Origin: Branchiostoma floridae
Taxonomy: Eukaryota > Chordata > Leptocardii > Amphioxiformes > Branchiostomatidae
Assembly: GCF_000003815.2 (NCBI RefSeq)
Contig: NC_049987.1
Span: forward strand, 19,428,024 to 19,492,023
DNA: 64,000 bases
Direction: 5' to 3'
This document shows, one piece after another, positions 1 through 64,000 of this stretch (within the stretch, counting starts at the first letter, position 1; every line of letters starts with the position of its first letter). The notes under the pieces were generated by a model that was not told the origin of the DNA, did not search any database, and was given only the letters and a program-made list of their open reading frames with translations. The translations under genes and the position numbers were made by a program.

Positions 1-156
1 GAAGTGGATATGAGCACAGCTGTGGCCTCTCACACTGTAGTCCTGCGTATTCCGGGGTACAGAGGCAGGTAAAGTTTCCCCAGCCTCCCAAACAGGTGCC
101 TCCATTTGTACATGGTTCAGATGCACACGAGTCAACCTGGTCTGCACATGTCCTGC
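1..156 (-). CDS. LDLa-EGF gene exon: EGF 5 and start of EGF 6, cut by window edge
   Basis: The acceptor is ATGTACAG at 157-158. It encodes RTCADQVDSCASEPCTNGGT and continues to CLCTPEYAGLQCERPQLCSY, still open at base 1. No donor is seen, so the exon continues to the left. Confidence 0.8.
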
Positions 157-3100
157 CTGTACATGTGCATGAAAAGAAGGGCAGAGACAACATATTAAAA
201 CATCATAATCTGTAATATAATGTATCGTATTGTTTCAAATATAAAGTAACTGCACTTTTTGAAAATTTAAACAATTCAAAAGGCCCTTTGGCCTTTGGGC
301 GATCATACCCGCGGTCAGGCTGGTACCCCAAGTGATACGGAATACACCATGTTCTATTCCATACTAGGTATCATCATTATTGGTAGGCTGGGGAACAGGC
401 AATCACACTACCAAAAATGATTTTTTTTCTTATTTTGCTTACCCCATGGACAATTCTTATATGACGAAAAATATTCTTGCAGGAAGAAAATGTAGAATAA
501 AATTCAAGCAAAACAAGAAACTCCAAAATTTCAGCATTTCAGATTTCTTTTTTCTTATAATGCAAGAAAAAAATTCTAGAAATTCTTGTTTTTTTCTAAC
601 CAGATTCAACTCTTAATAAATACAAGAATTTTTCTTCTTCCTGGAAGATAAATTTTCTGTGAGGAAGCAAAACAAGATAAACAAGAAAAAGCATTTTTGG
701 AAAAACAAGAAAACAAATCTCAAATTTTCTCAAAAACTTAACAAGCAAAAATTTGCTTGCCCCATGGACAAGCACATTTTTAAGATTTCTTTGGGACAGA
801 ATAATTTTCTTCTTGGAAGATAAATTTTCTGTGAGGAAGCAAAACAAGATAAACAAGAAAAAGCATTTTTGGTAGTGCACAAGTCTTGGACACTTCTTTC
901 CAGTGCACCAATAGCGGCAGGGCTCAGGTTGCCTTTGGCATCCCCCGGCAGGTTCTGTTTGTATGTCAGATAGTTTGTCTTCTGACGACCTGATTGTCGT
1001 TTGCCGTGGGTTGGGACAATGAGGGCATACTGTAAATGCATTTAAGTTTGCGGGGATTTAATTTCGCGGTAGCGGGAATAGGGACTTTTCACGGTGGATT
1101 TAAGTTCGCGGTAACACCATAGACTGCAGTCTAATACCATAATAGAAAAATGTGAAGTGGTCACCGCGAAAACCGCGAACATTAATCCACCGCAAACATT
1201 TCTGCATTTACAGTATGTCCTGAGTGGTTCCTCCACAATACAACTGTAAATGCAGAAATGTTCGCGGTGGATTTATGTTCGCAGTTTTTGTGTTGGCCAT
1301 TTCACTGCGAATTTAAAACCACCGCAAACATTTTTCCAGGGCATTAAGGTACTACAGTGCATGGTGCTACCGCCAAATTAAAACCACCGCGAAAAGTCCT
1401 TTTTCCTGTTACCCCAGAATTAAATCCCCGCGAACTTAAATGCATTTACAGTATCGCCTTGTGTGCTGAAGTGAAATTTCAAATATCTATCAAAAACTAT
1501 TTTCCTGTAGCAGAAAGTTCTGCTGAGACATGTACTAGTACCTGTTTGACCAGGTGGGCAGATACAGCTGAAACCATCCTGTGTGTCGGTGCAGGTCCCA
1601 CCATGCTGACAGGGGGCGCTGCTACAAGCTACAACCTCCACCTCACACAGTCTGCCCTGGTACCCAGCTGGACACTGGCACTGGAACCTTTAAACATAAC
1701 AACACTTCATTCTGAGAAATAAAACAGCAACTGTACCACTTGATTATCTCCATGAAATATCATGGAGGTTAACGCTTAAGTTTACCTTTATTTGTGGGGT
1801 AACCTATATCCATGTGCAATGGCCGAGTGGGTAGAGTGTTCGCCTTGCATTCGGTAGGTCATGAGTTCGATCCCTGGGCGAGTCATACCAAAGACTACAT
1901 ACTATGTACTATGGTACATGCTGCCTTCTCTGCATGGCACTCAGCCTTCGGGAANNNNNNNNNNNNNNNNNNNNNNNNNNNNNNNNNNNNNNNNNNNNNN
2001 NNNNNNNNNNNNNNNNNNNNNNNNNNNNNNNNNNNNNNNNNNNNNNNNNNNNNNNNNNNNNNNNNNNNNNNNNNNNNNNNNNNNNNNNNNNNNNNNNNNN
2101 NNNNNNNNNNNNNNNNNNNNNNNNNNNNNNNNNNNNNNNNNNNGTATTGGCATGTCCTCACATGTTTTGGTCTACGCTGCATTGACCACCATGTTTGCAG
2201 GGGTGACTTGTACAGGGGTTGTATGTTTGGCAGAGAGGCCCACTGAAGCCAGGATGGCACGCACAGCTGGGGAACAAGGAAAAAAAACCCAGATAGTTTG
2301 GAGACAACAACGAAAATGTTCTATAAGAAAATCAAATACATATCCTACAGTTAGTACAGGGTGTCTATAGTTAAGCAATAACACAAGTCATATGAAATTT
2401 GTACATATCATATTCAAATGCCGGAAACAAATATACAAAAATGTACCAATCTTATGGAAAACACAATCTATGTCAAACCACTGCATTTGGTAGTTACAGT
2501 AATTATAGAATTTTGTTATAATTTGCTCCATTATAAACAAGGTATTTCTCCCTCTGACAACACCAATCATGATTGCCAAAAAGATCTTTTCAATGGGTTT
2601 TCTCCAATGCAAAAATGCCCAATTTTGCACTTATCATTTTTTAATAAATACATTATTTTTGACACAAAATCAGAGATGTTGAAGGAACAGAACTCTGTCT
2701 TTTTGCTGAAGAAATATCCTTTCATCCTCACAAGGTTTTTTTTTTTGCTTTGGGATCATTCCCTGGAAGAAGCTAACCTTAGTACCATCCTCCGTTGGCT
2801 CAACACTTTTGTTTGCTAACCACGCTTTGCGTTTTTTGCGCTGGTCGCTTCACCGCGGACTTAAAACCACCGCAAATATTTTTCCACGGCAGTAAGAGAC
2901 TACAGTGCATGGTGCAACCACGAACTTAAAACCATCGCGAAAAGTCCTTTTTCCCACTACCGCAAAATTAAATCCCTGCGAACTGAAAAACAGTATACTG
3001 GAATAACCTGGAGTGTGCCCCAGTGAGAATGGGTGTACCCCTTACCTGTAGTTGTTATAGAGGTTGATACAGACACCACCAGGCCTGCACAGCTGAGAGT

Positions 3101-6100
3101 CATAGTCACACTCATCTACGTCAGTCTCACACAGGGCACCTGTAACACCTGCTGGACAGCTGCAGCTGAAGCCATCTGCCTCCTCATGGCAGGTGCCACC
3201 TGACAACAGAAACATGCAGATAAAGATCAACAAATCCTACTTTCTAGTAGCTTGTTTTCATTGACACATTTCCAAACAACAACTATAGATTTTGCCAAAG
3301 AAATGTTACATGTATGTAAAGTGTAAACATGAAAGACACGAGTGAACAACTGGTCAGAACTCGAGATTTGTTGTCATTATGCTTAATACTGGAAATGCAT
3401 TTAAGTTTGTGGTAAGAAGAAAATGAAGTGTTTGCGTTTCTTCAAGTTTGCGTCAATGCTAAAGTCACATACTGCTACTACATGTATTAACAGTAATGGA
3501 AACACGGGCACCTACAGACAGTCAGTCGGAAACCACCTAATAAGCAACTCAGCAAGGGTACTACAGATATAGATAGACAGAATAATTGCAACACATTATG
3601 ATACTTAGCAATGTATAGTACATACATGTAGTGCTTAAACAATGGGCAAGGTGGGGAGAAGAAAGACTTTTACTGTGCGCATGTTTTGAGTTTGCAGGGA
3701 AAGATCACCATAAAAACTACAAATTTTAATTAAATAATTAAACCACCACAAACTCCAAAGCATTTAATGGTAGTTCACCTTTATTCACATGGTAACCTAT
3801 ATCCGTTGTTTTAAAAACGAGATATTTCGGGATGTCTAGTTGATGGACGTTGGTTTCAAATTACAATATTTTCATAGCTTTCCAGTCTGAAACACTCGTC
3901 TGTCGACTTGATATCCCTAAATACTCCTATTCTATCTACAACGGATAATGGTTACCCCATGGATAAAGGTGAACTAGCGTTACAACAGGGTCATTATGAG
4001 AGCCTAAAAAAATCAAATCAAAGTTTAGCAAAATAATCTGTGGTTGAAGTAGGTGTATGTGTGAATATATGTGAAAAGATTCATATCAAGACAAAGATGT
4101 GATACCATTGTAACATGGCTGTGGATGACAACGCCTGGTGATGTTGGTGTCCCGGATGATGGTACCACAGTTGTCACCTGTGTAGAGCGGAGGACAGGTA
4201 CAGGTGTAGAACGCGAGTTGCAAGTCTGTCCTGTTGTGTGCCTCACATGTCCCTCCGTACAGACAAGGATGGCTTAAACACGGATTTTCTGTGAAGGAGA
4301 ATATTTGGAAGTTGGTCAGAGATGCCTTGTACTGCAGCTGTCTTGAATGACTGAGAGTCAAGTCTTAACTCTGTCATTGAAGACAGTACAAGGCTGTGGT
4401 TTTCTAGACTTTAAGTGAGCATCAAGGTACATGTAGCCTCTCAATATGCCCAGTTACTAAAAGTACTGTCTTTTATAAAACAAGCTTTCCTCAGAGAAAC
4501 TTCATTCTGTGCTGTGGACTGTAGTGATAGGTTGTCACATACTGGTAGCCTTTTTGAGGCCAGAGGGGCAGTGACTTGTTAACTACTGTGTCTATGGCAT
4601 GTTTGGATGGTGGAGCCCATCCCTCTCCTTCCACTGTCATTTTCCTGTCCAACCTACAGGTACCCATTTTTTGCACCTGTAATACAGTAAAGAGCTTTTC
4701 CACAGGACACAACATTGGTGGCATGTCTGGGGATTAGAACCCAGGACTTCAGGGTTCTGGGCCCCAAACCCCTAAACGTTACGCCAACATGACCCCAGTG
4801 TTCTACCTTTTTGCAACCAGCTAGCTCTAGCATGTTATCTGGCTATATTTTCCAATTTCTCTTATTTTTCCAGCAATCTGTGGAGCCTGGTAGAGGCTAA
4901 AACGTCCATACGGAACTCATTTGGACTTGAATGTTATACGCATGTATAGAAGTGGGTACTGGTACAGAATTTCCAGTTCCGGCTCAGGTCCAGAGGATCA
5001 GGTCCAGGTCCGGACCTGAACCTGGACCTGATTCAGTACTAGTATGTGAGAAGTTGTGAATGGACGATACTGAAAATAATGGTCCATTTCGCTATAAAGA
5101 AATATGTTTAGAGTAGAATTTGCCCCACTGGCGTTTTAAAATCCTACAAGGCTAACTGCATTTGTACGATTGACTGTAAAACTAGTGGTACAAATGACTA
5201 TAGACTCTTTCCTACTTTGCTCTTGTTATTTTCCGCGACTGGTAAGCCCCAAGAGGTGATAATACCTAATCATATAATCTGTCTATTTTCCAATAGGTCC
5301 AACATCCAGTCTACTGATTTTTTTTCAGCTCCAGTTTTTCCTACGCATATGTGAACCCACTGCTGCCCTATATAGTATATGTGCGATTAGGTAATATAGA
5401 CATTGCTGAGTATACCCATTCTCCTACATACGCAGAGGGACCACAGTCGTGTCAAAACGACTTGTCTTTACCTCTGCTTTCTTGTGCACTCAGACCAGTT
5501 AGGGAGCGCCCTACTTATAGATATTAATGAGCTTGCCCTTCTATGGGCAGTCAGCCATTGGGGATCGGGCGTAGGAGGATAACATGATTGGCTGATAGCT
5601 TCCCAGCGGACTTTGCGAGACAGCTTGCGAGAAGAACAAGCCCAAGAAAGGCCAATTCTCTGATTGGTTGACAGCTTGTTTGTGGCGACAATCATAATAA
5701 CCACTGATAGGGCATGAGATAGCAGGGCCCCAATAGGCTAATGCCGTTGGGGACCGGGCGTTAGGAGGATGAGTATACCACACCTCCTTGGCAGGTAGCA
5801 GCTGTCTCATCTGTACCATCCCCACAGTCCTCTACTCCATTACACACCCACTCCAGTAGCGTGCATGTACCATCCCCGCAGGTTATCTGCTGTATAGGAC
5901 CCAGGCTTGGGCAGTCCGATCCTAATGAAAAAAAAGACTACTGTAAATGCATTATGTTTGCGGGGATTTAATTTCGGGAAAGAACTTTTTTGCGGTGGTT
6001 TTCATTTTGTGGTAGCGCCATACCCTGCAGTCTCTTACTGCCATGGAAAAATATTCGCGGTGGTTTTAAGTTTGCGGTGAAATGGCCACAGCAAAAACCG

Positions 6101-8150
6101 CGAACATTAAACCACCGCAAAAGTTTCTGCATTTACAGTACTACTACTAGTAACAACAACAAAATCCTTGGAGAGAACACCATGAAAGATAATTGAAGAT
6201 CAAGTTTCAACTATTCTAAAGAACTCATCTTTAAGAAACCTTGTAAATAAACCACAATTGCCGACACAAACTTTTTTTCTGTGGAATATTTTAAATGCAG
6301 GAACTTTCTTGGTGGTTTAATGTTCGCGGTTTTCACGGTGGCCGCTTCACCGCGAATTTAAAACCACAGCAAACATTTTTCCATAGCAGTAAGAGACTAA
6401 TGTGCATGGTGCTACCTGGAACATAAAACCACCGCAAAAAGTCCTTTTTTTCCGCTACCGCGAAATGAAATCCCCGCGAACTTAAATGCATTTACAGTAA
6501 CACTTTGCAAACATGTAAATCGGGGCTGCTAGATTTGATACTTGATGATTTGTAAAAGTCTGACTGTTAGCGTTGGCAACTTCTTCTTGATAATGAATTA
6601 TGTTACCGTAAATGCATTTGATTTTGCAGCGATTTAATTTCGCGGCAGCGGGAAAATTGAGTGTTCGGAGTGTTTTTTAATTCGCAATAGCACCATCCCG
6701 CAAACTTAAATTTTTTTACAGTACTGTCCTGTAGTCGCATACTGTATTATGAAGAATCGCGGTGGTTTTAAGTTCACGGTTCAGCGGTGACCGCGAAAAA
6801 CGTGAATATAAAACCACCACGAAAGTTTCTGCATCAACAGTATTCAACACATATGAAAATATAAGCTAAGTCTTGAACCATTTGTCATGTAGCTTAATAA
6901 CTTATCAAAACATACATGAGCTATATATGATTTAGCAAACAAAATTGTTTGGGATTAAATAACGTTTTTTTTGTGTGTAAAAATATGAAATCATACAGGG
7001 CTGTACTTGTAGGAAGTGTAGTTAACATTACTACAGTATACAATGTATATACATAGCACTATACCTGCTAGACTGGCAAGTATCAGCACTAGCACCTGGC
7101 ACTGTAGCAGGCTGGCTGGCATACTGCCCATAGCTAGTGGCTGTGTTTAAGGACATAACAACATCATATCGTAGCAATTCCACATAAAGCATTAATTGTC
7201 TATAGTGGGAAGATATTTTCATTATTCTAGTATACGTACAGGGACACATTCTACGATCTGAGCACATAGAGTCTCGGATAGCAATTTCTACCTGTTATAC
7301 TAATTTCATATACCAAACTTGATTTCAAAGTCAAAGAAAACAAAGTGACTGACCAAAAATAAATAATCTACTGCAACGCTACTTCACCTTTATTCGTGGG
7401 GTAACCTATATCCGTCGTTACAAAAACAGGATAATTAGGGATACAGTATCAAGTCAACGGACGTTTCAAATTGCCAGATATTCAATATACGGTTTGAAAC
7501 CACCGTCTGTCAACTTGCTATCCCCAAAAACCTTGTTTTTTTCTATAAACAACGGATACAGTTCCGCGGATAAAGGTGAATAGCATTATACCATCAACTC
7601 ATGTGTATCTTTCACATTCCTGACCACTTGTTAGATTTCACGAAGGCAACTTTTTTTTGGCCAAACGTTTTATTTTCACGCTCGCATCAATTTTGGGGCT
7701 CCCAGAGGACGTCATCCTTGTAATAGAATCGGTCATAATGGCCTTATGTAACGTTATGCAACAAAATAACGCTACGTTATTTAACATTGTTGTTGTTGTT
7801 GTCCTTGTTTAACGTCTATTTCTCCGTCAGACATCATGTCCCAAGGTGCTAAAAATACTTCTTACAATAATAACGTTATACTTTTTAATAGCTAACTTGA
7901 GATGACCGCCATGGCATGAATAGTGACACGTTATGGATTTAACGTTACAAAAATACTTAGTAAATCGATGGAACAACATGTTAAAAAGTATCTTCAAACT
8001 TACCTTTTTACAATTCACTTTGCCACAACCATGTCTTCATTGTAGCTTGTTTGTAAAGCTACATGTAAGTGTCTAAGGCGATATCTAAACGCTAATCTAG
8101 AAGATTTTTGCCACACACGACGCTAAACTCTCGAAACTATGTAACATCCG
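1..8150 (-). CDS. Secreted or membrane LDLa-EGF repeat protein, 5' part of gene
   Basis: Six coding exons join in frame: 7131-7065, 5921-5784, 4288-4106, 3199-3046, 1687-1542 and 156-1 (844 nt, about 281 aa), and the last runs off the window. Intron phases are 1,1,1,2,1. The order is a signal peptide (hydrophobic LVLILASLAG), an LDL-receptor class A domain (C..VCNGVEDCGDGTDE..C, whose acidic residues bind calcium), then EGF domains. The third EGF begins DVDEC, the calcium-binding type. Every EGF has the CxxxPCxxGGTC or equivalent spacing. Such proteins act outside the cell or as receptors. I do not recognise the exact family, and the C-terminus (membrane anchor, LamG, sushi or other) is outside the window. 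A 5' UTR exon lies near 8004-8150. The introns are unusually rich in MITEs. Confidence 0.85.
430..872. repeat. Tandem-like duplication in EGF-gene intron
   Basis: A nearly identical segment of about 68 bp (GGAAGATAAATTTTCTGTGA and onward) occurs at about 640-699 and 812-871, period 172. The phrase CCCCATGGACAA also recurs, at about 445 and 762. It is AT-rich and non-coding. Confidence 0.75.
1030..1213. mobile_element. MITE family A (CTGTAAATGCA termini), copy 1
   Basis: Palindromic element starting CTGTAAATGCATTTAAGTTT and ending TTTCTGCATTTACAG, flanked by TA on both sides. The inside is two inverted halves built on GCGGTGG-TTTAAGTTCGCGGT phrases. No coding capacity. The TA flank suggests a Tc1/mariner-like target, which is inference. 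Confidence 0.8.
1244..1451. mobile_element. MITE family A, copy 2
   Basis: Opposite orientation to copy 1, only about 30 bp away: starts CTGTAAATGCAGAAATG, ends TTAAATGCATTTACAG. It ends about 90 bp from the 1542-1687 EGF exon. Confidence 0.8.
1542..1687 (-). CDS. LDLa-EGF gene exon: rest of EGF 3 and EGF 4
   Basis: 146 nt, phase 2 in and phase 1 out. It completes EGF 3 (FQCQCPAGYQGRLC) and encodes EGF 4 (ACSSAPCQHGGTCTDTQDGF...CICPPGQTG). The donor is AAACAG|GTACTAG. Confidence 0.85.
1778..1815. mobile_element. Fragment of MITE family B
   Basis: TTTACCTTTATTTGTGGGGT followed by AACCTATATCC matches one terminus of the family B copies at 3771, 7381 and 17882. The rest is missing and a SINE head follows. 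Confidence 0.6.
1815..1954 (+). mobile_element. tRNA-derived SINE head, cut by assembly gap
   Basis: It contains an A-box-like TGGCCGAGTGG and a B-box-like GAGTTCGATCCC about 45 bp apart, the internal Pol III promoter layout of a tRNA. It lacks a mature tRNA fold end and continues into unrelated sequence before the N run, so it is a SINE rather than a tRNA gene. Confidence 0.6.
1955..2143. other. Assembly gap (N)
   Basis: 189 consecutive N. It sits in an intron of the EGF gene. Confidence 0.99.
2820..2993. mobile_element. MITE family A, copy 3 (one end missing)
   Basis: Starts inside the family (TTCACCGCGGACTTAAAACC) and ends AACTGAAAAACAG before TA, with GCGAAAAGTCCTTTTTCCC inside as in other copies. 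It lies just upstream of the 3' end of the intron leading to exon 1687. Confidence 0.7.
3046..3199 (-). CDS. LDLa-EGF gene exon: rest of EGF 2 and start of calcium-binding EGF 3
   Basis: 154 nt, acceptor TTGTCAG, donor CTACAG|GTAAGG, phases 1 and 2. It encodes GGTCHEEADGFSCSCPAG and then DVDECDYDSQLCRPGGVC. The DVDEC start and the INLYNNYRF segment fit a calcium-binding EGF. Confidence 0.85.
3771..3976. mobile_element. MITE family B, copy at 3.8 kb
   Basis: A palindromic element of about 206 bp running from TAGTTCACCTTTATTCACAT to GGATAAAGGTGAACTAG. The two halves are inverted copies, including AACCTATATCCG near one end and CGGATAATGGTTACC near the other. Non-coding. Confidence 0.75.
4106..4288 (-). 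CDS. LDLa-EGF gene exon: EGF 1 and start of EGF 2
   Basis: 183 nt, phase 1-1. It encodes the EGF module starting NPCLSHPCLYGGTCEAHN (with an N-glycosylation motif NRT), then RRCHPQPCYN, the first part of the next EGF, which the next exon completes as NGGTC. Confidence 0.85.
4590..4800 (-). mobile_element. tRNA-derived SINE, minus strand
   Basis: Read on the minus strand, a B-box-like GGGTTCTAATCCCC lies after a tRNA-like head. It is followed by a body shared with the copies at 31605-31805 and 46060-46270 (region TGGGTACCTG..., GGAGAGGGATGGGCTCC). Confidence 0.65.
5784..5921 (-). CDS. LDLa-EGF gene exon: LDL-receptor class A domain
   Basis: 138 nt, phase 1 on both sides, acceptor TTCATTAG and donor CAAGGAG|GTGTGG. 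It encodes one complete LDLa module with six Cys and the acidic signature CNGVEDCGDGTDE. A symmetrical 1-1 exon is the classic shuffled-module form. Confidence 0.85.
5941..6138. mobile_element. MITE family A, copy 4
   Basis: CTGTAAATGCATTATGTTTG ... TTTCTGCATTTACAG, flanked by TA. The outer end is about 20 bp from the acceptor of the LDLa exon (5922), so it lies at the polypyrimidine tract region of that intron. Confidence 0.8.
6289..6497. mobile_element. MITE family A, copy 5
   Basis: Starts AAATGCAGGAACTTTC, ends TTAAATGCATTTACAG, with internal GCGGTTTT and CCACCGCAAAAAGTCC phrases. Reverse orientation relative to copy 4, 150 bp away. Confidence 0.75.
6606..6840. mobile_element. MITE family A, copy 6
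   Basis: Diverged copy: CCGTAAATGCATTTG at one end, GCATCAACAG at the other, with TTAATTTCGCGGCAGCGGGA inside. It is one of three copies within 900 bp in this intron. Confidence 0.7.
7065..7140 (-). CDS. LDLa-EGF gene exon: start codon and signal peptide
   Basis: ATG at 7131, with a second in-frame ATG at 7122. It encodes MGSMPASLLQCQVLVLILAS then LAG, a short N-region and a strongly hydrophobic core typical of a signal peptide. The donor is GCAG|GTATAG, phase 1, and joins to 5921 as Gly-Ser-Asp-Cys, where the mature protein would begin. Confidence 0.8.
7381..7583. mobile_element. MITE family B, copy at 7.4 kb
   Basis: ACTTCACCTTTATTCGTGGG ... CGGATAAAGGTGAATAG, with the internal inverted phrases GATATTCAATATACGG and ACAACGGATACAG. 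It is in the first intron of the EGF gene. Confidence 0.75.
8004..8150 (-). other. Probable 5' UTR exon of the LDLa-EGF gene
   Basis: On the minus strand a strong donor (AAAAAG|GTAAGTTTG) ends an exon at 8004, and an acceptor (TTAAACACAG) lies at 7141-7142, just before the start codon exon. The exon carries short upstream ATGs and no long frame, so it is untranslated. Its 5' limit is a guess. Confidence 0.5.
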
Positions 8151-8475
8151 GTACTTGACATCTCAACTTTGACCCTCGGTCACAATGGGGTTGGTAGAAA
8201 AAGCGGTCCAGTTCGGTATTGGCGGAAAAGCGGACCGCCTTTTTCCTGTGTGTTGTTACGCCACCTGACAGAAAATGATAGAATTGCAAAATATATTTCG
8301 AAATATTTTCGGAATCCAATAAAGGGCCTCAAAGTCCTCTGAATAGACTAGGAAAATAAACTTTTGTATTAAATGGAAACTTTATGTTAACTTTAAGAAA
8401 ACAAAAGTCATTATCTTAAAAATCTCCGGCCAAAAATCCGAGTGAGTTGCGGTTCTGCAGGTTCTGCAGTTCTAA

Positions 8476-8530
8476 ATACCGTTTTAGAAACAATGGATAT
8501 AGGTAACCCTCGGATAAAGGTGATCCAGCG
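8476..8530. mobile_element. 3' fragment of MITE family B
   Basis: CAATGGATATAGGTAACCCT then CGGATAAAGGTGATCCAGCG matches only the right half of family B. It lies upstream of the EGF gene's first exon. Confidence 0.6.
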
Positions 8531-9029
8531 TTACATGTATACCAGACTGATACTTTGATAACTAGAAAGTTACAATTTGAACCACGCTAATTGTACATCC
8601 ACGAAAGATATGTATGCATTATACACGCAATATTGATAAAATCCATACCTAGACGAGATATAACAAACTCCATTTCCGCGGGCGCGTTAAAACTTTCCTA
8701 CGCCTATCAGTGAATAGTTTAGCCAGATTGGTAAGTCACTGAATAAAGAATCTCTTTTTACACAACCTTTGTTTTATTTCCAACGACATTTTTGCAACCG
8801 TCTGTCACTTTCCTTAGGGCAATTCTGACTTGTTCACATTGCACTGCAGTTAATTATATAACAGTCAGGTGTCGCTGCTTACAGATGCAGTCCCAAACGG
8901 CCCATATTATGATATCTCCTGTCTGTATCAAGGCTTATATGGGCCTGCCATATCCTGCCGACAGACAGATGGGTTATTCCTTACATTTCCCATACCTACC
9001 GTGCCCTTTGGTGATCCTTTCCTGTAGGA

Positions 9030-9282
9030 GATAACATTCCGGGCTAGCGGACACTCTCCGAGGAGATGTTGGTGGGGAAGTTTGTGATGTTTTTATCATA
9101 TGTCCCGTTTTTTTGTTCGCACTCCCCACCAACCTTTGCTGCATGTGGCAACGTCGCAGCATATGTTACCATATGGGCAGGGATTGTGGGCAGAAAACGG
9201 AACATTTGATAAAAAGGTCACAATCTTCCCCCACCAACCTCTGCTTGTGGAGAGCACTGGTAGCGGAAACTTCACGGCACGA
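9030..9282. mobile_element. Hairpin element between two divergent genes
   Basis: Two inverted arms of about 75 bp: GTTGGTGGGGAAGTTTGTGA at 9069 pairs with the reverse of GTCACAATCTTCCCCCACCA at 9216. Outward, the arms continue as GCTAGCGGACACTCTCC against GGAGAGCACTGGTAGCGG. Mismatches show it is not recent. No ORF of note. It could be a MITE of another family. Confidence 0.6.
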
Positions 9283-10494
9283 AAAACGGTGTTTAAGCGT
9301 GCTTAAACCATACTTAATGTTGTCGTATCTTCCTTCTTGACAGATGTATACACCGCTGAGTTCGTAAAGATTGCCTTTAAGTTGTCTTTCGAATTCCGTA
9401 AATCCGGGTTAGTCCGTGTTTTCCAGTTGTCTTTCACAAGTGAATTTTAATCTAAACGCCTATAAACATGTTTAGAATTCATATTTACTTCTTCTGAAGC
9501 CTCTCTACGTCTCATATACGTGTTCACTAAGAGGGTCATAATGCATTCAGACGCACAGACCACATGCCCTTCCTCTGACTACAAAAAAAAAGATTATCGG
9601 CCAGTCGACCGACCTCGTCATTCTGAAAAATTTCACCCACTTCCAAACATGGCAGGGCGCGCCCTCCGACACATGATGAAATATCATCAGCCTTGTTATT
9701 GTACCCCAAATATTAAATGGCAGACAGACATAGCAAACCTTACACCACAAGTCACAGTACATCTATTTAAAGAAATACAACTTCACTTGCAGAGACTGTC
9801 TTTCTAAAGCTAGTTGTACGATTGACGAAAGTATTATTTGCGATATTAAAACTCAAGTAAACTATGCACTTGAGTAAGTTAATGCCATTAGCATCTGCAC
9901 CCCCACCCTCCCTACCAGCCATTGACGGCTCAGACCAACATCCAGGCATATCGGGTTATTCCCGAGCACAAATGGTTAGATATGCATAGAGATCATATAT
10001 TTATAGATGGACGAGTCCACACTGCCAGAGAGAGGGCCGCGTACACACTGACTATCTACGGTAGTACCTATGTCTTTTACGCTTGCCATGACACATTGTG
10101 AGATACCATATATCTTTCAATTGCTTTATTATTCACATAAGACTATGATTACCCTGCAATATTATTGAAGGAAGGTTACTGAAGCATAAGTCATAGACGA
10201 CTCCCTCCCCCCATAGTGAATGGTATTATCCATTCTAGATGTCCGAAAATTGCCGAACACGACCCCACCCCTCGTCGCCAGGCGTCCCAGCATTCCTCTC
10301 GGGTGAAGTAGAGTTTGTGATCGGCGGGGAGTCTGGATGAGAGGATGACATTAAAATAGATCGTCATTGCCAGACCAAGGACACACTCTAGTACGCACGG
10401 GACCCTATATCAGTCACGTATCTATAGGACTTCAGTACTGGCTTCATACGACTTTTGACGGGAAGAGAATTCTTTACTGAAGAAAAGATTCACA
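9283..10494. promoter_or_regulatory. Profilin 5' flank / promoter region
   Basis: There are no coding exons here. This stretch lies upstream of the profilin ATG at 10495 and between two divergent genes, so the profilin promoter is expected here. AT-rich TATA-like words occur (ATATTTATAG near 9997, ATCTATAGG near 10421), but none can be assigned with confidence. Confidence 0.35.
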
Positions 10495-10605
10495 ATGAGC
10501 TGGCAACAGTATGTCGACCAACATTTGGTGGCGACCCAGTGCGTGACTATGGCTGCGATTTGTGGCTTGGACGGCAGCATTTGGGCTAAATCCCCCGGCC
10601 TCGAG
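10495..10605 (+). CDS. pfn: Profilin exon 1
   Basis: Encodes residues 1-37 starting [20 protein letters not shown] and ending in KSPGLE. The start context is CACAATGAG. The donor is TCGAG|GTAGAT, phase 0. This Met is chosen because MSWQ is the invariant profilin start. Confidence 0.95.
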
Positions 10606-13600
10606 GTAGATATATAAAGCAGTTTCTCTCTTCTTTTAACACATTTAGTTACCACACAGTTCTCTACTAGACCAAGAACTACCCAGCTTTGTGGATGATA
10701 TAACTCAAGTGTTGTGACATCCCGAATGTAGTTTTATTTAGTGTACGCGAAATTCCGAGTCTCACATCTGCGTCCGCTCCGAGACGTTTTTAGTCATGTC
10801 GGACATGTTCGCGACCACGTGGTCCTTGCATGCCGGCATTCATATCACCCCATCAGTTCCCAGGCAGTGTCACATATACATTGTTATCTGTCTGTATAGT
10901 ATATACCAAGTATACGCCGATAAGAACAAGCTATTGCTTTGTCTAGGAGTTTGAAGTTGACAAGAGAAGTCCCAATGGTATACCATGGGTAACAATCTCT
11001 TGGAGAACGGCTGGGCATGCACCTGTTCGCATAGATCTATTATACAGACCTCCCTGAGCGACATCAATAGAAGGTCTGCATGCCTTTTCGCTTCCCTAGA
11101 GGGTTTGTAAGCCATTTTGGTTAAAGGCCTATGTTGTAACATTTCGGTCCAGAAATCGGAAACATTCTCGAAAACAATGACTTCATGTGAATAAGAGATA
11201 CAACGTTTTTTTAGCATATGTGCATCGTTATTTGGTATTCTTAGTGTTTGTTAACCGTACGAAAAGCTACATATGTACCAGTGAGTTTCTGAAACCATCT
11301 CAAACTAGACCCTCCTATTCTTAACAACAACATACTGTACGCTTGTTTAAAAGATTACAGGTTTTAAAGCTTTACTACGTAATATTTGAACAATACAAAA
11401 AGTTGATTTTCCTGAAATTTCTCTACGTAGCATTTAGTCTTTATTCTGATGGTCACAAAAAAAACTCGGTAGTATACCTTTAAACGTGTTTGAAAGGTTA
11501 CGGGTTTTAAACATGTTTGGATGATGCAATGATGTTGTAATCTCCCTCTCTAATATTGGTATGCAATTCTATTTTGTAGACATGGTAGGAAAATCTGCTT
11601 TCAATATCGTCCTAATGTTACATAATGGACCACGTGACACGTTATTGGTTAGCCTGAATTCATGACAAACAAATGGTATTGCGAAGTTGAACGCAAGGTT
11701 ACCCTTAAGTGTTAAGTTGACGTTCACAGCCGAGTTTGCCAGACACCCCATAAATGCAAAGGAACAACGCATTAAAGTACATTGCTGCCATGGTCTTCCT
11801 AAAATTTCTAGATCTGTTTCATCGTTGGCACGATCCTCCATGCAATGCAGACCCTCTCAATAGCCATGCAGTCGGGAGGAAACTATAGCATGACGAATCT
11901 TCCCTTTACGGAGAAGTCTGGATGATTACACTGGAATTGAATTTATTTTCTTTGGATGCCGGAATTAAATTTTGACATTCTACGACATCAATATCCGTTT
12001 ATAACTTTTTTTTTTGTAATCTATGGCATAGATTTGCTCTTTTTGCTTTGTAAGATTTACTGTATGATAGTATGTTTGTTTTATAACTGCCTAAAAGTTA
12101 TGCAGCGCCCAAATTTGAACGCCATCCATATACTCAAAGTAATATCTTTTAAATATTTATGTTGTATTAAGATATGTGACTCGGTGATTGAGATTCACTC
12201 AAAGTCTTTTCTTATTCTTATCTATACAGCAAAGATACCTGCATGACAAACCTCAAAAGTCACGGAAGTTGAAGATTACGCACTAGACTAAAATGTTGGA
12301 GGACATGGCATGCAGATAAACGAGACGAGGAGTGAAAATGAATCATTCATAAACAACTGCTGGGATATCATCGGACCTCCTTATAAAGTTATACCCAGTT
12401 ATGATTGGGTCACATTTCCCAACACCAGCCATGGCTGTTTGAGGGACGAAAATAAAAGTGTATGTAAAGAAAATATACAAAAATTGTGCTCATGATTATA
12501 CTTTTTCCTTTGATGTTTTGTTTGTGTTTTATATCCTACTTTTCGTTTGGAAATGCGACCCAAAGCGTTTTGCAACTGTTATCATAAATATGAACAAAAC
12601 CGGGAACGTCTTGTATGCAAGTGTTTCCCTCATCAGGAAAACACGTTGTCATGTTTTTTAATGCGTCAGAACTGCAATACTGTCTGTAACACATATATAT
12701 GCATTGCCAGATTAGATACCAAAATACAAAAAATGTACTAGTTAGCTAGATCAAACGTGCACGTGGATGGTAGATACAATTGAACTTCGCAGGGATTTAA
12801 TTTCGCAGTAGTGGGAAAATGGAGTGTTCCCGAGCTAGCGCCTTATCGACTGTAGTCACATGTTTTCATGGAAAAACGTTCGCGGTGGTTTTATGTCCGC
12901 GGTGAAGTAGCCACCGCTAAAAACGCGAACACAGAACCACCGCGAACATTTCTGCATTTATACTATTATGACAAACCATATGTCCACACAGCACCCCCAC
13001 CCCCTAGATACAGGACATCCCAGGGTGCCATGTACAGCTGACCACACATGTAGCTTCCATGCGCCCTCTGGGAGGGGTTCTCCCCAAATTTGGTCCCACA
13101 CGTCCACTCACCCTGATGTGCTTTCGACATTTTCGGAAGCTAGAAGAATTTGATTGTCGAACCGACCATGGCTGCCTGGTGATTGGAATTTTCACAAAAA
13201 TGTTGGGCTGTCAGAAAATGGGTGTAATCATTGATGAATGACCATGAATCAGAAATTGATAACGATATCTGTCCCTGCGTGGATAATATAGGATGACATA
13301 GGCAAATATATCAAATAAGGTTAGAAATTCCTCCAATGATTGCAGCAGCCTCCATTGATTGTAAAAATTCTCATCCCATTCTAAACATTCCCATGTTTTA
13401 GGACGACCAGCCTTATGGAACAGTAGTTACGTACCAGTAGAAACCTTGTACAATTGTTGTTATTATGTGATATCATGCCCAGTTCACATACCTAACTATG
13501 TCGGTCAGTTTATATAGATTTATATGTACAACCCCTAGCAAAAACGAGACAATTAAATCAAGTTTTATTGAAAAGTCTTGCCCGTGGGCTAATTGCAGGT

Positions 13601-16600
13601 AACATAAAAGATTCAAACAGTGTAAAATGCAATATCACAAGTGTACTCTAGTCTAAAACTAGTGAAAGCTAACTCTAGATCCTGGGTTATTGGGTTCGAC
13701 TCCTTTTTCGAAGACAGTGGAAGACGAAAGACAATACTATACATTCCTGAAGCTGAATAATGAAAACTTTATAACATAATACGAGCGATCGCGATGATGT
13801 CACTTATTGGTATACATTACGTTAGCTATTTACCTTGATTGCTTCTACTTTTTAAATCAGATTAGAATTGTTAGATATTACCTATATACGCCAAAATGTG
13901 TCACTGACGAAAGGAAGGGGAATCTATACCTGAAACATCTGGCTGTTTCCAAAATCATATCCAGTTGCTTGTCAATGAGCCTAATCTGTTGTTTGCCGTA
14001 TCTGGATGTCGTACTTTCATGAGCATATTAGCAATAAAATAGTTCAACTGCCATGTATCTATTAGTTGCCATACATGTACATTGTACCAGTTACAATTCT
14101 CGTGCAATAACGTTCTTCTTCTATAGTACTTTGGAAAAGTGGTTTAGGAAGAAAATGACGTCCATCAAATGCGTTAAGGGTGTCCGAGAGTTACTAGTTC
14201 AGGTGTCACCCCTTGTCGTTTTTGTTGAGAGAAATTTAAAGGTATTGCGACCTGATCTTTCTTGACGGGTTTAGATATTTTGGCTCAACTTTTGTTCCGT
14301 GAACCACATGTGTGCCCACAACAGATGGTAGAATGTTCCGAAAGAGGAGCTGGTGTTGAATACATTTGACGCACAACTGACACACGCGTACAGATGTTAT
14401 CACAGCTGTTGTCGTGTCTGGCGGAGAAGGAACATAGATATTTGTGCCACCCCATTACCGGCATCAGCCTTTGTGTATGCCAGGCTCCAAACGTCGCTGG
14501 AAAAATAACAGAAATAGGTCAAAAGGACGGATGACACAAACTTGGTCGGCCAAAACTATAGTTTGTCATTTCTAGTGATACCAGCGTGGAGACTGGCAGA
14601 GGCTACAGCCTCACGTAGATTAAGGACACGAAGTTTTTTTTTTTTATGGTGGCAGATGGTCACTGTTGTATATTATTTTACGTTGCACCCGTCATATTTC
14701 TTTCGGCCATGAAACAGGTGTTGTTGTTCACCGTTCTGATAGAATTACTGGGTTCGGATTCTTTTATAGGCATTCCCTAGGGATTACTTTTTAGATTTCG
14801 ACTGAAGCAATCCAATAGATACAACTTGTACAATACAACAGTGTTAAACTGAAACACATCAGGTAGTATAACATCCTAGTATACATATTGTAATTCTGTA
14901 CATATACAAGTACAACACATCATGTAGTATAACATCCTAGTGTACATATTGTAATTCTGTACATATACAAGTACAAGTATAGATTTTGAACAGTTGTAGT
15001 TTCCATTCTAATTTATCTATATGTTTTATTTTCATTCTATGTTGAGTATACAATTCTGTATGCCACTGTTTTACTTTGTAATTTGTATTTGGGCATGATT
15101 TTGCGATGAAGTTAAACTACACATTTCTTACATCGACTGTTCGAGACTTAGTGTGAAATACAGGGAATATGTTATGAATCTTAGCTTTCAGGTGTCAGAT
15201 TTTTTTCTCTTAATCTGTCTGGACAGTGACCGAACAAAAAATACTTTGCTTCCGTAGACGTTATCGCAGGAGTAGCAAAACTATATAAAAGTAACGTATA
15301 TTTAGTTTCAACATCTTGTCGTCACCAATATTATCTTTATTGGCGTTTCCTCTCCGTTCTTTTCACAGCTGTCACAAGACGAGGTCTCAACAATGGCGAG
15401 AGCCTTCACTAGTAATGAAGTTTTAGTTCAAAGTAAGTCCTTTTCGCAATTTATTGGTCCTGTTCATCTATGTATGTGATATTAGAGGGATTTGACGTCT
15501 TATTCCTTTGGATTACCTTCAGAAAATGATACGTTTTATTTATGGGAAGCGCTTATTGTGAAAGGACCGAAAAGCCTGAGGATATTGAGCATGATATGTA
15601 CGCATGATTTTGCAGAACCTCCGACATGTAGTTATATTTGTATCCGGTAGGTGCGCTCGTAACCTGCACGTTCCACACGACCGTCCAAACAAAGTTACTT
15701 TTTATGTGGACAGTACAATTCCGAAAAAAAAGCAATAAGCCCAACCCTACACTACTACCTCTCTGCCCGAAGAGCCATCAATACCGAAAGTTCCCCTGCA
15801 GTACCTTGGTATTAAAGCCGCCATGAGGCCCATATCAAACTTGGCCTTCGTTTTTCCCACCCACCTAACGTTACCAAATACCAATGATAAGGATCCGTAC
15901 ATGTTTGCGGTTCAAAAACACACAAAATAAACTGCACCGAAAATATAACATTCTTAGTGAAGTATGTGTACCTGTGGGGACTGTAATTCGTAAGTTATTT
16001 CATCGGAAATTTCATTTAGGGGAATGAACTATTCCGAGAATGACCGGTTCAGACTTCTAGGTTCATGACTGTTGCGAATTGCGATTCTGTGTATTCTGTC
16101 TCACTGACCATGACTGTATAAATATTGTATTCCAGATGGAATTAGAATAGGAGGAACAAAGTACATCTATCTGAGCGGGGACGATAAGCTCATCAGGGGG
16201 AAGAAGGACAGAGGAGGTGTTCACATAGTGAAAACTAAAACAGGTGAGTGTTGTTGCCATTCAATTTATATAGAGATGGAATGCTCTACCAGTGGTTGAT
16301 ACACAACGCCAACGTCCATACAGCCTTAATACACAACGAAGTTGGGATAATACTGCCTGCACTTCACACCACCGCTTGTTAGGCGTCGCTGCAGTACTAG
16401 TGGGGAGTATTCGTGACTGAGTCAGTATCCCCCCTCATCACATGCAGCTAGTTCATGACTGAATGGCAGTTTTTCTTCTGGCTTGAGTTTGTGTGTGTCT
16501 GTGTGTGCTTGTATGAGTGCTTGTCTGTATGTGCGTGTGTGTGTACATTTTCAATCAATCAATCAATCAGTCAATCAATCAATCAATCAAATCAAAAATG

Positions 16601-16894
16601 GTTTATTATTGAAACAAGGTTCTGTCGGATGAATTGTGTCTTGTAGTACATAAAAACTCTGCTTGTTTCTACACACATAATCAATTTTCCAATGTAGATG
16701 AAAGTTTGTTGTTTAGATTGCAGCTATGTTGATTATATTTCTTGTTTGTTGTTCGCATCGCAGCCTTTATGACGATATTTATTGTTTATATTACAGCTAT
16801 GGTGATGGCACTGTACGCAGAGCCGATCCTGCCAGAGCAGTGCGCCTGCGTGGTAGAAAAACTGGGAGACTGGCTGATTCAGAACGAGCTTTGA
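10495..16894 (+). CDS. pfn: Profilin (complete)
   Basis: Four exons, 10495-10605, 15369-15432, 16136-16243 and 16797-16894, sum to 381 nt, 126 aa plus stop, with phases 0,1,1 all consistent. Profilin binds monomeric actin and proline-rich ligands such as formins and feeds actin to growing filaments in the cytoplasm. Family marks are the MSWQQYVD start, the GLDGSIWA turn, [20 protein letters not shown] in the middle, and the C-terminal helix [12 protein letters not shown]. The aromatic poly-proline pocket is present as Trp3, Tyr6, Trp30 and Trp120; many relatives have Tyr at the last site. The 126-aa length is usual for invertebrate profilins. Intron 1 is 4.8 kb while the others are under 0.8 kb. 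An AATAAA cluster at about 17293 is a likely polyadenylation signal. The neighbouring EGF gene is divergent. Confidence 0.95.
12780..12963. mobile_element. MITE family A, copy 7 in profilin intron 1
   Basis: TTCGCAGGGATTTAATTTCG ... ACCGCGAACATTTCTGCATT, the same palindromic layout, with eroded ends. Confidence 0.7.
14856..14978. repeat. 62-bp tandem duplication
   Basis: ACATCAGGTAGTATAACATC ... TACAAGTAC is repeated once, immediately, with two or three mismatches (ACATCATGTAGTATAACATC). Two units, AT-rich, in profilin intron 1. Confidence 0.85.
15369..15432 (+). CDS. pfn: Profilin exon 2
   Basis: 64 nt encoding [20 protein letters not shown] and Gln, then a split Asn codon. Acceptor CTTTTCACAG, donor CAAA|GTAAGT, phase 0 in and 1 out. 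It corresponds to the second helix and strand of the profilin fold. Confidence 0.93.
15825..15910. repeat. Fragment of a dispersed degenerate repeat
   Basis: ATGAGGCCCATATCAAACTT then GGCCTTCG...CACCCACCTAACGTTACCAA resembles the phrases of the old repeat at 28550-29215 (AGGAGGCCCATTATCGAACT, CTACCTATCAACCAAATATC). Short and decayed. Confidence 0.45.
16136..16243 (+). CDS. pfn: Profilin exon 3
   Basis: 108 nt, phase 1-1. It encodes [20 protein letters not shown] and [15 protein letters not shown], the central strands with the conserved GGxKY and basic actin-face segment. Acceptor TATTCCAG, donor ACAG|GTGAGT. Confidence 0.95.
16480..16592. repeat. Microsatellites: GT/CT-rich then (AATC)n
   Basis: GTTTGTGTGTGTCTGTGTGTGC... 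followed by about ten TCAA units (16550-16590). It is in profilin intron 3. Confidence 0.9.
16797..16894 (+). CDS. pfn: Profilin exon 4 with stop codon
   Basis: 98 nt. It encodes [20 protein letters not shown] then [12 protein letters not shown] and TGA. Acceptor TATTACAG. The C-terminal amphipathic helix is intact. Confidence 0.95.
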
Positions 16895-17881
16895 TTCGGC
16901 GCCGAAAATTATCATTTCTGCTGTATGGAATTTACAATTTACAAGATCATAATTATAACTAAACTAATGTACATCCAAGAATAGTTTCATCAGGTTGGTA
17001 GAATATATAGGAGAATTCTTTTTACACAGAAAGTCACTCCCAGCGATGAACCGGGACGAGGGGGGATACAAGCTTAGCCACGTTTGGGATTGTTTTCTAA
17101 CCGCAAAAGCGCCACCTACATCGGCTGCATATAGCGGTGAGAAGCAGAACTCCAGTTAGAAGCTCTGACGAAGGTGTCTGAGAGACATTGAAACGTAAGC
17201 TATGTAAGTACCTACTGGTTGTGTGAAAAGAATTCTCCTATATCCTAAACCCATGTACAGTTGGACATGATAAACATGTCTGAAATGATCATAATAAATA
17301 AATAAGCCTTTGTAAGGCGGCACTCATTGATGTAAATGACCATTTTTGCATGCGGAATAAATTTCACTTTGTCATAACTTAAGCAGAGTATCAAGCGAAT
17401 TTGACGTCTTTTTTTGTCAACAATTAGTGACTGATGTTAGCAAAATCTACGAAGCAACAACATTAAACAATCCTTTGATTTTAATCCTTAAGACATAGTG
17501 TAAGTAAAAACCACAGAATAGACGTTTCACCTTAAGGTAGTTTCTATCTTTAAGCTTTTATTGGTGGGAAGTTTTCCACAAAGTTTCTTGTTAGACATTT
17601 AGCCTTTGCTAAGCCAACACGACTTTAATTCGTTATCACTTCTAAATAGTATTGTATGATTAGAAGGATAGATGAAGGGAAAGACTAGAGGGGTAGATGA
17701 AGTAAAAACTAGGGGCATACTTCTTCTACTCAGAAGAAAGAAAAAATGTACAACATGGCCTACAGAAAGAAGACAAGACCATACTTGAACACCTGATGTA
17801 CGGGTATACATTTGTGTGTCGGGTTGTACTGCCATAACACAACACTGCCAGACTAGTAGAACATCACAAATCCATCTGACG

Positions 17882-18094
17882 CTAGTTCACCTTTATTCGT
17901 GGGGTTGCTTATATCTGTTGTCAGCAAAAACAGGGCAATCAGTAATACATTATCAAGTCACCGGACGAAAATTCAAATTGCAAGATATTCAATATACCGT
18001 TAGAAATCACCGTCTGTCAACTTGCTATCCCAAAATACCTTATTTTTTCTATAAACAACGGATATAGGTTAACCCGCGGATAAAGGTGAACTAG
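17882..18094. mobile_element. MITE family B, copy downstream of profilin
   Basis: CTAGTTCACCTTTATTCGTG ... GGATAAAGGTGAACTAG, about 213 bp, the best-preserved inverted termini of the family in this window. Confidence 0.8.
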
Positions 18095-18654
18095 CACTAG
18101 GTCGTAAGATTAGGGTGTTCATTGCATCATTACAATTTCAAACGTACCGACCTTTTGTAATCCACGATATTTATTGATAATGTAATGGCATTGGACGTGG
18201 TTACGTCGGAGAAATGATCGTTGGCATGACGTCATGTACATGTATGTTTAGAATTTAAATCTCACTTTCGTTACTGGCTGTTTGAAGACTGCAGTTTGCA
18301 GCCGAAGTACATGTATACCAGACAAATGTCATGTGGATGATAAAGAATCAATTTTATCTTCTGTATGAGTGTCCTTTTTTTAGCTAAGGCGACATCAAAT
18401 GTATCCGTTGCTTCTCTGATTTTTCCTAAATTGTGTGTATGTGGCTCTGAATGGCAATATTTACAGGTTTGTGATAGCAAAACCTGTATTATTTTTTCTC
18501 TGTTTTTTTTCTTGAAAATGACAATCCGAGAGGTAACAAATAAAATTGGGGTGGCCTAATGAGAGTTTAGTTGCCTGAATATAAGTAAACATTGATAGTT
18601 GCTCTCCTCTGAGACAAATCTTATGGCACGGGTTTGTAATGTTACTGTTAAGGT

Positions 18655-19033
18655 AGGGTCCTCCCCAGAGGATGGAATAACGTAGGTCCTCCACTATACT
18701 CCTAGCCCAGCTCCACTATACTACTTTTCAAATTTAGTGTGTTTCTTCCCTATTTTCTTTGTTAGTTTTGCTGAAATTAATGACAATTCACAGACTTTTG
18801 TGCCAAGTGGCATCACTTTTCCAGTCAGCATTGTCTGCAAACGTGCATGTGAATGTGCGATGATCAAAACAATAGTAGTTTTGCCACTTCACAACAAAGG
18901 AATCACAATAATATATTATACTTAGTATTTGACACCCTCTGTCATTGCAAAATGAACCCGTTTTCATGAAAGCTAAGTGCATTGGTTCGGGTTATTTTTT
19001 TCCACAATACTAAAAAAATCTGTGGAGAACCCT
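18655..19033. mobile_element. Dispersed repeat D, copy 1
   Basis: About 379 bp, nearly the reverse complement of 24177-24569. Its termini are AGGGTCCTCCCCAGAGG and CTGTGGAGAACCCT, a short imperfect inverted repeat. The middle contains TTGCCACTTCACAACAAAGG. Non-coding. The family is not recognised and a DNA-transposon origin is likely. Confidence 0.7.
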
Positions 19034-19035
19034 GT

Positions 19036-19115
19036 AAGGGATGTCCCTGTAGCTCAACTGGTAGCAGCCTCACAGATAAACTCCTGGTTCCAAGTAGCTG
19101 GTAACAGGGAGACCT
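19036..19115 (+). mobile_element. tRNA-like SINE head, second type
   Basis: GGGATGTCCCTGTAGCTCAA then CTGGTAGCAGCC carries an A-box-like TAGCTCAACTGG. The same head occurs at 43751, 56039 and, on the minus strand, ending at 38093. It directly abuts repeat D. Confidence 0.55.
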
Positions 19116-20555
19116 CGAAGGTTCTTTGTTTAAGGAGGTGCCTTGAACTCATTATTTGGAAGCAAACTCTGAAAATGTGCCATGCTACAGAACCAGCAAG
19201 GAACCTTGCTGCCATATAGTAACTCTACTACCTTTTATTGTCTTGTACGAGGGGTGATCAATAAGTTCTGGGCCTCACCAAAAAATAATGAGCATTACTC
19301 AGATTTCGAAGTGTAGATGGCAAGTATTAGGTCTTTTTTACGAATGTGTACCAAAATTCAAATTATTGTGATCATTACTTTGCAGGCGACACCCAGTAAC
19401 GGTAGATAAGAGAGAATGAAAAAAACAAAACATGCACAATTGAGCTGGGACCTGAGGTGTGTGGGTCAACTTGCAATGCTGGAAGTCAGACACCCACTTC
19501 TTTCTGCTTGAAATAAGAAGGGAATCATTATAAAACATTTTGATGATGTCTTTGAAGAATTTACGGCATGGGGAACTCTGCTGACACGTATGATCACAGT
19601 TCACCCGTTTTTCTTGCCACTTAACTTCTGGTTGCCAAAAAAACGTTGCCTGGAAAATAATGACTGCAATGATTTGAAATTCAGAGGATATTGATAAAAG
19701 ACTCTATACTACGAAGATGTGCCCGGAAGTTGAGTTGTGCTTATTATTTCTTGGTGAGATTGAGAACTTATTGATCTCCCCTTGTATTTTCTTTTCACAT
19801 AAACTTCCAACCAACACAATGCAAAGGACCAAACACAAGAAAGATGGCATCAAGGTTTCTACCTTTATAAAAAGCAGCACTTGTACCTAACAACTATTAT
19901 TGCAGCAATAACGTATCACTGATATAAAACTGTTTCAAACTGTGCTCCAGTACTACAGTGCTTCATACAAAAGGAACATGTTCAAAGTTTTAAAACGTAT
20001 CACTTTTTTTCTTTCCACAGTTGATTCAAGCATGCACTAGTTCGTTACATCTGAACTTTTGGTCATCTACAGAAGTTCTCAATACATCTTGTAGAAACAT
20101 ACTGATGTAGCTAAACATAGCAGTTTGGAACTGTAGCCAGGCATGATTTCTTAACCTTTAACCCCAGTAAGGGTACTAAATGTTAAGATGATGTTTAAAG
20201 GCAAATAAAATTTCTTTACATAGTATGTTAAACCAACCCTGTCATATTGTAAAATGATATTAAGGGTGTAAAAATTCAACATCATTGCATTATAGAAACA
20301 ATTTATATTGACACCTACTATCATAGTAATAACACCTCTTGTGGCTGTTCGAAAACACGGCAAGTATGAAATAATATCTTTTTAGTGCCTGTAAATATGA
20401 ATAACATAAAGGTTTTAGTACCCTGAATATTTTCCACTTTGTAGCCGAAAATATTACATACGAATACTTATAAACCAATCCTTATCACTCTAAGTCTAGA
20501 TCCAACTAGTTGATCTGACATCACAATAACTTTTTTCAGTCTGTATTCTCCACTG
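19116..20555. other. Intergenic stretch between convergent genes
   Basis: This lies between the 3' ends of profilin and the RING-finger gene. It is AT-rich with scattered short frames and no supported exon, RNA or named repeat. Confidence 0.5.
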
Positions 20556-20629
20556 CTTATGCTACGGTCACATTTGCATCGATGCCTGAGGCTGTGTAGC
20601 CTTGGTTGGGCTCCGAAGCCACAAATGTG

Positions 20630-20935
20630 TCCAGTTGTTTTCATCATGAGAAATTTCCTCAAGAGAAAGTGGTCCTGGATAGGTCACACCCTCCGGAAGC
20701 CAACATCCAGCATTACACACCAGGCTCTGACCTGGAACCCACAGGGCAAAAGGAAGAGGGGGAGGCCCAAGAACAGCTGGAGAAGGGATACGGAGGAGGA
20801 GATGAAGAGTATCAGCAACAACTAGCAGGACCTGAGGAAGAAGGCCCAGAGGCGGGTACAATGGAGGACTATCATCGGTGGCCTATGCTCCAACCGGGGC
20901 GAAGGGCCCAAGTAACTAAGTTTTCATCATAGATC
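20630..20935 (+). mobile_element. 3' end of a non-LTR retrotransposon (RTE/LINE-like), decayed
   Basis: One frame reads [15 protein letters not shown], then [20 protein letters not shown], then a stop, then QDLRKKAQRRVQWRTIIGGL before a final stop. The KWxWIGHTLR...RGRPxxxWRRD...W pattern is typical of the C-terminal tail of RTE/craniate LINE reverse transcriptase ORFs. An internal TAG and a missing 5' part show it is dead. Confidence 0.75.
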
Positions 20936-21427
20936 ACAGTGTCATTTGTCACAGGATCCTGGATAAATTTCAACTGCCAGTTAAAAGAATCTGGGGGCCT
21001 GGCCATGCCCAAATATAGTCTGGTAGCTGTGGGGTGTCCCACAGGGCTGCGTAGGGGTCACAATCAAAAGTGAATAAAAATAGCCACTTTTCCAATTGTG
21101 ATCATAGCATTAGAGGGGTCAGTTTACACTGCTTATTAACTGTACCTTAAATTCACCTGTAACAGTAGAATAGATGGATATGTGGAGTTCTGTTATGAAC
21201 ACAAAAATGTACTATCTTGATATAGTATCTATCATCAACTCTCTTTTCTATTGATAACTGGTCTGTGACAAAACATACTGTATTTTTAATTAAATTAGTC
21301 CTCTATCTTTAGTTAGTCTTAGGTAATACGTGTATGTCCAGTGTTCATCTGCATTGCTGTACTTTGCAGCACTTGCAGAAGATGTACACTTATATGTTTC
21401 TAGGTACTACAATTATGTCAAGATTTC

Positions 21428-22260
21428 TCAGTTGGTTTGCTGGCCCTCGGCAGTCTGGGGGTTAACACTGATCTCCACTTGTTGCCTGCACACCGGGCAC
21501 GAACCGTTCTGTTTTAACCATCTATCCACGCACTTAGAGTGGAACTCGTGAGCACACGGCATCCTCCGGAGTTTGTTTCCCGTCTTGTACTCTACCATAC
21601 AGATTGTACAGGAGTTTTCGTTCCCCTCGCTGGCTAGGCGCTGCGCGTCCTGTCGCGTGAACTTCCGACTCGGTAGCTGGGCGATCTCGTCTTTGGTCAG
21701 TCCACGCGGTGCCTCATCCTCTTCAACCTCTACATCACCCCACATTTCCGCGTCACGGGGAGAAAACATCCCCATCACTTCTAGAAACCCGTCCCAAGAG
21801 TCACTCGACTCATCATCTGAGAGCTCGTCTTCTAAAAAGTCTTCCCATGAGTCATAGTCCTCATCCCAGGAGTCGCTAAAGTCCGAGGAGTCAGAGTCCG
21901 AGCCGTTCATGGCGTCCTCTTCTTCGAGAAACGACCGCAGAAACAGCTGATACGCCAGCATGTCCAGCTGCTGTTGGAAGGCGGACGCTCCCGAGCCTTC
22001 CCGCGGTCTCCCCCGCCGGCGGCCCGTGAGGCGGCGTCTGGGGCGGTTTACGGACCCGGCTCCTCGGCTGGGCTGGGAGCTTGACCGCCGACTTGCGGAG
22101 GCGGTTGTTCGGCGTGGAGCCCGTGCGGTTGTACGACCGGACTGAGTGGCGGTGCTGACCGTGGCGGAGTTGGGCCGTCTTCTCCGGCCGCGCCCACGAC
22201 GAGTTCCCGCGGTGGCGCTGGTTGTGCTGCTGGTGGATGCTTCCTCTGACGCATCATTAC
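21428..22260 (-). CDS. rlim: RLIM-like gene last exon: basic, acidic and RING regions
   Basis: 833 nt, acceptor CTGTTCAG, phase 1, ends TGA. It is GC-rich. It encodes the Arg-rich segment (RRGRGRRRRPNSA, RRRLTGRRRGRPRE), the acidic Ser/Asp stretch, and the RING-H2 with all eight metal ligands. The Trp and Pro needed for E2 contact are present (DRWLKQNGSCP). Confidence 0.92.
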
Positions 22261-25200
22261 CTGAACAGAACAGCCAACATTCAGTCTTTACTTACTCAGG
22301 AGTTGTATACTGAATTTGCGTAATATCACTAATGAACATTACATCTGTTCACGGCACAATCCAGAAGAGATCTAAAACTTTGATTAAAAACAAATAGCAT
22401 AAGGATTATATAGGAAAATAATGATTAGTGCGCACTCCCTACAAATTGAAAAGGGCCAAAACTACAAGTCACCAGCCAACGAGAAACTGTGTCCAACATG
22501 CCTTAATCATTTTTAATGATAATGACTAATGAGAACGAATTCTACTTCATAATAGACTGTCCAACCTACGATAAAGACCAACAAAAATTGTTAAAATCTA
22601 TTTATTGTACATAAGTCTGATGCAATATTAATTACCATATACCAAGACAGAGATATTCAATTCGATATGTTCTAAAGAAGTGGCATGCATAACATTAACT
22701 GGTTTGTCTATACTGTTATCAAAAATTAGATTTAGATATTAGCAATACAAGAAGCTGAATGTTCATGAAATGTATGTGCAAGTTGCCATCTATTGTACCT
22801 GTTACAATTGTCACGTTCTATCTTATTCAGTCTATATATTACATGTACCTGTATCACTGGTGTTATTGCTGGGTCTAGCTGAAGCTGGTCGGTTGTTCCG
22901 TCTGCGCGCTGCCGCCCCCCTCAGTCCCGTCAGTCTCTGTTGTCGCCCGCTGTCCCGACCGCTACTGTGGCCGCCCTCCCTCGGGGATGACTGTTGGGTA
23001 GTCTGTCTGGGTCTCAACTGCATTCTATTGACTGGAGCTTGCTGGGTAGCTGTTGGACAATGACAAATTACTCAGTAAATGCAGAAATGTTTGCGGTTGT
23101 TTTATGTTCACAGTTTCTGCAGCAACCATTTCACCACAAACTCAAAACCACAGCAATTTTTGTCTTCTCCACAACCCCTTGTCTAACTCTAAGTGATGTA
23201 CCATATGATATACTATACATTGCACAGTACATGTACATTTCATTATAATGTTATAACTAACAAAGCACAAACTGAACACACAACTGTTACAGATCTTTGA
23301 ACATTGAATACAAAAAAGGTGCTTTCTGAAATTGTATAGAAAATAACAATACAAAATAATATAATAACAGTTATCTTCCCCTCAAAACACCATTCAATCT
23401 TAGTAGTCATCTTAAAGTTTGTAATTTTACATTTGCCAATTACCTGCATGCTGATTAGTTGCTGGTTGAGTGGCTATGTGCTGATTGGCTGCTGGTTGAG
23501 CAGGTGTGTGCTGATTGGCTGCTGGATGATTAGGTGCATGCTGATTGGCTGCTGAGTGATTGCCTGGTGATTGATTGGCAGCAGGCAGGTTGGTGGTCCT
23601 GAGTTGCAGCCTTCTGGCTTCTAGATCTTCTGGGGTTGTGTTCCGCCGGTCTCCCAGCATGCCTTGCTGTCTCAGGAGTAGAAAGTCCTCTTCAGGCAAC
23701 CCTCCGATGTACATGAGATATTCCGCCTCCCTGGGGGTAGGGAAACAACAAATGTTCAGATGTAAGCAGTGCTCAGGGACCAACTGGTGGCCTGTATCAC
23801 ACTCATATTCAACCAGGAAGCATCTTTGCGCTGTGGCAAGTACATGGTCAGTTCCACTTGACCACACCAGCCGGAAATTGAAATGACATCTGACTTCCAG
23901 CAAGGAAATACATGAATGTTTTTTTTTTTTTTTTTGTTAAAAAAAAGCACTTCAAAATTTATAACCGGACCTATGCCATGTCGCTGACATGGGGCTGAAA
24001 ATTTCTCAACGAGCTTGAAGGTACAAGCTATCAGACGGACATACTTGCTATATTTTGGCCGTAAATACTGTTACACTGGGGTCAATAATTCATTACCCTG
24101 GAGTAGTCTTACAGTTACACTGATTACGCTCGTTAAAAAACAAGAATAAAGAATGCTTCATGCAGACACAGTACACAGGGTTCTCCCCAGAATTTTTTTA
24201 GAATAGTGGAGGGGTTGGCAGAAATAACCCGAACCAACGCGCTGCACTTTCATGAAAATTGGTTCATTTTGCAATGACAGAAGGTGTCAAATACATGTAT
24301 TACAAGTATAATATGTTATAGTGATTCCTTTGTTGTGAAGCGGCAAAACGACTATTGTTTTGATCATTGCCCATTCACCAGTTTTTGCAGACAATGACGA
24401 CTGGAAAAGTGATGCCACTTGGCACAAAAATCTGTGAATTTTGATTAATTCAGGAAAACTAACCAAGAAAATAGGGAAGAAACACACTAAATTTCAAAAG
24501 AAGTATAGTGGAGCTGGGCTATGAGTATAGTGGAGGGCCTCTGTTATTCCATCCTCTGGGGAGGACTCTGGTACACTGTATCAGGTCTTACCTGCGTAGT
24601 TGTTCCAGCTCCTCCCTCCTATCCGTGTCCAGGGACTGCAGGTGTTCCTCCTGAGTCACCATCCGTCCATGGAGATCCCAATAAAACAAACAAACAAACA
24701 AACCTGCGTAGTTGTTCCAGCTCCTCCCTCCTGTCCGTGTCCAGGGACTGCAGGTGTTCCTCCTGAGTCACCATCCGTCCATGGAGATCCCAATAAAACA
24801 AACAAACAAACAAACAAACCTGCGTAGTTGTTCCAGCTCCTCCCTCCTGTCCGTGTCCAGGGACTGCAGGTGTTCCTCCTGAGTCACCATCCGTCCATGG
24901 AGATCCCAATAAAACAAACAAACAAACAAACAAACCTGCGTAGTTGTTCCAGCTCCTCCCTCCTGTCCGTGTCCAGGGACTGCAGGTGTTCCTCCTGAGT
25001 CACCATCCGTCCGTCAGACAGAGTCACCAGCTCCTGCCGCGAGCGTTCCCGCCACTGTTGGACGAACTCCAGGGGGTTGTCCCGCCCCTGGTGTCTCCTA
25101 CCACGACCTGACATACCGCCGCCAGATGATAGGTGGCGCTGTGGAGACAGAAAACAACAATAGTATCAAAATTGCTATTGAATGCTACAGCAGCAATTGT

Positions 25201-26400
25201 GTGTGTCAAACTAAATAAACTTCTTAAATACAAATAATTCCACATGCATGTTCAGTGCATCCACAACTAATTGCACTTAGGGGGAGGGGGATTGACGTAC
25301 TCAAAATCTAGGGAAGTCTGGTCATACTGGGGTATGTTCCCCCAGAACATAATTTTAATTTTCTAACTTACTGACAGTTGAAAAACACAAGTTTGTTGAC
25401 AAAAAATTGGACAGTGTTTTTTTTTTTCATAAAAGTTGAACTTACTAGTAGAATAGTGGAAAGCATCCAAGGTAGCGCAGCATTAAGCCAAACCTAACCT
25501 CTGCTNNNNNNNNNNNNNNNNNNNNNNNNNNNNNNNNNNNNNNNNNNNNNNNNNNNNNNNNNNNNNNNNNNNNNNNNNNNNNNNNNNNNNNNNNNNNNNN
25601 NNNNNTAATTGGTCCCGCTTATACCATTGGTATATACCATATTACCTCCACCAAGCAAATTTTACCTGCACCACTCTGAATTTAGAAAGTATGGATCATA
25701 CTAAAATTGTTCAGGAGCCATTGCTATTTTTTTTTTCTTTTATACTTTATAGGTGGTAACAGTCAATACAGCTAATAACAATCCATATACAGCTACATTA
25801 AAGGACATATAATAAGTATAAAACCCAGTACATGAACCAGTGCAGGTTAGGTGCAGGTAGACATCAGAAATACCTGCACAGCTCCAATTTTACCTGCACT
25901 AACCTGCATATGCAGGTGGTATTTCGAGCCCTGGTATCACAGTCTTACTCTTAGGCAATTGACAGCTGATCTAAAACAACTCAGAGCCTAATATAACCTC
26001 TGCTTGGAAGCCCCTGCTGCTGAAAGCTTCAATAACACAGGCAAATGCCAGCTATGGGCTATACCACACCTTCAAGATAGGGGTGTTGAGCTATGATTCT
26101 GCATTAAACCTAAAAAATCTGCAATGGTGCAAAAAATTGTGGGACTTCAAAACCCTGACATTCCAAAAAATCTTGAGCTATAGCTGCTGACACGCAAATC
26201 CAGACAAAAACAATACTCCTAATTTGGCGATCACTGATCTCCTTCACAGAGTAAATATAGAGAGAACTGAAGAAATTAAAGACAAAAAAATAAAATTACA
26301 ACATACCCGATTTTCCTCTGGCATTACGGCTATGTATGCATTTATCAGGCGTTGGCTCCGACAATGTCATCAATGTTCCAGATAATACAGTTAGTTCAGA
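21428..26400 (-). CDS. rlim: RLIM/RNF6-like RING-H2 E3 ubiquitin ligase (complete CDS)
   Basis: Coding exons 25114-24936, 23730-23444, 23049-22849 and 22260-21428 join in phases 2,1,1 to exactly 1500 nt, 499 aa. The N-terminal part has the family block with LEQLRR|EAEYLMYIGGLPEE and a following LL-RQQGMLG, as in RLIM/RNF6 leucine-zipper-like starts. The middle has Ala-Asn-Gln-His repeats and then a long Arg/Ser basic region. Residues about 335-390 are very acidic (DSDSSDFSDSWDEDYDSWED). The C-terminus has GLTKDEIAQLP followed by a C3H2C3 RING (C440 to C480, CTIC...CAHEFHSKC...CPVC). RLIM proteins are nuclear ligases that mark LIM-domain cofactors and other transcription regulators for destruction. 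RLIM and RNF6 are vertebrate duplicates, so one lancelet gene may be co-orthologous to both. A donor lies inside a tandem array (24589-25010). Confidence 0.85.
22849..23049 (-). CDS. rlim: RLIM-like gene exon: Arg/Gln-rich linker
   Basis: 201 nt, phase 1-1, acceptor GTCCAACAG, donor GATACAG|GTACAT. It encodes ATQQAPVNRMQLRPRQTTQQ and later RGAAARRRNNRPASARPSN, low-complexity and basic. Judged by position and phase rather than by domain. Confidence 0.75.
23072..23158. mobile_element. Fragment of MITE family A
   Basis: AAATGCAGAAATGTTTGCGG then TTGTTTTATGTTCAC...CACAAACTCAAAACCACAGC. A partial copy starting about 20 bp upstream of the acceptor at 23050, inside the intron. Confidence 0.6.
23444..23730 (-). 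CDS. rlim: RLIM-like gene exon: family N-terminal block and AANQ repeats
   Basis: 287 nt, acceptor TACCCCCAG, donor ATGCAG|GTAATT, phases 2 and 1. It encodes EAEYLMYIGGLPEEDFLLLR and QQGMLG, then six NQxxxxxPAANQH-type repeats that come from a tandem array of about 33 bp at DNA level (GATTGGCTGCTGG). Confidence 0.85.
24177..24569. mobile_element. Dispersed repeat D, copy 2 (inverted)
   Basis: About 393 bp, reverse complement of 18655-19033. AGGGTTCTCCCCAGAATTTT at one end, GGGGAGGACTCT at the other. Flanked by GTACAC on the right and a matching TACAC on the left, a possible short target duplication. Confidence 0.7.
24589..25010 (-). repeat. Fourfold tandem array containing an exon end and splice donor
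   Basis: Four copies at spacings 112, 116 and 116 bp. On the minus strand each holds GACGGATGGTGACTCAGGAG through GAACAACTACGCAG and then the intron start. In the three copies nearer the gene start the donor is GCAG|GTTTGTTTG (a GTTT microsatellite). In the last it is GCAG|GTAAGACC. Only the first copy is attached to the real upstream coding sequence. Reading through the array meets a stop, so splicing must leave at one of the donors. Confidence 0.9.
24936..25138 (-). CDS. rlim: RLIM-like gene first coding exon
   Basis: Acceptor TGTCTCCACAG, ATG at 25114. It encodes MSGRGRRHQGRDNPLEFVQQ onward to LDTDRREELEQLRR. The donor at 24935 is the weak GCAG|GTTTGT of the first array copy. Phase 2 fits the next exon, and the total length of 500 codons supports this end. 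Confidence 0.8.
25506..25605. other. Assembly gap (N)
   Basis: 100 consecutive N, a conventional unknown-size gap, in the 5' intron of the RLIM-like gene. Confidence 0.99.
25606..25935 (-). mobile_element. Dispersed repeat E, fullest copy
   Basis: On the minus strand it runs GGCTCGAAATACCACCTGCA, GTGCAGGTAAAATTGGAGCT ... CCTGAACAATTTTAGTATGA. Both halves recur on the plus strand at 33537-33740 and 35310-35445. Non-coding, and its other end is in the N gap. Confidence 0.7.
26307..26400 (-). other. rlim: Possible 5' UTR exon of the RLIM-like gene
   Basis: An acceptor directly before the first coding exon shows that an upstream exon exists. A donor ATCGG|GTATGT at 26306 on the minus strand is the best candidate. 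The 5' limit is unknown. Confidence 0.35.
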
Positions 26401-28540
26401 ATGACGTCATCTCCAGAAATCTTGCACGTAATACCAACCAACCATAAACCACCGTTGCACGGCATGACAACACACAACACAACTAACACAGCTTTAAAAT
26501 CAATACCTAATCAAATGCTCTATTGTACTTCTATTGTAGGTCTATTTATAGGGAGAGACAGATCAATTATATGTCAGTCCATGACGAAATGTTGGACTCA
26601 GACATTTGAATAATGCAATGAACTACTAGATGGTTCTATGGTTGCTAATCGCTGGGAAAATAGCACATGGAATCAATACAGATTTTGGAAAAATTATCCC
26701 AATATAACTTTTTTATAGTCCACCTATGCTGTTGTTAAACAAAGTGAATTCAGAAATGTATCAAATGAATAGAAATTATATAGGTCCTCATATGCATATT
26801 CAACACATTCTGATATACATTTAACACATGAAAACCTGATAGGAAAGTTGGTAGAGTGACCAAGCTGTTTAATTTTTTGGTGTAAATACTGAATCATTAG
26901 TGAACTAGAGTTCCTCGAACACATATCTTCGCCAAATAAACAATTTCTATGGAAGATAGTTCTTTTTGAATGATTAATGTGTATAAGTCCATATGTTATC
27001 TAGTCACATCATGTAGTGGTTGGTTGGATTATGAACATTGTGAGTAGATTAGTCTATTCTGTCGGTGTACATAATGCAGCAAATGTTTTGGCGATGTGAA
27101 TGAATGTCTTTGCATAATCAGAACAACTTGTACAGGTATGAGGTTACTGTTCTATTTTGTGTTGTCATAATTACTTTCGGAGAGCTGGTTATGTTTTGGG
27201 TAGCGTTTGTATGTATGTATGTATGTATGTATGTATGTATGTAGAAACCAGCAAATTGAAGACCGGCTGAATGGATTGAAGTGATATTTGGTATGTGGGT
27301 AGGTCTTGGAAACCTGGAAACCACAGGAAGTCACGCCGATAATTGCATTCGTCACTCACCAAACCCCGGCCACTGTAACAGTTGTTCCTTCCAATTTACG
27401 GAACTTTTTAACTCACCAAGGGTCATCTAAGGGCCATATGTAAGGATTGCTACGACCCCCGCCTTGGTGAACGTTTGTTTCAATCTCATGAAAATAGAAA
27501 GTAAAGTTTTGCAGTCGCGAGTTAAGTCAGAGGTATTTTACAGAGTCCAAGGTTATGATTTCTGCGACTGTCCGATGACAACCGCCTGTCACCTTTGGCG
27601 ATTTGTATTTCTCGCAATGATGTCAGTTCTTTCTAGCCGACCTTTCCCTTACAACATGACATCTCTGTTAAGAGTTGAGGAATGCGTGGATAATTGACGG
27701 TGACCCTTTTGACCTAAGTGCTGTTCTTCAACATGTTGGGTTTGTCTTGTCCCAGCACTTGGTCACTTGTTGTTTTAACCTAGTTCACAGATGTAAGTAC
27801 TATGTGTTACAAGCCGTCATTGTTCAATTATGTTATATTACTGACTTTACATAGTACTTATTCGTTTGTTTAGACCCATGTAGTGTTACTGGCACATGGA
27901 ACACCAAGTTTCCTTGCAGTCCATCATAAGAAAATACACCTGAAGTGTCTCGTAGATATTAGCTCTACATCTTTATATCAAGTGATATTCGTCAAGTTCC
28001 CTCTACTACATTTTTACCGTTCCCATGATATAGTGTTGCTTTTATTGTTGATCTGTATATAGATATAAGCAACACTTGTATATAGATATGTTATATTTCA
28101 ACTGCTATGAATCCTTTGCTGTGTGCCGTCGTATTGACATCAATTCAGCAAGCTATTTAATTGCTTAATTTTATAGATACGTGTTGGACACGGTCAGGCT
28201 TTGTATTTTGCTAACATGAACCATGACCATTTATAGGCATTTTTCAGCCAGTAGTCTCTACCAGACTCCATCCTGGCAGAATAGTACACGGATGACCTAG
28301 TAACATCCCTGGTCAATCAGAATTTCATGCTTCCAAGACAACGTCTGTTTATGAGGGAGCCCCTGCTTCCACTGGCTCCTTTGACCTACTTCTTCTCTAT
28401 TTTTAGACATCTATGGGTCGATTCAAGTCCTTTCAGGTGACTCTGTCACAAGTATTTTTCAACCGTTATAGAAGTTTCCCTAAGTAATTATATTAAATAC
28501 AGAGTGATTTATATAATTTGCATCTCATTATGTTGATAAT
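26401..28540. other. Intergenic stretch, mostly unique AT-rich sequence
   Basis: Apart from the GTAT microsatellite and its flanks at 27180-27350, I see no exon, RNA gene or named repeat. It is part of the divergent spacer between the RLIM-like gene and CEP126. Confidence 0.45.
27180..27350. repeat. (GTAT)n microsatellite with repeat-like flank
   Basis: About nine GTAT units at 27208-27242, followed by AGAAACCAGCAAATTGAAGA and GAATGGATTGAAGTGATATTTGGTATG. The phrase resembles the reverse complement of the old repeat at 28550-29215. Confidence 0.6.
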
Positions 28541-28549
28541 CATCCAAAG

Positions 28550-29215
28550 TACCTACCTACCAAAAACAAAAAATATCCATCAATCCCCTCAGGAGTTATC
28601 CATCTAAAAAGTTACGAAATATAACACCCACTGCAATTCCAAACAAGCTGCTAGGGGGCCCAAAATTAGACCATTGACTCCTAGTACCAACAGCTATCCA
28701 CCAGTAAAAAATCACGAACCTGGCACTTCTAGAAAATTTAGGCGAAAACTTTGATGCTCACTTGCAGTACCAAAACAATTTGCCAGGAGGCCCATTATCG
28801 AACTTGACCTTCCTTTCTGTGTCCCCTACCTATCAACCAAATATCATTAACATCCATCAAGAACATCTCGAGTTATCTTGCTTACAGACAAACGCACTTA
28901 CATACAAAGCCAGCTACAGCACCATAGGTAAAAGGTAGCTAAACCATTCTCGCACATGGCAATCCTTTCCACAGCCGCTACAGACCTGCCAAATATCGTG
29001 GAAATCGCCCAGCTACATTTTGACTTATGCCTCCCGAAAAAACACCCAAAAAAATACCAAGCTCGCTAATGTACCATAGGAAAACGCCAGGTAACCCATT
29101 TTCGAACTAGGCATGCCTTTAAACAACCGCTACACACCTGCAAAAAATAAAAAAGTTCCATCCACAATTTCTCGAGTTATATCCTGTTGACCTACATACA
29201 GACCCAAGTCGGCAA
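28550..29215. repeat. Old degenerate tandem repeat
   Basis: Three or four decayed units of roughly 150-190 bp. Each carries phrases like GCTAGGGGGCCCAAAATTAG, ACCTACCAAATATCAT, CATCCATCAAGAACATCTCG and AGTTATCTTGCTTACAGACA. The piece at 34365-34740 has the same phrases. Non-coding. Confidence 0.6.
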
Positions 29216-29639
29216 AAACATAAGCTTCTTGGCGAAGCTAATGATCTTTGTTTATACATGTATTGAAAATTGCAGAGGTGATTTGAAAACAGTTGTTGTA
29301 CTGAATGTACATGCCTTTGGTTCTGACGTAAAGTTGTTATTAATAATTCATAGACTACCATCGAGGACTATAGAAATTATTAGAATAAACATCATGGCAA
29401 AGCAGTTGTCAGCACATATCACATGAACTAGTTACTATTATATACTAATAACCGTTATACATGTAATTTAACGTGTTTTATTTTTATGTCAATCCCTACC
29501 TTTTCTGATTATAAGTAGTAAACAGTTGACAATTTTGCAGACTACTTTTCTGCACTTTGCACAATTTGTATTGCAAGGACATGGTCCTCATTAAGAAACT
29601 CTGAAATCTCCAGTTCTGTCTTCAACGCACAAACCTTAT

Positions 29640-29905
29640 GTGAGCAGGAATCACTATGTGATACAAACGAACCTTATGTGATTTGCATGAACCTTATGCA
29701 AAACTGGCCAACCACCTCCGGGTCATCAAGTGACATTACGTCATTCGCATAAGGTTCGTGCAAATCGCATGTTCGTGTGTGTGACAGACGGTTCGTAGGT
29801 TTTCGCATAGTGGTTCGTGTGATTTTCATAAGGTTCGTGTGTTTTCACATAGTGATTTGTGCGTATCACATAATGTTTGAATGAATCTCATGGGGTTCGT
29901 GCAAA
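29640..29905. repeat. Short-unit degenerate array around TTCGTGTG..CATAAGG
   Basis: About ten units of 20-22 bp. On the right they read GGTTCGTGTGATTTTCATAA, GGTTCGTGTGTTTTCACATA, GTGATTTGTGCGTATCACAT. On the left the same unit is inverted (CGAACCTTATGTGATTTGCA, TGAACCTTATGC). The inversion point is near 29710-29750. Confidence 0.75.
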
Positions 29906-30944
29906 TGCTTGGGCACCCCGCCGAAGGTACCACAAATGCTCAAGACAAGCGTAGACTTCCGTCAAAATATTCTGACACAACAAGAGAATTGTGGTGAAGA
30001 CAGCAGAGTGTCCCTTCAGGCAACAATCTTCATAAACATATTTCTAATATATCAAAACTACTGACGTTTAGTAAAATTATGTGATATCATTTATGATAAT
30101 TCTACCTCCGTATTGGTCAACGACTACAAAGTATATGATACTTAGATGATCTCATACTTTCAAACGAAGACGAAAAACTGTCAAACTGACGTAATTACTT
30201 TTTACAAACCGTTCATGTTGCACGTAACGTTATTTTTACGTTGCCAAAAAAAGCACGATGTTTTCATAACAATTTAGTTGATAACATACGACTTTTTCAG
30301 AGTTCCAAAGGTTATATAGGATAGAGGTACCAGACTGTGACACTCTTGCGTTGGCAGAGAGGCAATTTCGATCATATTTAAGGCGATTTTAAGACATTTA
30401 AGACTTTCTTTTACACATACCTTTCTCAGCAACTTTCACCTCTCTCTGCAATACAGGTTCAGGCAAAGATTGGGGCCTCGAGGTACATTGCTGTCTACTG
30501 TATTCATAATAACAGCCTGCAAAATATTTTCTATTTAATAGAACCTCCTTCGTTCATATTCACTGTATGAGAAACGAGACGGGTGGTGATATCTACTTCA
30601 CGCATCTTTTGATCAATTGATGACGTCACATGTGAATAGAAGTGACGTAAGCAGAGCGTAGGTCAGAAACCTCATTAAATATGTTTGCTAGTGAAAAAAA
30701 ATAACGTTGTGTGCAAATTTTGTAGTTGTAACACATTTTGAAAATTAATAGGAATTAAATGTCATTGTTTAAAAGGAGACTTTTATGACAATTTTCAAAG
30801 AATATGTCGATTTTGATCGTTATTGAGATTGAGGTTATCTTAGAGTCAATTTCAATAGTGAAAACAATGCAAGAGACGTCTAAGCTGCGTAATGAGGTGA
30901 TTTTATGCATACCTTTAGCGCAGTTGTCTTCGTTACAACCCAAA

Positions 30945-31090
30945 CTGTCAAGATGGCGGACAGAAGCAAAGATCGCTGATCTGTGCTGGAATTTCTACAT
31001 TTTACCACCATAAGAACTCACTTGAAGGGCACAGAAGGATGTATTCGGAAGAGGATTTTCCTATGAAGCGCACGGAATCTTCCAGCTGAC
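30945..31090 (+). promoter_or_regulatory. cep126: Candidate CEP126 promoter / first exon
   Basis: CAAGATGGCGGACAG at 30949 is a YY1-like motif of the kind found at transcription starts of housekeeping genes. The ATG in it stops after eight codons. It is at the right place for the missing 5' end of CEP126, but no splice join to 36605 could be shown. Confidence 0.25.
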
Positions 31091-31604
31091 GGTAAACAGG
31101 TGGAAAACGGCGAAGTCAACATGCTAACTGGAGCATACTCGTATCCTTTTTTTGGTCCGCGCTACCTGCATTTTTCTCACCGGTGGAAGTTGGGTGTTGT
31201 AGCCAGTGTTCTGGAAGTTGGTTTCCGTGCTCTAGATCACTGTTAGAAAATCATGATCAGCTACTAGCAACAGTGGAAGCTAGGTTTAGTTTTTCTGTAC
31301 AGGTACGCCATCGAGACAATACATACAGCATGTTTCAGAAAATTTTCACTAGCTTGAACTTCAAGTATAGGGGAGGGGCGGACTAGTAGTACTTAGTAGT
31401 AGTAAATTAAGTTGGACAGTAATCTGCAAATAAGTATTGTGAATGAAGTAGTTTATTGAAGAGAAGTACGTAGTACTCAAGTGAAATGTGCTGATCAGTA
31501 TAGAAGGTACAGTAAACTCTACTCTACTCTAATCGTATCCGCATAGCCTTTTTGTCTCTTTAGGGGGGTCTCTGAGTTGTTATAAAATTCATCTTGTCTC
31601 GGAC

Positions 31605-31805
31605 ATGGTATAAACTATAATTGAGGGCAAATTTATGCATCCCCTTCCACCACTTTTTACCTCCCCAACCGAAGTCAGGTACCCAGTATTGACACCTGGT
31701 TGTGTAAATTGAATATCCCATAGAAACAATATTGATGGCTTGTCAGGGGATTCTAACCCAGGACCTCTGGGTTCTAGGCCAAACACTCTGCCAAAAGACC
31801 ACCTG
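31605..31805 (-). mobile_element. tRNA-derived SINE, minus strand
   Basis: On the minus strand GGTGGTCTTTTGGCAGAGTG leads to the B-box-like GGGTTAGAATCCCC. It continues to the body shared with 46060-46270 (TGGGTACCTGACTTCGGTTG, GGGAGGTAAAAAGTGG). Clear full-length relative. Confidence 0.75.
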
Positions 31806-34059
31806 TTGGATAAAATCATAAGAGTATTGGGGAGCCGGAGATACACAGAAAGTGGTTTGTCCGTATAACTTAGCACAGCAAATACACCACTAATACTAAT
31901 AGCCAATTAGCATTTCATTTTTCTCTAGTTAAGGTAATAATTTTTGATTTAAAAAAAATTGTCAGAACTTATGGCAGAAGTTCAAGTATACGTTAAACAG
32001 ATAAATCATCTTTTTGGTGACCATAAAAAAAAAAAAAGAATCCTCAAGATGTCTCAATTTTAAATTAAGAAAATGCCTTGCCACTTTGCTAAGTGAAAAT
32101 TTATATCAATTGAATTTTATTTGCACTGTGTAGACAAAAACACTGCAAAAATATTTAAAAAAATGTTTTAGATATCAGTTAAGTATTGAAATTGAAAGCA
32201 TAAATAAATCATTGAAACAATCTGAATTTTTGAACATTACTTGAAAATGGGTGAATTTATCACTGGAAATTATGGTAAGTGTGTCTTATGTTTGCTCCCT
32301 GTGGAATTTGATAATGGTAATTGGGTAGGGACCACTGGTAAGATTATGCAATAATACAGTCATTGGTCCCCTGAGAATTATGAGTTGCCACTAACTTGGT
32401 CACACCATGACACACAGTCACATTCTGTACATAACATTTCGGGAGCAGCTTTTCTGTGAATGAAAAATTTACGTGTGAAAAAATTATGTTCTTGAAATAT
32501 ACCTGAAATGCTGTTGTAAAAAAAAGATAATACATAGGAAGTCAAATGTCAGTCATTTACTCAAGCAGTATTGATAGTGCCCGTGTGAAGAGCTTGTTTT
32601 GTCTGTCAAGTCATGGTTGTTCCTGCCATTTTCTAGTCTGGAAGCAGCATAACTAGACAAAATAAGAGGTGGAGATACTAAATTATTCATGGTAATTTTG
32701 TAAATTGTTGCTTTCACAAAATGTTGTCTGCAGTGAATTAGAATTCCAAACAATGTTCAGAAAAAAAAACAACTTCTGTAACAACTAAATTCGGATTTTC
32801 TTACAACGATTTCGGCACAAAATCGCGCTAGTTATCATAAAAAATCGATGAAAACCTCAATTTTGAAAATGATGCGGTTGTTATGGGTCCCAATTTGGGC
32901 CGGTCGCGGTTGCGTTGGCCAGGTGGTCGTTGAGACAAGGTCGCTTAATGATTACGTCAATGGGGAAAAAATCGGGACCGAGAAAAAACGGTCGAAATGG
33001 CCAGGTGGTCGCTGAGAAGAGGTGGTCGCTCGGGCAGGTTTGACTAGTATGTAACACAACGCTACCAATTATTGTCCCATTTATTTAAAACACCTTTATC
33101 TTAATACCCTACATGCAGACTAAACTTGTAACCCATATCATCTATTCTAAAAATAGTAAAAAGAACAATGCATCTTGCCTGTATCTCTTTCTCCACCTGT
33201 TAAATGCTGTGTTAGCATGTATTCATACCTCAATGATCTCTTTGATAAAGAATTGTAGTGTTACCCTATTGTATATTATGATTATGAATTTATGATTATG
33301 AGTGTACATTTGGTACAGGTGTATTACTAGCTATAGTAGACCAGCACCTTTCTCCTGTTTTTTACAGTGTGAAAACTTTTGTTTCCTTGATGAAAAGAGA
33401 ATTGCGTGCAGCAAGACCATTTGTTTATTTAGATAATCTGACCCGTTTTATTACTATTGTTGTGGGTGCGGAACGGGGTGTCCAGTTTACGCGTTCTTGT
33501 GTTACGCTGGTTAGGAGACTTACAAAGACTAGGGGCTCGAAATACCACCTGCATGCAAGACTGCAGGTTAGTGCAGGTAAAATTGGAGCTGTGCAGGTAT
33601 TTCTGGTGTCTATCTGCACCTAACCTGTACTGCTCTATGTATACTGGGTTTTATACATAAATGTCCTATGATGTACATGCACGTGGATTGTTCTTAGCTG
33701 CATTGGCTGTTACCACCTATAAAGTAAAAGAAAAAAAAGTGTGGCAATTAAAATTATTGCCATAGCGACGGTTTTAATGTTTATAAGTTTTATAGATTGT
33801 TGTTGTTAATGGGTTTTAATAGTCGTATTCCATTCGTCTGGCGATGGATGTTCATAGAGCATTGCTGTCAAAGGGGGTCCCTTGTGAGTGAAGGGTGAAC
33901 TAATGTAAATGCTTCTCATCGATTTTACAAATCAGGGCCTCGTTTTACTCTAGCTAAATAACAATATGCTAAAAAAGGGTTTCGGCCAGTATCGATATCA
34001 TATAGATATATAGATAGATATATAGATAGTTAAAAATATTTTTCTACTGAATTAATTGT

Positions 34060-34330
34060 GTTTGTCATGAATTATGCAAATAAGGCCCTCATTTGCATAA
34101 ACTATATAACTTGATCATCTCCAACAAACAGACATGCGCAATATATGTTAGCATTTTCTCATTAATTATGCAAATAAGGTATTTATCTATCAATATTCTT
34201 CTCTTTCTCAGTTACAAAGGTCACATGTTGTAATGGTCCTTTAATTGAGCTGAGCATGTTTAGACAATTTCCCAATTTATTATGCAAATTAGCTTCCACT
34301 CTGCATAATTCTTCATAATTAATATGCAAT
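34060..34330. repeat. Cluster of ATTATGCAAATNAG words
   Basis: GAATTATGCAAATAAGGC, TTAATTATGCAAATAAGG, TTATTATGCAAATTAGC, plus inverted ATTTGCATAA. ATGCAAAT is the POU octamer, but here it looks like part of a decayed repeat that continues into the piece at 34365. Confidence 0.5.
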
Positions 34331-34364
34331 TATATTAAGCATCACGTAACCTATCCACATATCA

Positions 34365-34740
34365 AAAACCATAACAATCCGTCAACCCCTTCTTCGGCTA
34401 TTCCCTTTAATAGTCTGACACCTAAGTCACCTGTCCTGCAGTTCCAAAATAAGCCGCTAGGGGGCCCAAACCTATACCACTTACTTACAGCATCAAGAGC
34501 TGTCAACCACTTAAGATTCATAGCCGCAGCATGTCCAGAACTCGAGGTATCAAACCAGGAAGTTCTGCTGCAGTACCGTAGCAGGCCACTAGGAAGCCAA
34601 AAATCTTGTCGTTTCCAGGTCTCAACAAGACCTACCAACATACCGAATATCAATACAATCCATCCAGGCGTTCTTAAGCTATGGTGGTCTTCTACAACCG
34701 GCACACACCTACAAACGCTAGCCAAAATATAACTTTCTTG
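34365..34740. repeat. Old degenerate repeat, second piece
   Basis: Phrases CAACCCCTTCTTCGGCTATT, AAATAAGCCGCTAGGGGGCC and CATCCAGGCGTTCTTAAGCT match the 28550-29215 repeat. Non-coding, although a spurious 124-aa frame crosses it. Confidence 0.55.
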
Positions 34741-36149
34741 GCGAAGGTAACTATCACATCGCTATCTCACAACCCCCACATGTTTTAAGCTCAAACAATG
34801 CCTGTTTCACACATCAGTTTGTATTTTTGAAACAAAGATATTAAGGGTGAAGAAGGCCATCAAACTTTCCAAACTCCTGGACACAAAAACCACGAACGAA
34901 CCCGGAAGTGATTTCCACGACTCACAGGTCATTTTTCGAGAAACATATTTCAACAATCTTTTACCCCCTATTTCAAATGTTTACATTTCCATGACCACCA
35001 TACTACATACATGTACTACAATTTGGGTACGTCTGAAGTCCTAGGCTTTTCTCAATTTTGCACGGCTATCAATCAAAAATCGCCTTGCGCGAATACGGAA
35101 AACACTGCTGTGCACACGTATATCGGTACCGCGGTATGTGTCCTGCGACTGGAAAGCTTACCCGTGGAGGTAATGGTACAGTCCGGCATGATGCAACTAC
35201 GCACGCGCGGACTTTTGACATTCCTGACATTCCTGTACAGTTTTTAGAATACTTTCGAAACGGTTCCACACTATACTATTAAGCTCGCCCATCAGGCGTC
35301 GCTAAAAAAATTGCAATGGTTCCTGAACAATTTTAGTATGATCCATACTTCCTAGATTCAGAGTGGTGCAGGTAAAATTTGTCTGGTGCATGTAATTTTC
35401 ACCAGTGCAGGTATGTAGAAAAAAAGTACTTCTAGCCCTGTGTGTTCTTGTGTTACGCTTGTTGGGAGGCTTACAAAGGCTACAAATGTCTTTACGGTAC
35501 ATAGTGATCCACCTTAAAGTTTAACAGACAGGATTTTGTTTCAACAAGTGAATTGAAGCATTCAGTTTCTGCTTCAGTTAAGCTGTGCACATGTGTGTGA
35601 GAATGGGCTTCCAGTCTGCAAGGAGTTACACAGGGAGACAAGTCAGCATGACAGCTGTGTTGTGGGTTCAAACAATAGTCAGGTGAAATTTTACCTGTGA
35701 ATATGTCTTACTGTAGTCCTTATTGAAGTTATTCTGTACCTAGCTAGCCATGACTGGGTCTATATTCACATATCAATTCAAGGTCATACTATAGTGTTGC
35801 ATATTGGGAACTAAAACCTTTTGGACAGCTCTGTTTACAAAATATTCATTCTCACCATGAAGACTTAGTACGAGTAAGGAAGGTGTGAATACATTACGTT
35901 TCCGCAGTACAGTTGTCGTTATATGATATTTTGTTGCTTCAGCCAAACAGCCCGGCCCAAACTGCAGCAAGGTACCATGTGATGTACATGTAACCTGTAA
36001 GGAACTGATGACATCATTTTTATTGCATTGTTTGACTGTGTAGATCTTAGTCTTACATGGAATTCAATGTGTTTGCCTTCAACTTGGCTATTTTTAAAAG
36101 ATATGTGATGCCCACCTACAAATATAAACTGGATAAATGTTTTACAGAA

Positions 36150-36598
36150 TTATATTGGTCTGTGGTTGGTTGTTACAATGTATAAGGCCTGTGGTTGGTT
36201 GTTATAAATTGATTAGTGTATAAGTTATAAGGTCAATGATTGGTTGTTATAAATCAATTAATAACTGTATAACATAATACCGAAGAAGAAGAAAGGTTCT
36301 GTGGTTAGTTGTTTAAAATTTAGTATATTAGGCCTGTGGTTGGCTGTTAGTTATAGAAGACCAGTGGTTGGTTGTCGATATCAGTTGCAAACAGTGTGGT
36401 TGGTTGTTACTGTATATATATTGTTGGCCTGTGGCTGGTTGTAAGTTTTTATTATAAATTAATTATAAATTACTGTATAAGTCCTGTGGTTGGTTGCAGG
36501 TTATAAATTGATTATTGTATATGGCCTGTGGTTGGTTGTAAGTTATAAATTAATCACTGTATAAGGCCTGTGGTTGGTTGTTACCCTTGACTACTTCC
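36150..36598 (+). repeat. Minisatellite upstream of a CEP126 exon
   Basis: About ten imperfect units of 35-45 bp, GGCCTGTGGTTGGTTGTAAG then TTATAAATTAATCACTGTAT. It ends at the acceptor of exon 36605-36719. The word GTAAGTTATAAAT inside several units is identical to the start of the intron after that exon. Confidence 0.85.
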
Positions 36599-36604
36599 AC
36601 AGAG

Positions 36605-36719
36605 ACAAGTACAAGTTGGTCCAACAGGACCAGGTCCAGCAGTTGAGAACCCACTCTGCTCGTAGGAAGGAACAGGACAGGGCCAAGACACTGAGGCAGG
36701 AAACTCTGCGCAGGAGGAA
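36605..36719 (+). CDS. cep126: CEP126 exon a: coiled coil
   Basis: Encodes DKYKLVQQDQVQQLRTHSAR and then RKEQDRAKTLRQETLRRRK, a charged helix. The acceptor could be CCACAG (start 36603) or CACAGAG (start 36605). Donor GAA|GTAAGT, phase 2. Confidence 0.8.
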
Positions 36720-39700
36720 GTAAGTTATAAATACTCTGAGGACACTCCATTTTAGTTTCTTTGTTATCGCCACTTCAATTTCTTTTTACTGATGTCCAAA
36801 ATTTAAAAAAGATTGTTGTCACAAATTTGTGTACCATTCACAATATGGTAACAACAATTTTGGCACCAACATTTGAAGAAAGTACAAAGTAATGTACTTG
36901 TACAGTCTTGTTTTTCCACTTATAATTATGGATTTAAATTTTGAAATCCATTGTTATAAAGTGTTATCCAGTCTGGAATGAAATTCCATCACTCCCACAA
37001 GTGGCATTCTTCCACATATGGCATTCTTCTTCATTATTGTCAGGCTTTAATATGTGACAATATTAATTTATGGCTGTATAACTAAATCCAACAATAATGT
37101 CACTATGTTTTGTTCATCTTTGAACCGTGCACCATTTTAGATGAGCAGGTGGCTCTCAATCTCAGTGTTGTAAGATTCTTAAGTCTACTCTCTAATGGTT
37201 GACATTTGCCAATTGAGAACAAGACCTTAGATCTAAATTATGCTCTAGATATTGTCCATATGGGGAGTCAGAGTATCATCATATATCCAGATGACGTCAA
37301 CCAATCAGAAGGCCCCATTTCATTTGGGTTATAGCGCCGTAACACATGTTACAAGTGAAGTGTTAGAAATATGTGGTCAATCTAGCACTGGAACCAATCA
37401 GAAGGAGGGTTCATAGAACATTGACCAATCAAAATACTAGTAACACCCAGCAGGGAGGAATGATCACACCCAACAGGGAGGAATGATCATGTATCTACCA
37501 CTGCTTACAGTTATAATCAATGTTTCCCTGTAATCTACTTAACAGTTCACACGACTTGTTTGACCTTCACAGGGCGTTAGAGGACAAGAAGAAGCATGAC
37601 GCGGAGAGAGAGGCCAAGCGTCGTGAACAGGAGCTCGCCAAGAGACGAGAACGTCAGCAGGAAGCCACGGAAAAATTTCAGAGGGCTCATGTCAGGCAAG
37701 GGTCTGCTAGAGGTACAGTCTGCTTCATGTATTACTGTACAACATCTCTTTGATCAGCAATCTAACTTTAACAGTAATAGTATACAATGTAACATCATTG
37801 TCTATAGACATGCAAGTTGTTTTTCACATTGTAGTGCCTAGTGATGGAAAGTTTCCTTTGCTGTTTCTGTAGCAGGGTATTTCTTTTCAAGGAGTAGTTG
37901 CTAGCTAGCTCTTCCCCTTTAACTTGCTCGAGGCACCTCTTCAAACATGCATGGGATACCCATTTTAGGGCCTTTTCAAAAACAGGCAAAAGCCCAACTG
38001 AGATGCTTTCCCAGGATTGAACTGTTGTCTCCTAGTTACCAACTACTGCAGTAATTGGAACCAGTTGAACTACAGGGACATCCCACATAGACATATGGTT
38101 GTTCCAATATCATGATACATCTACTGTCAGTCCTATAACTTTAAATGCTTTTGTGACAGGACAAACACAATTCTGGAGGTTAAGTTTCTGTAAACATACA
38201 TGTACTCTGATACATTACTAAGTCAGTAAGTGACATCATTCTTGCTGTTCCAGGGAGGAAATCCCGCACCCCAACACTAGACGAGGTGTTACGACAGGTC
38301 CGAGGGACGTCAAGAGCGTCCACAACATCTGGCGTCACTAACACCTCAGCACGAACCATCTTTTCAAGGTAATTGTCATGGTTCAGTTCAGTATGCCAAT
38401 CTAAATAGTCCGAGTTGATTTCAACAATTGATTGGGTATCATCATCATCATCATCGGTCGGCTGCAGTGCAGGCGACTAAGTTTCTTCCATGCTCCTATG
38501 TCGGCAGCTAGATGGCATATCTGCTTTGCCGTCATTAAAGTCTCCTAGGAGCTGTTGAATGTACTTTAGATAGGAGGTAGCTTGGCATACATATTGTGTA
38601 CACTAGGCGTAAGAGATGTGTATCACCAAACATGATCAATCATGAGGTAAAGGGTACAGAAATCAGTTACAGGGGTTTAGGTACAGATCCAACAATTTGC
38701 GAAAATGCAGAATGTTTTCCCCGTAGCCTTTTCTCAAGTTACTTTCACAGGTACACAATACTATATGCTTACTTAAGTAGTGAAATCATGCATATCCTGC
38801 GGTAAAGACTGATTTTACTACATATTTAAACATCCTGGATGACTTATCTGCACAAATGTATCAATTTTCAGATACTGTGCCTGTGCACATATCCTAAATG
38901 ACATCCATATGCAATCCCTCAGCCCAAGAGCCTCCAATTTACTATAGAAAAAAATTTCTTTGATGTATTGTCATAATCCTTAAAAACCTATCTCCTTTTG
39001 TGGTGATTTTTTGTCATTGAATGTACTAAGACATTGTGTTTGATTGACAGGAAATACGGAGGTAGCAATCCGGACCTTTCCACTGAGACTGGGGGTGGCG
39101 CAGGCCTGCAGTACGGGAAGCTGACGGCAGAAATGCGTACCACCAGTGAACGCAACCTTGCCAGCAGCAAGAAAATGTTCGAACAGCAACTGGAGGAGCA
39201 AAATCGACTTCTTGCTGAGCAACAACAAAGGACCATACAGGTTGATTTGCATACTTTTTTTGTATTGTAAATGTCTTTTTCTCAGCATCATCATCGTCTT
39301 TTTCTAATTTCTTTTAAAAAAGTGTAAACTATGTCCAATCATCATACATCAGCTTTTATTTAAAAGCCAGTATCTTTGGAGACAAATGCTATTTATCTGC
39401 AATTATGAAATCATTGTATCCTTGATGTCATTGTTAAAGGAAAGCTAAACTCAAAGGGGGTGTTTTGTTCCAATAGATGATAATTATAGGATTTCAACAC
39501 CAAGGACAGGTACATGTACCTTATCAAATGGATGGTAAAAGAAGCCCTGAAGTCAGGAAGGGTTATTTTCTGAGAGATATTAATTTTGGAAAGTAGCAAA
39601 TGCATACTACTTCTCAAAATACAATGTACAATACCCACTAGTCCCGCCTGCACCAAAAAGGAATCAGTATTGTACTAAACTCACCAAATGCCCTCTAATT

Positions 39701-42700
39701 GAATTATATGCAATCCTTACCCTATGACTTAAATTCAATCTATCTGACAAGGCCTGACAAGAGTTAGCAAAACAATTTCAGAGGCAATAAGAAAAACTGT
39801 TTTTTTTTATATATAATCATCAGTTGACTTTCTTGGTGTTTTTAAATCTAAAGGATACTAATAGGATCTGCATGGGGTTAGCAAGAATCACGTTGTTTTA
39901 CAAAACACATGTCGCGTAATTCACCAGAAGTGAAAGTCTGCAAAAAGATACTAGTAGCTAATGATGTATTCATTATTGCAAAATCTATAATTGGAAAATG
40001 GATTTTTGGTAAGTTAAGGACTCCTTTAAGACTGTTTGGCAGTATTATAGACACCAAGAATGCAAAGTACTATCATATGATAATATTAGTAACACAGTTT
40101 AATGACTTCTTTATCTGTAATAGGAGCTCCATGAAGAAGTAGAGCATCTCCGTCGCAGCTCCAGCCTCTCCAGTCTGGACAGCCTTGACGAGAACCGTAC
40201 CGCTCCGTCCCACCATCCCGCGTACAGGACGGACCAGCCAATCAGCGGGATCACCGTGGACTCCAAATACACCGATCCCAACTACGTATCTCAGGGTTTG
40301 TACGCGCAGGGGATACCAGCTGCTAGGGCGGGGTATGACATGCCATACGGACAATACTATTCTTCGACTCCTGTGACAGACTCGAATTTTCGAGGGCCCG
40401 CGGGTTATCAGTACCAGACAGGGCACGATACAAACTTCCAAGCCAATGGCTACGCTCCGCACGGTACTGGTCAACAGCCTGCGATCATTGGCAGGCCTAG
40501 AGACACTGCGAGCGATTATGGGACGCAGTCCAACGCGTTTTCGAGTGCCACTAGTGTCCCTACAAACAGTGGGGGAGGGAAGAGTTTCCTGGGTGTATCA
40601 GGTGTTAGGATACAGCATGGGGCTGGGCAGGCACCTGCTCAGCAGAGACTGTTCACAACTGCACCTGGGGATCGGGCGGGTTTCCAATCCTCTACTGCAG
40701 GGGATTCAAACCATCGTGCGTACGTCCCGGACAGTCACGAACTACAAGTGGAGGAAGCTAACGAATTAGTTCAGGATGCTCTCGCGAAAACGCCACAGGT
40801 AATGACAAATACAGGCTATGGGTCGAACGCCAGAACGACAACCCAGGCGCCATACTCAAACCCCAGGTATCGCCTGTTGTTCTCTCAGAAAAAGGCTTGG
40901 GGTACGCCCACCTCGCAGGCTGAAGAGATGACAGCAACACAAAGCAGCTCAACAGTAAGTAGTGGTGCTGGGATCACAACTGTCACTCCAAGTACCACCC
41001 GTATCATTCCCTCTGCCACCACAATAACAACAACAACAGTCTCTCACACCACGGGAAATAGTTCTGTCGCACATACTAACGGCACAAGCAGTGCCTCTAG
41101 TGTGTCCCAGGCTTCAACTACAAGAACTCCAATGGCTTACTCTAGGCCACTCTTGAACTACACAAGGGTCACAGAAAACAGCACTGTTACAAGTAACGAT
41201 GCTCACAACCACACCAATGGGTACTCCAGAACTAACCATGACAGAGAGAGTACTGTAGAAAGGAACACAAGTTATAACGTGCCAGGAAGTCAACAAAGTA
41301 GGACAGCTTCCGGCACTGGAATCTCAGTCAAGGGGCACGCGGTCAGCTCAGAACAGCAGACACAGCTCCATGACACGCAGAAACGTTTAGACCTACTGAG
41401 GCAAGAACGAGAGGCCCACCGTGCAAACGGAATGTTCCAGAAGGCAGAGGAGGAAGAGAAAGAAAGTGACCATCAGTCGGAGGAAGAAGAATTAGAAGAA
41501 GAGTCGGAACCAGAGCCTCCAAAGCCTAAGATCATCAAAGGAATCTTGAAAAAGAAGTCCAAGTATGAATCTCATCCTTCGCGACCCTTCAGTGTGGTTA
41601 TAACGGGAGGGAGACAGATACAAGACAGTGTGGACTTGGCGAAACAGGAGAAGAAAAAGCGTGGCATTCGCTGGGTGGACCTAACATATGACGACGATGA
41701 AAAAGAACAAAATAATGAGTTACAAATAGGCGCAAAGCCACAACCGAGCACGCAAACTTCCAGACCAACAACAACCCCTCAAGCCACCGCGATTCACAAT
41801 GGGCCAACGAGACTTCAGACTGGGAGGCGGCGCGTTTCCAGCGCAGGGTCGGTACGGAAAGCAATATTAGCCCGAGCGAAAGCCGCGTCCAGACAGGGAA
41901 CCATAACACTCCACGGTAACGACAGCTCGCAGCCTCATAACGAAGATACTCCTGGTGACCAAGTTGGAAAGCCATCAAATCGTCAACTCAGTGTCTCAAC
42001 TTGCAGTTACTCAATACAAGCCACACCCAGCCAACCACAGGCCTCCACACAAATGCCCAGGAAAGTCGAGAACACAAAACAGACCAATGCGCAAACGAAA
42101 ATGGAAAACGATCACGAAATTTACAGCGCCAATGGACTTCGTCTTGACAAGACTCCGACAGACGACGAAATCAATTGGCTGTGGGACAAGGTTCGCTCCT
42201 GTTTGAATCAGAGAGCTGACCGGTCAGGAATGGAGACTGCAGAGCAAGTTTCAACAGCTTCTGCATCAAAACAGGTACAGCTACTAGTCACCATCTTTCA
42301 TTACAACTTGCTACCATTGCCAGGGAATATGTACAGTAATTGTTGATAGATTTTCTCCTTGGCTAAGAAAAGATGATGGTAATGACATCTGGTACATGTA
42401 GTACATCTGAAAACAGTTGAATACCCTTCAGAGACAAGTGTACTTCGAGCATGTAGTTACTTAACTGTGAGTGTGACAGCATAGTAACTTACATTTAGTT
42501 CCAGTGTCCATTATTCACTTTTTGGATTTTTTTAAACATTTGATTTCTTTTCTTTTTATTACAGTTTTTCTGATATTGTATTATCTTTTACTTCCCAACT
42601 GTGGTATACTAGTAAAGTGATGGCTTATGAATAAGTCTAAAACTTAAAAAGTGATTATGACAGTAAAATACCATAAAAGTACCCTTGCTCTCTGACAGTT

Positions 42701-45700
42701 AGGTTTTCTTTACTTGGTTTTACTCTCAATATTTAGATGGTCAAGGTACATGCTGTCAGCTGGAAGGTAAAGAAAATGTTTTAAGTTTTGTGTGATCGTT
42801 ATTTGTTCCAGGATCCTGCTGTGACAGGAAGCCGGCAGACAGCTCAGATGTCCCAGCTGACCCTGGACGGGGGGAGGTTAGCAGGCTCGGAGGTGGTCCC
42901 CAGGCTCAGAACCATGCCCAGGGTGGGGGGGTTCTCATCTGCAGCACCCACAGGTAAGGGGAGTGGGGGGTATGGTGGGGTGGACTTGTGGACAACCATT
43001 GTTGATTGGACTTAGGACCTACATTATTTTATGTTGCGCACCCATAATGTCTTCTGTGCTCCTAAATTTTTAGTTTGAAAGAAGCTGAGTGCACTAGCCT
43101 GGGTATCATCTGGATATATAGGTGTTTGCTCTGACGATTATTATACACTACATGTATTATACAGTCGCTTCTTTGCTATTCTAACTTGGAACTCAACTTC
43201 ATGTCCAAATCTTTGACGAGGGCGCTAATTTGTCCCATCAGGGTAGTAGTTTACTCCTATGTTTGCTTCTACTACCCAAGAAACTGAAATGGTTATTAAT
43301 AACTGATTGCTGTATTTCATCAGGTGTTGGAACACCTGTTCGAATGAGCGTTCTAGAACCCTTGATTCCCTCATAACTGATGTCATCACCCAAAGATTTT
43401 GATATATGTAGTTCCCCGTGCAGATGCATGCCATTGGGTAGCAGAAGCAAACATAGGAGCAAACTACTTCCTGAATGGTAGCCAGGCTAGCGCACCTTTT
43501 CCAAAAAATTGATTTCGAGCTTTGACGTTTATGGTGAGTGAAGAGGTACTTTTCAGTTGTACTGAATGCCATGATGTTCATCAGCAGGAGGAAGGAGAAG
43601 AACAGCCAGTGAGAACAACAGCGCCTCCTTGCGTCGTAATGCCCTACTGCAGCAGAGGAACCAGCAAAGAGCCAACACCTTACAGAAGACCCCCACCCCC
43701 TCACAGCAGCAAGTCCGGTTTACGGAAATCTCACAGGTATGTAGAGCAGACAGGGATGTCCCTGTGGCTCAACTGATATCGGCCTCACAGAAACAGTAAC
43801 AGTTATTACAGTCCACTATTCTCCCTCCAGACTGCTATAGGTCCTACTGACAGTAACTACAGTGTACTGTTCTGTTCCCAGACTACTAAAGGGCCCATCC
43901 CTAGTGCCCAGGAGCCAGGGAACAGGACAGCAGGTCCTACTGACAGTAACTACAGTGTACTGTTCTGTTCCCAGACTACTACAGGTCCTATACCCAGTGC
44001 CCAGGGAACAGGACAGCACAGCAGGTCCTACTGACAGTAACTATACAGTGTACTGTTCTGCCTCTGGACTACTACAGGCCCCATTCCCAGTGCCCCGGGT
44101 ATCAAGTCCTACTGACAGTAACTTCAGTGTACAGACGTCTGTTCCCAGACTACTACAGGCTCCATCCCCAGTCCCAGAGCCAGGGAACAGGACAGCAGGT
44201 CGTACTGACAGTAAACTACAGTGTGCTGTTCTCCCTCTAGACTACTACAGGTCCTACTGACAGTAACTACAGTGTACTGTTCTGTTCCAAGACTACTACA
44301 GGTCCCATCCCCAGTGGCCAGGAGCCAGGGAACATGACATCAGGTCCTATTGGCAGTAACTAAATTGTACTGTTCTGTTCCCAGACTACTACAGGTCCCA
44401 TGCCCAGGAGCTAGGGAACAGGACAGCCATTCCTACTGATAATAACTACAGTTACTGTATATTGTTCTGTTTCTACTGACTACTACAGCCAGTACAGGTC
44501 CTACTGACAGTAACTTACAGAGTACTGTTCTGTTCCCAGACTACTACAGGTCCCATCCCCAGTGCCCAGGAGCCAGGGAACAGGACAGCGGGCCCTACTG
44601 ACAGTGAGGTGACCGAGAGTCTGGCCGCTTTCCTGGAGGCTGAGTACATGTCTGACCAGCCCATCTCTGAAGCTGAGATCGCTGCTGCACTAGACGCCAT
44701 GCAAAACAGACAGACTGGACAGAAGGGTGGGTATACAGCTGCTGTTGCTGGAATCAAGCGGCATTTTTATAGCAAGTAAAATTGTAAGCCTTAAGAAAAA
44801 AGCTTGCCATGCAACCGTTAGATAACTGTGAGGATGAAATGGTGGTAGAAGTTACACTTACATTATGTAGGGCCACGAAATATGCATTGAGTTTCGGGAA
44901 ATGTCCACATATAATCTCGCAGCACATTTTGCAATATTCTGCAGGACATTTGGAAATTTTTTGTAGTGCGTTCTGCGATATCCCATAGGGTGTTCTGCAA
45001 GAGTTAGGAGGTTTCTTCTGAGTTTTGCAAATTTCAGTTCTGCAGCAAAAATCAAACATGTACAATGATTCACTTCTGGGATTTATGCAGATACATGTAA
45101 CTTTTCATTCACTCTAAAACACTAAGTCTTACAGGATGTGAACTAACCTTACATAATTTATGTGGTTTGTGTTTACAGCACCAAGTGCACTGTCCATGGA
45201 GGAACGAAGACTTCTGCAGTCTTTGGACAGACTCAACCAGAGGTTAAAAGGTAAGTTTCTCTTTTGAGAGGTTACGTCACTGTACCGTAACACTTAAAGC
45301 CATACACAGGGAATAGTTGACAAAAAAAAGCACAGGATGGGAGATTATTGTTGCATGAACAATGCAATATCAATACAAAGCAACATACATGTATTAGATT
45401 AGAGCAATGATGGCATGATAATTATTCTAACTGTATTCACTGATTTCTACCATGATGATAGTTATACATGCAGGAAGAGTTTGAAAACAGATGATTATAA
45501 TAAAAATGTCCTTGTTTTATACAAATTTAATGTTCAAACTTGAACGTGACTGTATATTCTAAATCACATTATTTCATTCTAGTTACAGAAACTGTCACTC
45601 AGAATGCTGCAACCAACATGACACAAAAACCCCCACTCCATGTAAGATATTCTTCCTTTTTCATTGTTACATGACTTGTACAACAATGATATTATACCTT

Positions 45701-45964
45701 TATTTTGTATTTTGTGTAATAATAGTTGTTTTCATACGTTGCACCATGTACAATTTTTGTTTATTTAAAAGGTCATTCTATATTAAAGAAAAGTGGTGAA
45801 TAAATTTATGTTTTTCTGTTTCTGCTGTCCAGCCGGGAACAAGAACTAACCAGTCCAAACCAAAGCGGGTGATGTCAGCGACCACCGTGGGACCACGATA
45901 CCACTTCAGAACAGGCTCCGCTGACAACAACACACGCGCTAGGAAAAACTATGTCTATCAGTAA
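36605..45964 (+). CDS. cep126: CEP126 (centrosomal protein of 126 kDa), N-terminus missing
   Basis: Eleven exons with phases 2,1,2,0,0,1,0,1,1,0 give about 1149 aa; human CEP126 is a little over 1100 aa. Diagnostic stretches are EATEKFQRAHV after a charged coiled coil, SSKKMFEQQLEEQNRLLAEQ followed by SSLSSLDSLDENR, and a late GILKKKSKYE...IQDSVDLAKQ...RGIRWVDLTYDDD block. All three match the vertebrate family as I know it. CEP126 sits at the centrosome, pericentriolar satellites and ciliary base and supports microtubule anchoring and cilium formation. The first coding exon, which should end in a Glu/Leu-rich helix, was not found between 30.9 and 36.6 kb. Exon 8 is preceded by an array of copies of its own acceptor. 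Confidence 0.88.
37573..37712 (+). CDS. cep126: CEP126 exon b: coiled coil and TEKFQRAH motif
   Basis: 140 nt, phases 2 and 1. It encodes ALEDKKKHDAEREAKRREQE and, after more charged residues, EATEKFQRAHVRQGSARG, the best family signature. Acceptor CTTCACAG, donor AGAG|GTACAG. Confidence 0.92.
37855..38095 (-). mobile_element. tRNA-derived SINE in a CEP126 intron, second head type
   Basis: On the minus strand it starts GGGATGTCCCTGTAGTTCAA then CTGGTTCC (A box). It has GTTCAATCCTGGG (B box) about 45 bp later, followed by a body GGTATCCCATGCATGTTTGA. Full-length relative of the partial heads at 19036, 43751 and 56039. Confidence 0.7.
38254..38368 (+). CDS. cep126: CEP126 exon c
   Basis: 115 nt, phases 1 and 2. 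It encodes RKSRTPTLDEVLRQVRGTSR then ASTTSGVTNTSARTIFS. LDEVLRQVRG corresponds to the LEEALKQI-type helix of vertebrate CEP126. Donor TCAAG|GTAATT. Confidence 0.88.
39051..39240 (+). CDS. cep126: CEP126 exon d: second coiled coil
   Basis: 190 nt, phases 2 and 0. It encodes KLTAEMRTTSERNLASSKKM then FEQQLEEQNRLLAEQQQRTI. Acceptor TTGACAG, donor ACAG|GTTGAT. Confidence 0.92.
40124..42274 (+). CDS. cep126: CEP126 exon e: 2.15-kb central exon
   Basis: 717 codons, phase 0-0. It begins ELHEEVEHLRRSSSLSSLDS. The middle is Ser/Thr/Gln-rich and disordered. Around codons 390-430 there is a highly acidic segment (EEEEKESDHQSEEEELEEES). It is followed by a Lys-rich patch GILKKKSKYE and RGIRWVDLTYDDDEKE. 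The end carries TPTDDEINWLWDKVRSCLNQ, a likely helix. Upstream sequence before 40256 is coding too, because the frame stays open to the acceptor TGTAATAG. Confidence 0.92.
42812..42953 (+). CDS. cep126: CEP126 exon f
   Basis: 142 nt, phases 0 and 1. It encodes DPAVTGSRQTAQMSQLTLDG then GRLAGSEVVPRLRTMPRVGG. Acceptor TTTGTTCCAG, donor ACAG|GTAAGG. Confidence 0.85.
43588..43736 (+). CDS. cep126: CEP126 exon g
   Basis: 149 nt, phases 1 and 0. It encodes GRRRTASENNSASLRRNALL then QQRNQQRANTLQKTPTP, ending VRFTEISQ. The acceptor is a tandem CAGCAG, so one extra Ala can be included or skipped. Donor CACAG|GTATGT. Confidence 0.85.
43751..43795 (+). mobile_element. Partial tRNA-like SINE head
   Basis: GGGATGTCCCTGTGGCTCAA then CTGATATCGGCCTCAC, the same head as at 19036. 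It breaks into the tandem array that follows. Confidence 0.5.
43826..44539 (+). repeat. Tandem array of a 3' splice site plus exon start (about ten copies)
   Basis: Units of roughly 50-105 bp, each with TGTACTGTTCTGTTCCCAG then ACTACTACAGGTCC, most also with CCAGGAGCCAGGGAACAGGA. Copies of the acceptor word lie near 43832, 43878, 43976, 44074, 44150, 44242, 44292, 44384, 44480 and finally 44538, the last being the real exon boundary. The repeated part is the first 60 or so bases of CEP126 exon h plus its acceptor. Confidence 0.9.
44540..44726 (+). CDS. cep126: CEP126 exon h
   Basis: 187 nt, phases 0 and 1. It encodes TTTGPIPSAQEPGNRTAGPT then SEVTESLAAFLEAEYMS and EAEIAAALDAMQNRQTG, with two predicted helices. 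The acceptor is TGTTCCCAG, the last of a tandem series. Upstream copies lead to early stops if used as exon starts. Confidence 0.82.
45179..45250 (+). CDS. cep126: CEP126 exon i
   Basis: 72 nt, phase 1-1. It encodes PSALSMEERRLLQSLDRLNQ then RLK. Acceptor TGTTTACAG, donor AAAAG|GTAAGT. Confidence 0.85.
45583..45641 (+). CDS. cep126: CEP126 exon j
   Basis: 59 nt, phases 1 and 0. It encodes TETVTQNAATNMTQKPPLH. Acceptor CATTCTAG, donor CCAT|GTAAGA. Confidence 0.8.
45833..45964 (+). CDS. cep126: CEP126 last exon
   Basis: 132 nt, phase 0. It encodes KPKRVMSATTVGPRYHFRTG near the middle and ends RARKNYVYQ with TAA. Acceptor GCTGTCCAG. A basic C-terminal tail. Confidence 0.85.
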   Translation, partial: PGTRTNQSKPKRVMSATTVGPRYHFRTGSADNNTRARKNYVYQ

Positions 45965-46059
45965 AACATTCTTTGCATCTCTGATGTCACAGACACATCT
46001 GAGTGATTTTAGCCATTGTAGCTTCAATCTATTTATAGATCGCTACATTTAACTTTGTG

Positions 46060-46270
46060 CTGTCGTATTGGCATAACGGTTAGAATGTTCTACCCGGAAC
46101 CGAGAAGTCCTGGGTTTGAATCCAGTGATAATATTACCACCGATGTTGTGCCCTTGAGAAAGCCACTTAGCACGACTATCCTGACTCCACCCAGGTGTAA
46201 GAATGGGTACCTGACTTCAGTTGGGGAGGTAAAAGCTGGTGGAAGGAGAGGGATGGGCTCCGCCTTCTAA
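46060..46270 (+). mobile_element. tRNA-derived SINE, full-length type
   Basis: A box GCATAACGGTTAGAATG and B box GGGTTTGAATCCAG lie about 40 bp apart. The body GGGTACCTGACTTCAGTTGG then GGAGGTAAAAGCTGGTGGAAGG is shared with the minus-strand copies at 4590 and 31605. It lies in or just after the CEP126 3' UTR. Confidence 0.8.
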
Positions 46271-47221
46271 AACTGTACCATAGACAGTGGATAACACCCC
46301 ACTACCCCTATGGCCTTAAAAAGCTATGCGACTACTACCTTAAAGTTTATATTTTACTTTAAACTTGAGTCTTGTAGCTGTCCAAGAACAAATTCCTTGA
46401 TATGTTCCTTCAATGCATTGTATGATGAGCCACCTCTATACTTCCCTCTCTTTGTGCCATTTATAAGTCATCAGTTCTCAGAACCAAACTGTACAGTCCA
46501 GTACCTTGTACCATTTCAACTTTCCTGAGAGTCACACTAAATGATTCTCTTTAACTCAGAAATAGCCACTCATGTCATAGTTGTAAGAGCTATTGCATGA
46601 CAATTTTACTCCATTGTATATAATATGAGGACTATTTGTAAGTTTGCATTAGCCTGGTAACCATTCTCCATGGACTAGCTTGGGGTTGTTTTACCTGTCA
46701 AAGTCTTGCTGAGCAACCAGGCCTTTTATGATACCAACATATTTTTTCAGCTGGATGTTTTGAATTACAGAGTGATGTAATTGACATCGATGAATACTGT
46801 AAAAATTTCCCTGGATTGCACTAGTTAACTGGATAGGCGAGCATATGTACATGTCTTGAAAAAAAACATCTTTTCTTGTTGGGCCAGTCAAGAAAAACCA
46901 GGCCTGATAAAAATCCAGGGACAGATCACATGAAAAGGTTATATTGGACGTCGTTCACACGTTTGGGGGCTTACAGTCTAATGAAATAATAACAGTCAAA
47001 CTCTCAAGACGACCACTTTGAGTCCATCACAAAATTTTCAGTTCTGAATGTCTATCATGGCTGCTACCACTCAGAGTTCAGGATGCAAGTTTTAACAATC
47101 AGGTCCAAGTTCAGGTCCGGACCTGATGCTCTGGACCTGAACCGGACCTGTACCAGAATTATCGGTTACTGGTACCCACCCTACAAGGTATTATGGTTAC
47201 CAGGCTTAGTTTGCATGTATC
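46271..47221. other. 3' flank of CEP126
   Basis: No exon or repeat is recognised, apart from a short direct phrase at about 47098-47150 made of repeated GGTCCGGACCTGAA words. A similar phrase occurs at 4985-5035. Confidence 0.45.
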
Positions 47222-47224
47222 TAA

Positions 47225-47585
47225 GGCCACACCAATTTAATTTCTTGGTTCACGGATTTTTTCATAAAAAATATGGAGCGAGAGGGCGAAATAAAAATAA
47301 AACTTGTAAAATGGTTGGGGTAAAGGTAACAGCTAATCCAAAACACAAAGAAAAAAGTTTTCAGCTTGAAAAAAGTACAAAAACACTATTATTGTACAGT
47401 AACCGCACCTGTACCCACACTTTAAGGAGCTTATAATATAAAGGCCAATTTGCTTCACCAGAAAGTTGGTGAATGGTTTCATTAAATGGTGAAAATTTGC
47501 TGAGTGGTAATTTTTATTTTTATTTTTTTTTCCAAAAAATAGGAGCGAGCGAATCCGTGAACCAAGAAATTAAATTGGTGTGGCC
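47225..47585. mobile_element. MITE family C (PIF/Harbinger-like), copy 1
   Basis: 361 bp with an inverted terminal repeat of about 34 bp, GGCCACACCAATTTAATTTC and onward to CGGATT, flanked by TAA on both sides. A 3-bp TWA duplication with GG-starting termini is the mark of PIF/Harbinger. No transposase. Confidence 0.85.
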
Positions 47586-47589
47586 TAAG

Positions 47590-50397
47590 CTGCATATTTG
47601 CCCCCAGTCCATTGATGTGACTGAGATGTGGCTATACTGTACCAGGTGCAATAAGAATGTGCCTTTATTTCTTGATATATTGAACAAGTTCTGTGAGTAG
47701 ACTTGATTTAGACTTCAGATAATCCAAAGTTAGGACAAGATCCTTAAACTATGTTTGAGATATGAGTGAGGATTTTAACTTGCTGACAATTTTGGCAATG
47801 ACCAATAAGAAAAAAAAAAACCTCTCACGAAGTTGAAGTGTTTCTTAGAGGATTTTGCAAAAAAAGACTTTGATATTGTCCTGAATCATTTCAAGATTTG
47901 TATATTTTTATGGACAAAGTTGTGAATAATTCCTGGAAATGTTATAGAGAATGTAAAATGTTATTTAAGCATGAATCACTGTTTATTTTTGTGACTGTAC
48001 AAAATGTGTCTAAAATGTCAGTGTTTAAAACTAAAATACTTGTCTATGTTTGAGATGTGAAGTTGTTAAGGTACCTGTGTCAAAAATTGATGTTTGAAAT
48101 TAAAAAAATCAAGATTGAAACCGTAACTTTTGGGAATGTTGAATTGTGCTTTTTTCTGTTAGTTTACACTTACTACATTTTATCAATTTATGAAAGACAT
48201 TTGCGCGCCCAACAATTTTTCGTCTATTTCAAAAAAACAATGACTATTAACCCATGAAATAAAGAAGCTTATAAATGCCATGGATCAAGCAAAAATGTTA
48301 CCAATCTACCAAAGTGGGAAAAGATGATTGTGGAAGGACAAAAGTCATTGTTCTCACTTGTACATCTGGTTGGAGACATACAAAATGTAATATTATACAA
48401 TCAGTGTAACTCAGACTTAATGTTATACAATCGTGAATTTCATTCAAAAAATTTTATTCCATCAACAATCAATATGCACATCTTCAACATTATATACAAT
48501 GCATTTACCCAAATATGAAGACTGAAAATTGAATAATATTCTTAACAACCAACAAGATATCATAAATTTTAGTCTGCTCGATATTAAATCTCTTTACATT
48601 TACAAAACAATATCTGCAACAAATCAAAATACACCAACAAATTTATATCATCAATATTCTCATTGCAATGCCCGCATGTGCATTTCACATTGAAACATTT
48701 TTTTCTTGGGAGGGTACGACAGATGGAATACAACACGGTCTTTTTCCGCATCACCTATCGTCCCAGCTCTCCCGTAGGTTGGATCACCCTCTGTCTTTCG
48801 GCCACTGGGTGATTCTACCCGCGGTCGGGCTGGTTTCTCGAGTGACAATACACCATGTTGTATTCTATATCAAATTTTATTTTTACTAGCAGGTTACTAT
48901 TTAACTGTACACAAGAACTGTCTAATGAACCTAAGTTTTGTATTATCTATACTGTGCGATAATCTATTCTGCAACATCTCCATACAATCATTATGCTAGA
49001 ATTATCTGCCAGGCAAAACTCAGCTAGAATTCAGGCTTAGGGCAAATTCACTCTCCAAAAGCACATGTACCTAATAGCTACTTCATCAAGCATATAGTAT
49101 TATGGACGTTGATTATGCATAAAAAAATTAAATGTCCCTCAACTGTCAAGCAGTTCTGCAATTTCAAAACCCATTAATAAAGATCAAATTACAATATCAT
49201 ACATAGTATGTATTATTCCATTATCCCGGAAGCATTACAGCTTTTGGGCTGAATTTTTACCAACCTCAATTTCAACAGAAGTTAAAGTCTTGTTTGTAAG
49301 AGTTTATACAAAGATAGTCATGTATCTCAAGGTACCCATGATTCAATAAATCATGGTGTATTCTATATTCTATATAATAATCACGATGTTTACCCTTCAA
49401 TCCAAGGCTCAGTTGTCGTATTGGAGGAAGTAAATAAAGCTAGATTTGCTGCCATCTTTTGAGATGATGTTGTACAAGTCGATACATTTTTTTTTACTTT
49501 TCATCCAGCCAGGCAACTTGAATATCAACAATTTTTTATGATACCTTAATAAGCACCATTGCCCTTCATCACATTATCATACACAATTCACCAATTAAAA
49601 GATGACATTTTAGAAAAAATCACAAATCATCCTGCATTTGTTTGCAATGTTGTTGCTACCTACTTTTTTTTATATTTCCCTTTCACCTGAGTGAGGATAC
49701 TGTGATCATTGAGTTAAGCCTGATACCAGACAAAATTGGCAAGTTCAATGTTTTACGTAATACAATTATTGTTCTTGAGAGTGGCTTCAAATCTTTCATG
49801 TTTTAGCCTAAATACATTAAGCCTCCTCATTCTACAACTTGCAGTATACATCAGATCTGTAAATTGAAATTTGACACCATCTAAATTATTGCTACAGTCA
49901 AACCTGTACAAGTGATTCCCATGGAACGAACCAGGGTTTAACAAATAGCCAGCATCCTTCCTTCCATCCTTTGACAGAATTTTGAAGCTGGAGACGGAAA
50001 AAAATTTTTTCCATTCCGTCCTCTGTGAACAAATCTAACCCTCAAAATGCAGGAAATAGCATTTCAGAGAGTCTAGATTTCAAAGTTTTCCTTGGGAACA
50101 TGCTCCCGGACCCCCTAGGAATGCTGCGCCAAAGCCAATCAAAATCCAGGGGACAGAAAATGATTTCTGGGTGGCTACAACCCTGGAATGAACAATAAAA
50201 ATCCTGAAGTGACTACATTTGTACCTGTCCACATAGATTTTTGTCATACCTGGGCTGTGATAATGTTTGATGGGGTTTTCTGAATCGGATGATATTTTCG
50301 GATTATCACAAGGGCTTCTACAGTACATTGTACAACTTGTATTAAAAGGGCTTTGATTCTAGCCTGGTATCCAGCCATATTGTAGCTCCCGAGTCTC
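47590..50397. other. AT-rich intergenic stretch between the two family C MITEs
   Basis: There is no supported exon. A repeat-like phrase at about 48815-48870 (TACCCGCGGTCGGGCTGGTT, ACACCATGTTGTATTC) also occurs at 308-356, so it is part of a dispersed repeat. Confidence 0.45.
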
Positions 50398-50400
50398 TTA

Positions 50401-50763
50401 GGCCACACCAATTTAATTTCTTGGTTCACGGATTCGCTCGCTCCTACTTTTTGGAAAAAAAAATAAAAATTACCACTCAGCAAATTTTCACCATTAATGA
50501 AACCATTCACCAACTTTCTGGTGTAGCAAACATAAAAACTGACACTACTTTTGTAATTTTCAATGAACAGGTGCTGTTACTGTACAGTAATAGTGTTTTT
50601 GTACTTTTTTTCAAGCTGAAAACTTTTTATTCTTTATGTTTTGGATTAGCTTTTACCTTAACCCTAACCATTTTACAACTTTTATTTTTATTTTTATTTC
50701 GCCCTCTCACTCCATATTTTTTATGAAAAAATCCGTAAACCAAGAAATTAAATTGGTGTGGCC
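50401..50763. mobile_element. MITE family C (PIF/Harbinger-like), copy 2, inverted
   Basis: 363 bp, reverse complement of copy 1 at 47225. Flanked by TTA on both sides. The interior phrases are shared (CGCTCGCTCCTACTTTTTGG, CATATTTTTTATGAAAAAAT). Confidence 0.87.
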
Positions 50764-50778
50764 TTATGGCCTTAAATA

Positions 50779-50986
50779 CTGTTTAATGCATTTAAGTTTG
50801 CTGGGATTTAATTTCGGGGTAGCGGGAAAAATGACTTTTCGCGGTGGATTTAATTTCGCGGTATCACCATCGACTGCAGTCTAATACCTTAATAGAAAAA
50901 TGTTCGCGGTGGATTTAAGTTCGCGGTAAAGTGGTCGCCGCGAAATTGCGAACATTAATCCACCGCGAACATTTCTGCATTTACAG
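50779..50986. mobile_element. MITE family A, copy 9
   Basis: CTGTTTAATGCATTTAAGTT ... ATTTCTGCATTTACAG with TA flanks, starting only 15 bp from the end of the family C element. Confidence 0.8.
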
Positions 50987-51749
50987 TATTGCGGTGAGGA
51001 CAGAAGAGACTTAGGAGCCATAATACAGCTGGATACCAGGCTACTTTGATTCATCAATTCCATCTGCTTTGTAGGCACTTTGAATGCCCTACATGTACAT
51101 GTGTGCACCCTACATGTATGTGCGCTGTAGGGGAAATTTCAAATCGAATACCAGATTTGCACATTGGAATTTCTGCTGTTACAATTTTTTTCCAGAACAC
51201 CAAATTTTCTCAACTTCTAGCACAAATTGCATTGAAATGTGTGTTTTTCAGGTGGGTATAATGATAACATAGAATACAACCACAGTGTACATTGTATACT
51301 GTATAACCCTGAAGATTGGGCTCAGGCGATATAGCATACACAGCGTACTGTGTTGTATTCTATATTCGTCGGTCCCCAGTAAGTGGTCTTGGATGGATTA
51401 GTGGCAGGTTTAAGTGGTCTTGGGCAGGTTTGACTGTAACAGCAATCATAGTTATTTCTTTATTTACTACACTTATCCAGATCAGTCCTTCTTGCCTCTC
51501 TTTCCTTTCAGGATCTTGCCTGCTGGTGTGCTCCTCAACTGCTCTGTGATCTACATTGTGAAAAAATTTGAGAGAAAACAGTTAAGGTCAAATAAGAGAT
51601 GGCAGACTTCACCCCATCATGCTATGCTACACGCAACATTGTGTAAAATTAATGTATATAGGAAATTACAAAAGAAAAACTTCAATTAACTCCCAAAATG
51701 GATACATTGCAATTCATTTCCTATATCATGCCAAAACTCATCTGAACTT

Positions 51750-52046
51750 TGCATTGTAGCATTGATTTTTGCAGAAGGCAATGAAAACACCATTGTCGAT
51801 TCCATCAGACTCAGAAGACTAAGGTGGTTTGGTCACGTTGTGAGAAGACCACCACACACACTTGTCCACAAAGCATACTATCAAGATTTCCAAAAGCCCA
51901 GGCCACGGGGGAGACCCCCGAAACGATGGAGAGACCAGATTGAAAAGGACATCGGACAGAGTTTTAAGTTGGCGGAGAGGAGTGCGACGAATCGTGCAGT
52001 CTGGAGAAATATCACGGAGGGAGCAAGGGGCCAGTCACTGGCCTAG
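51750..52046 (+). mobile_element. 3' end of a non-LTR retrotransposon ORF2
   Basis: An open frame encodes IRLRRLRWFGHVVRRPPHTL then RGRPPKRWRDQIEKDI and AVWRNITEGARG. RRLRWFGHVxR...RGRPxxRW is the conserved tail of many LINE reverse transcriptase proteins. The 5' part is absent, and GCAGGTAGGTAGG-like simple repeats follow. Confidence 0.8.
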
Positions 52047-52275
52047 GCAGGCAGGTAGGTAGGTAATGAAAACCTAATATGCATACAAAACTGTAGATTG
52101 AATCAAACCTAATTTTACATTGTACATTTCAGAACAGTTACAGTTGTACATAAGCCGATTATGTCCACATTGGCAGTTTTTCCTCCAGTCTTTCAAACCT
52201 GGTCAAAAATTTTGGTATTCAAATAAAATTCAGATAAAACATTAACCGTGAAAAACGAAACTTACAGCAATATAA

Positions 52276-54200
52276 TTATTCTAAACTAGAAAAGTGTACC
52301 TTCTGCAGTGGTGTTTCCCCCTCCTCCACTATCTGTACCGGCGCCATCTCTATCACGTCCATCTTCACGTCGTCATCGTCCTCCGTCCACAGGAAGTTTG
52401 GCGGGGGCAGGGCGTACTTCTCCCCGCGACTCGACACCAGCCACTGTAGCGCCACGAACAACACGTTGGCGATCACCGACCCCCCTAGAGCGAAGTACAT
52501 CAACCACATGGGATTCCTCTCGAACATGTACCCAACCATGAGCGGCATGAACATCTCGCCAAACGAAGCGCCAACGACAAACACCGCTGCGGCCTTTCCC
52601 GTCACGTGGATGTAGCGTTCCGCCCAGGATATCGCCGAGGGAAAGATCGTTGATATTGAGCCTCCGAAAATCCCTGTTGCTACAAACAGCAGTGTCCTGT
52701 TGTCTTGGGCGTACACGCAGAGTCCGAGGGAAGACACGATAGCTCCGACCAGGTTGAGTAAAAGGATGACCTTGACAGACAGGCACTTTGTTGTAAAGAT
52801 GGCGGTCCCCCGTACAAGTGAGAACGTCCCCCAGAATAGCGTGTTCAGTCCTACCGCGTCGTTCTTAGACAGATGAAGCTTGCTCTTGGTTCCGAAGCTG
52901 AAGATAAAAGATCCGTAAGCAACCTCGACACCCACGTAGATGAAAAAGAAGAAGAAAAGCAGACTGAGGACTTTGACGGTGAAGGCTCGGTCTGGTTCGG
53001 AGGCACCGTGTGGCACCTGCTGTCCACCCAGGAACTTGTAGGAACTAGTGCAGTAGAAAACCACGAACGTCATCCCTACCAGAAACTGGTACACACCAAC
53101 GATCAGGTACGCCCAGCGTATAGGGCTCAACTTGGACATTTCCGACATGATGGATTGAACGAATTCCTTGCCTTTTGTGTAGACAGCGTTTATCTTGTCA
53201 GGCACCGACGAACCTGTGTGAGTGGCGTTCTCTTTCCCCTCTGTAGCACTGCTTGCGTCCCGTTTAGTTGTTTTTCGCATCTGTTGTTGTTTGGTTGACA
53301 GTGGCTGCCTGGTCGAAGGCATATTTTCATCTGGAGTCTCCTCTTGATCTCCTGAACCTTGATCAGAGTGATGATGATGATGGTGATGTTGATGATGATG
53401 TTGTTGATTGTTGTCCGGATCTTCTCCCCCCATTGTCCAATCGTTATCATCACTACCTTCCTGCTCCTCTTGTTGTTGTTGTTGTTGATTATTGTCTGGA
53501 TCTTCTCTCCCAACTGTCCAACTGTTCTGATCACTACCTTCCTTCTCCTCCTCAAGTGTATCCTCCCCTTCATAGGTTGGTATCTCTGTCTGTTCTTCTT
53601 CTGTTTTCCCAGATCCATATTCTTCCTCACTGTCCAACCAACCTCTCCTCCTACGATTATGGAGACTGTTACCAGAGGCCATCATCATTTCAGAAGTAAA
53701 AAGACCCTTGCCAAACATATAGCTATCTTTTTCCTGCTGGACATTTCTCGACCTTCCTTTCCAACTGACGGATGTATCAAGCACCGATGACTGCGCGTTC
53801 TTCCTACCCAGTTTGCTCTCGTTGTTCTCTAACTCCGTAACAAAACTTCTGTAAAAGTTACTGTTCTGCTTGCTGGCAATTTCAACATCACTGTTGCTGA
53901 TTTTGTTCATAAGGGGATGAGTCCTCGTGATTGGTTGTTGAGAGTCCCACTGATGGTGATTGACAGCTGTAGGCAGGTTCGGTACTACTACATGTCTCCT
54001 GTGCGGTCCTTGTTCGGAGGCAGGGGGAATGCTAGGATGCACGGTGGTGTTTAACAGGAGAGAGGTACTGTTTGATAGGCTGATGAAGTTTTTGGCCAAT
54101 AAGGGCGCGATGAAGGCTCCGATACCAAAACTGAAGTGCAGGGCCTGCATGTAGGGTGCCGACCTCTGACCCCAAAGGTTCAAACACAGGACATTGCCCC
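52276..54200 (-). CDS. mfsd4b: MFSD4B-like last exon: TM5 to C-terminus with the long loop
   Basis: 1925 nt. After TM5 it encodes an extended hydrophilic loop with N-glycosylation motifs (NST, NTT, NAT), a furin-like NRRRRGW at about aa 346-352, two copies of an EGSD-N-WT-G-EDPDNNQQ motif, a Gln run and a His-rich run (about aa 432-442). TM6 onward (RWAYLIVGVYQFLVGMTFVV) is normal for the family. The C-tail is acidic (EDDDDVKMDVIEM). Ends TAA. Confidence 0.93.
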
Positions 54201-57147
54201 CTGAAGAAGAGGGGGGAAAGGGGGGAAATATAAGTTCCACTGTTGTAATTGCAATAAACATGTACAATGTACATTGTTAGAAAAGCTCTGGAAAAAACCT
54301 GATGAACCCCATAAAAACTTGTTGACCCTAAACTTATTTTTGGCTCCAACCAATACTGTATATCAAACTCTATCTGATAATCTTCTTTTCCCTAGCAATC
54401 TAATAGTAGTATTTTGATGAGATGGTGCACATTTTTTATTTGTATACTTTTGTTCATTAAAGTCTTCATTAAAAAATGTTACATTCTACTCGTTATATGC
54501 TTGCAATTCCATTTAGTTTCAGTTAAAAGTTTTTAACGAAAAGTAGATACTGTACATGCATTTGAAAATTCATATTTGATAGAAAATACTAAACCTCTCA
54601 TACACAAATTTGTAACAAAATTTTTGTTCACGTGTTGTTGAGAGAGCTGTCAAATACTGCCAAATGATAAAGCTTAGGACAACTTGATCAGTGTACAATC
54701 AATTATGTGTGCCATTGCCACATACATGCACACATTGTGTCTAGGAAGCCCATTGCCACATACATGAGTCTAGGAAGCTCATTGCAAGATACATTGTACA
54801 TCTAACTTGTGTCTAGATTGAAGTCTACATGATGGCACTATAGTGACACATACCTGTGTCTAGGAAGCCCATTGCCACCCCAGTAAAGGACACCAGTATA
54901 CCCATGACAGACAGTCTCTTGGCCCATGGTATCACAGCAAAGCCTGAATCAAGAAAAAAAATTATTTATACACACATATATATCAGCAATGACACAAAAA
55001 TAAAACAATCACTGTTCCTGCTTACAAGCAATCATCACATACTAGTATAATACTGAATAATCATAATACTTACAGTAAGTTACTAATTTAGTAACTTACT
55101 GTAAGTATTATGATTATTCAATGAACAAAAAAGTTTGTACAAAATATACACCCTAGTCAGTAATCTCACTGGTTTTATCATTGAATCTTACAAATCATGT
55201 TTCTAGCTAAGACAGTGTGTTTCTTTCTTCACAAATAACTTCAAGATATTCAATATACATGTACAAAGGACATTGCATCACAAAGGACATTAGTTGTTCC
55301 TATTGTGTTGTCTGACCATAGGAAACTATGCTAACATGATTTGCATTTGAGTAACTTTGCATATGATCCTAACGAGTTAGTGGTTAAACCAGTTTTTCTA
55401 GTTAGCTGTACTTGCATGGAATTGTCCTGTTAGTTCATACTAGTGACGCTGAAGAAAAGTAATGGATGTCACTCGAAATGTCCGGAAGTAAATATCCGTT
55501 TTTTTATCCAGTTGTAGAGATTGAATTGTATTTGAACATGTACAAAGTACTTTGAATTCTTACCAATGGCATTAAGAAGGAGACTAAGTCCCAGCAGCAG
55601 ATGTTGGTCGAACATGTCGAACAGGAACCCTCCGACGGCAGAACCGACCAGGTATCCTACGGAGCGCGCCGTGAAGATGTAGGAAATGTGAGCGATGTCG
55701 GCATGAACGTTGGCCGCCAAGTCCAGCAGGGTGGGTCCGACCATGGCTATACACACCCCCTGAAAATGGAAGGACATTCACTTAATTTTCATCCAGCTTT
55801 ATCCAATGAACTTAACTTGTCTCAACTACTCACACTCTCTTACTAGCTTACATGTATCATCTGTCGTGTTCTTACACAATGTTTCAAACCAGAATCTCAG
55901 CAAGCTGCTAGATTGTAAGCTAACTCAATTAGCTTCTAATCCATAATGCAGAATACCAAAAATAGTCCGTTATCATAATTTAAAAAAGAATTTATTATCA
56001 ATAGTATTATATTGTAATGGAAAGATATTTGTACCAAGAGATGTCCCTGTGGTGCAAGAGGTAATGCAACCCAGCATCTTGAAAATTGCGGATCAAATTT
56101 GGTCGATCAGTGGGCCAGAGTTCAATCCTTGGGTAAGTGCTAGTCTAGCTCGGATTGAAATTGTTATTTCATATGGTAAATTAAAGGCTCGGACCTATAT
56201 AATATATGACTACATCATGTATGAGGGAGCGTCAAGCATCAAACCTCTGCTTATAGAACCCAACACACTTATTGAGATAGCACCCTCACACTCAGGGTTG
56301 ACAATCGCGGCAAAGCCTAACAATATCACCCCTGACAACTCAGCCACAGAATTTGGTTATTAGGGGCGTGGCTTCTAACCAACTGTCAGCCCATCGGAGA
56401 GATGGCTTTTTGTTGTCGAAAGCTTGGAAAGGCACCATATAAGGCGACTCATTAATATTCAAGAGCAAGATAACAGTACCGGCATAACGTTTCACAGTAC
56501 TTTCAGCGTCCAGACGTTTTTACTTAGGTACCAAATTTAACTGTTGTCGGTTCTGTGGGTCCTGGTATAGGTAACCACGGCATCACCGTTTAACGACCTA
56601 GCATATGAAAAAAAGAACAATATCGTCACGCAAAGATGAACAGATCTTTGTGCACGCCGCGCCGTACCATGCGTACGCTGTTTGTTCGAAACCTTCAATC
56701 CGGTCGCTGATTGGCCTGCGACAAATCAGGCAAGCTCATTAATATTCATAAGCAAGGCGCCCCTAATACTAGTATTCTGTGGCTGAGTTGTCAGGGGTGA
56801 TATCGTTAGGCTTTGCCGCGATTGTCAACCCTGAGTGTGAGGGTGTGAGATAGAAGAGTAGGGTTGTACTACTACTAGCTTATGAAAAAGCATCATGCTC
56901 AGTTTCAGGTTTGACCACTTTACCTACCAAGCCCAAGAAGGCTGCACACAAAGCGTAGGTCCGCAGGTAGACTCCACCGCAGCACCGCTCCCTGTCCTGA
57001 CTCCTCTCGACCTTGACATTGTTGTTTGTGTGACCTTCGGCGCCGCCGTCCCCCCGGGAGTACACAGTCTGGTCTTCGTCAGTCAGGTCAGCCTGAGGCA
57101 GGCGCTGGTACTTCTGCTTGGAACTCGGCATCATGTAATGTCATGTT
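52276..57147 (-). CDS. mfsd4b: MFSD4B / NaGLT1-like MFS transporter (complete)
   Basis: Exons 57134-56928, 55759-55564, 54943-54854 and 54200-52276 join in phases 0,1,1 to 2418 nt, 805 aa. Family marks are GPTLLDLAANV after TM1, YLVGSAVGGFLFDMFDQHLL, GFLDTGGNVLCLNLWG, YMQALHFSFGIGAFIAPLLA, then FIYVGVEVAYGSFIFSFGTK, FWGTFSLVRG and a late FGGSISTIFPSAISWAERYI. Human NaGLT1/MFSD4B is about 520 aa and is described as a sodium-dependent glucose transporter of the plasma membrane. The extra length here is one loop of about 318 residues (about aa 204-522) between TM5 and TM6, predicted extracellular. The upstream acceptor TTTCTATTAG at 57148 implies a 5' UTR exon. Confidence 0.92.
54854..54943 (-). 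CDS. mfsd4b: MFSD4B-like exon 3
   Basis: 90 nt, phase 1-1. It encodes FAVIPWAKRLSVMGILVSFT then GVAMGFLDTG, the TM4 region. Acceptor TTGATTCAG, donor ACACAG|GTATGT. Confidence 0.92.
55054..55120. repeat. 67-bp perfect palindrome
   Basis: TGAATAATCATAATACTTAC followed by AGTAAGTTACTAA (33 bp) is followed, after one T, by its exact reverse complement. Located in intron 2 of the MFSD4B-like gene, between exons 55564-55759 and 54854-54943. Confidence 0.95.
55564..55759 (-). CDS. mfsd4b: MFSD4B-like exon 2
   Basis: 196 nt, phases 0 and 1. It encodes GVCIAMVGPTLLDLAANVHA through ARSVGYLVGSAVGGFLFD to LLLGLSLLLNAI, covering TM1 end to TM3. Acceptor CATTTTCAG. Confidence 0.93.
56039..56135 (+). mobile_element. 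Partial tRNA-like SINE head
   Basis: AGATGTCCCTGTGGTGCAAG then AGGTAATGCAACCC (A-box-like) and GAGTTCAATCCTTGGG (B-box-like). Same head type as at 19036, in MFSD4B intron 1. Confidence 0.55.
56281..56845. mobile_element. Foldback element with 8-bp target duplication (hAT-like)
   Basis: 565 bp. Left terminus CACCCTCACACTCAGGGTTG and right terminus its reverse complement, with arms of about 90 bp (ACAATCGCGGCAAAGCCTAA, ATCACCCCTGACAACTCAGC). The direct repeat TGAGATAG stands at 56273-56280 and 56846-56853. An 8-bp duplication fits hAT. No transposase. Confidence 0.85.
56928..57147 (-). CDS. mfsd4b: MFSD4B-like exon 1 (start codon)
   Basis: ATG at 57134, with a second ATG next to it. It encodes a cytoplasmic N-tail MMPSSKQKYQRLPQADLTDE and the start of TM1 (TYALCAAFLGL). 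Donor choice GGCTTG|GTAGGT (phase 0) gives LGLGVCIAM, as in relatives. The alternative GTAG|GTAAAG four bases on would break the frame. Confidence 0.85.
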
Positions 57148-57179
57148 CTAATAGAAAAATAAAACAAAATTAGCTATCT

Positions 57180-58200
57180 ACATTCCAAATATCCTGAAGA
57201 TCCATCAACCCATTTCCAAGTTATTCCCCTCGAAAGGGATGATGCAACTACGCAGGTGTGGAAAATTCCTGACATGCCTGCGGAATTTTGAGAATTCTTG
57301 TCATACGGACACACACTATGCTATTAGGCTAGACTCTGAGGTTTCGCAAAAAAATCATGGCTCTTAGCATGGGCAATAGGCCTCGGAATTGTGTTTTTTG
57401 TTGAGTAACAGGAACCCCGCCGCGCGCTGTCTGCCACGGTAGTCCGCCGTGTACCGCCAATCCGGAAATGCCTTCTCAGATGCTCCCGTCAAAGATTACT
57501 ATCTTCTTAGTGCGAGTATTTCCCGTCATCCTTTGCGCCGCCTTTCCCCTAACTTTAAATGTTGGATGGGTAAGCAACCGATCTCCCTGATGTGCGTTAC
57601 CACTTCCGGTGTTTTCGATCATCTGTGTTGTGGTGTGGGATCGTACGGCGGGCCCGTTAAGGCGCCTTGTCGGTTTTCGTGGTACTATTTGAGAAGTTTG
57701 AGGGTTTCAACACGCTGACAAAAGCTACGCTGCACTGCAGATACGTTTTGACCGTGTTTTTTCCACTGCTTTTGTCTGATTTTCGTGATCGGTAACGTGG
57801 CAAACCCGAAAGTAAGAACTGAGATAGGAATACCAACTTCCTTAGGAATACAGATCTCGTGAAACAGATGGCATTTTAGCGATTATTTAAGTATGGACCG
57901 TTCTACAAGAATAATGCATCAATGATTATAACGATTACATGTGGTTAGTGCCAGCGTTTTGGTAAATATACTAGCTACCGATGCGTTTTTTTACGACGAC
58001 GTGGTGTGGCCGCCGCCGTACTGCTGGTAACGCAGTGACCCGGAAATCGGCTAAAATTCAATGGCGTTTATTTTAATTTGAAATGACTAATATGTGCTCT
58101 TTGTACGTTAAATGGCCTCCAAATAACTCGACGAACATAATTCACTTGAAAGTTTTGACTTAGATATTAGAATTTTGCAGAAAACGGCGATAGTAGAAAA
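57180..58200. other. 5' flank of the MFSD4B-like gene
   Basis: It includes a GC-richer part (57415-57720) that may hold the MFSD4B promoter or 5' UTR exon. No splice donor could be chosen with confidence. No other exon seen. Confidence 0.4.
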
Positions 58201-58209
58201 GGCCTTTCC

Positions 58210-58610
58210 CACCTAGCTCGCTTCGCTCGCTCTAAATCGGCTACGCCGATTGGTCGGCTTAGCCGACCTTCGGGTGGAAAAACTCCTGCGCCGATTGGTC
58301 GGCTTCGCCGACTTCCCCGACCTTCGGGTAATCCCCAACCCCGGCAATGCTCAGCGATACGGTGTACGGGCGAATGAAAGACAATTCCTTGGCCTACTGC
58401 TCGCTTCGCTCGCCGCGACGCTTCGCCGCGCTCTAAATCGGCTACGCCGATTGGTCGACTTAGCCGACCTTCGGGTGGAAAAACTCCTGCGCCGATTGGT
58501 CGGCTTCGCCGACTTCCCCGACCTTCGGGTAATCCCCAATCCCGGCAATGCTCAGCGATACGGTGTACGGGCGAATGAAAGACAATTCCTTGGCCTACTG
58601 CCTATGCTCT
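58210..58610. repeat. GC-rich hairpin tandem duplication (period 201 bp)
   Basis: A 170-bp unit at 58231-58400 is repeated at 58432-58601 with only about two changes. Each unit holds short perfect hairpins: AATCGGCTACGCCGATT, GGTCGGCTTAGCCGACC and GTCGGCTTCGCCGAC. Between and before the units are further ones (GCTCGCTTCGCTCGC, GCGGCGAAGCGTCGCGGCG on the other strand). It differs sharply in composition from its surroundings. Confidence 0.9.
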
Positions 58611-58689
58611 TAGTGGCAAATGTGCAGATGTTGGCACTCTGGTACACCAAATCCGTAGGTGTTTTTTGGCACCCTTTTTGACAGATTAG

Positions 58690-58812
58690 CTGTGTGGGTG
58701 TCACTCCACCGTCATGGGGGGTTAATTGTGTTAAGTGCCCTTCCCAAGTATGGAACTCGGGACTTACTGATTTTGACTCAAACGCTCTAGCCGTTGCACC
58801 AGACCCCAAACT
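58690..58812 (-). mobile_element. Decayed SINE, minus strand
   Basis: On the minus strand GGTGCAACGGCTAGAGCG (A-box-like) then AAGTCCCGAGTTCCATAC, followed by CTTGGGAAGGGCACTTAACA. The layout resembles the SINEs at 31605 and 46060. Confidence 0.55.
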
Positions 58813-59206
58813 CTAATATAAGGTACACAGCAAGAACTCAGTCAATGTCAAAGTGACTTATAATAACATATTTTCTTGGTTGGAAAACATAATTTTTTTT
58901 CTGTTGGGGGCTTGTCAGTATATACTACTAGTACGTGTCTGCCTGTCCATGTGTTTGTGTGTCTGTTTCCAATATGTCTGTCTGTGTTTCTGTCTGTATG
59001 TTTCTGAACATGTGTCTGAGTGAATTTGTGCACCTAAAATTAGAGCTAATTCTTGACTGTGGGTGCACTAGTGTACTTGGTGCACCTACATTATATGATA
59101 TTAGATTTACTAATAGAGGGGTTGTACATACATAAAAGGTGTGCTATTGTAATAACAAAAATAACTGGTAAACGTGCACGTGCACCTTATTTTTTTTTCT
59201 GAGAAC

Positions 59207-59801
59207 GGTCTGCCTAAACACCACAAATGACCACAAACGACTCAGAAACACCACAAACGACCACAATTAACTCTAATATGAAGTGTATATGGGTCAAAGA
59301 CCTTGTGTGGCGCTCTGGAGACAAATGTTTACACATTTATGAATTTAAAAAATGCAGCAAGTCCTACGTATTCACCAGTTATTTCGAGTTAGTCAGCCGG
59401 TTTCAAGATCGGTCTCGATGGCTGAGCGTGCTGTTCATGAATGTGTGCTTGCATTTGAGGCAGAAAAACTTAGTATACAAGTTTTATAAGTTGAAAATGA
59501 TAGAGTTGTGTCATGCTATAATCTATGAACCAACAGCGTCCATAGTTTTATCGTCCTGTCGTCTATGGAACCGTGGAAGGTATAGAGGCCTTCCCCATGC
59601 AGACTCCTAGCACAGGCGATCCAACATGGTGGCAAAGAATCGCTTCTATCTTGTAACCGGCGGACTAACTCGAAAAAACTGGTGAATACGTAGGACTTGC
59701 TGCATTTTTTTAATTCACAAATGTGTAAACAATGTCTCCAGAGCACCACACAAGGTCTTTGACCCATATACACTGCATATTAGAGTCGTTTAGGCACACA
59801 C
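59207..59801. mobile_element. Long-TIR foldback element with 10-bp target duplication (MULE-like)
   Basis: 595 bp. The arms (about 59207-59411 and 59645-59801) are inverted copies: CCTTGTGTGGCGCTCTGGAG against the reverse of CTCCAGAGCACCACACAAGG. They include AAATGCAGCAAGTCCTACGT and ATTCACCAGT. TTCTGAGAAC lies directly outside both ends (59197-59206, 59802-59811). Arms of 150-200 bp and a 9-11-bp duplication fit Mutator-like elements. No transposase. Confidence 0.82.
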
Positions 59802-60034
59802 TTCTGAGAACCTTAATCTTTAGGACAGGTGGACCAGTGCATGTATTCCCAAAAATGAATTTTAACTTAAGCTACATTGTATGCAACTTTTATCATAGCA
59901 TACGTTAGTGCTTATAAGACTAAGAGGCCACAATACATACACTGTACCATCAACTTCAAAAATAAGGCTCCTAGCTACGTTAAAGCTTGAAAGAGAATTT
60001 AACACGTAATACTATGTTTTGTTTATGACTTCAC

Positions 60035-60072
60035 CCAAGGACGTTATATAACGTCCTTGGTCTAGATCTAGA
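60035..60072. repeat. Two adjacent perfect palindromes
   Basis: CCAAGGACGTTAT followed by its exact reverse complement (26 bp, 60035-60060), then directly TCTAGATCTAGA (12 bp, 60061-60072). Confidence 0.95.
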
Positions 60073-61199
60073 TATCAGACATATAAAACAGAGGGAAATT
60101 GGCAAAAAAATTGTGTGAGAAACCAAATCATACCTGGTAACAAAGCTATCTCACGAACGGGTTAAATATCTATACGTCTATGAACAAACCAAACAGTAAT
60201 AGTTTAAATGTGCCATTTCTGAACTTTGTCCTCCACTTAAGTCTACAGTCTGTCCCTCCTTGACAAATATTCGTGAACGGTCGCCCATTCCGTCAGGTCC
60301 GATCGCTGAATAAAGGAATTACAAGAGCTACTCAAACACTGGACCAAAATTTATACTTGAAACTTCCGAGTCCCGACGCAACAATTGTGATAAAGTTGAA
60401 AGACCAGATACAGATCCGCACATGACGCCCCCCTCCCCCTTCAACGTTCATGTTGGCCTAAACAGATTGTCAGCAGTTATTACTTACCAGAAGTACGATG
60501 CCAGCAGGAAAACGTCCTATGTGTGGCCTATACGTGTGTCCAGTAGTTTGACAAATATACGTGTAGCACTGTGTGACCTGTGCAACACAAAAGCACGTTT
60601 TGTACTTGTAGCACCAGGAAGTGCCGAACTCTCCACCGAGGTATTGTGTGCGCGTCGCCGTTATGGGGAGACGATACCATTAGAATTTCCCCCCAGTAAT
60701 ACATGCGTTCCAATGGGAGAGTTGAGGAAACAAATATGCAATTATCTCAAGAATAAAAAGTTCAAGCCATACAAACTTATCTTCAAATGATAGCCTACTG
60801 TGTCCAGTCTCAGCAAATTCCTTGGCAAGAATTTCTATACGGCTAATCTTATGATACACCCCCCTAATTAGAGCTCTTGGATTGGCCCATTTGGCTGAAA
60901 ACAGCATTCTGGCGACGATACCACTATTTCAGGGGGGTGCGAGCGCGGAAACCCCCTCGATGGAGAAAGGTAATTTTTTACAACTAATTCTACCAGTGTA
61001 GGGTCTTTCCTACTGCAGCCACTCCCAAAATGCCCAGATTTCACATAATACCATATGATATTAAATACCTCTTTCCCGCGCTAGCACACTCTGGGTCATA
61101 GGTCAAATGATTAGTACCCCGAATGTCCTAGTTCGTAAACCAATGGAGGCTTTAGTAAAAATAGACCAATGAACAGCTAGAATAAAGATATTTTGTCCA

Positions 61200-61296
61200 A
61201 TCGTAAGCCAGTAAATCGGAGCGTGTTGGATTACATTACCAAGATGGCGGCGACGGGTGGCGTTCTTGGATACCGGACACAACATTGATTTTTTAG
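61200..61296 (+). promoter_or_regulatory. ccdc83: CCDC83 promoter / first (non-coding) exon
   Basis: ACCAAGATGGCGGCGACGGG at 61238 is a YY1-type start-site motif. Its ATG frame stops after 14 codons. A donor TTTAG|GTAAAA lies at 61297. The next exon has the acceptor TTTCCTCAG at 61798 and the real ATG. Confidence 0.5.
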
Positions 61297-63278
61297 GTAA
61301 AATTTGGCCATTTTCGTCTTATATGTAGGTGACATAAACCAAGGAAATGGTAGATAACTTTGTAAGGGTAAGCCTGTTTGTAACTGTCTGGGAAAGGAGG
61401 CCCAATTGATCGTGTTGTTTGGACAGACAGGATCAAAACAGAGTTGTGCAACCGGGGCCGGGTTGCTGACTACCATTAAGATTATATATAAGAATCATAG
61501 TTTTGAACAACGACGTTACGTCTTCACGCAGACTGAATTCTCCATACAAACTGAAATAGAGCTAAACCCACGAATGTCAGTGTTTTGTGTAGCGCATTTG
61601 TGTACGATCATTGCGTTTTATAATTTCTTTTTATCACAACAGGTATATGCGACTATGGGCACACTAGACTCTTGTGTGTTAAAGATTTCCATATCTTAAT
61701 TTTAAGACATCAAAATTATGACAAGAGTTTGATATAGATTTATGATATATATAATAACGTAAGTTAGCATATTACAAAGACTGCCATTTTTTCCTCAGTA
61801 AACGCCCAACGCTCGCCTGGTTCCTGAGAAACTGAAGACCAGAGATGGGGAAGAAAAAGAAGGGAGGAGGAAAGAAGGGGAAGAAAGGGAAGAAGAAGTC
61901 TGGAAAGGGAGGAGGGGAGGAGTCCATGTCCCTTCGAGAGGCCATCCTGGCTTTCCAGTAAGGATCTCATGTCTTCACGTTGTTGCCATTAATGAATGCA
62001 TATGAAGTACATTTTACTATGGATTGTCCTTTGTATGATAGCGATAGGAGCATTTGATTTGACTATGTGTTAAGTAAATATCCCCACTTTAGACACTTGA
62101 ACAGTAAAGAGAAATTTGTATTCCTGACACTTTTGATAAACCAACTCTAACCAACCATACAGCTAGCTACATTTACAATTACCAAGAAGCGAGAGGAAGT
62201 CGAATGTCCTAGAATAGATTAGACGCACATCAGATCTGCATATATAGATGTGTATGATTGTTTCCATTGTTACATATATGTGATTCTTACCGTGTGACCT
62301 GTACTTAGCCCAGTGGGGCAAAAATGTGCAATAAAGGTCTTCATTCATTATTATGTATATATAATCTGTATCTGTACTAGTATCTATATAGCCGGTATAA
62401 GATAACCGCCCTTTGGCATATAACACACCAGCTTCCAGGCACGCGGCATGGCAGCAGCTGGTTATCTCAAACTGAGAGACTTGTCACACCTAGCCTTTGC
62501 ACATCTGACTGCAAATGTTGTTGAGAGTCGCATATTTGTTTGTCTGTGACAGTGTGTGTGTTTGTGTGACACTAAGTAATATTTTTGTCACACATAAGAT
62601 TGTTGTTAAAATCACAATTTAATGATTAGTGATAACTATGATTTCTTACCACGGATATAAATATTTGCTTTCCTATCACAGGATTGAAGTGAAAAACAAG
62701 GCAGTGGAAGAGTTTGTTGCGGAAATCAACGGTCTGGAGGACAAGAACAGAAGGCACAAAGAAAGGGTAAGTGCCAAAAGTTTATTACTTAAATCTAGAA
62801 ATAACATACTTTTTGCTTTTTGATAATCATTTCTTCCTCCTAGATCCTTAAGTTGGAATCACCAAGCTGCTGCTAGTGTAATCTTATTTAATAAAAGTAA
62901 AACTTACTTGAGTCGTTGAGACAAGTTTTATCATATCAATTTGAAGAATTGTAACAAACAAGAGTCTTATGTATTCCTGCTATTTCATTATAGATGTATT
63001 ACAGGGGAATTTTGGAAAAGGAAAAGCTGTTCATGCTGGATAGCACTCGTAAAATCAAAGAAACAAACGTGACTCTGTAATGCTAACATACAGAACTCTT
63101 CTTTCCCAGAATAACCGACTTAAAGATGAGCAGGCCCTGCACATCCGGACGCTCCTTAAGCAGGCTAAGGAGCGAGACAAGGAGCTTGAGCAGGAGACGG
63201 TGGTGGGGCGGGAGAAGGTGGACTCCACCATGAAGGACAAGTGGAAGGCTATTAGGAACGAGGACAGATCTGTGGAGG
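61200..63278 (+). CDS. ccdc83: CCDC83 (coiled-coil domain protein 83), 5' part
   Basis: Coding exons 61845-61957, 62682-62766 and 63110-63278 join in phases 2 and 0 and leave in phase 1. They give 122 aa before the window ends. A Lys/Gly-rich start (MGKKKKGGGKKGKKGKKKSG) is followed by SLREAILAFQIEVKNKAVEE, EINGLEDKNRRHKERNNRLK, DEQALHIRTLLKQAKERD and VDSTMKDKWKAIRNEDRS. This is the colinear CCDC83 pattern: LxYQxxIKxxAVExF, KNxxxxERNxRLKxEQxxHIRxLLK, MKxKWK. The biochemical role is not known, and vertebrate CCDC83 is mainly a testis coiled-coil protein. The remaining exons lie to the right. Confidence 0.85.
61799..61957 (+). CDS. ccdc83: CCDC83 exon with start codon
   Basis: Acceptor TTTCCTCAG, ATG at 61845 (AGAGATGGGG). 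113 coding nt. Donor CCA|GTAAGG, phase 2, splitting a Gln codon. The basic polylysine start is unlike the acidic vertebrate N-terminus but the following helix aligns. Confidence 0.85.
62682..62766 (+). CDS. ccdc83: CCDC83 exon 3
   Basis: 85 nt, acceptor TATCACAG, donor AAAGG|GTAAGT. It encodes IEVKNKAVEEFVAEINGLED then KNRRHKER. Coiled coil. Confidence 0.9.
63110..63278 (+). CDS. ccdc83: CCDC83 exon 4
   Basis: 169 nt, acceptor TTTCCCAG, donor GGAG|GTAAGG shifted by one (GAGG|GTAAGG), phase 1. It encodes NNRLKDEQALHIRTLLKQAK then ERDKELEQETVVGREKVDST. Its last bases and donor are repeated downstream. Confidence 0.88.
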
Positions 63279-63590
63279 GTAAGGATAACACACGTGTGTT
63301 ACTTAGTGAAGAATTACATGTATAACAGATCTGTGGAGGGTAAGGATAACACACGTGTTGTTACTTAGTGAAGAATTACATGTATAACAGATCTGTGGAG
63401 GGTAGCAATGTGTAGTTACTTACACAGAGTATTATAACAAATCAAAAAGGCACCAAATTCAACTAAAAATTCTTGAGTAGTAACAAAAGATACATTTCAA
63501 AGGGTGTTACATAAAAATGACTATTAGGAACGAGGATAGATCTGTCGAGGGTAAGGATAACATACGTGTTGTTACTAATAGTAAAGTATT
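63262..63590 (+). repeat. Tandem copies of the CCDC83 exon 4 end and donor
   Basis: ACAGATCTGTGGAGGGTAAG with the following TACTTAGTGAAGAATTACAT unit occurs at 63264, 63325 and 63386 (period about 61). A further diverged copy at 63520-63590 contains more of the exon (CTATTAGGAACGAGGATAGA, TCTGTCGAGGGTAAGG). Confidence 0.9.
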
Positions 63591-63599
63591 ACACATATA

Positions 63600-63890
63600 T
63601 CAAATAAGTAAGGCACTGAATTTATCTTGAAGAAAAACTCAACATTCTTGTGAGTAGTACCAAAAATGCATGTATAACAAATGAGTAAGGCACAGAATTT
63701 ATCTTGAAGAAAAACTCAACATTCTTGTGAGTTAAGTACCAAAAATGCATGTATAACAAATGAGTAAGGCACTGAATTTATCTTGAAGAAAAACTCAACA
63801 TTCTTGTGAGTAGTACCAAACATGTATAACAAATGAGTAAGGCACTGAATTTATCTTGAAGAAAAACTCAACATTCTTGTAAGTAGTAAC
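63600..63890 (+). repeat. Tandem repeat, period about 70-85 bp, four copies
   Basis: AAATGAGTAAGGCACTGAAT then TTATCTTGAAGAAAAACTCA and ACATTCTTGTGAGTAGTACC is repeated four times in the CCDC83 intron, right after the donor array. Confidence 0.9.
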
Positions 63891-64000
63891 ATGCCAAATG
63901 GTGTTACTGAAATGGCGATGAGTGATAAAGATTGTACAGGCCAGTGTTTCCGCCAGAGGGGCGTCCACCCGTCCATTGACGGTCTCATTTCGTTTTGGAC

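Follow-up and report, generated by a model that had tools for sequence, protein, structure and literature searches.

Probable new mirages in three lancelet genes, and no detectable enrichment of minisatellites at splice junctions in a small sample

Introduction

Why should minisatellites lie across exon-intron boundaries in three genes of a single stretch of lancelet DNA? The window, by which we mean the whole 64-kb stretch that was analysed (G000:C9:19428024-19492023, from an assembly of 513 Mb in 431 contigs), carries such arrays in an RLIM-like gene, in CEP126, and in a CCDC83-like gene. The original prediction held that these cases were more than random placement would give, that they might provide splice-site redundancy, and that they might be an undescribed feature of this genome. 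The last of these suggestions does not hold: such arrays have been published as lancelet "mirages" (PMC3087553, PMC3902484). The window arrays are very probably mirages, which makes the RLIM-like, CEP126, and CCDC83-like genes new members of the group.

Mirages are reported from the lancelet Adh3, globin, troponin C, and PGBD5 genes (PMC3087553, PMC3902484). Those described in the globin genes BflGb6 and BflGb9 have units of 10-72 and 150-160 bp, with the 150-160 bp units of BflGb6 placed at the start of exon 2 (PMC3087553), while PGBD5 is described as having 60- and 108-bp repeats across splice sites, in an account that also cites Adh and troponin C (PMC3902484). Both donor-side and acceptor-side examples appear in these accounts, where RT-PCR is said to suggest that splicing is undisturbed (PMC3087553, PMC3902484). 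We found no genome-wide minisatellite survey of lancelets in the open-access library that was searched.

Boundary arrays in the window

The copy numbers first proposed for the three boundaries were confirmed, and the features concerned are collected in Table 1. The names RLIM-like and CCDC83 are labels taken over from the original prediction. An open reading frame of the RLIM-like gene (21431-22291) matches Pfam zf-RING_2 (E = 2.1e-15), and the spliced 11-exon CEP126 protein matches Pfam K1377 (PF15352, E = 4.2e-22), a family that we take to be CEP126. Pfam gave no support for the CCDC83 name.

At the RLIM-like donor, TRF finds the array and a direct count gives four copies of the donor, in units of 116, 116, and 112 bp. 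The first intron base of the copies lies at 24935, 24819, and 24703 (all CAG/GTTTGT, the slash marking the splice boundary) and at 24591 (CAG/GTAAGA). What is repeated is an exon end of 79 nt (77 exonic nt plus GT), whose four copies alternate with three fillers; read along the gene, exon end and filler occur three times, followed by the last exon end and then the intron. Besides the filler listed in Table 1, two further ATGGAGATCCCAATAAAA(CAAA)n fillers of 37 nt each start at 24781 and 24897. The CEP126 acceptor is present in ten copies with a unit of about 93 bp by TRF, and AG is kept in eight of them. Four donor copies were likewise confirmed in the CCDC83-like gene, three reading GTAAGG and one GTAGCA, with the fourth copy (63551) set apart from the array.

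Two other arrays of the window may be recorded here. A 79-bp array of 3.8 copies follows the fourth CCDC83-like donor (63596-63891), and its units contain a GTGAGT- or GTAAGT-like motif; a 201-bp array of 1.9 copies, 97% identical, lies outside the three genes (58219-58601).

A second case had been proposed in CEP126 (36150-36735), in the form of a minisatellite sharing sequence with the donor of its own exon. The sharing itself stands, as the 13-mer GTAAGTTATAAAT occurs twice in the 64-kb window, once in the donor (36720) and once in a single unit of the array (36538). The placement does not: by TRF and the gene model, the 42-bp minisatellite takes in no exon boundary, and its intronic position together with the single 13-mer in the array rules it out as a boundary array.

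Table 1. Coordinates of the arrays, exons, and repeat units discussed in the text (window positions unless a contig is given)
Feature	Position	Strand	Evidence or description
RLIM-like terminal exon with RING-H2 domain	21428..22260	-	gene model; Pfam
RLIM-like coding 30-bp array, second coding exon, ending at its donor (exon end 23444)	23439..23579	-	TRF, gene model
RLIM-like donor array	24590..25012	-	TRF period 116, 98% matches; four CTACGCAG/GT copies
Filler ATGGAGATCCCAATAAAA(CAAA)n, first copy, 33 nt	24669..24701	+	direct string count
RLIM-like exon with start codon (ATG at 25114)	24936..25138	-	gene model
Intronic 42-bp minisatellite upstream of CEP126 exon 36603-36719	36468..36581	+	TRF; about 36150-36585 by eye
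CEP126 acceptor array, intron end plus exon start, 10 copies	43831..44605	+	limits hand-drawn; TRF rows 43839-44398
CEP126 exon	44540..44726	+	gene model; frame test
CCDC83-like exon	63110..63278	+	gene model
CCDC83-like donor array, 62-bp units, donors 63279, 63340, 63402	63264..63404	+	TRF; direct count
CCT gene acceptor array	C4:26683404		one full decoy TTTTAG/GGACCT
Myosin donor array	near C12:7389601		58 bp x 2
Myosin donor array	C10:21155674 (L088 C10:21155620-21155787)		90 bp x 1.9
Myosin acceptor array	C10:21157408 (L088 C10:21156331-21157430)		50 bp x 22

Placement of arrays relative to splice junctions

Within the window, the three gene spans hold 33 modelled junctions and 7 arrays. 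When TRF intervals are used, 3 of the 7 arrays span a junction, compared with 2.71 expected under random placement at a margin of 0 (P = 0.57) and 2.59 at a margin of 5 (P = 0.52); at a margin of 10 the count is 2 of 7 against 2.47 (P = 0.81). The three are the RLIM-like donor array, the coding array ending at the donor of exon end 23444, and the CCDC83-like array, while CEP126 is absent from this count because its TRF rows end at 44398 and do not reach 44540. Hand-drawn limits, which bring CEP126 in, give 4, 4, and 3 of 7 against 3.18, 3.09, and 3.02 (P = 0.39, 0.36, and 0.67). The window counts thus match random placement (P = 0.36 to 0.81) and lend nothing to the original claim of an excess.

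A sample drawn from elsewhere in the genome consisted of chaperonin (PF00118) and myosin-head (PF00063) exons picked blind to repeats, and comprised 22 stretches, 102,086 bases, 141 called junctions, and 19 arrays of period 10 or more. For PF00118, 44 of 60 matches were used; 11 lay outside the stretches taken, and 5 were dropped because they fell in three presumed intronless genes, called so from long open matches, at one of which there are two arrays. For PF00063, 43 of 142 matches were used, and nine globin loci were set aside to serve as positive control. A small score matrix applied near the ends of Pfam matches supplied the junction calls, of which those scoring above 3 were kept (the 141 counted here).

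Four of the 19 sampled arrays span a junction, against expectations of 3.61, 3.42, and 3.33 at margins of 0, 3, and 5 (P = 0.50, 0.47, and 0.43), and at a margin of 10 there are 3 against 3.14 (P = 0.66). Over four TRF settings the ratio of observed to expected stays between 1.03 and 1.35, with Poisson 95% ranges lying within 0.28-3.45. Array coverage (TRF score 50, period 10 or more) is 2.7% in intron at 150-300 nt from the junction, 3.8% at 50-150 nt, 3.6% at 5-50 nt, 2.8% at the junction itself, 1.7% within the exon at 5-40 nt from its edge, and 0.6% in the interior of exons, so that the 102-kb sample has no peak of coverage at junctions relative to flanking intron. Junction enrichment therefore finds no support in these 102 kb. 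Arrays hit junctions about as often as their density in the genes would predict. The small size of the sample, in which two of the four boundary arrays belong to one gene, and the matrix-based junction calls leave room for moderate enrichment, of about threefold. Random placement also admits array-poor exon interiors, so a modest excess at junctions may be present and offset by selection.

Slippage or repair could make transcribed exon-intron junctions hot spots where arrays arise, in which case enrichment would be expected. This idea can point to seven boundary arrays, three in the window and four in the sample, and to several published genes, but random placement accounts for the counts, and arrays cover junctions no more densely than the intron next to them. 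We consider this explanation unlikely.

That boundary arrays recur was nonetheless correctly foreseen, as further cases occur elsewhere in the genome, namely the four sampled arrays and one globin locus. The globin exon search that served as positive control returned 9 matches in the assembly, and a boundary array was found at one of these 9 loci (L048), where a 158-bp array of 4.2 copies (954-1601) runs over position 1501, at which the exon match begins. This array is consistent with the published BflGb6 array, and its gene is a candidate for BflGb6. Boundary arrays are commoner in the three window genes, with 3 per 33 junctions (hand-drawn limits, leaving the 23444 coding array uncounted), than in the sample, with 4 per 141, though the window was picked for its boundary arrays.

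Reading frame across the copies

In each of the three window arrays, an uninterrupted spliced open reading frame is obtained only with the exon-proximal copy. The sole frame-keeping donor of the RLIM-like gene is the exon-proximal CAG/GTTTGT at 24935, which leads to an uninterrupted RING-protein frame, and the other three, CAG/GTAAGA at 24591 included, reach a TGA. On a donor matrix built from 15 window donors (which themselves score 5.4-12.2), the frame-keeping donor scores 7.0 and the frame-breaking distal GTAAGA 10.2. At CEP126, the acceptor at 44540 is the only AG copy from which the exon can be read without a stop in the frame set by the exon before it (frame 0), the seven other AG copies meeting stops. 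At the CCDC83-like gene, the first donor (63279) alone keeps the frame open, and the three decoys do not.

The four sampled boundary arrays lie in three genes and bring the total to seven. None of three decoys keeps the frame in the CCT gene. The single decoy of the myosin donor on C12, 58 nt off, shifts the frame without a stop, and the single decoy of the myosin donor on C10, 90 nt on, is in frame and would add 30 residues. The units of the C10 acceptor array contain the acceptor and the opening codons of the P-loop exon (GESGAGKTE) and extend through 1.1 kb of intron; all 20 decoys tested there keep AG and none keeps the frame. Taken over the window and the sample, 1 of 38 extra splice-site copies keeps the frame and the other 37 would break it.

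Boundary duplications could also represent intron birth in progress, since they supply both an AG and a GT for a new intron. Such a model has been proposed for lancelet globins, BflGb13 among them (PMC3087553), and reported for a potato gene (PMC4974935). The arrays seen here do offer paired splice signals, but the open reading frames modelled in the window need no extra intron, and we regard intron birth as an improbable account of them.

The frame results bear on functional redundancy, the notion that the extra sites serve as backups or yield regulated isoforms. In its favor, AG or GT is kept in 4 of 4, 8 of 10, and 4 of 4 copies of the window arrays, the decoy of one sampled myosin array could lengthen the protein by 30 in-frame residues, and in human paralogs tandem repeats at exon boundaries are reported to give rise to new introns (PMC2812944). 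Yet the proposal made for this locus is contradicted at the level of the reading frame in all three window arrays, and since 37 of the 38 extra copies overall would break the frame, redundancy at the protein level is very unlikely.

Least credible of all is an assembly artefact in which collapsed or mis-joined haplotypes give false tandem copies. In its favor, the draft BflGb6 array was noted as a seemingly aberrant assembly (PMC3087553) and the PGBD5 copy number is said to differ between two sequence versions (PMC3902484), but the window units differ from one another by substitutions and indels and the PGBD5 sequence is reported as confirmed by new data (PMC3902484).

Origin of the RLIM-like unit

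The filler of the RLIM-like array has relatives throughout the assembly. The string ATGGAGATCCCAATAAAA(CAAA)n terminates longer dispersed repeats at at least 40 other places in the genome, and a longer tail query gave at least 40 matches, its own place counted. The sequence shared upstream of the tail ranges from 22 nt to more than 1.5 kb, as it would in a 5'-truncated retroelement. We call the family retroelement-like on the grounds of these truncated copies and of the AATAAA(CAAA)n end; around one copy (L039), no open reading frame of at least 150 aa occurs within 8 kb.

In the RLIM-like array, the insert ends in the 3' tail of this family and is flanked on both sides by the duplicated 79-nt exon end. 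The presence of n exon ends and n-1 tails, with a native-looking GTAAGA after the last, suggests as the simplest course a single event of tail insertion and exon-end duplication, followed by amplification. It is possible, and we put it forward tentatively, that retrotransposition, or a repair process that captured a retroelement end, provided the seed of some mirages. At the RLIM-like gene, a severely truncated tail, inserted at the splice donor, and a 79-nt duplication would then have been amplified to four ends and three tails, the (TTTG)n tract would now make up the intron side of the one donor that keeps the frame, and the presumed original GTAAGA donor would have become a decoy 344 nt downstream. 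A tail-capturing repair event would leave the same look at this locus. In the sampled myosin donor array on C10, the unit has a (TTTG)n-rich run right after GT, like the RLIM-like array, and lacks the ATGGAGATCCC part.

The possibility that the tail family generally duplicates its target site was considered and rejected. An adjoining repeat of at least 8 nt, sought as an exact match of the first 8 nt no more than 4 nt from the end of the tail, was found at 0 of 31 other distinct tail-family copies, a count in which each place appears once, L018 and L023 are left out because their tails are unreadable, and L015 and L028 (at a flank edge) and L033 (running into N) could be judged only incompletely. 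Seven copies (L012, L022, L025, L028, L031, L034, and L035) have matches of 8-34 nt farther upstream, none of which adjoins the end of the element by homology limits.

One copy of the family (L007, 1080-1760) interrupts, precisely where two units meet, an older minisatellite whose units measure about 190 bp. An 81-nt repeat flanking the element there was discarded as a target duplication, being part of the pre-existing array, in which the intact junction between the first two units is visible as the empty site, without target duplication. This empty site makes seeding by retroelement tails somewhat less likely.

Discussion

Mirages are very probably ordinary minisatellites within genes, with units that by chance extend across an exon edge and a placement about as expected. 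Under this explanation, a small local duplication would take in both sides of a splice junction, and unequal exchange or slippage, the putative means of amplification, would multiply the duplicated unit on the intron side. The copy adjoining the rest of the exon would stay the working splice site, as only that copy preserves the reading frame, and the remaining copies would become intronic decoys, tolerated if splicing ignores them. That the exon-proximal copies are the ones used in RNA is a prediction from the genomic sequence. Several observations run against this account: the frame-breaking decoy of the RLIM-like gene outscores the candidate for the used copy, the decoy of the C10 myosin donor keeps the frame, and boundary arrays are commoner in the window genes than in the sample.

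With these results, three genes of the window, together with the four boundary arrays that the sample yielded in three genes, join a known peculiarity of lancelets, and the 4 boundary arrays at 141 called junctions, in a sample taken blind to repeats, provide a first rough rate of their occurrence. Should the lack of enrichment hold genome-wide, no special mechanism at junctions would be needed, just a minisatellite-rich genome and splicing that passes over numerous near-perfect decoys. The real question would then be how the spliceosome chooses among some twenty near-identical copies, a question that the C10 myosin acceptor array makes testable.

Among known systems, the target-site duplication of non-LTR retrotransposons resembles the RLIM-like array in that the 79-nt copies directly flank an insert like a 3' tail, and differs in that 79 nt is long. 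Intron gain by tandem duplication likewise involves a duplication across an intron-exon boundary, whereas the reading-frame models made here need no new intron. Genes of human segmental duplications are reported to have minisatellite units over exon-intron boundaries as well, but transcripts there back novel introns (PMC2812944), while in the lancelet genes the exon-proximal site alone keeps the frame.

The closest counterparts are the amphioxus mirages themselves. The genes differ (RLIM-like, CEP126, and CCDC83-like in the window, one CCT and two myosin genes in the sample), and the retroelement-like tail inside the RLIM-like unit goes unmentioned in the available portions of the published mirage accounts. 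The traits of mirages include length polymorphism, somatic instability, and regular mRNA splicing, while the window arrays are known from one assembly. In their architecture the two agree: tandem units lie over an exon-intron boundary on the donor or the acceptor side, as they do in all three window arrays; the units of 62, about 93, and 116 bp fall within the 10-160 bp given in the published descriptions; and AG or GT is kept in many of the copies.
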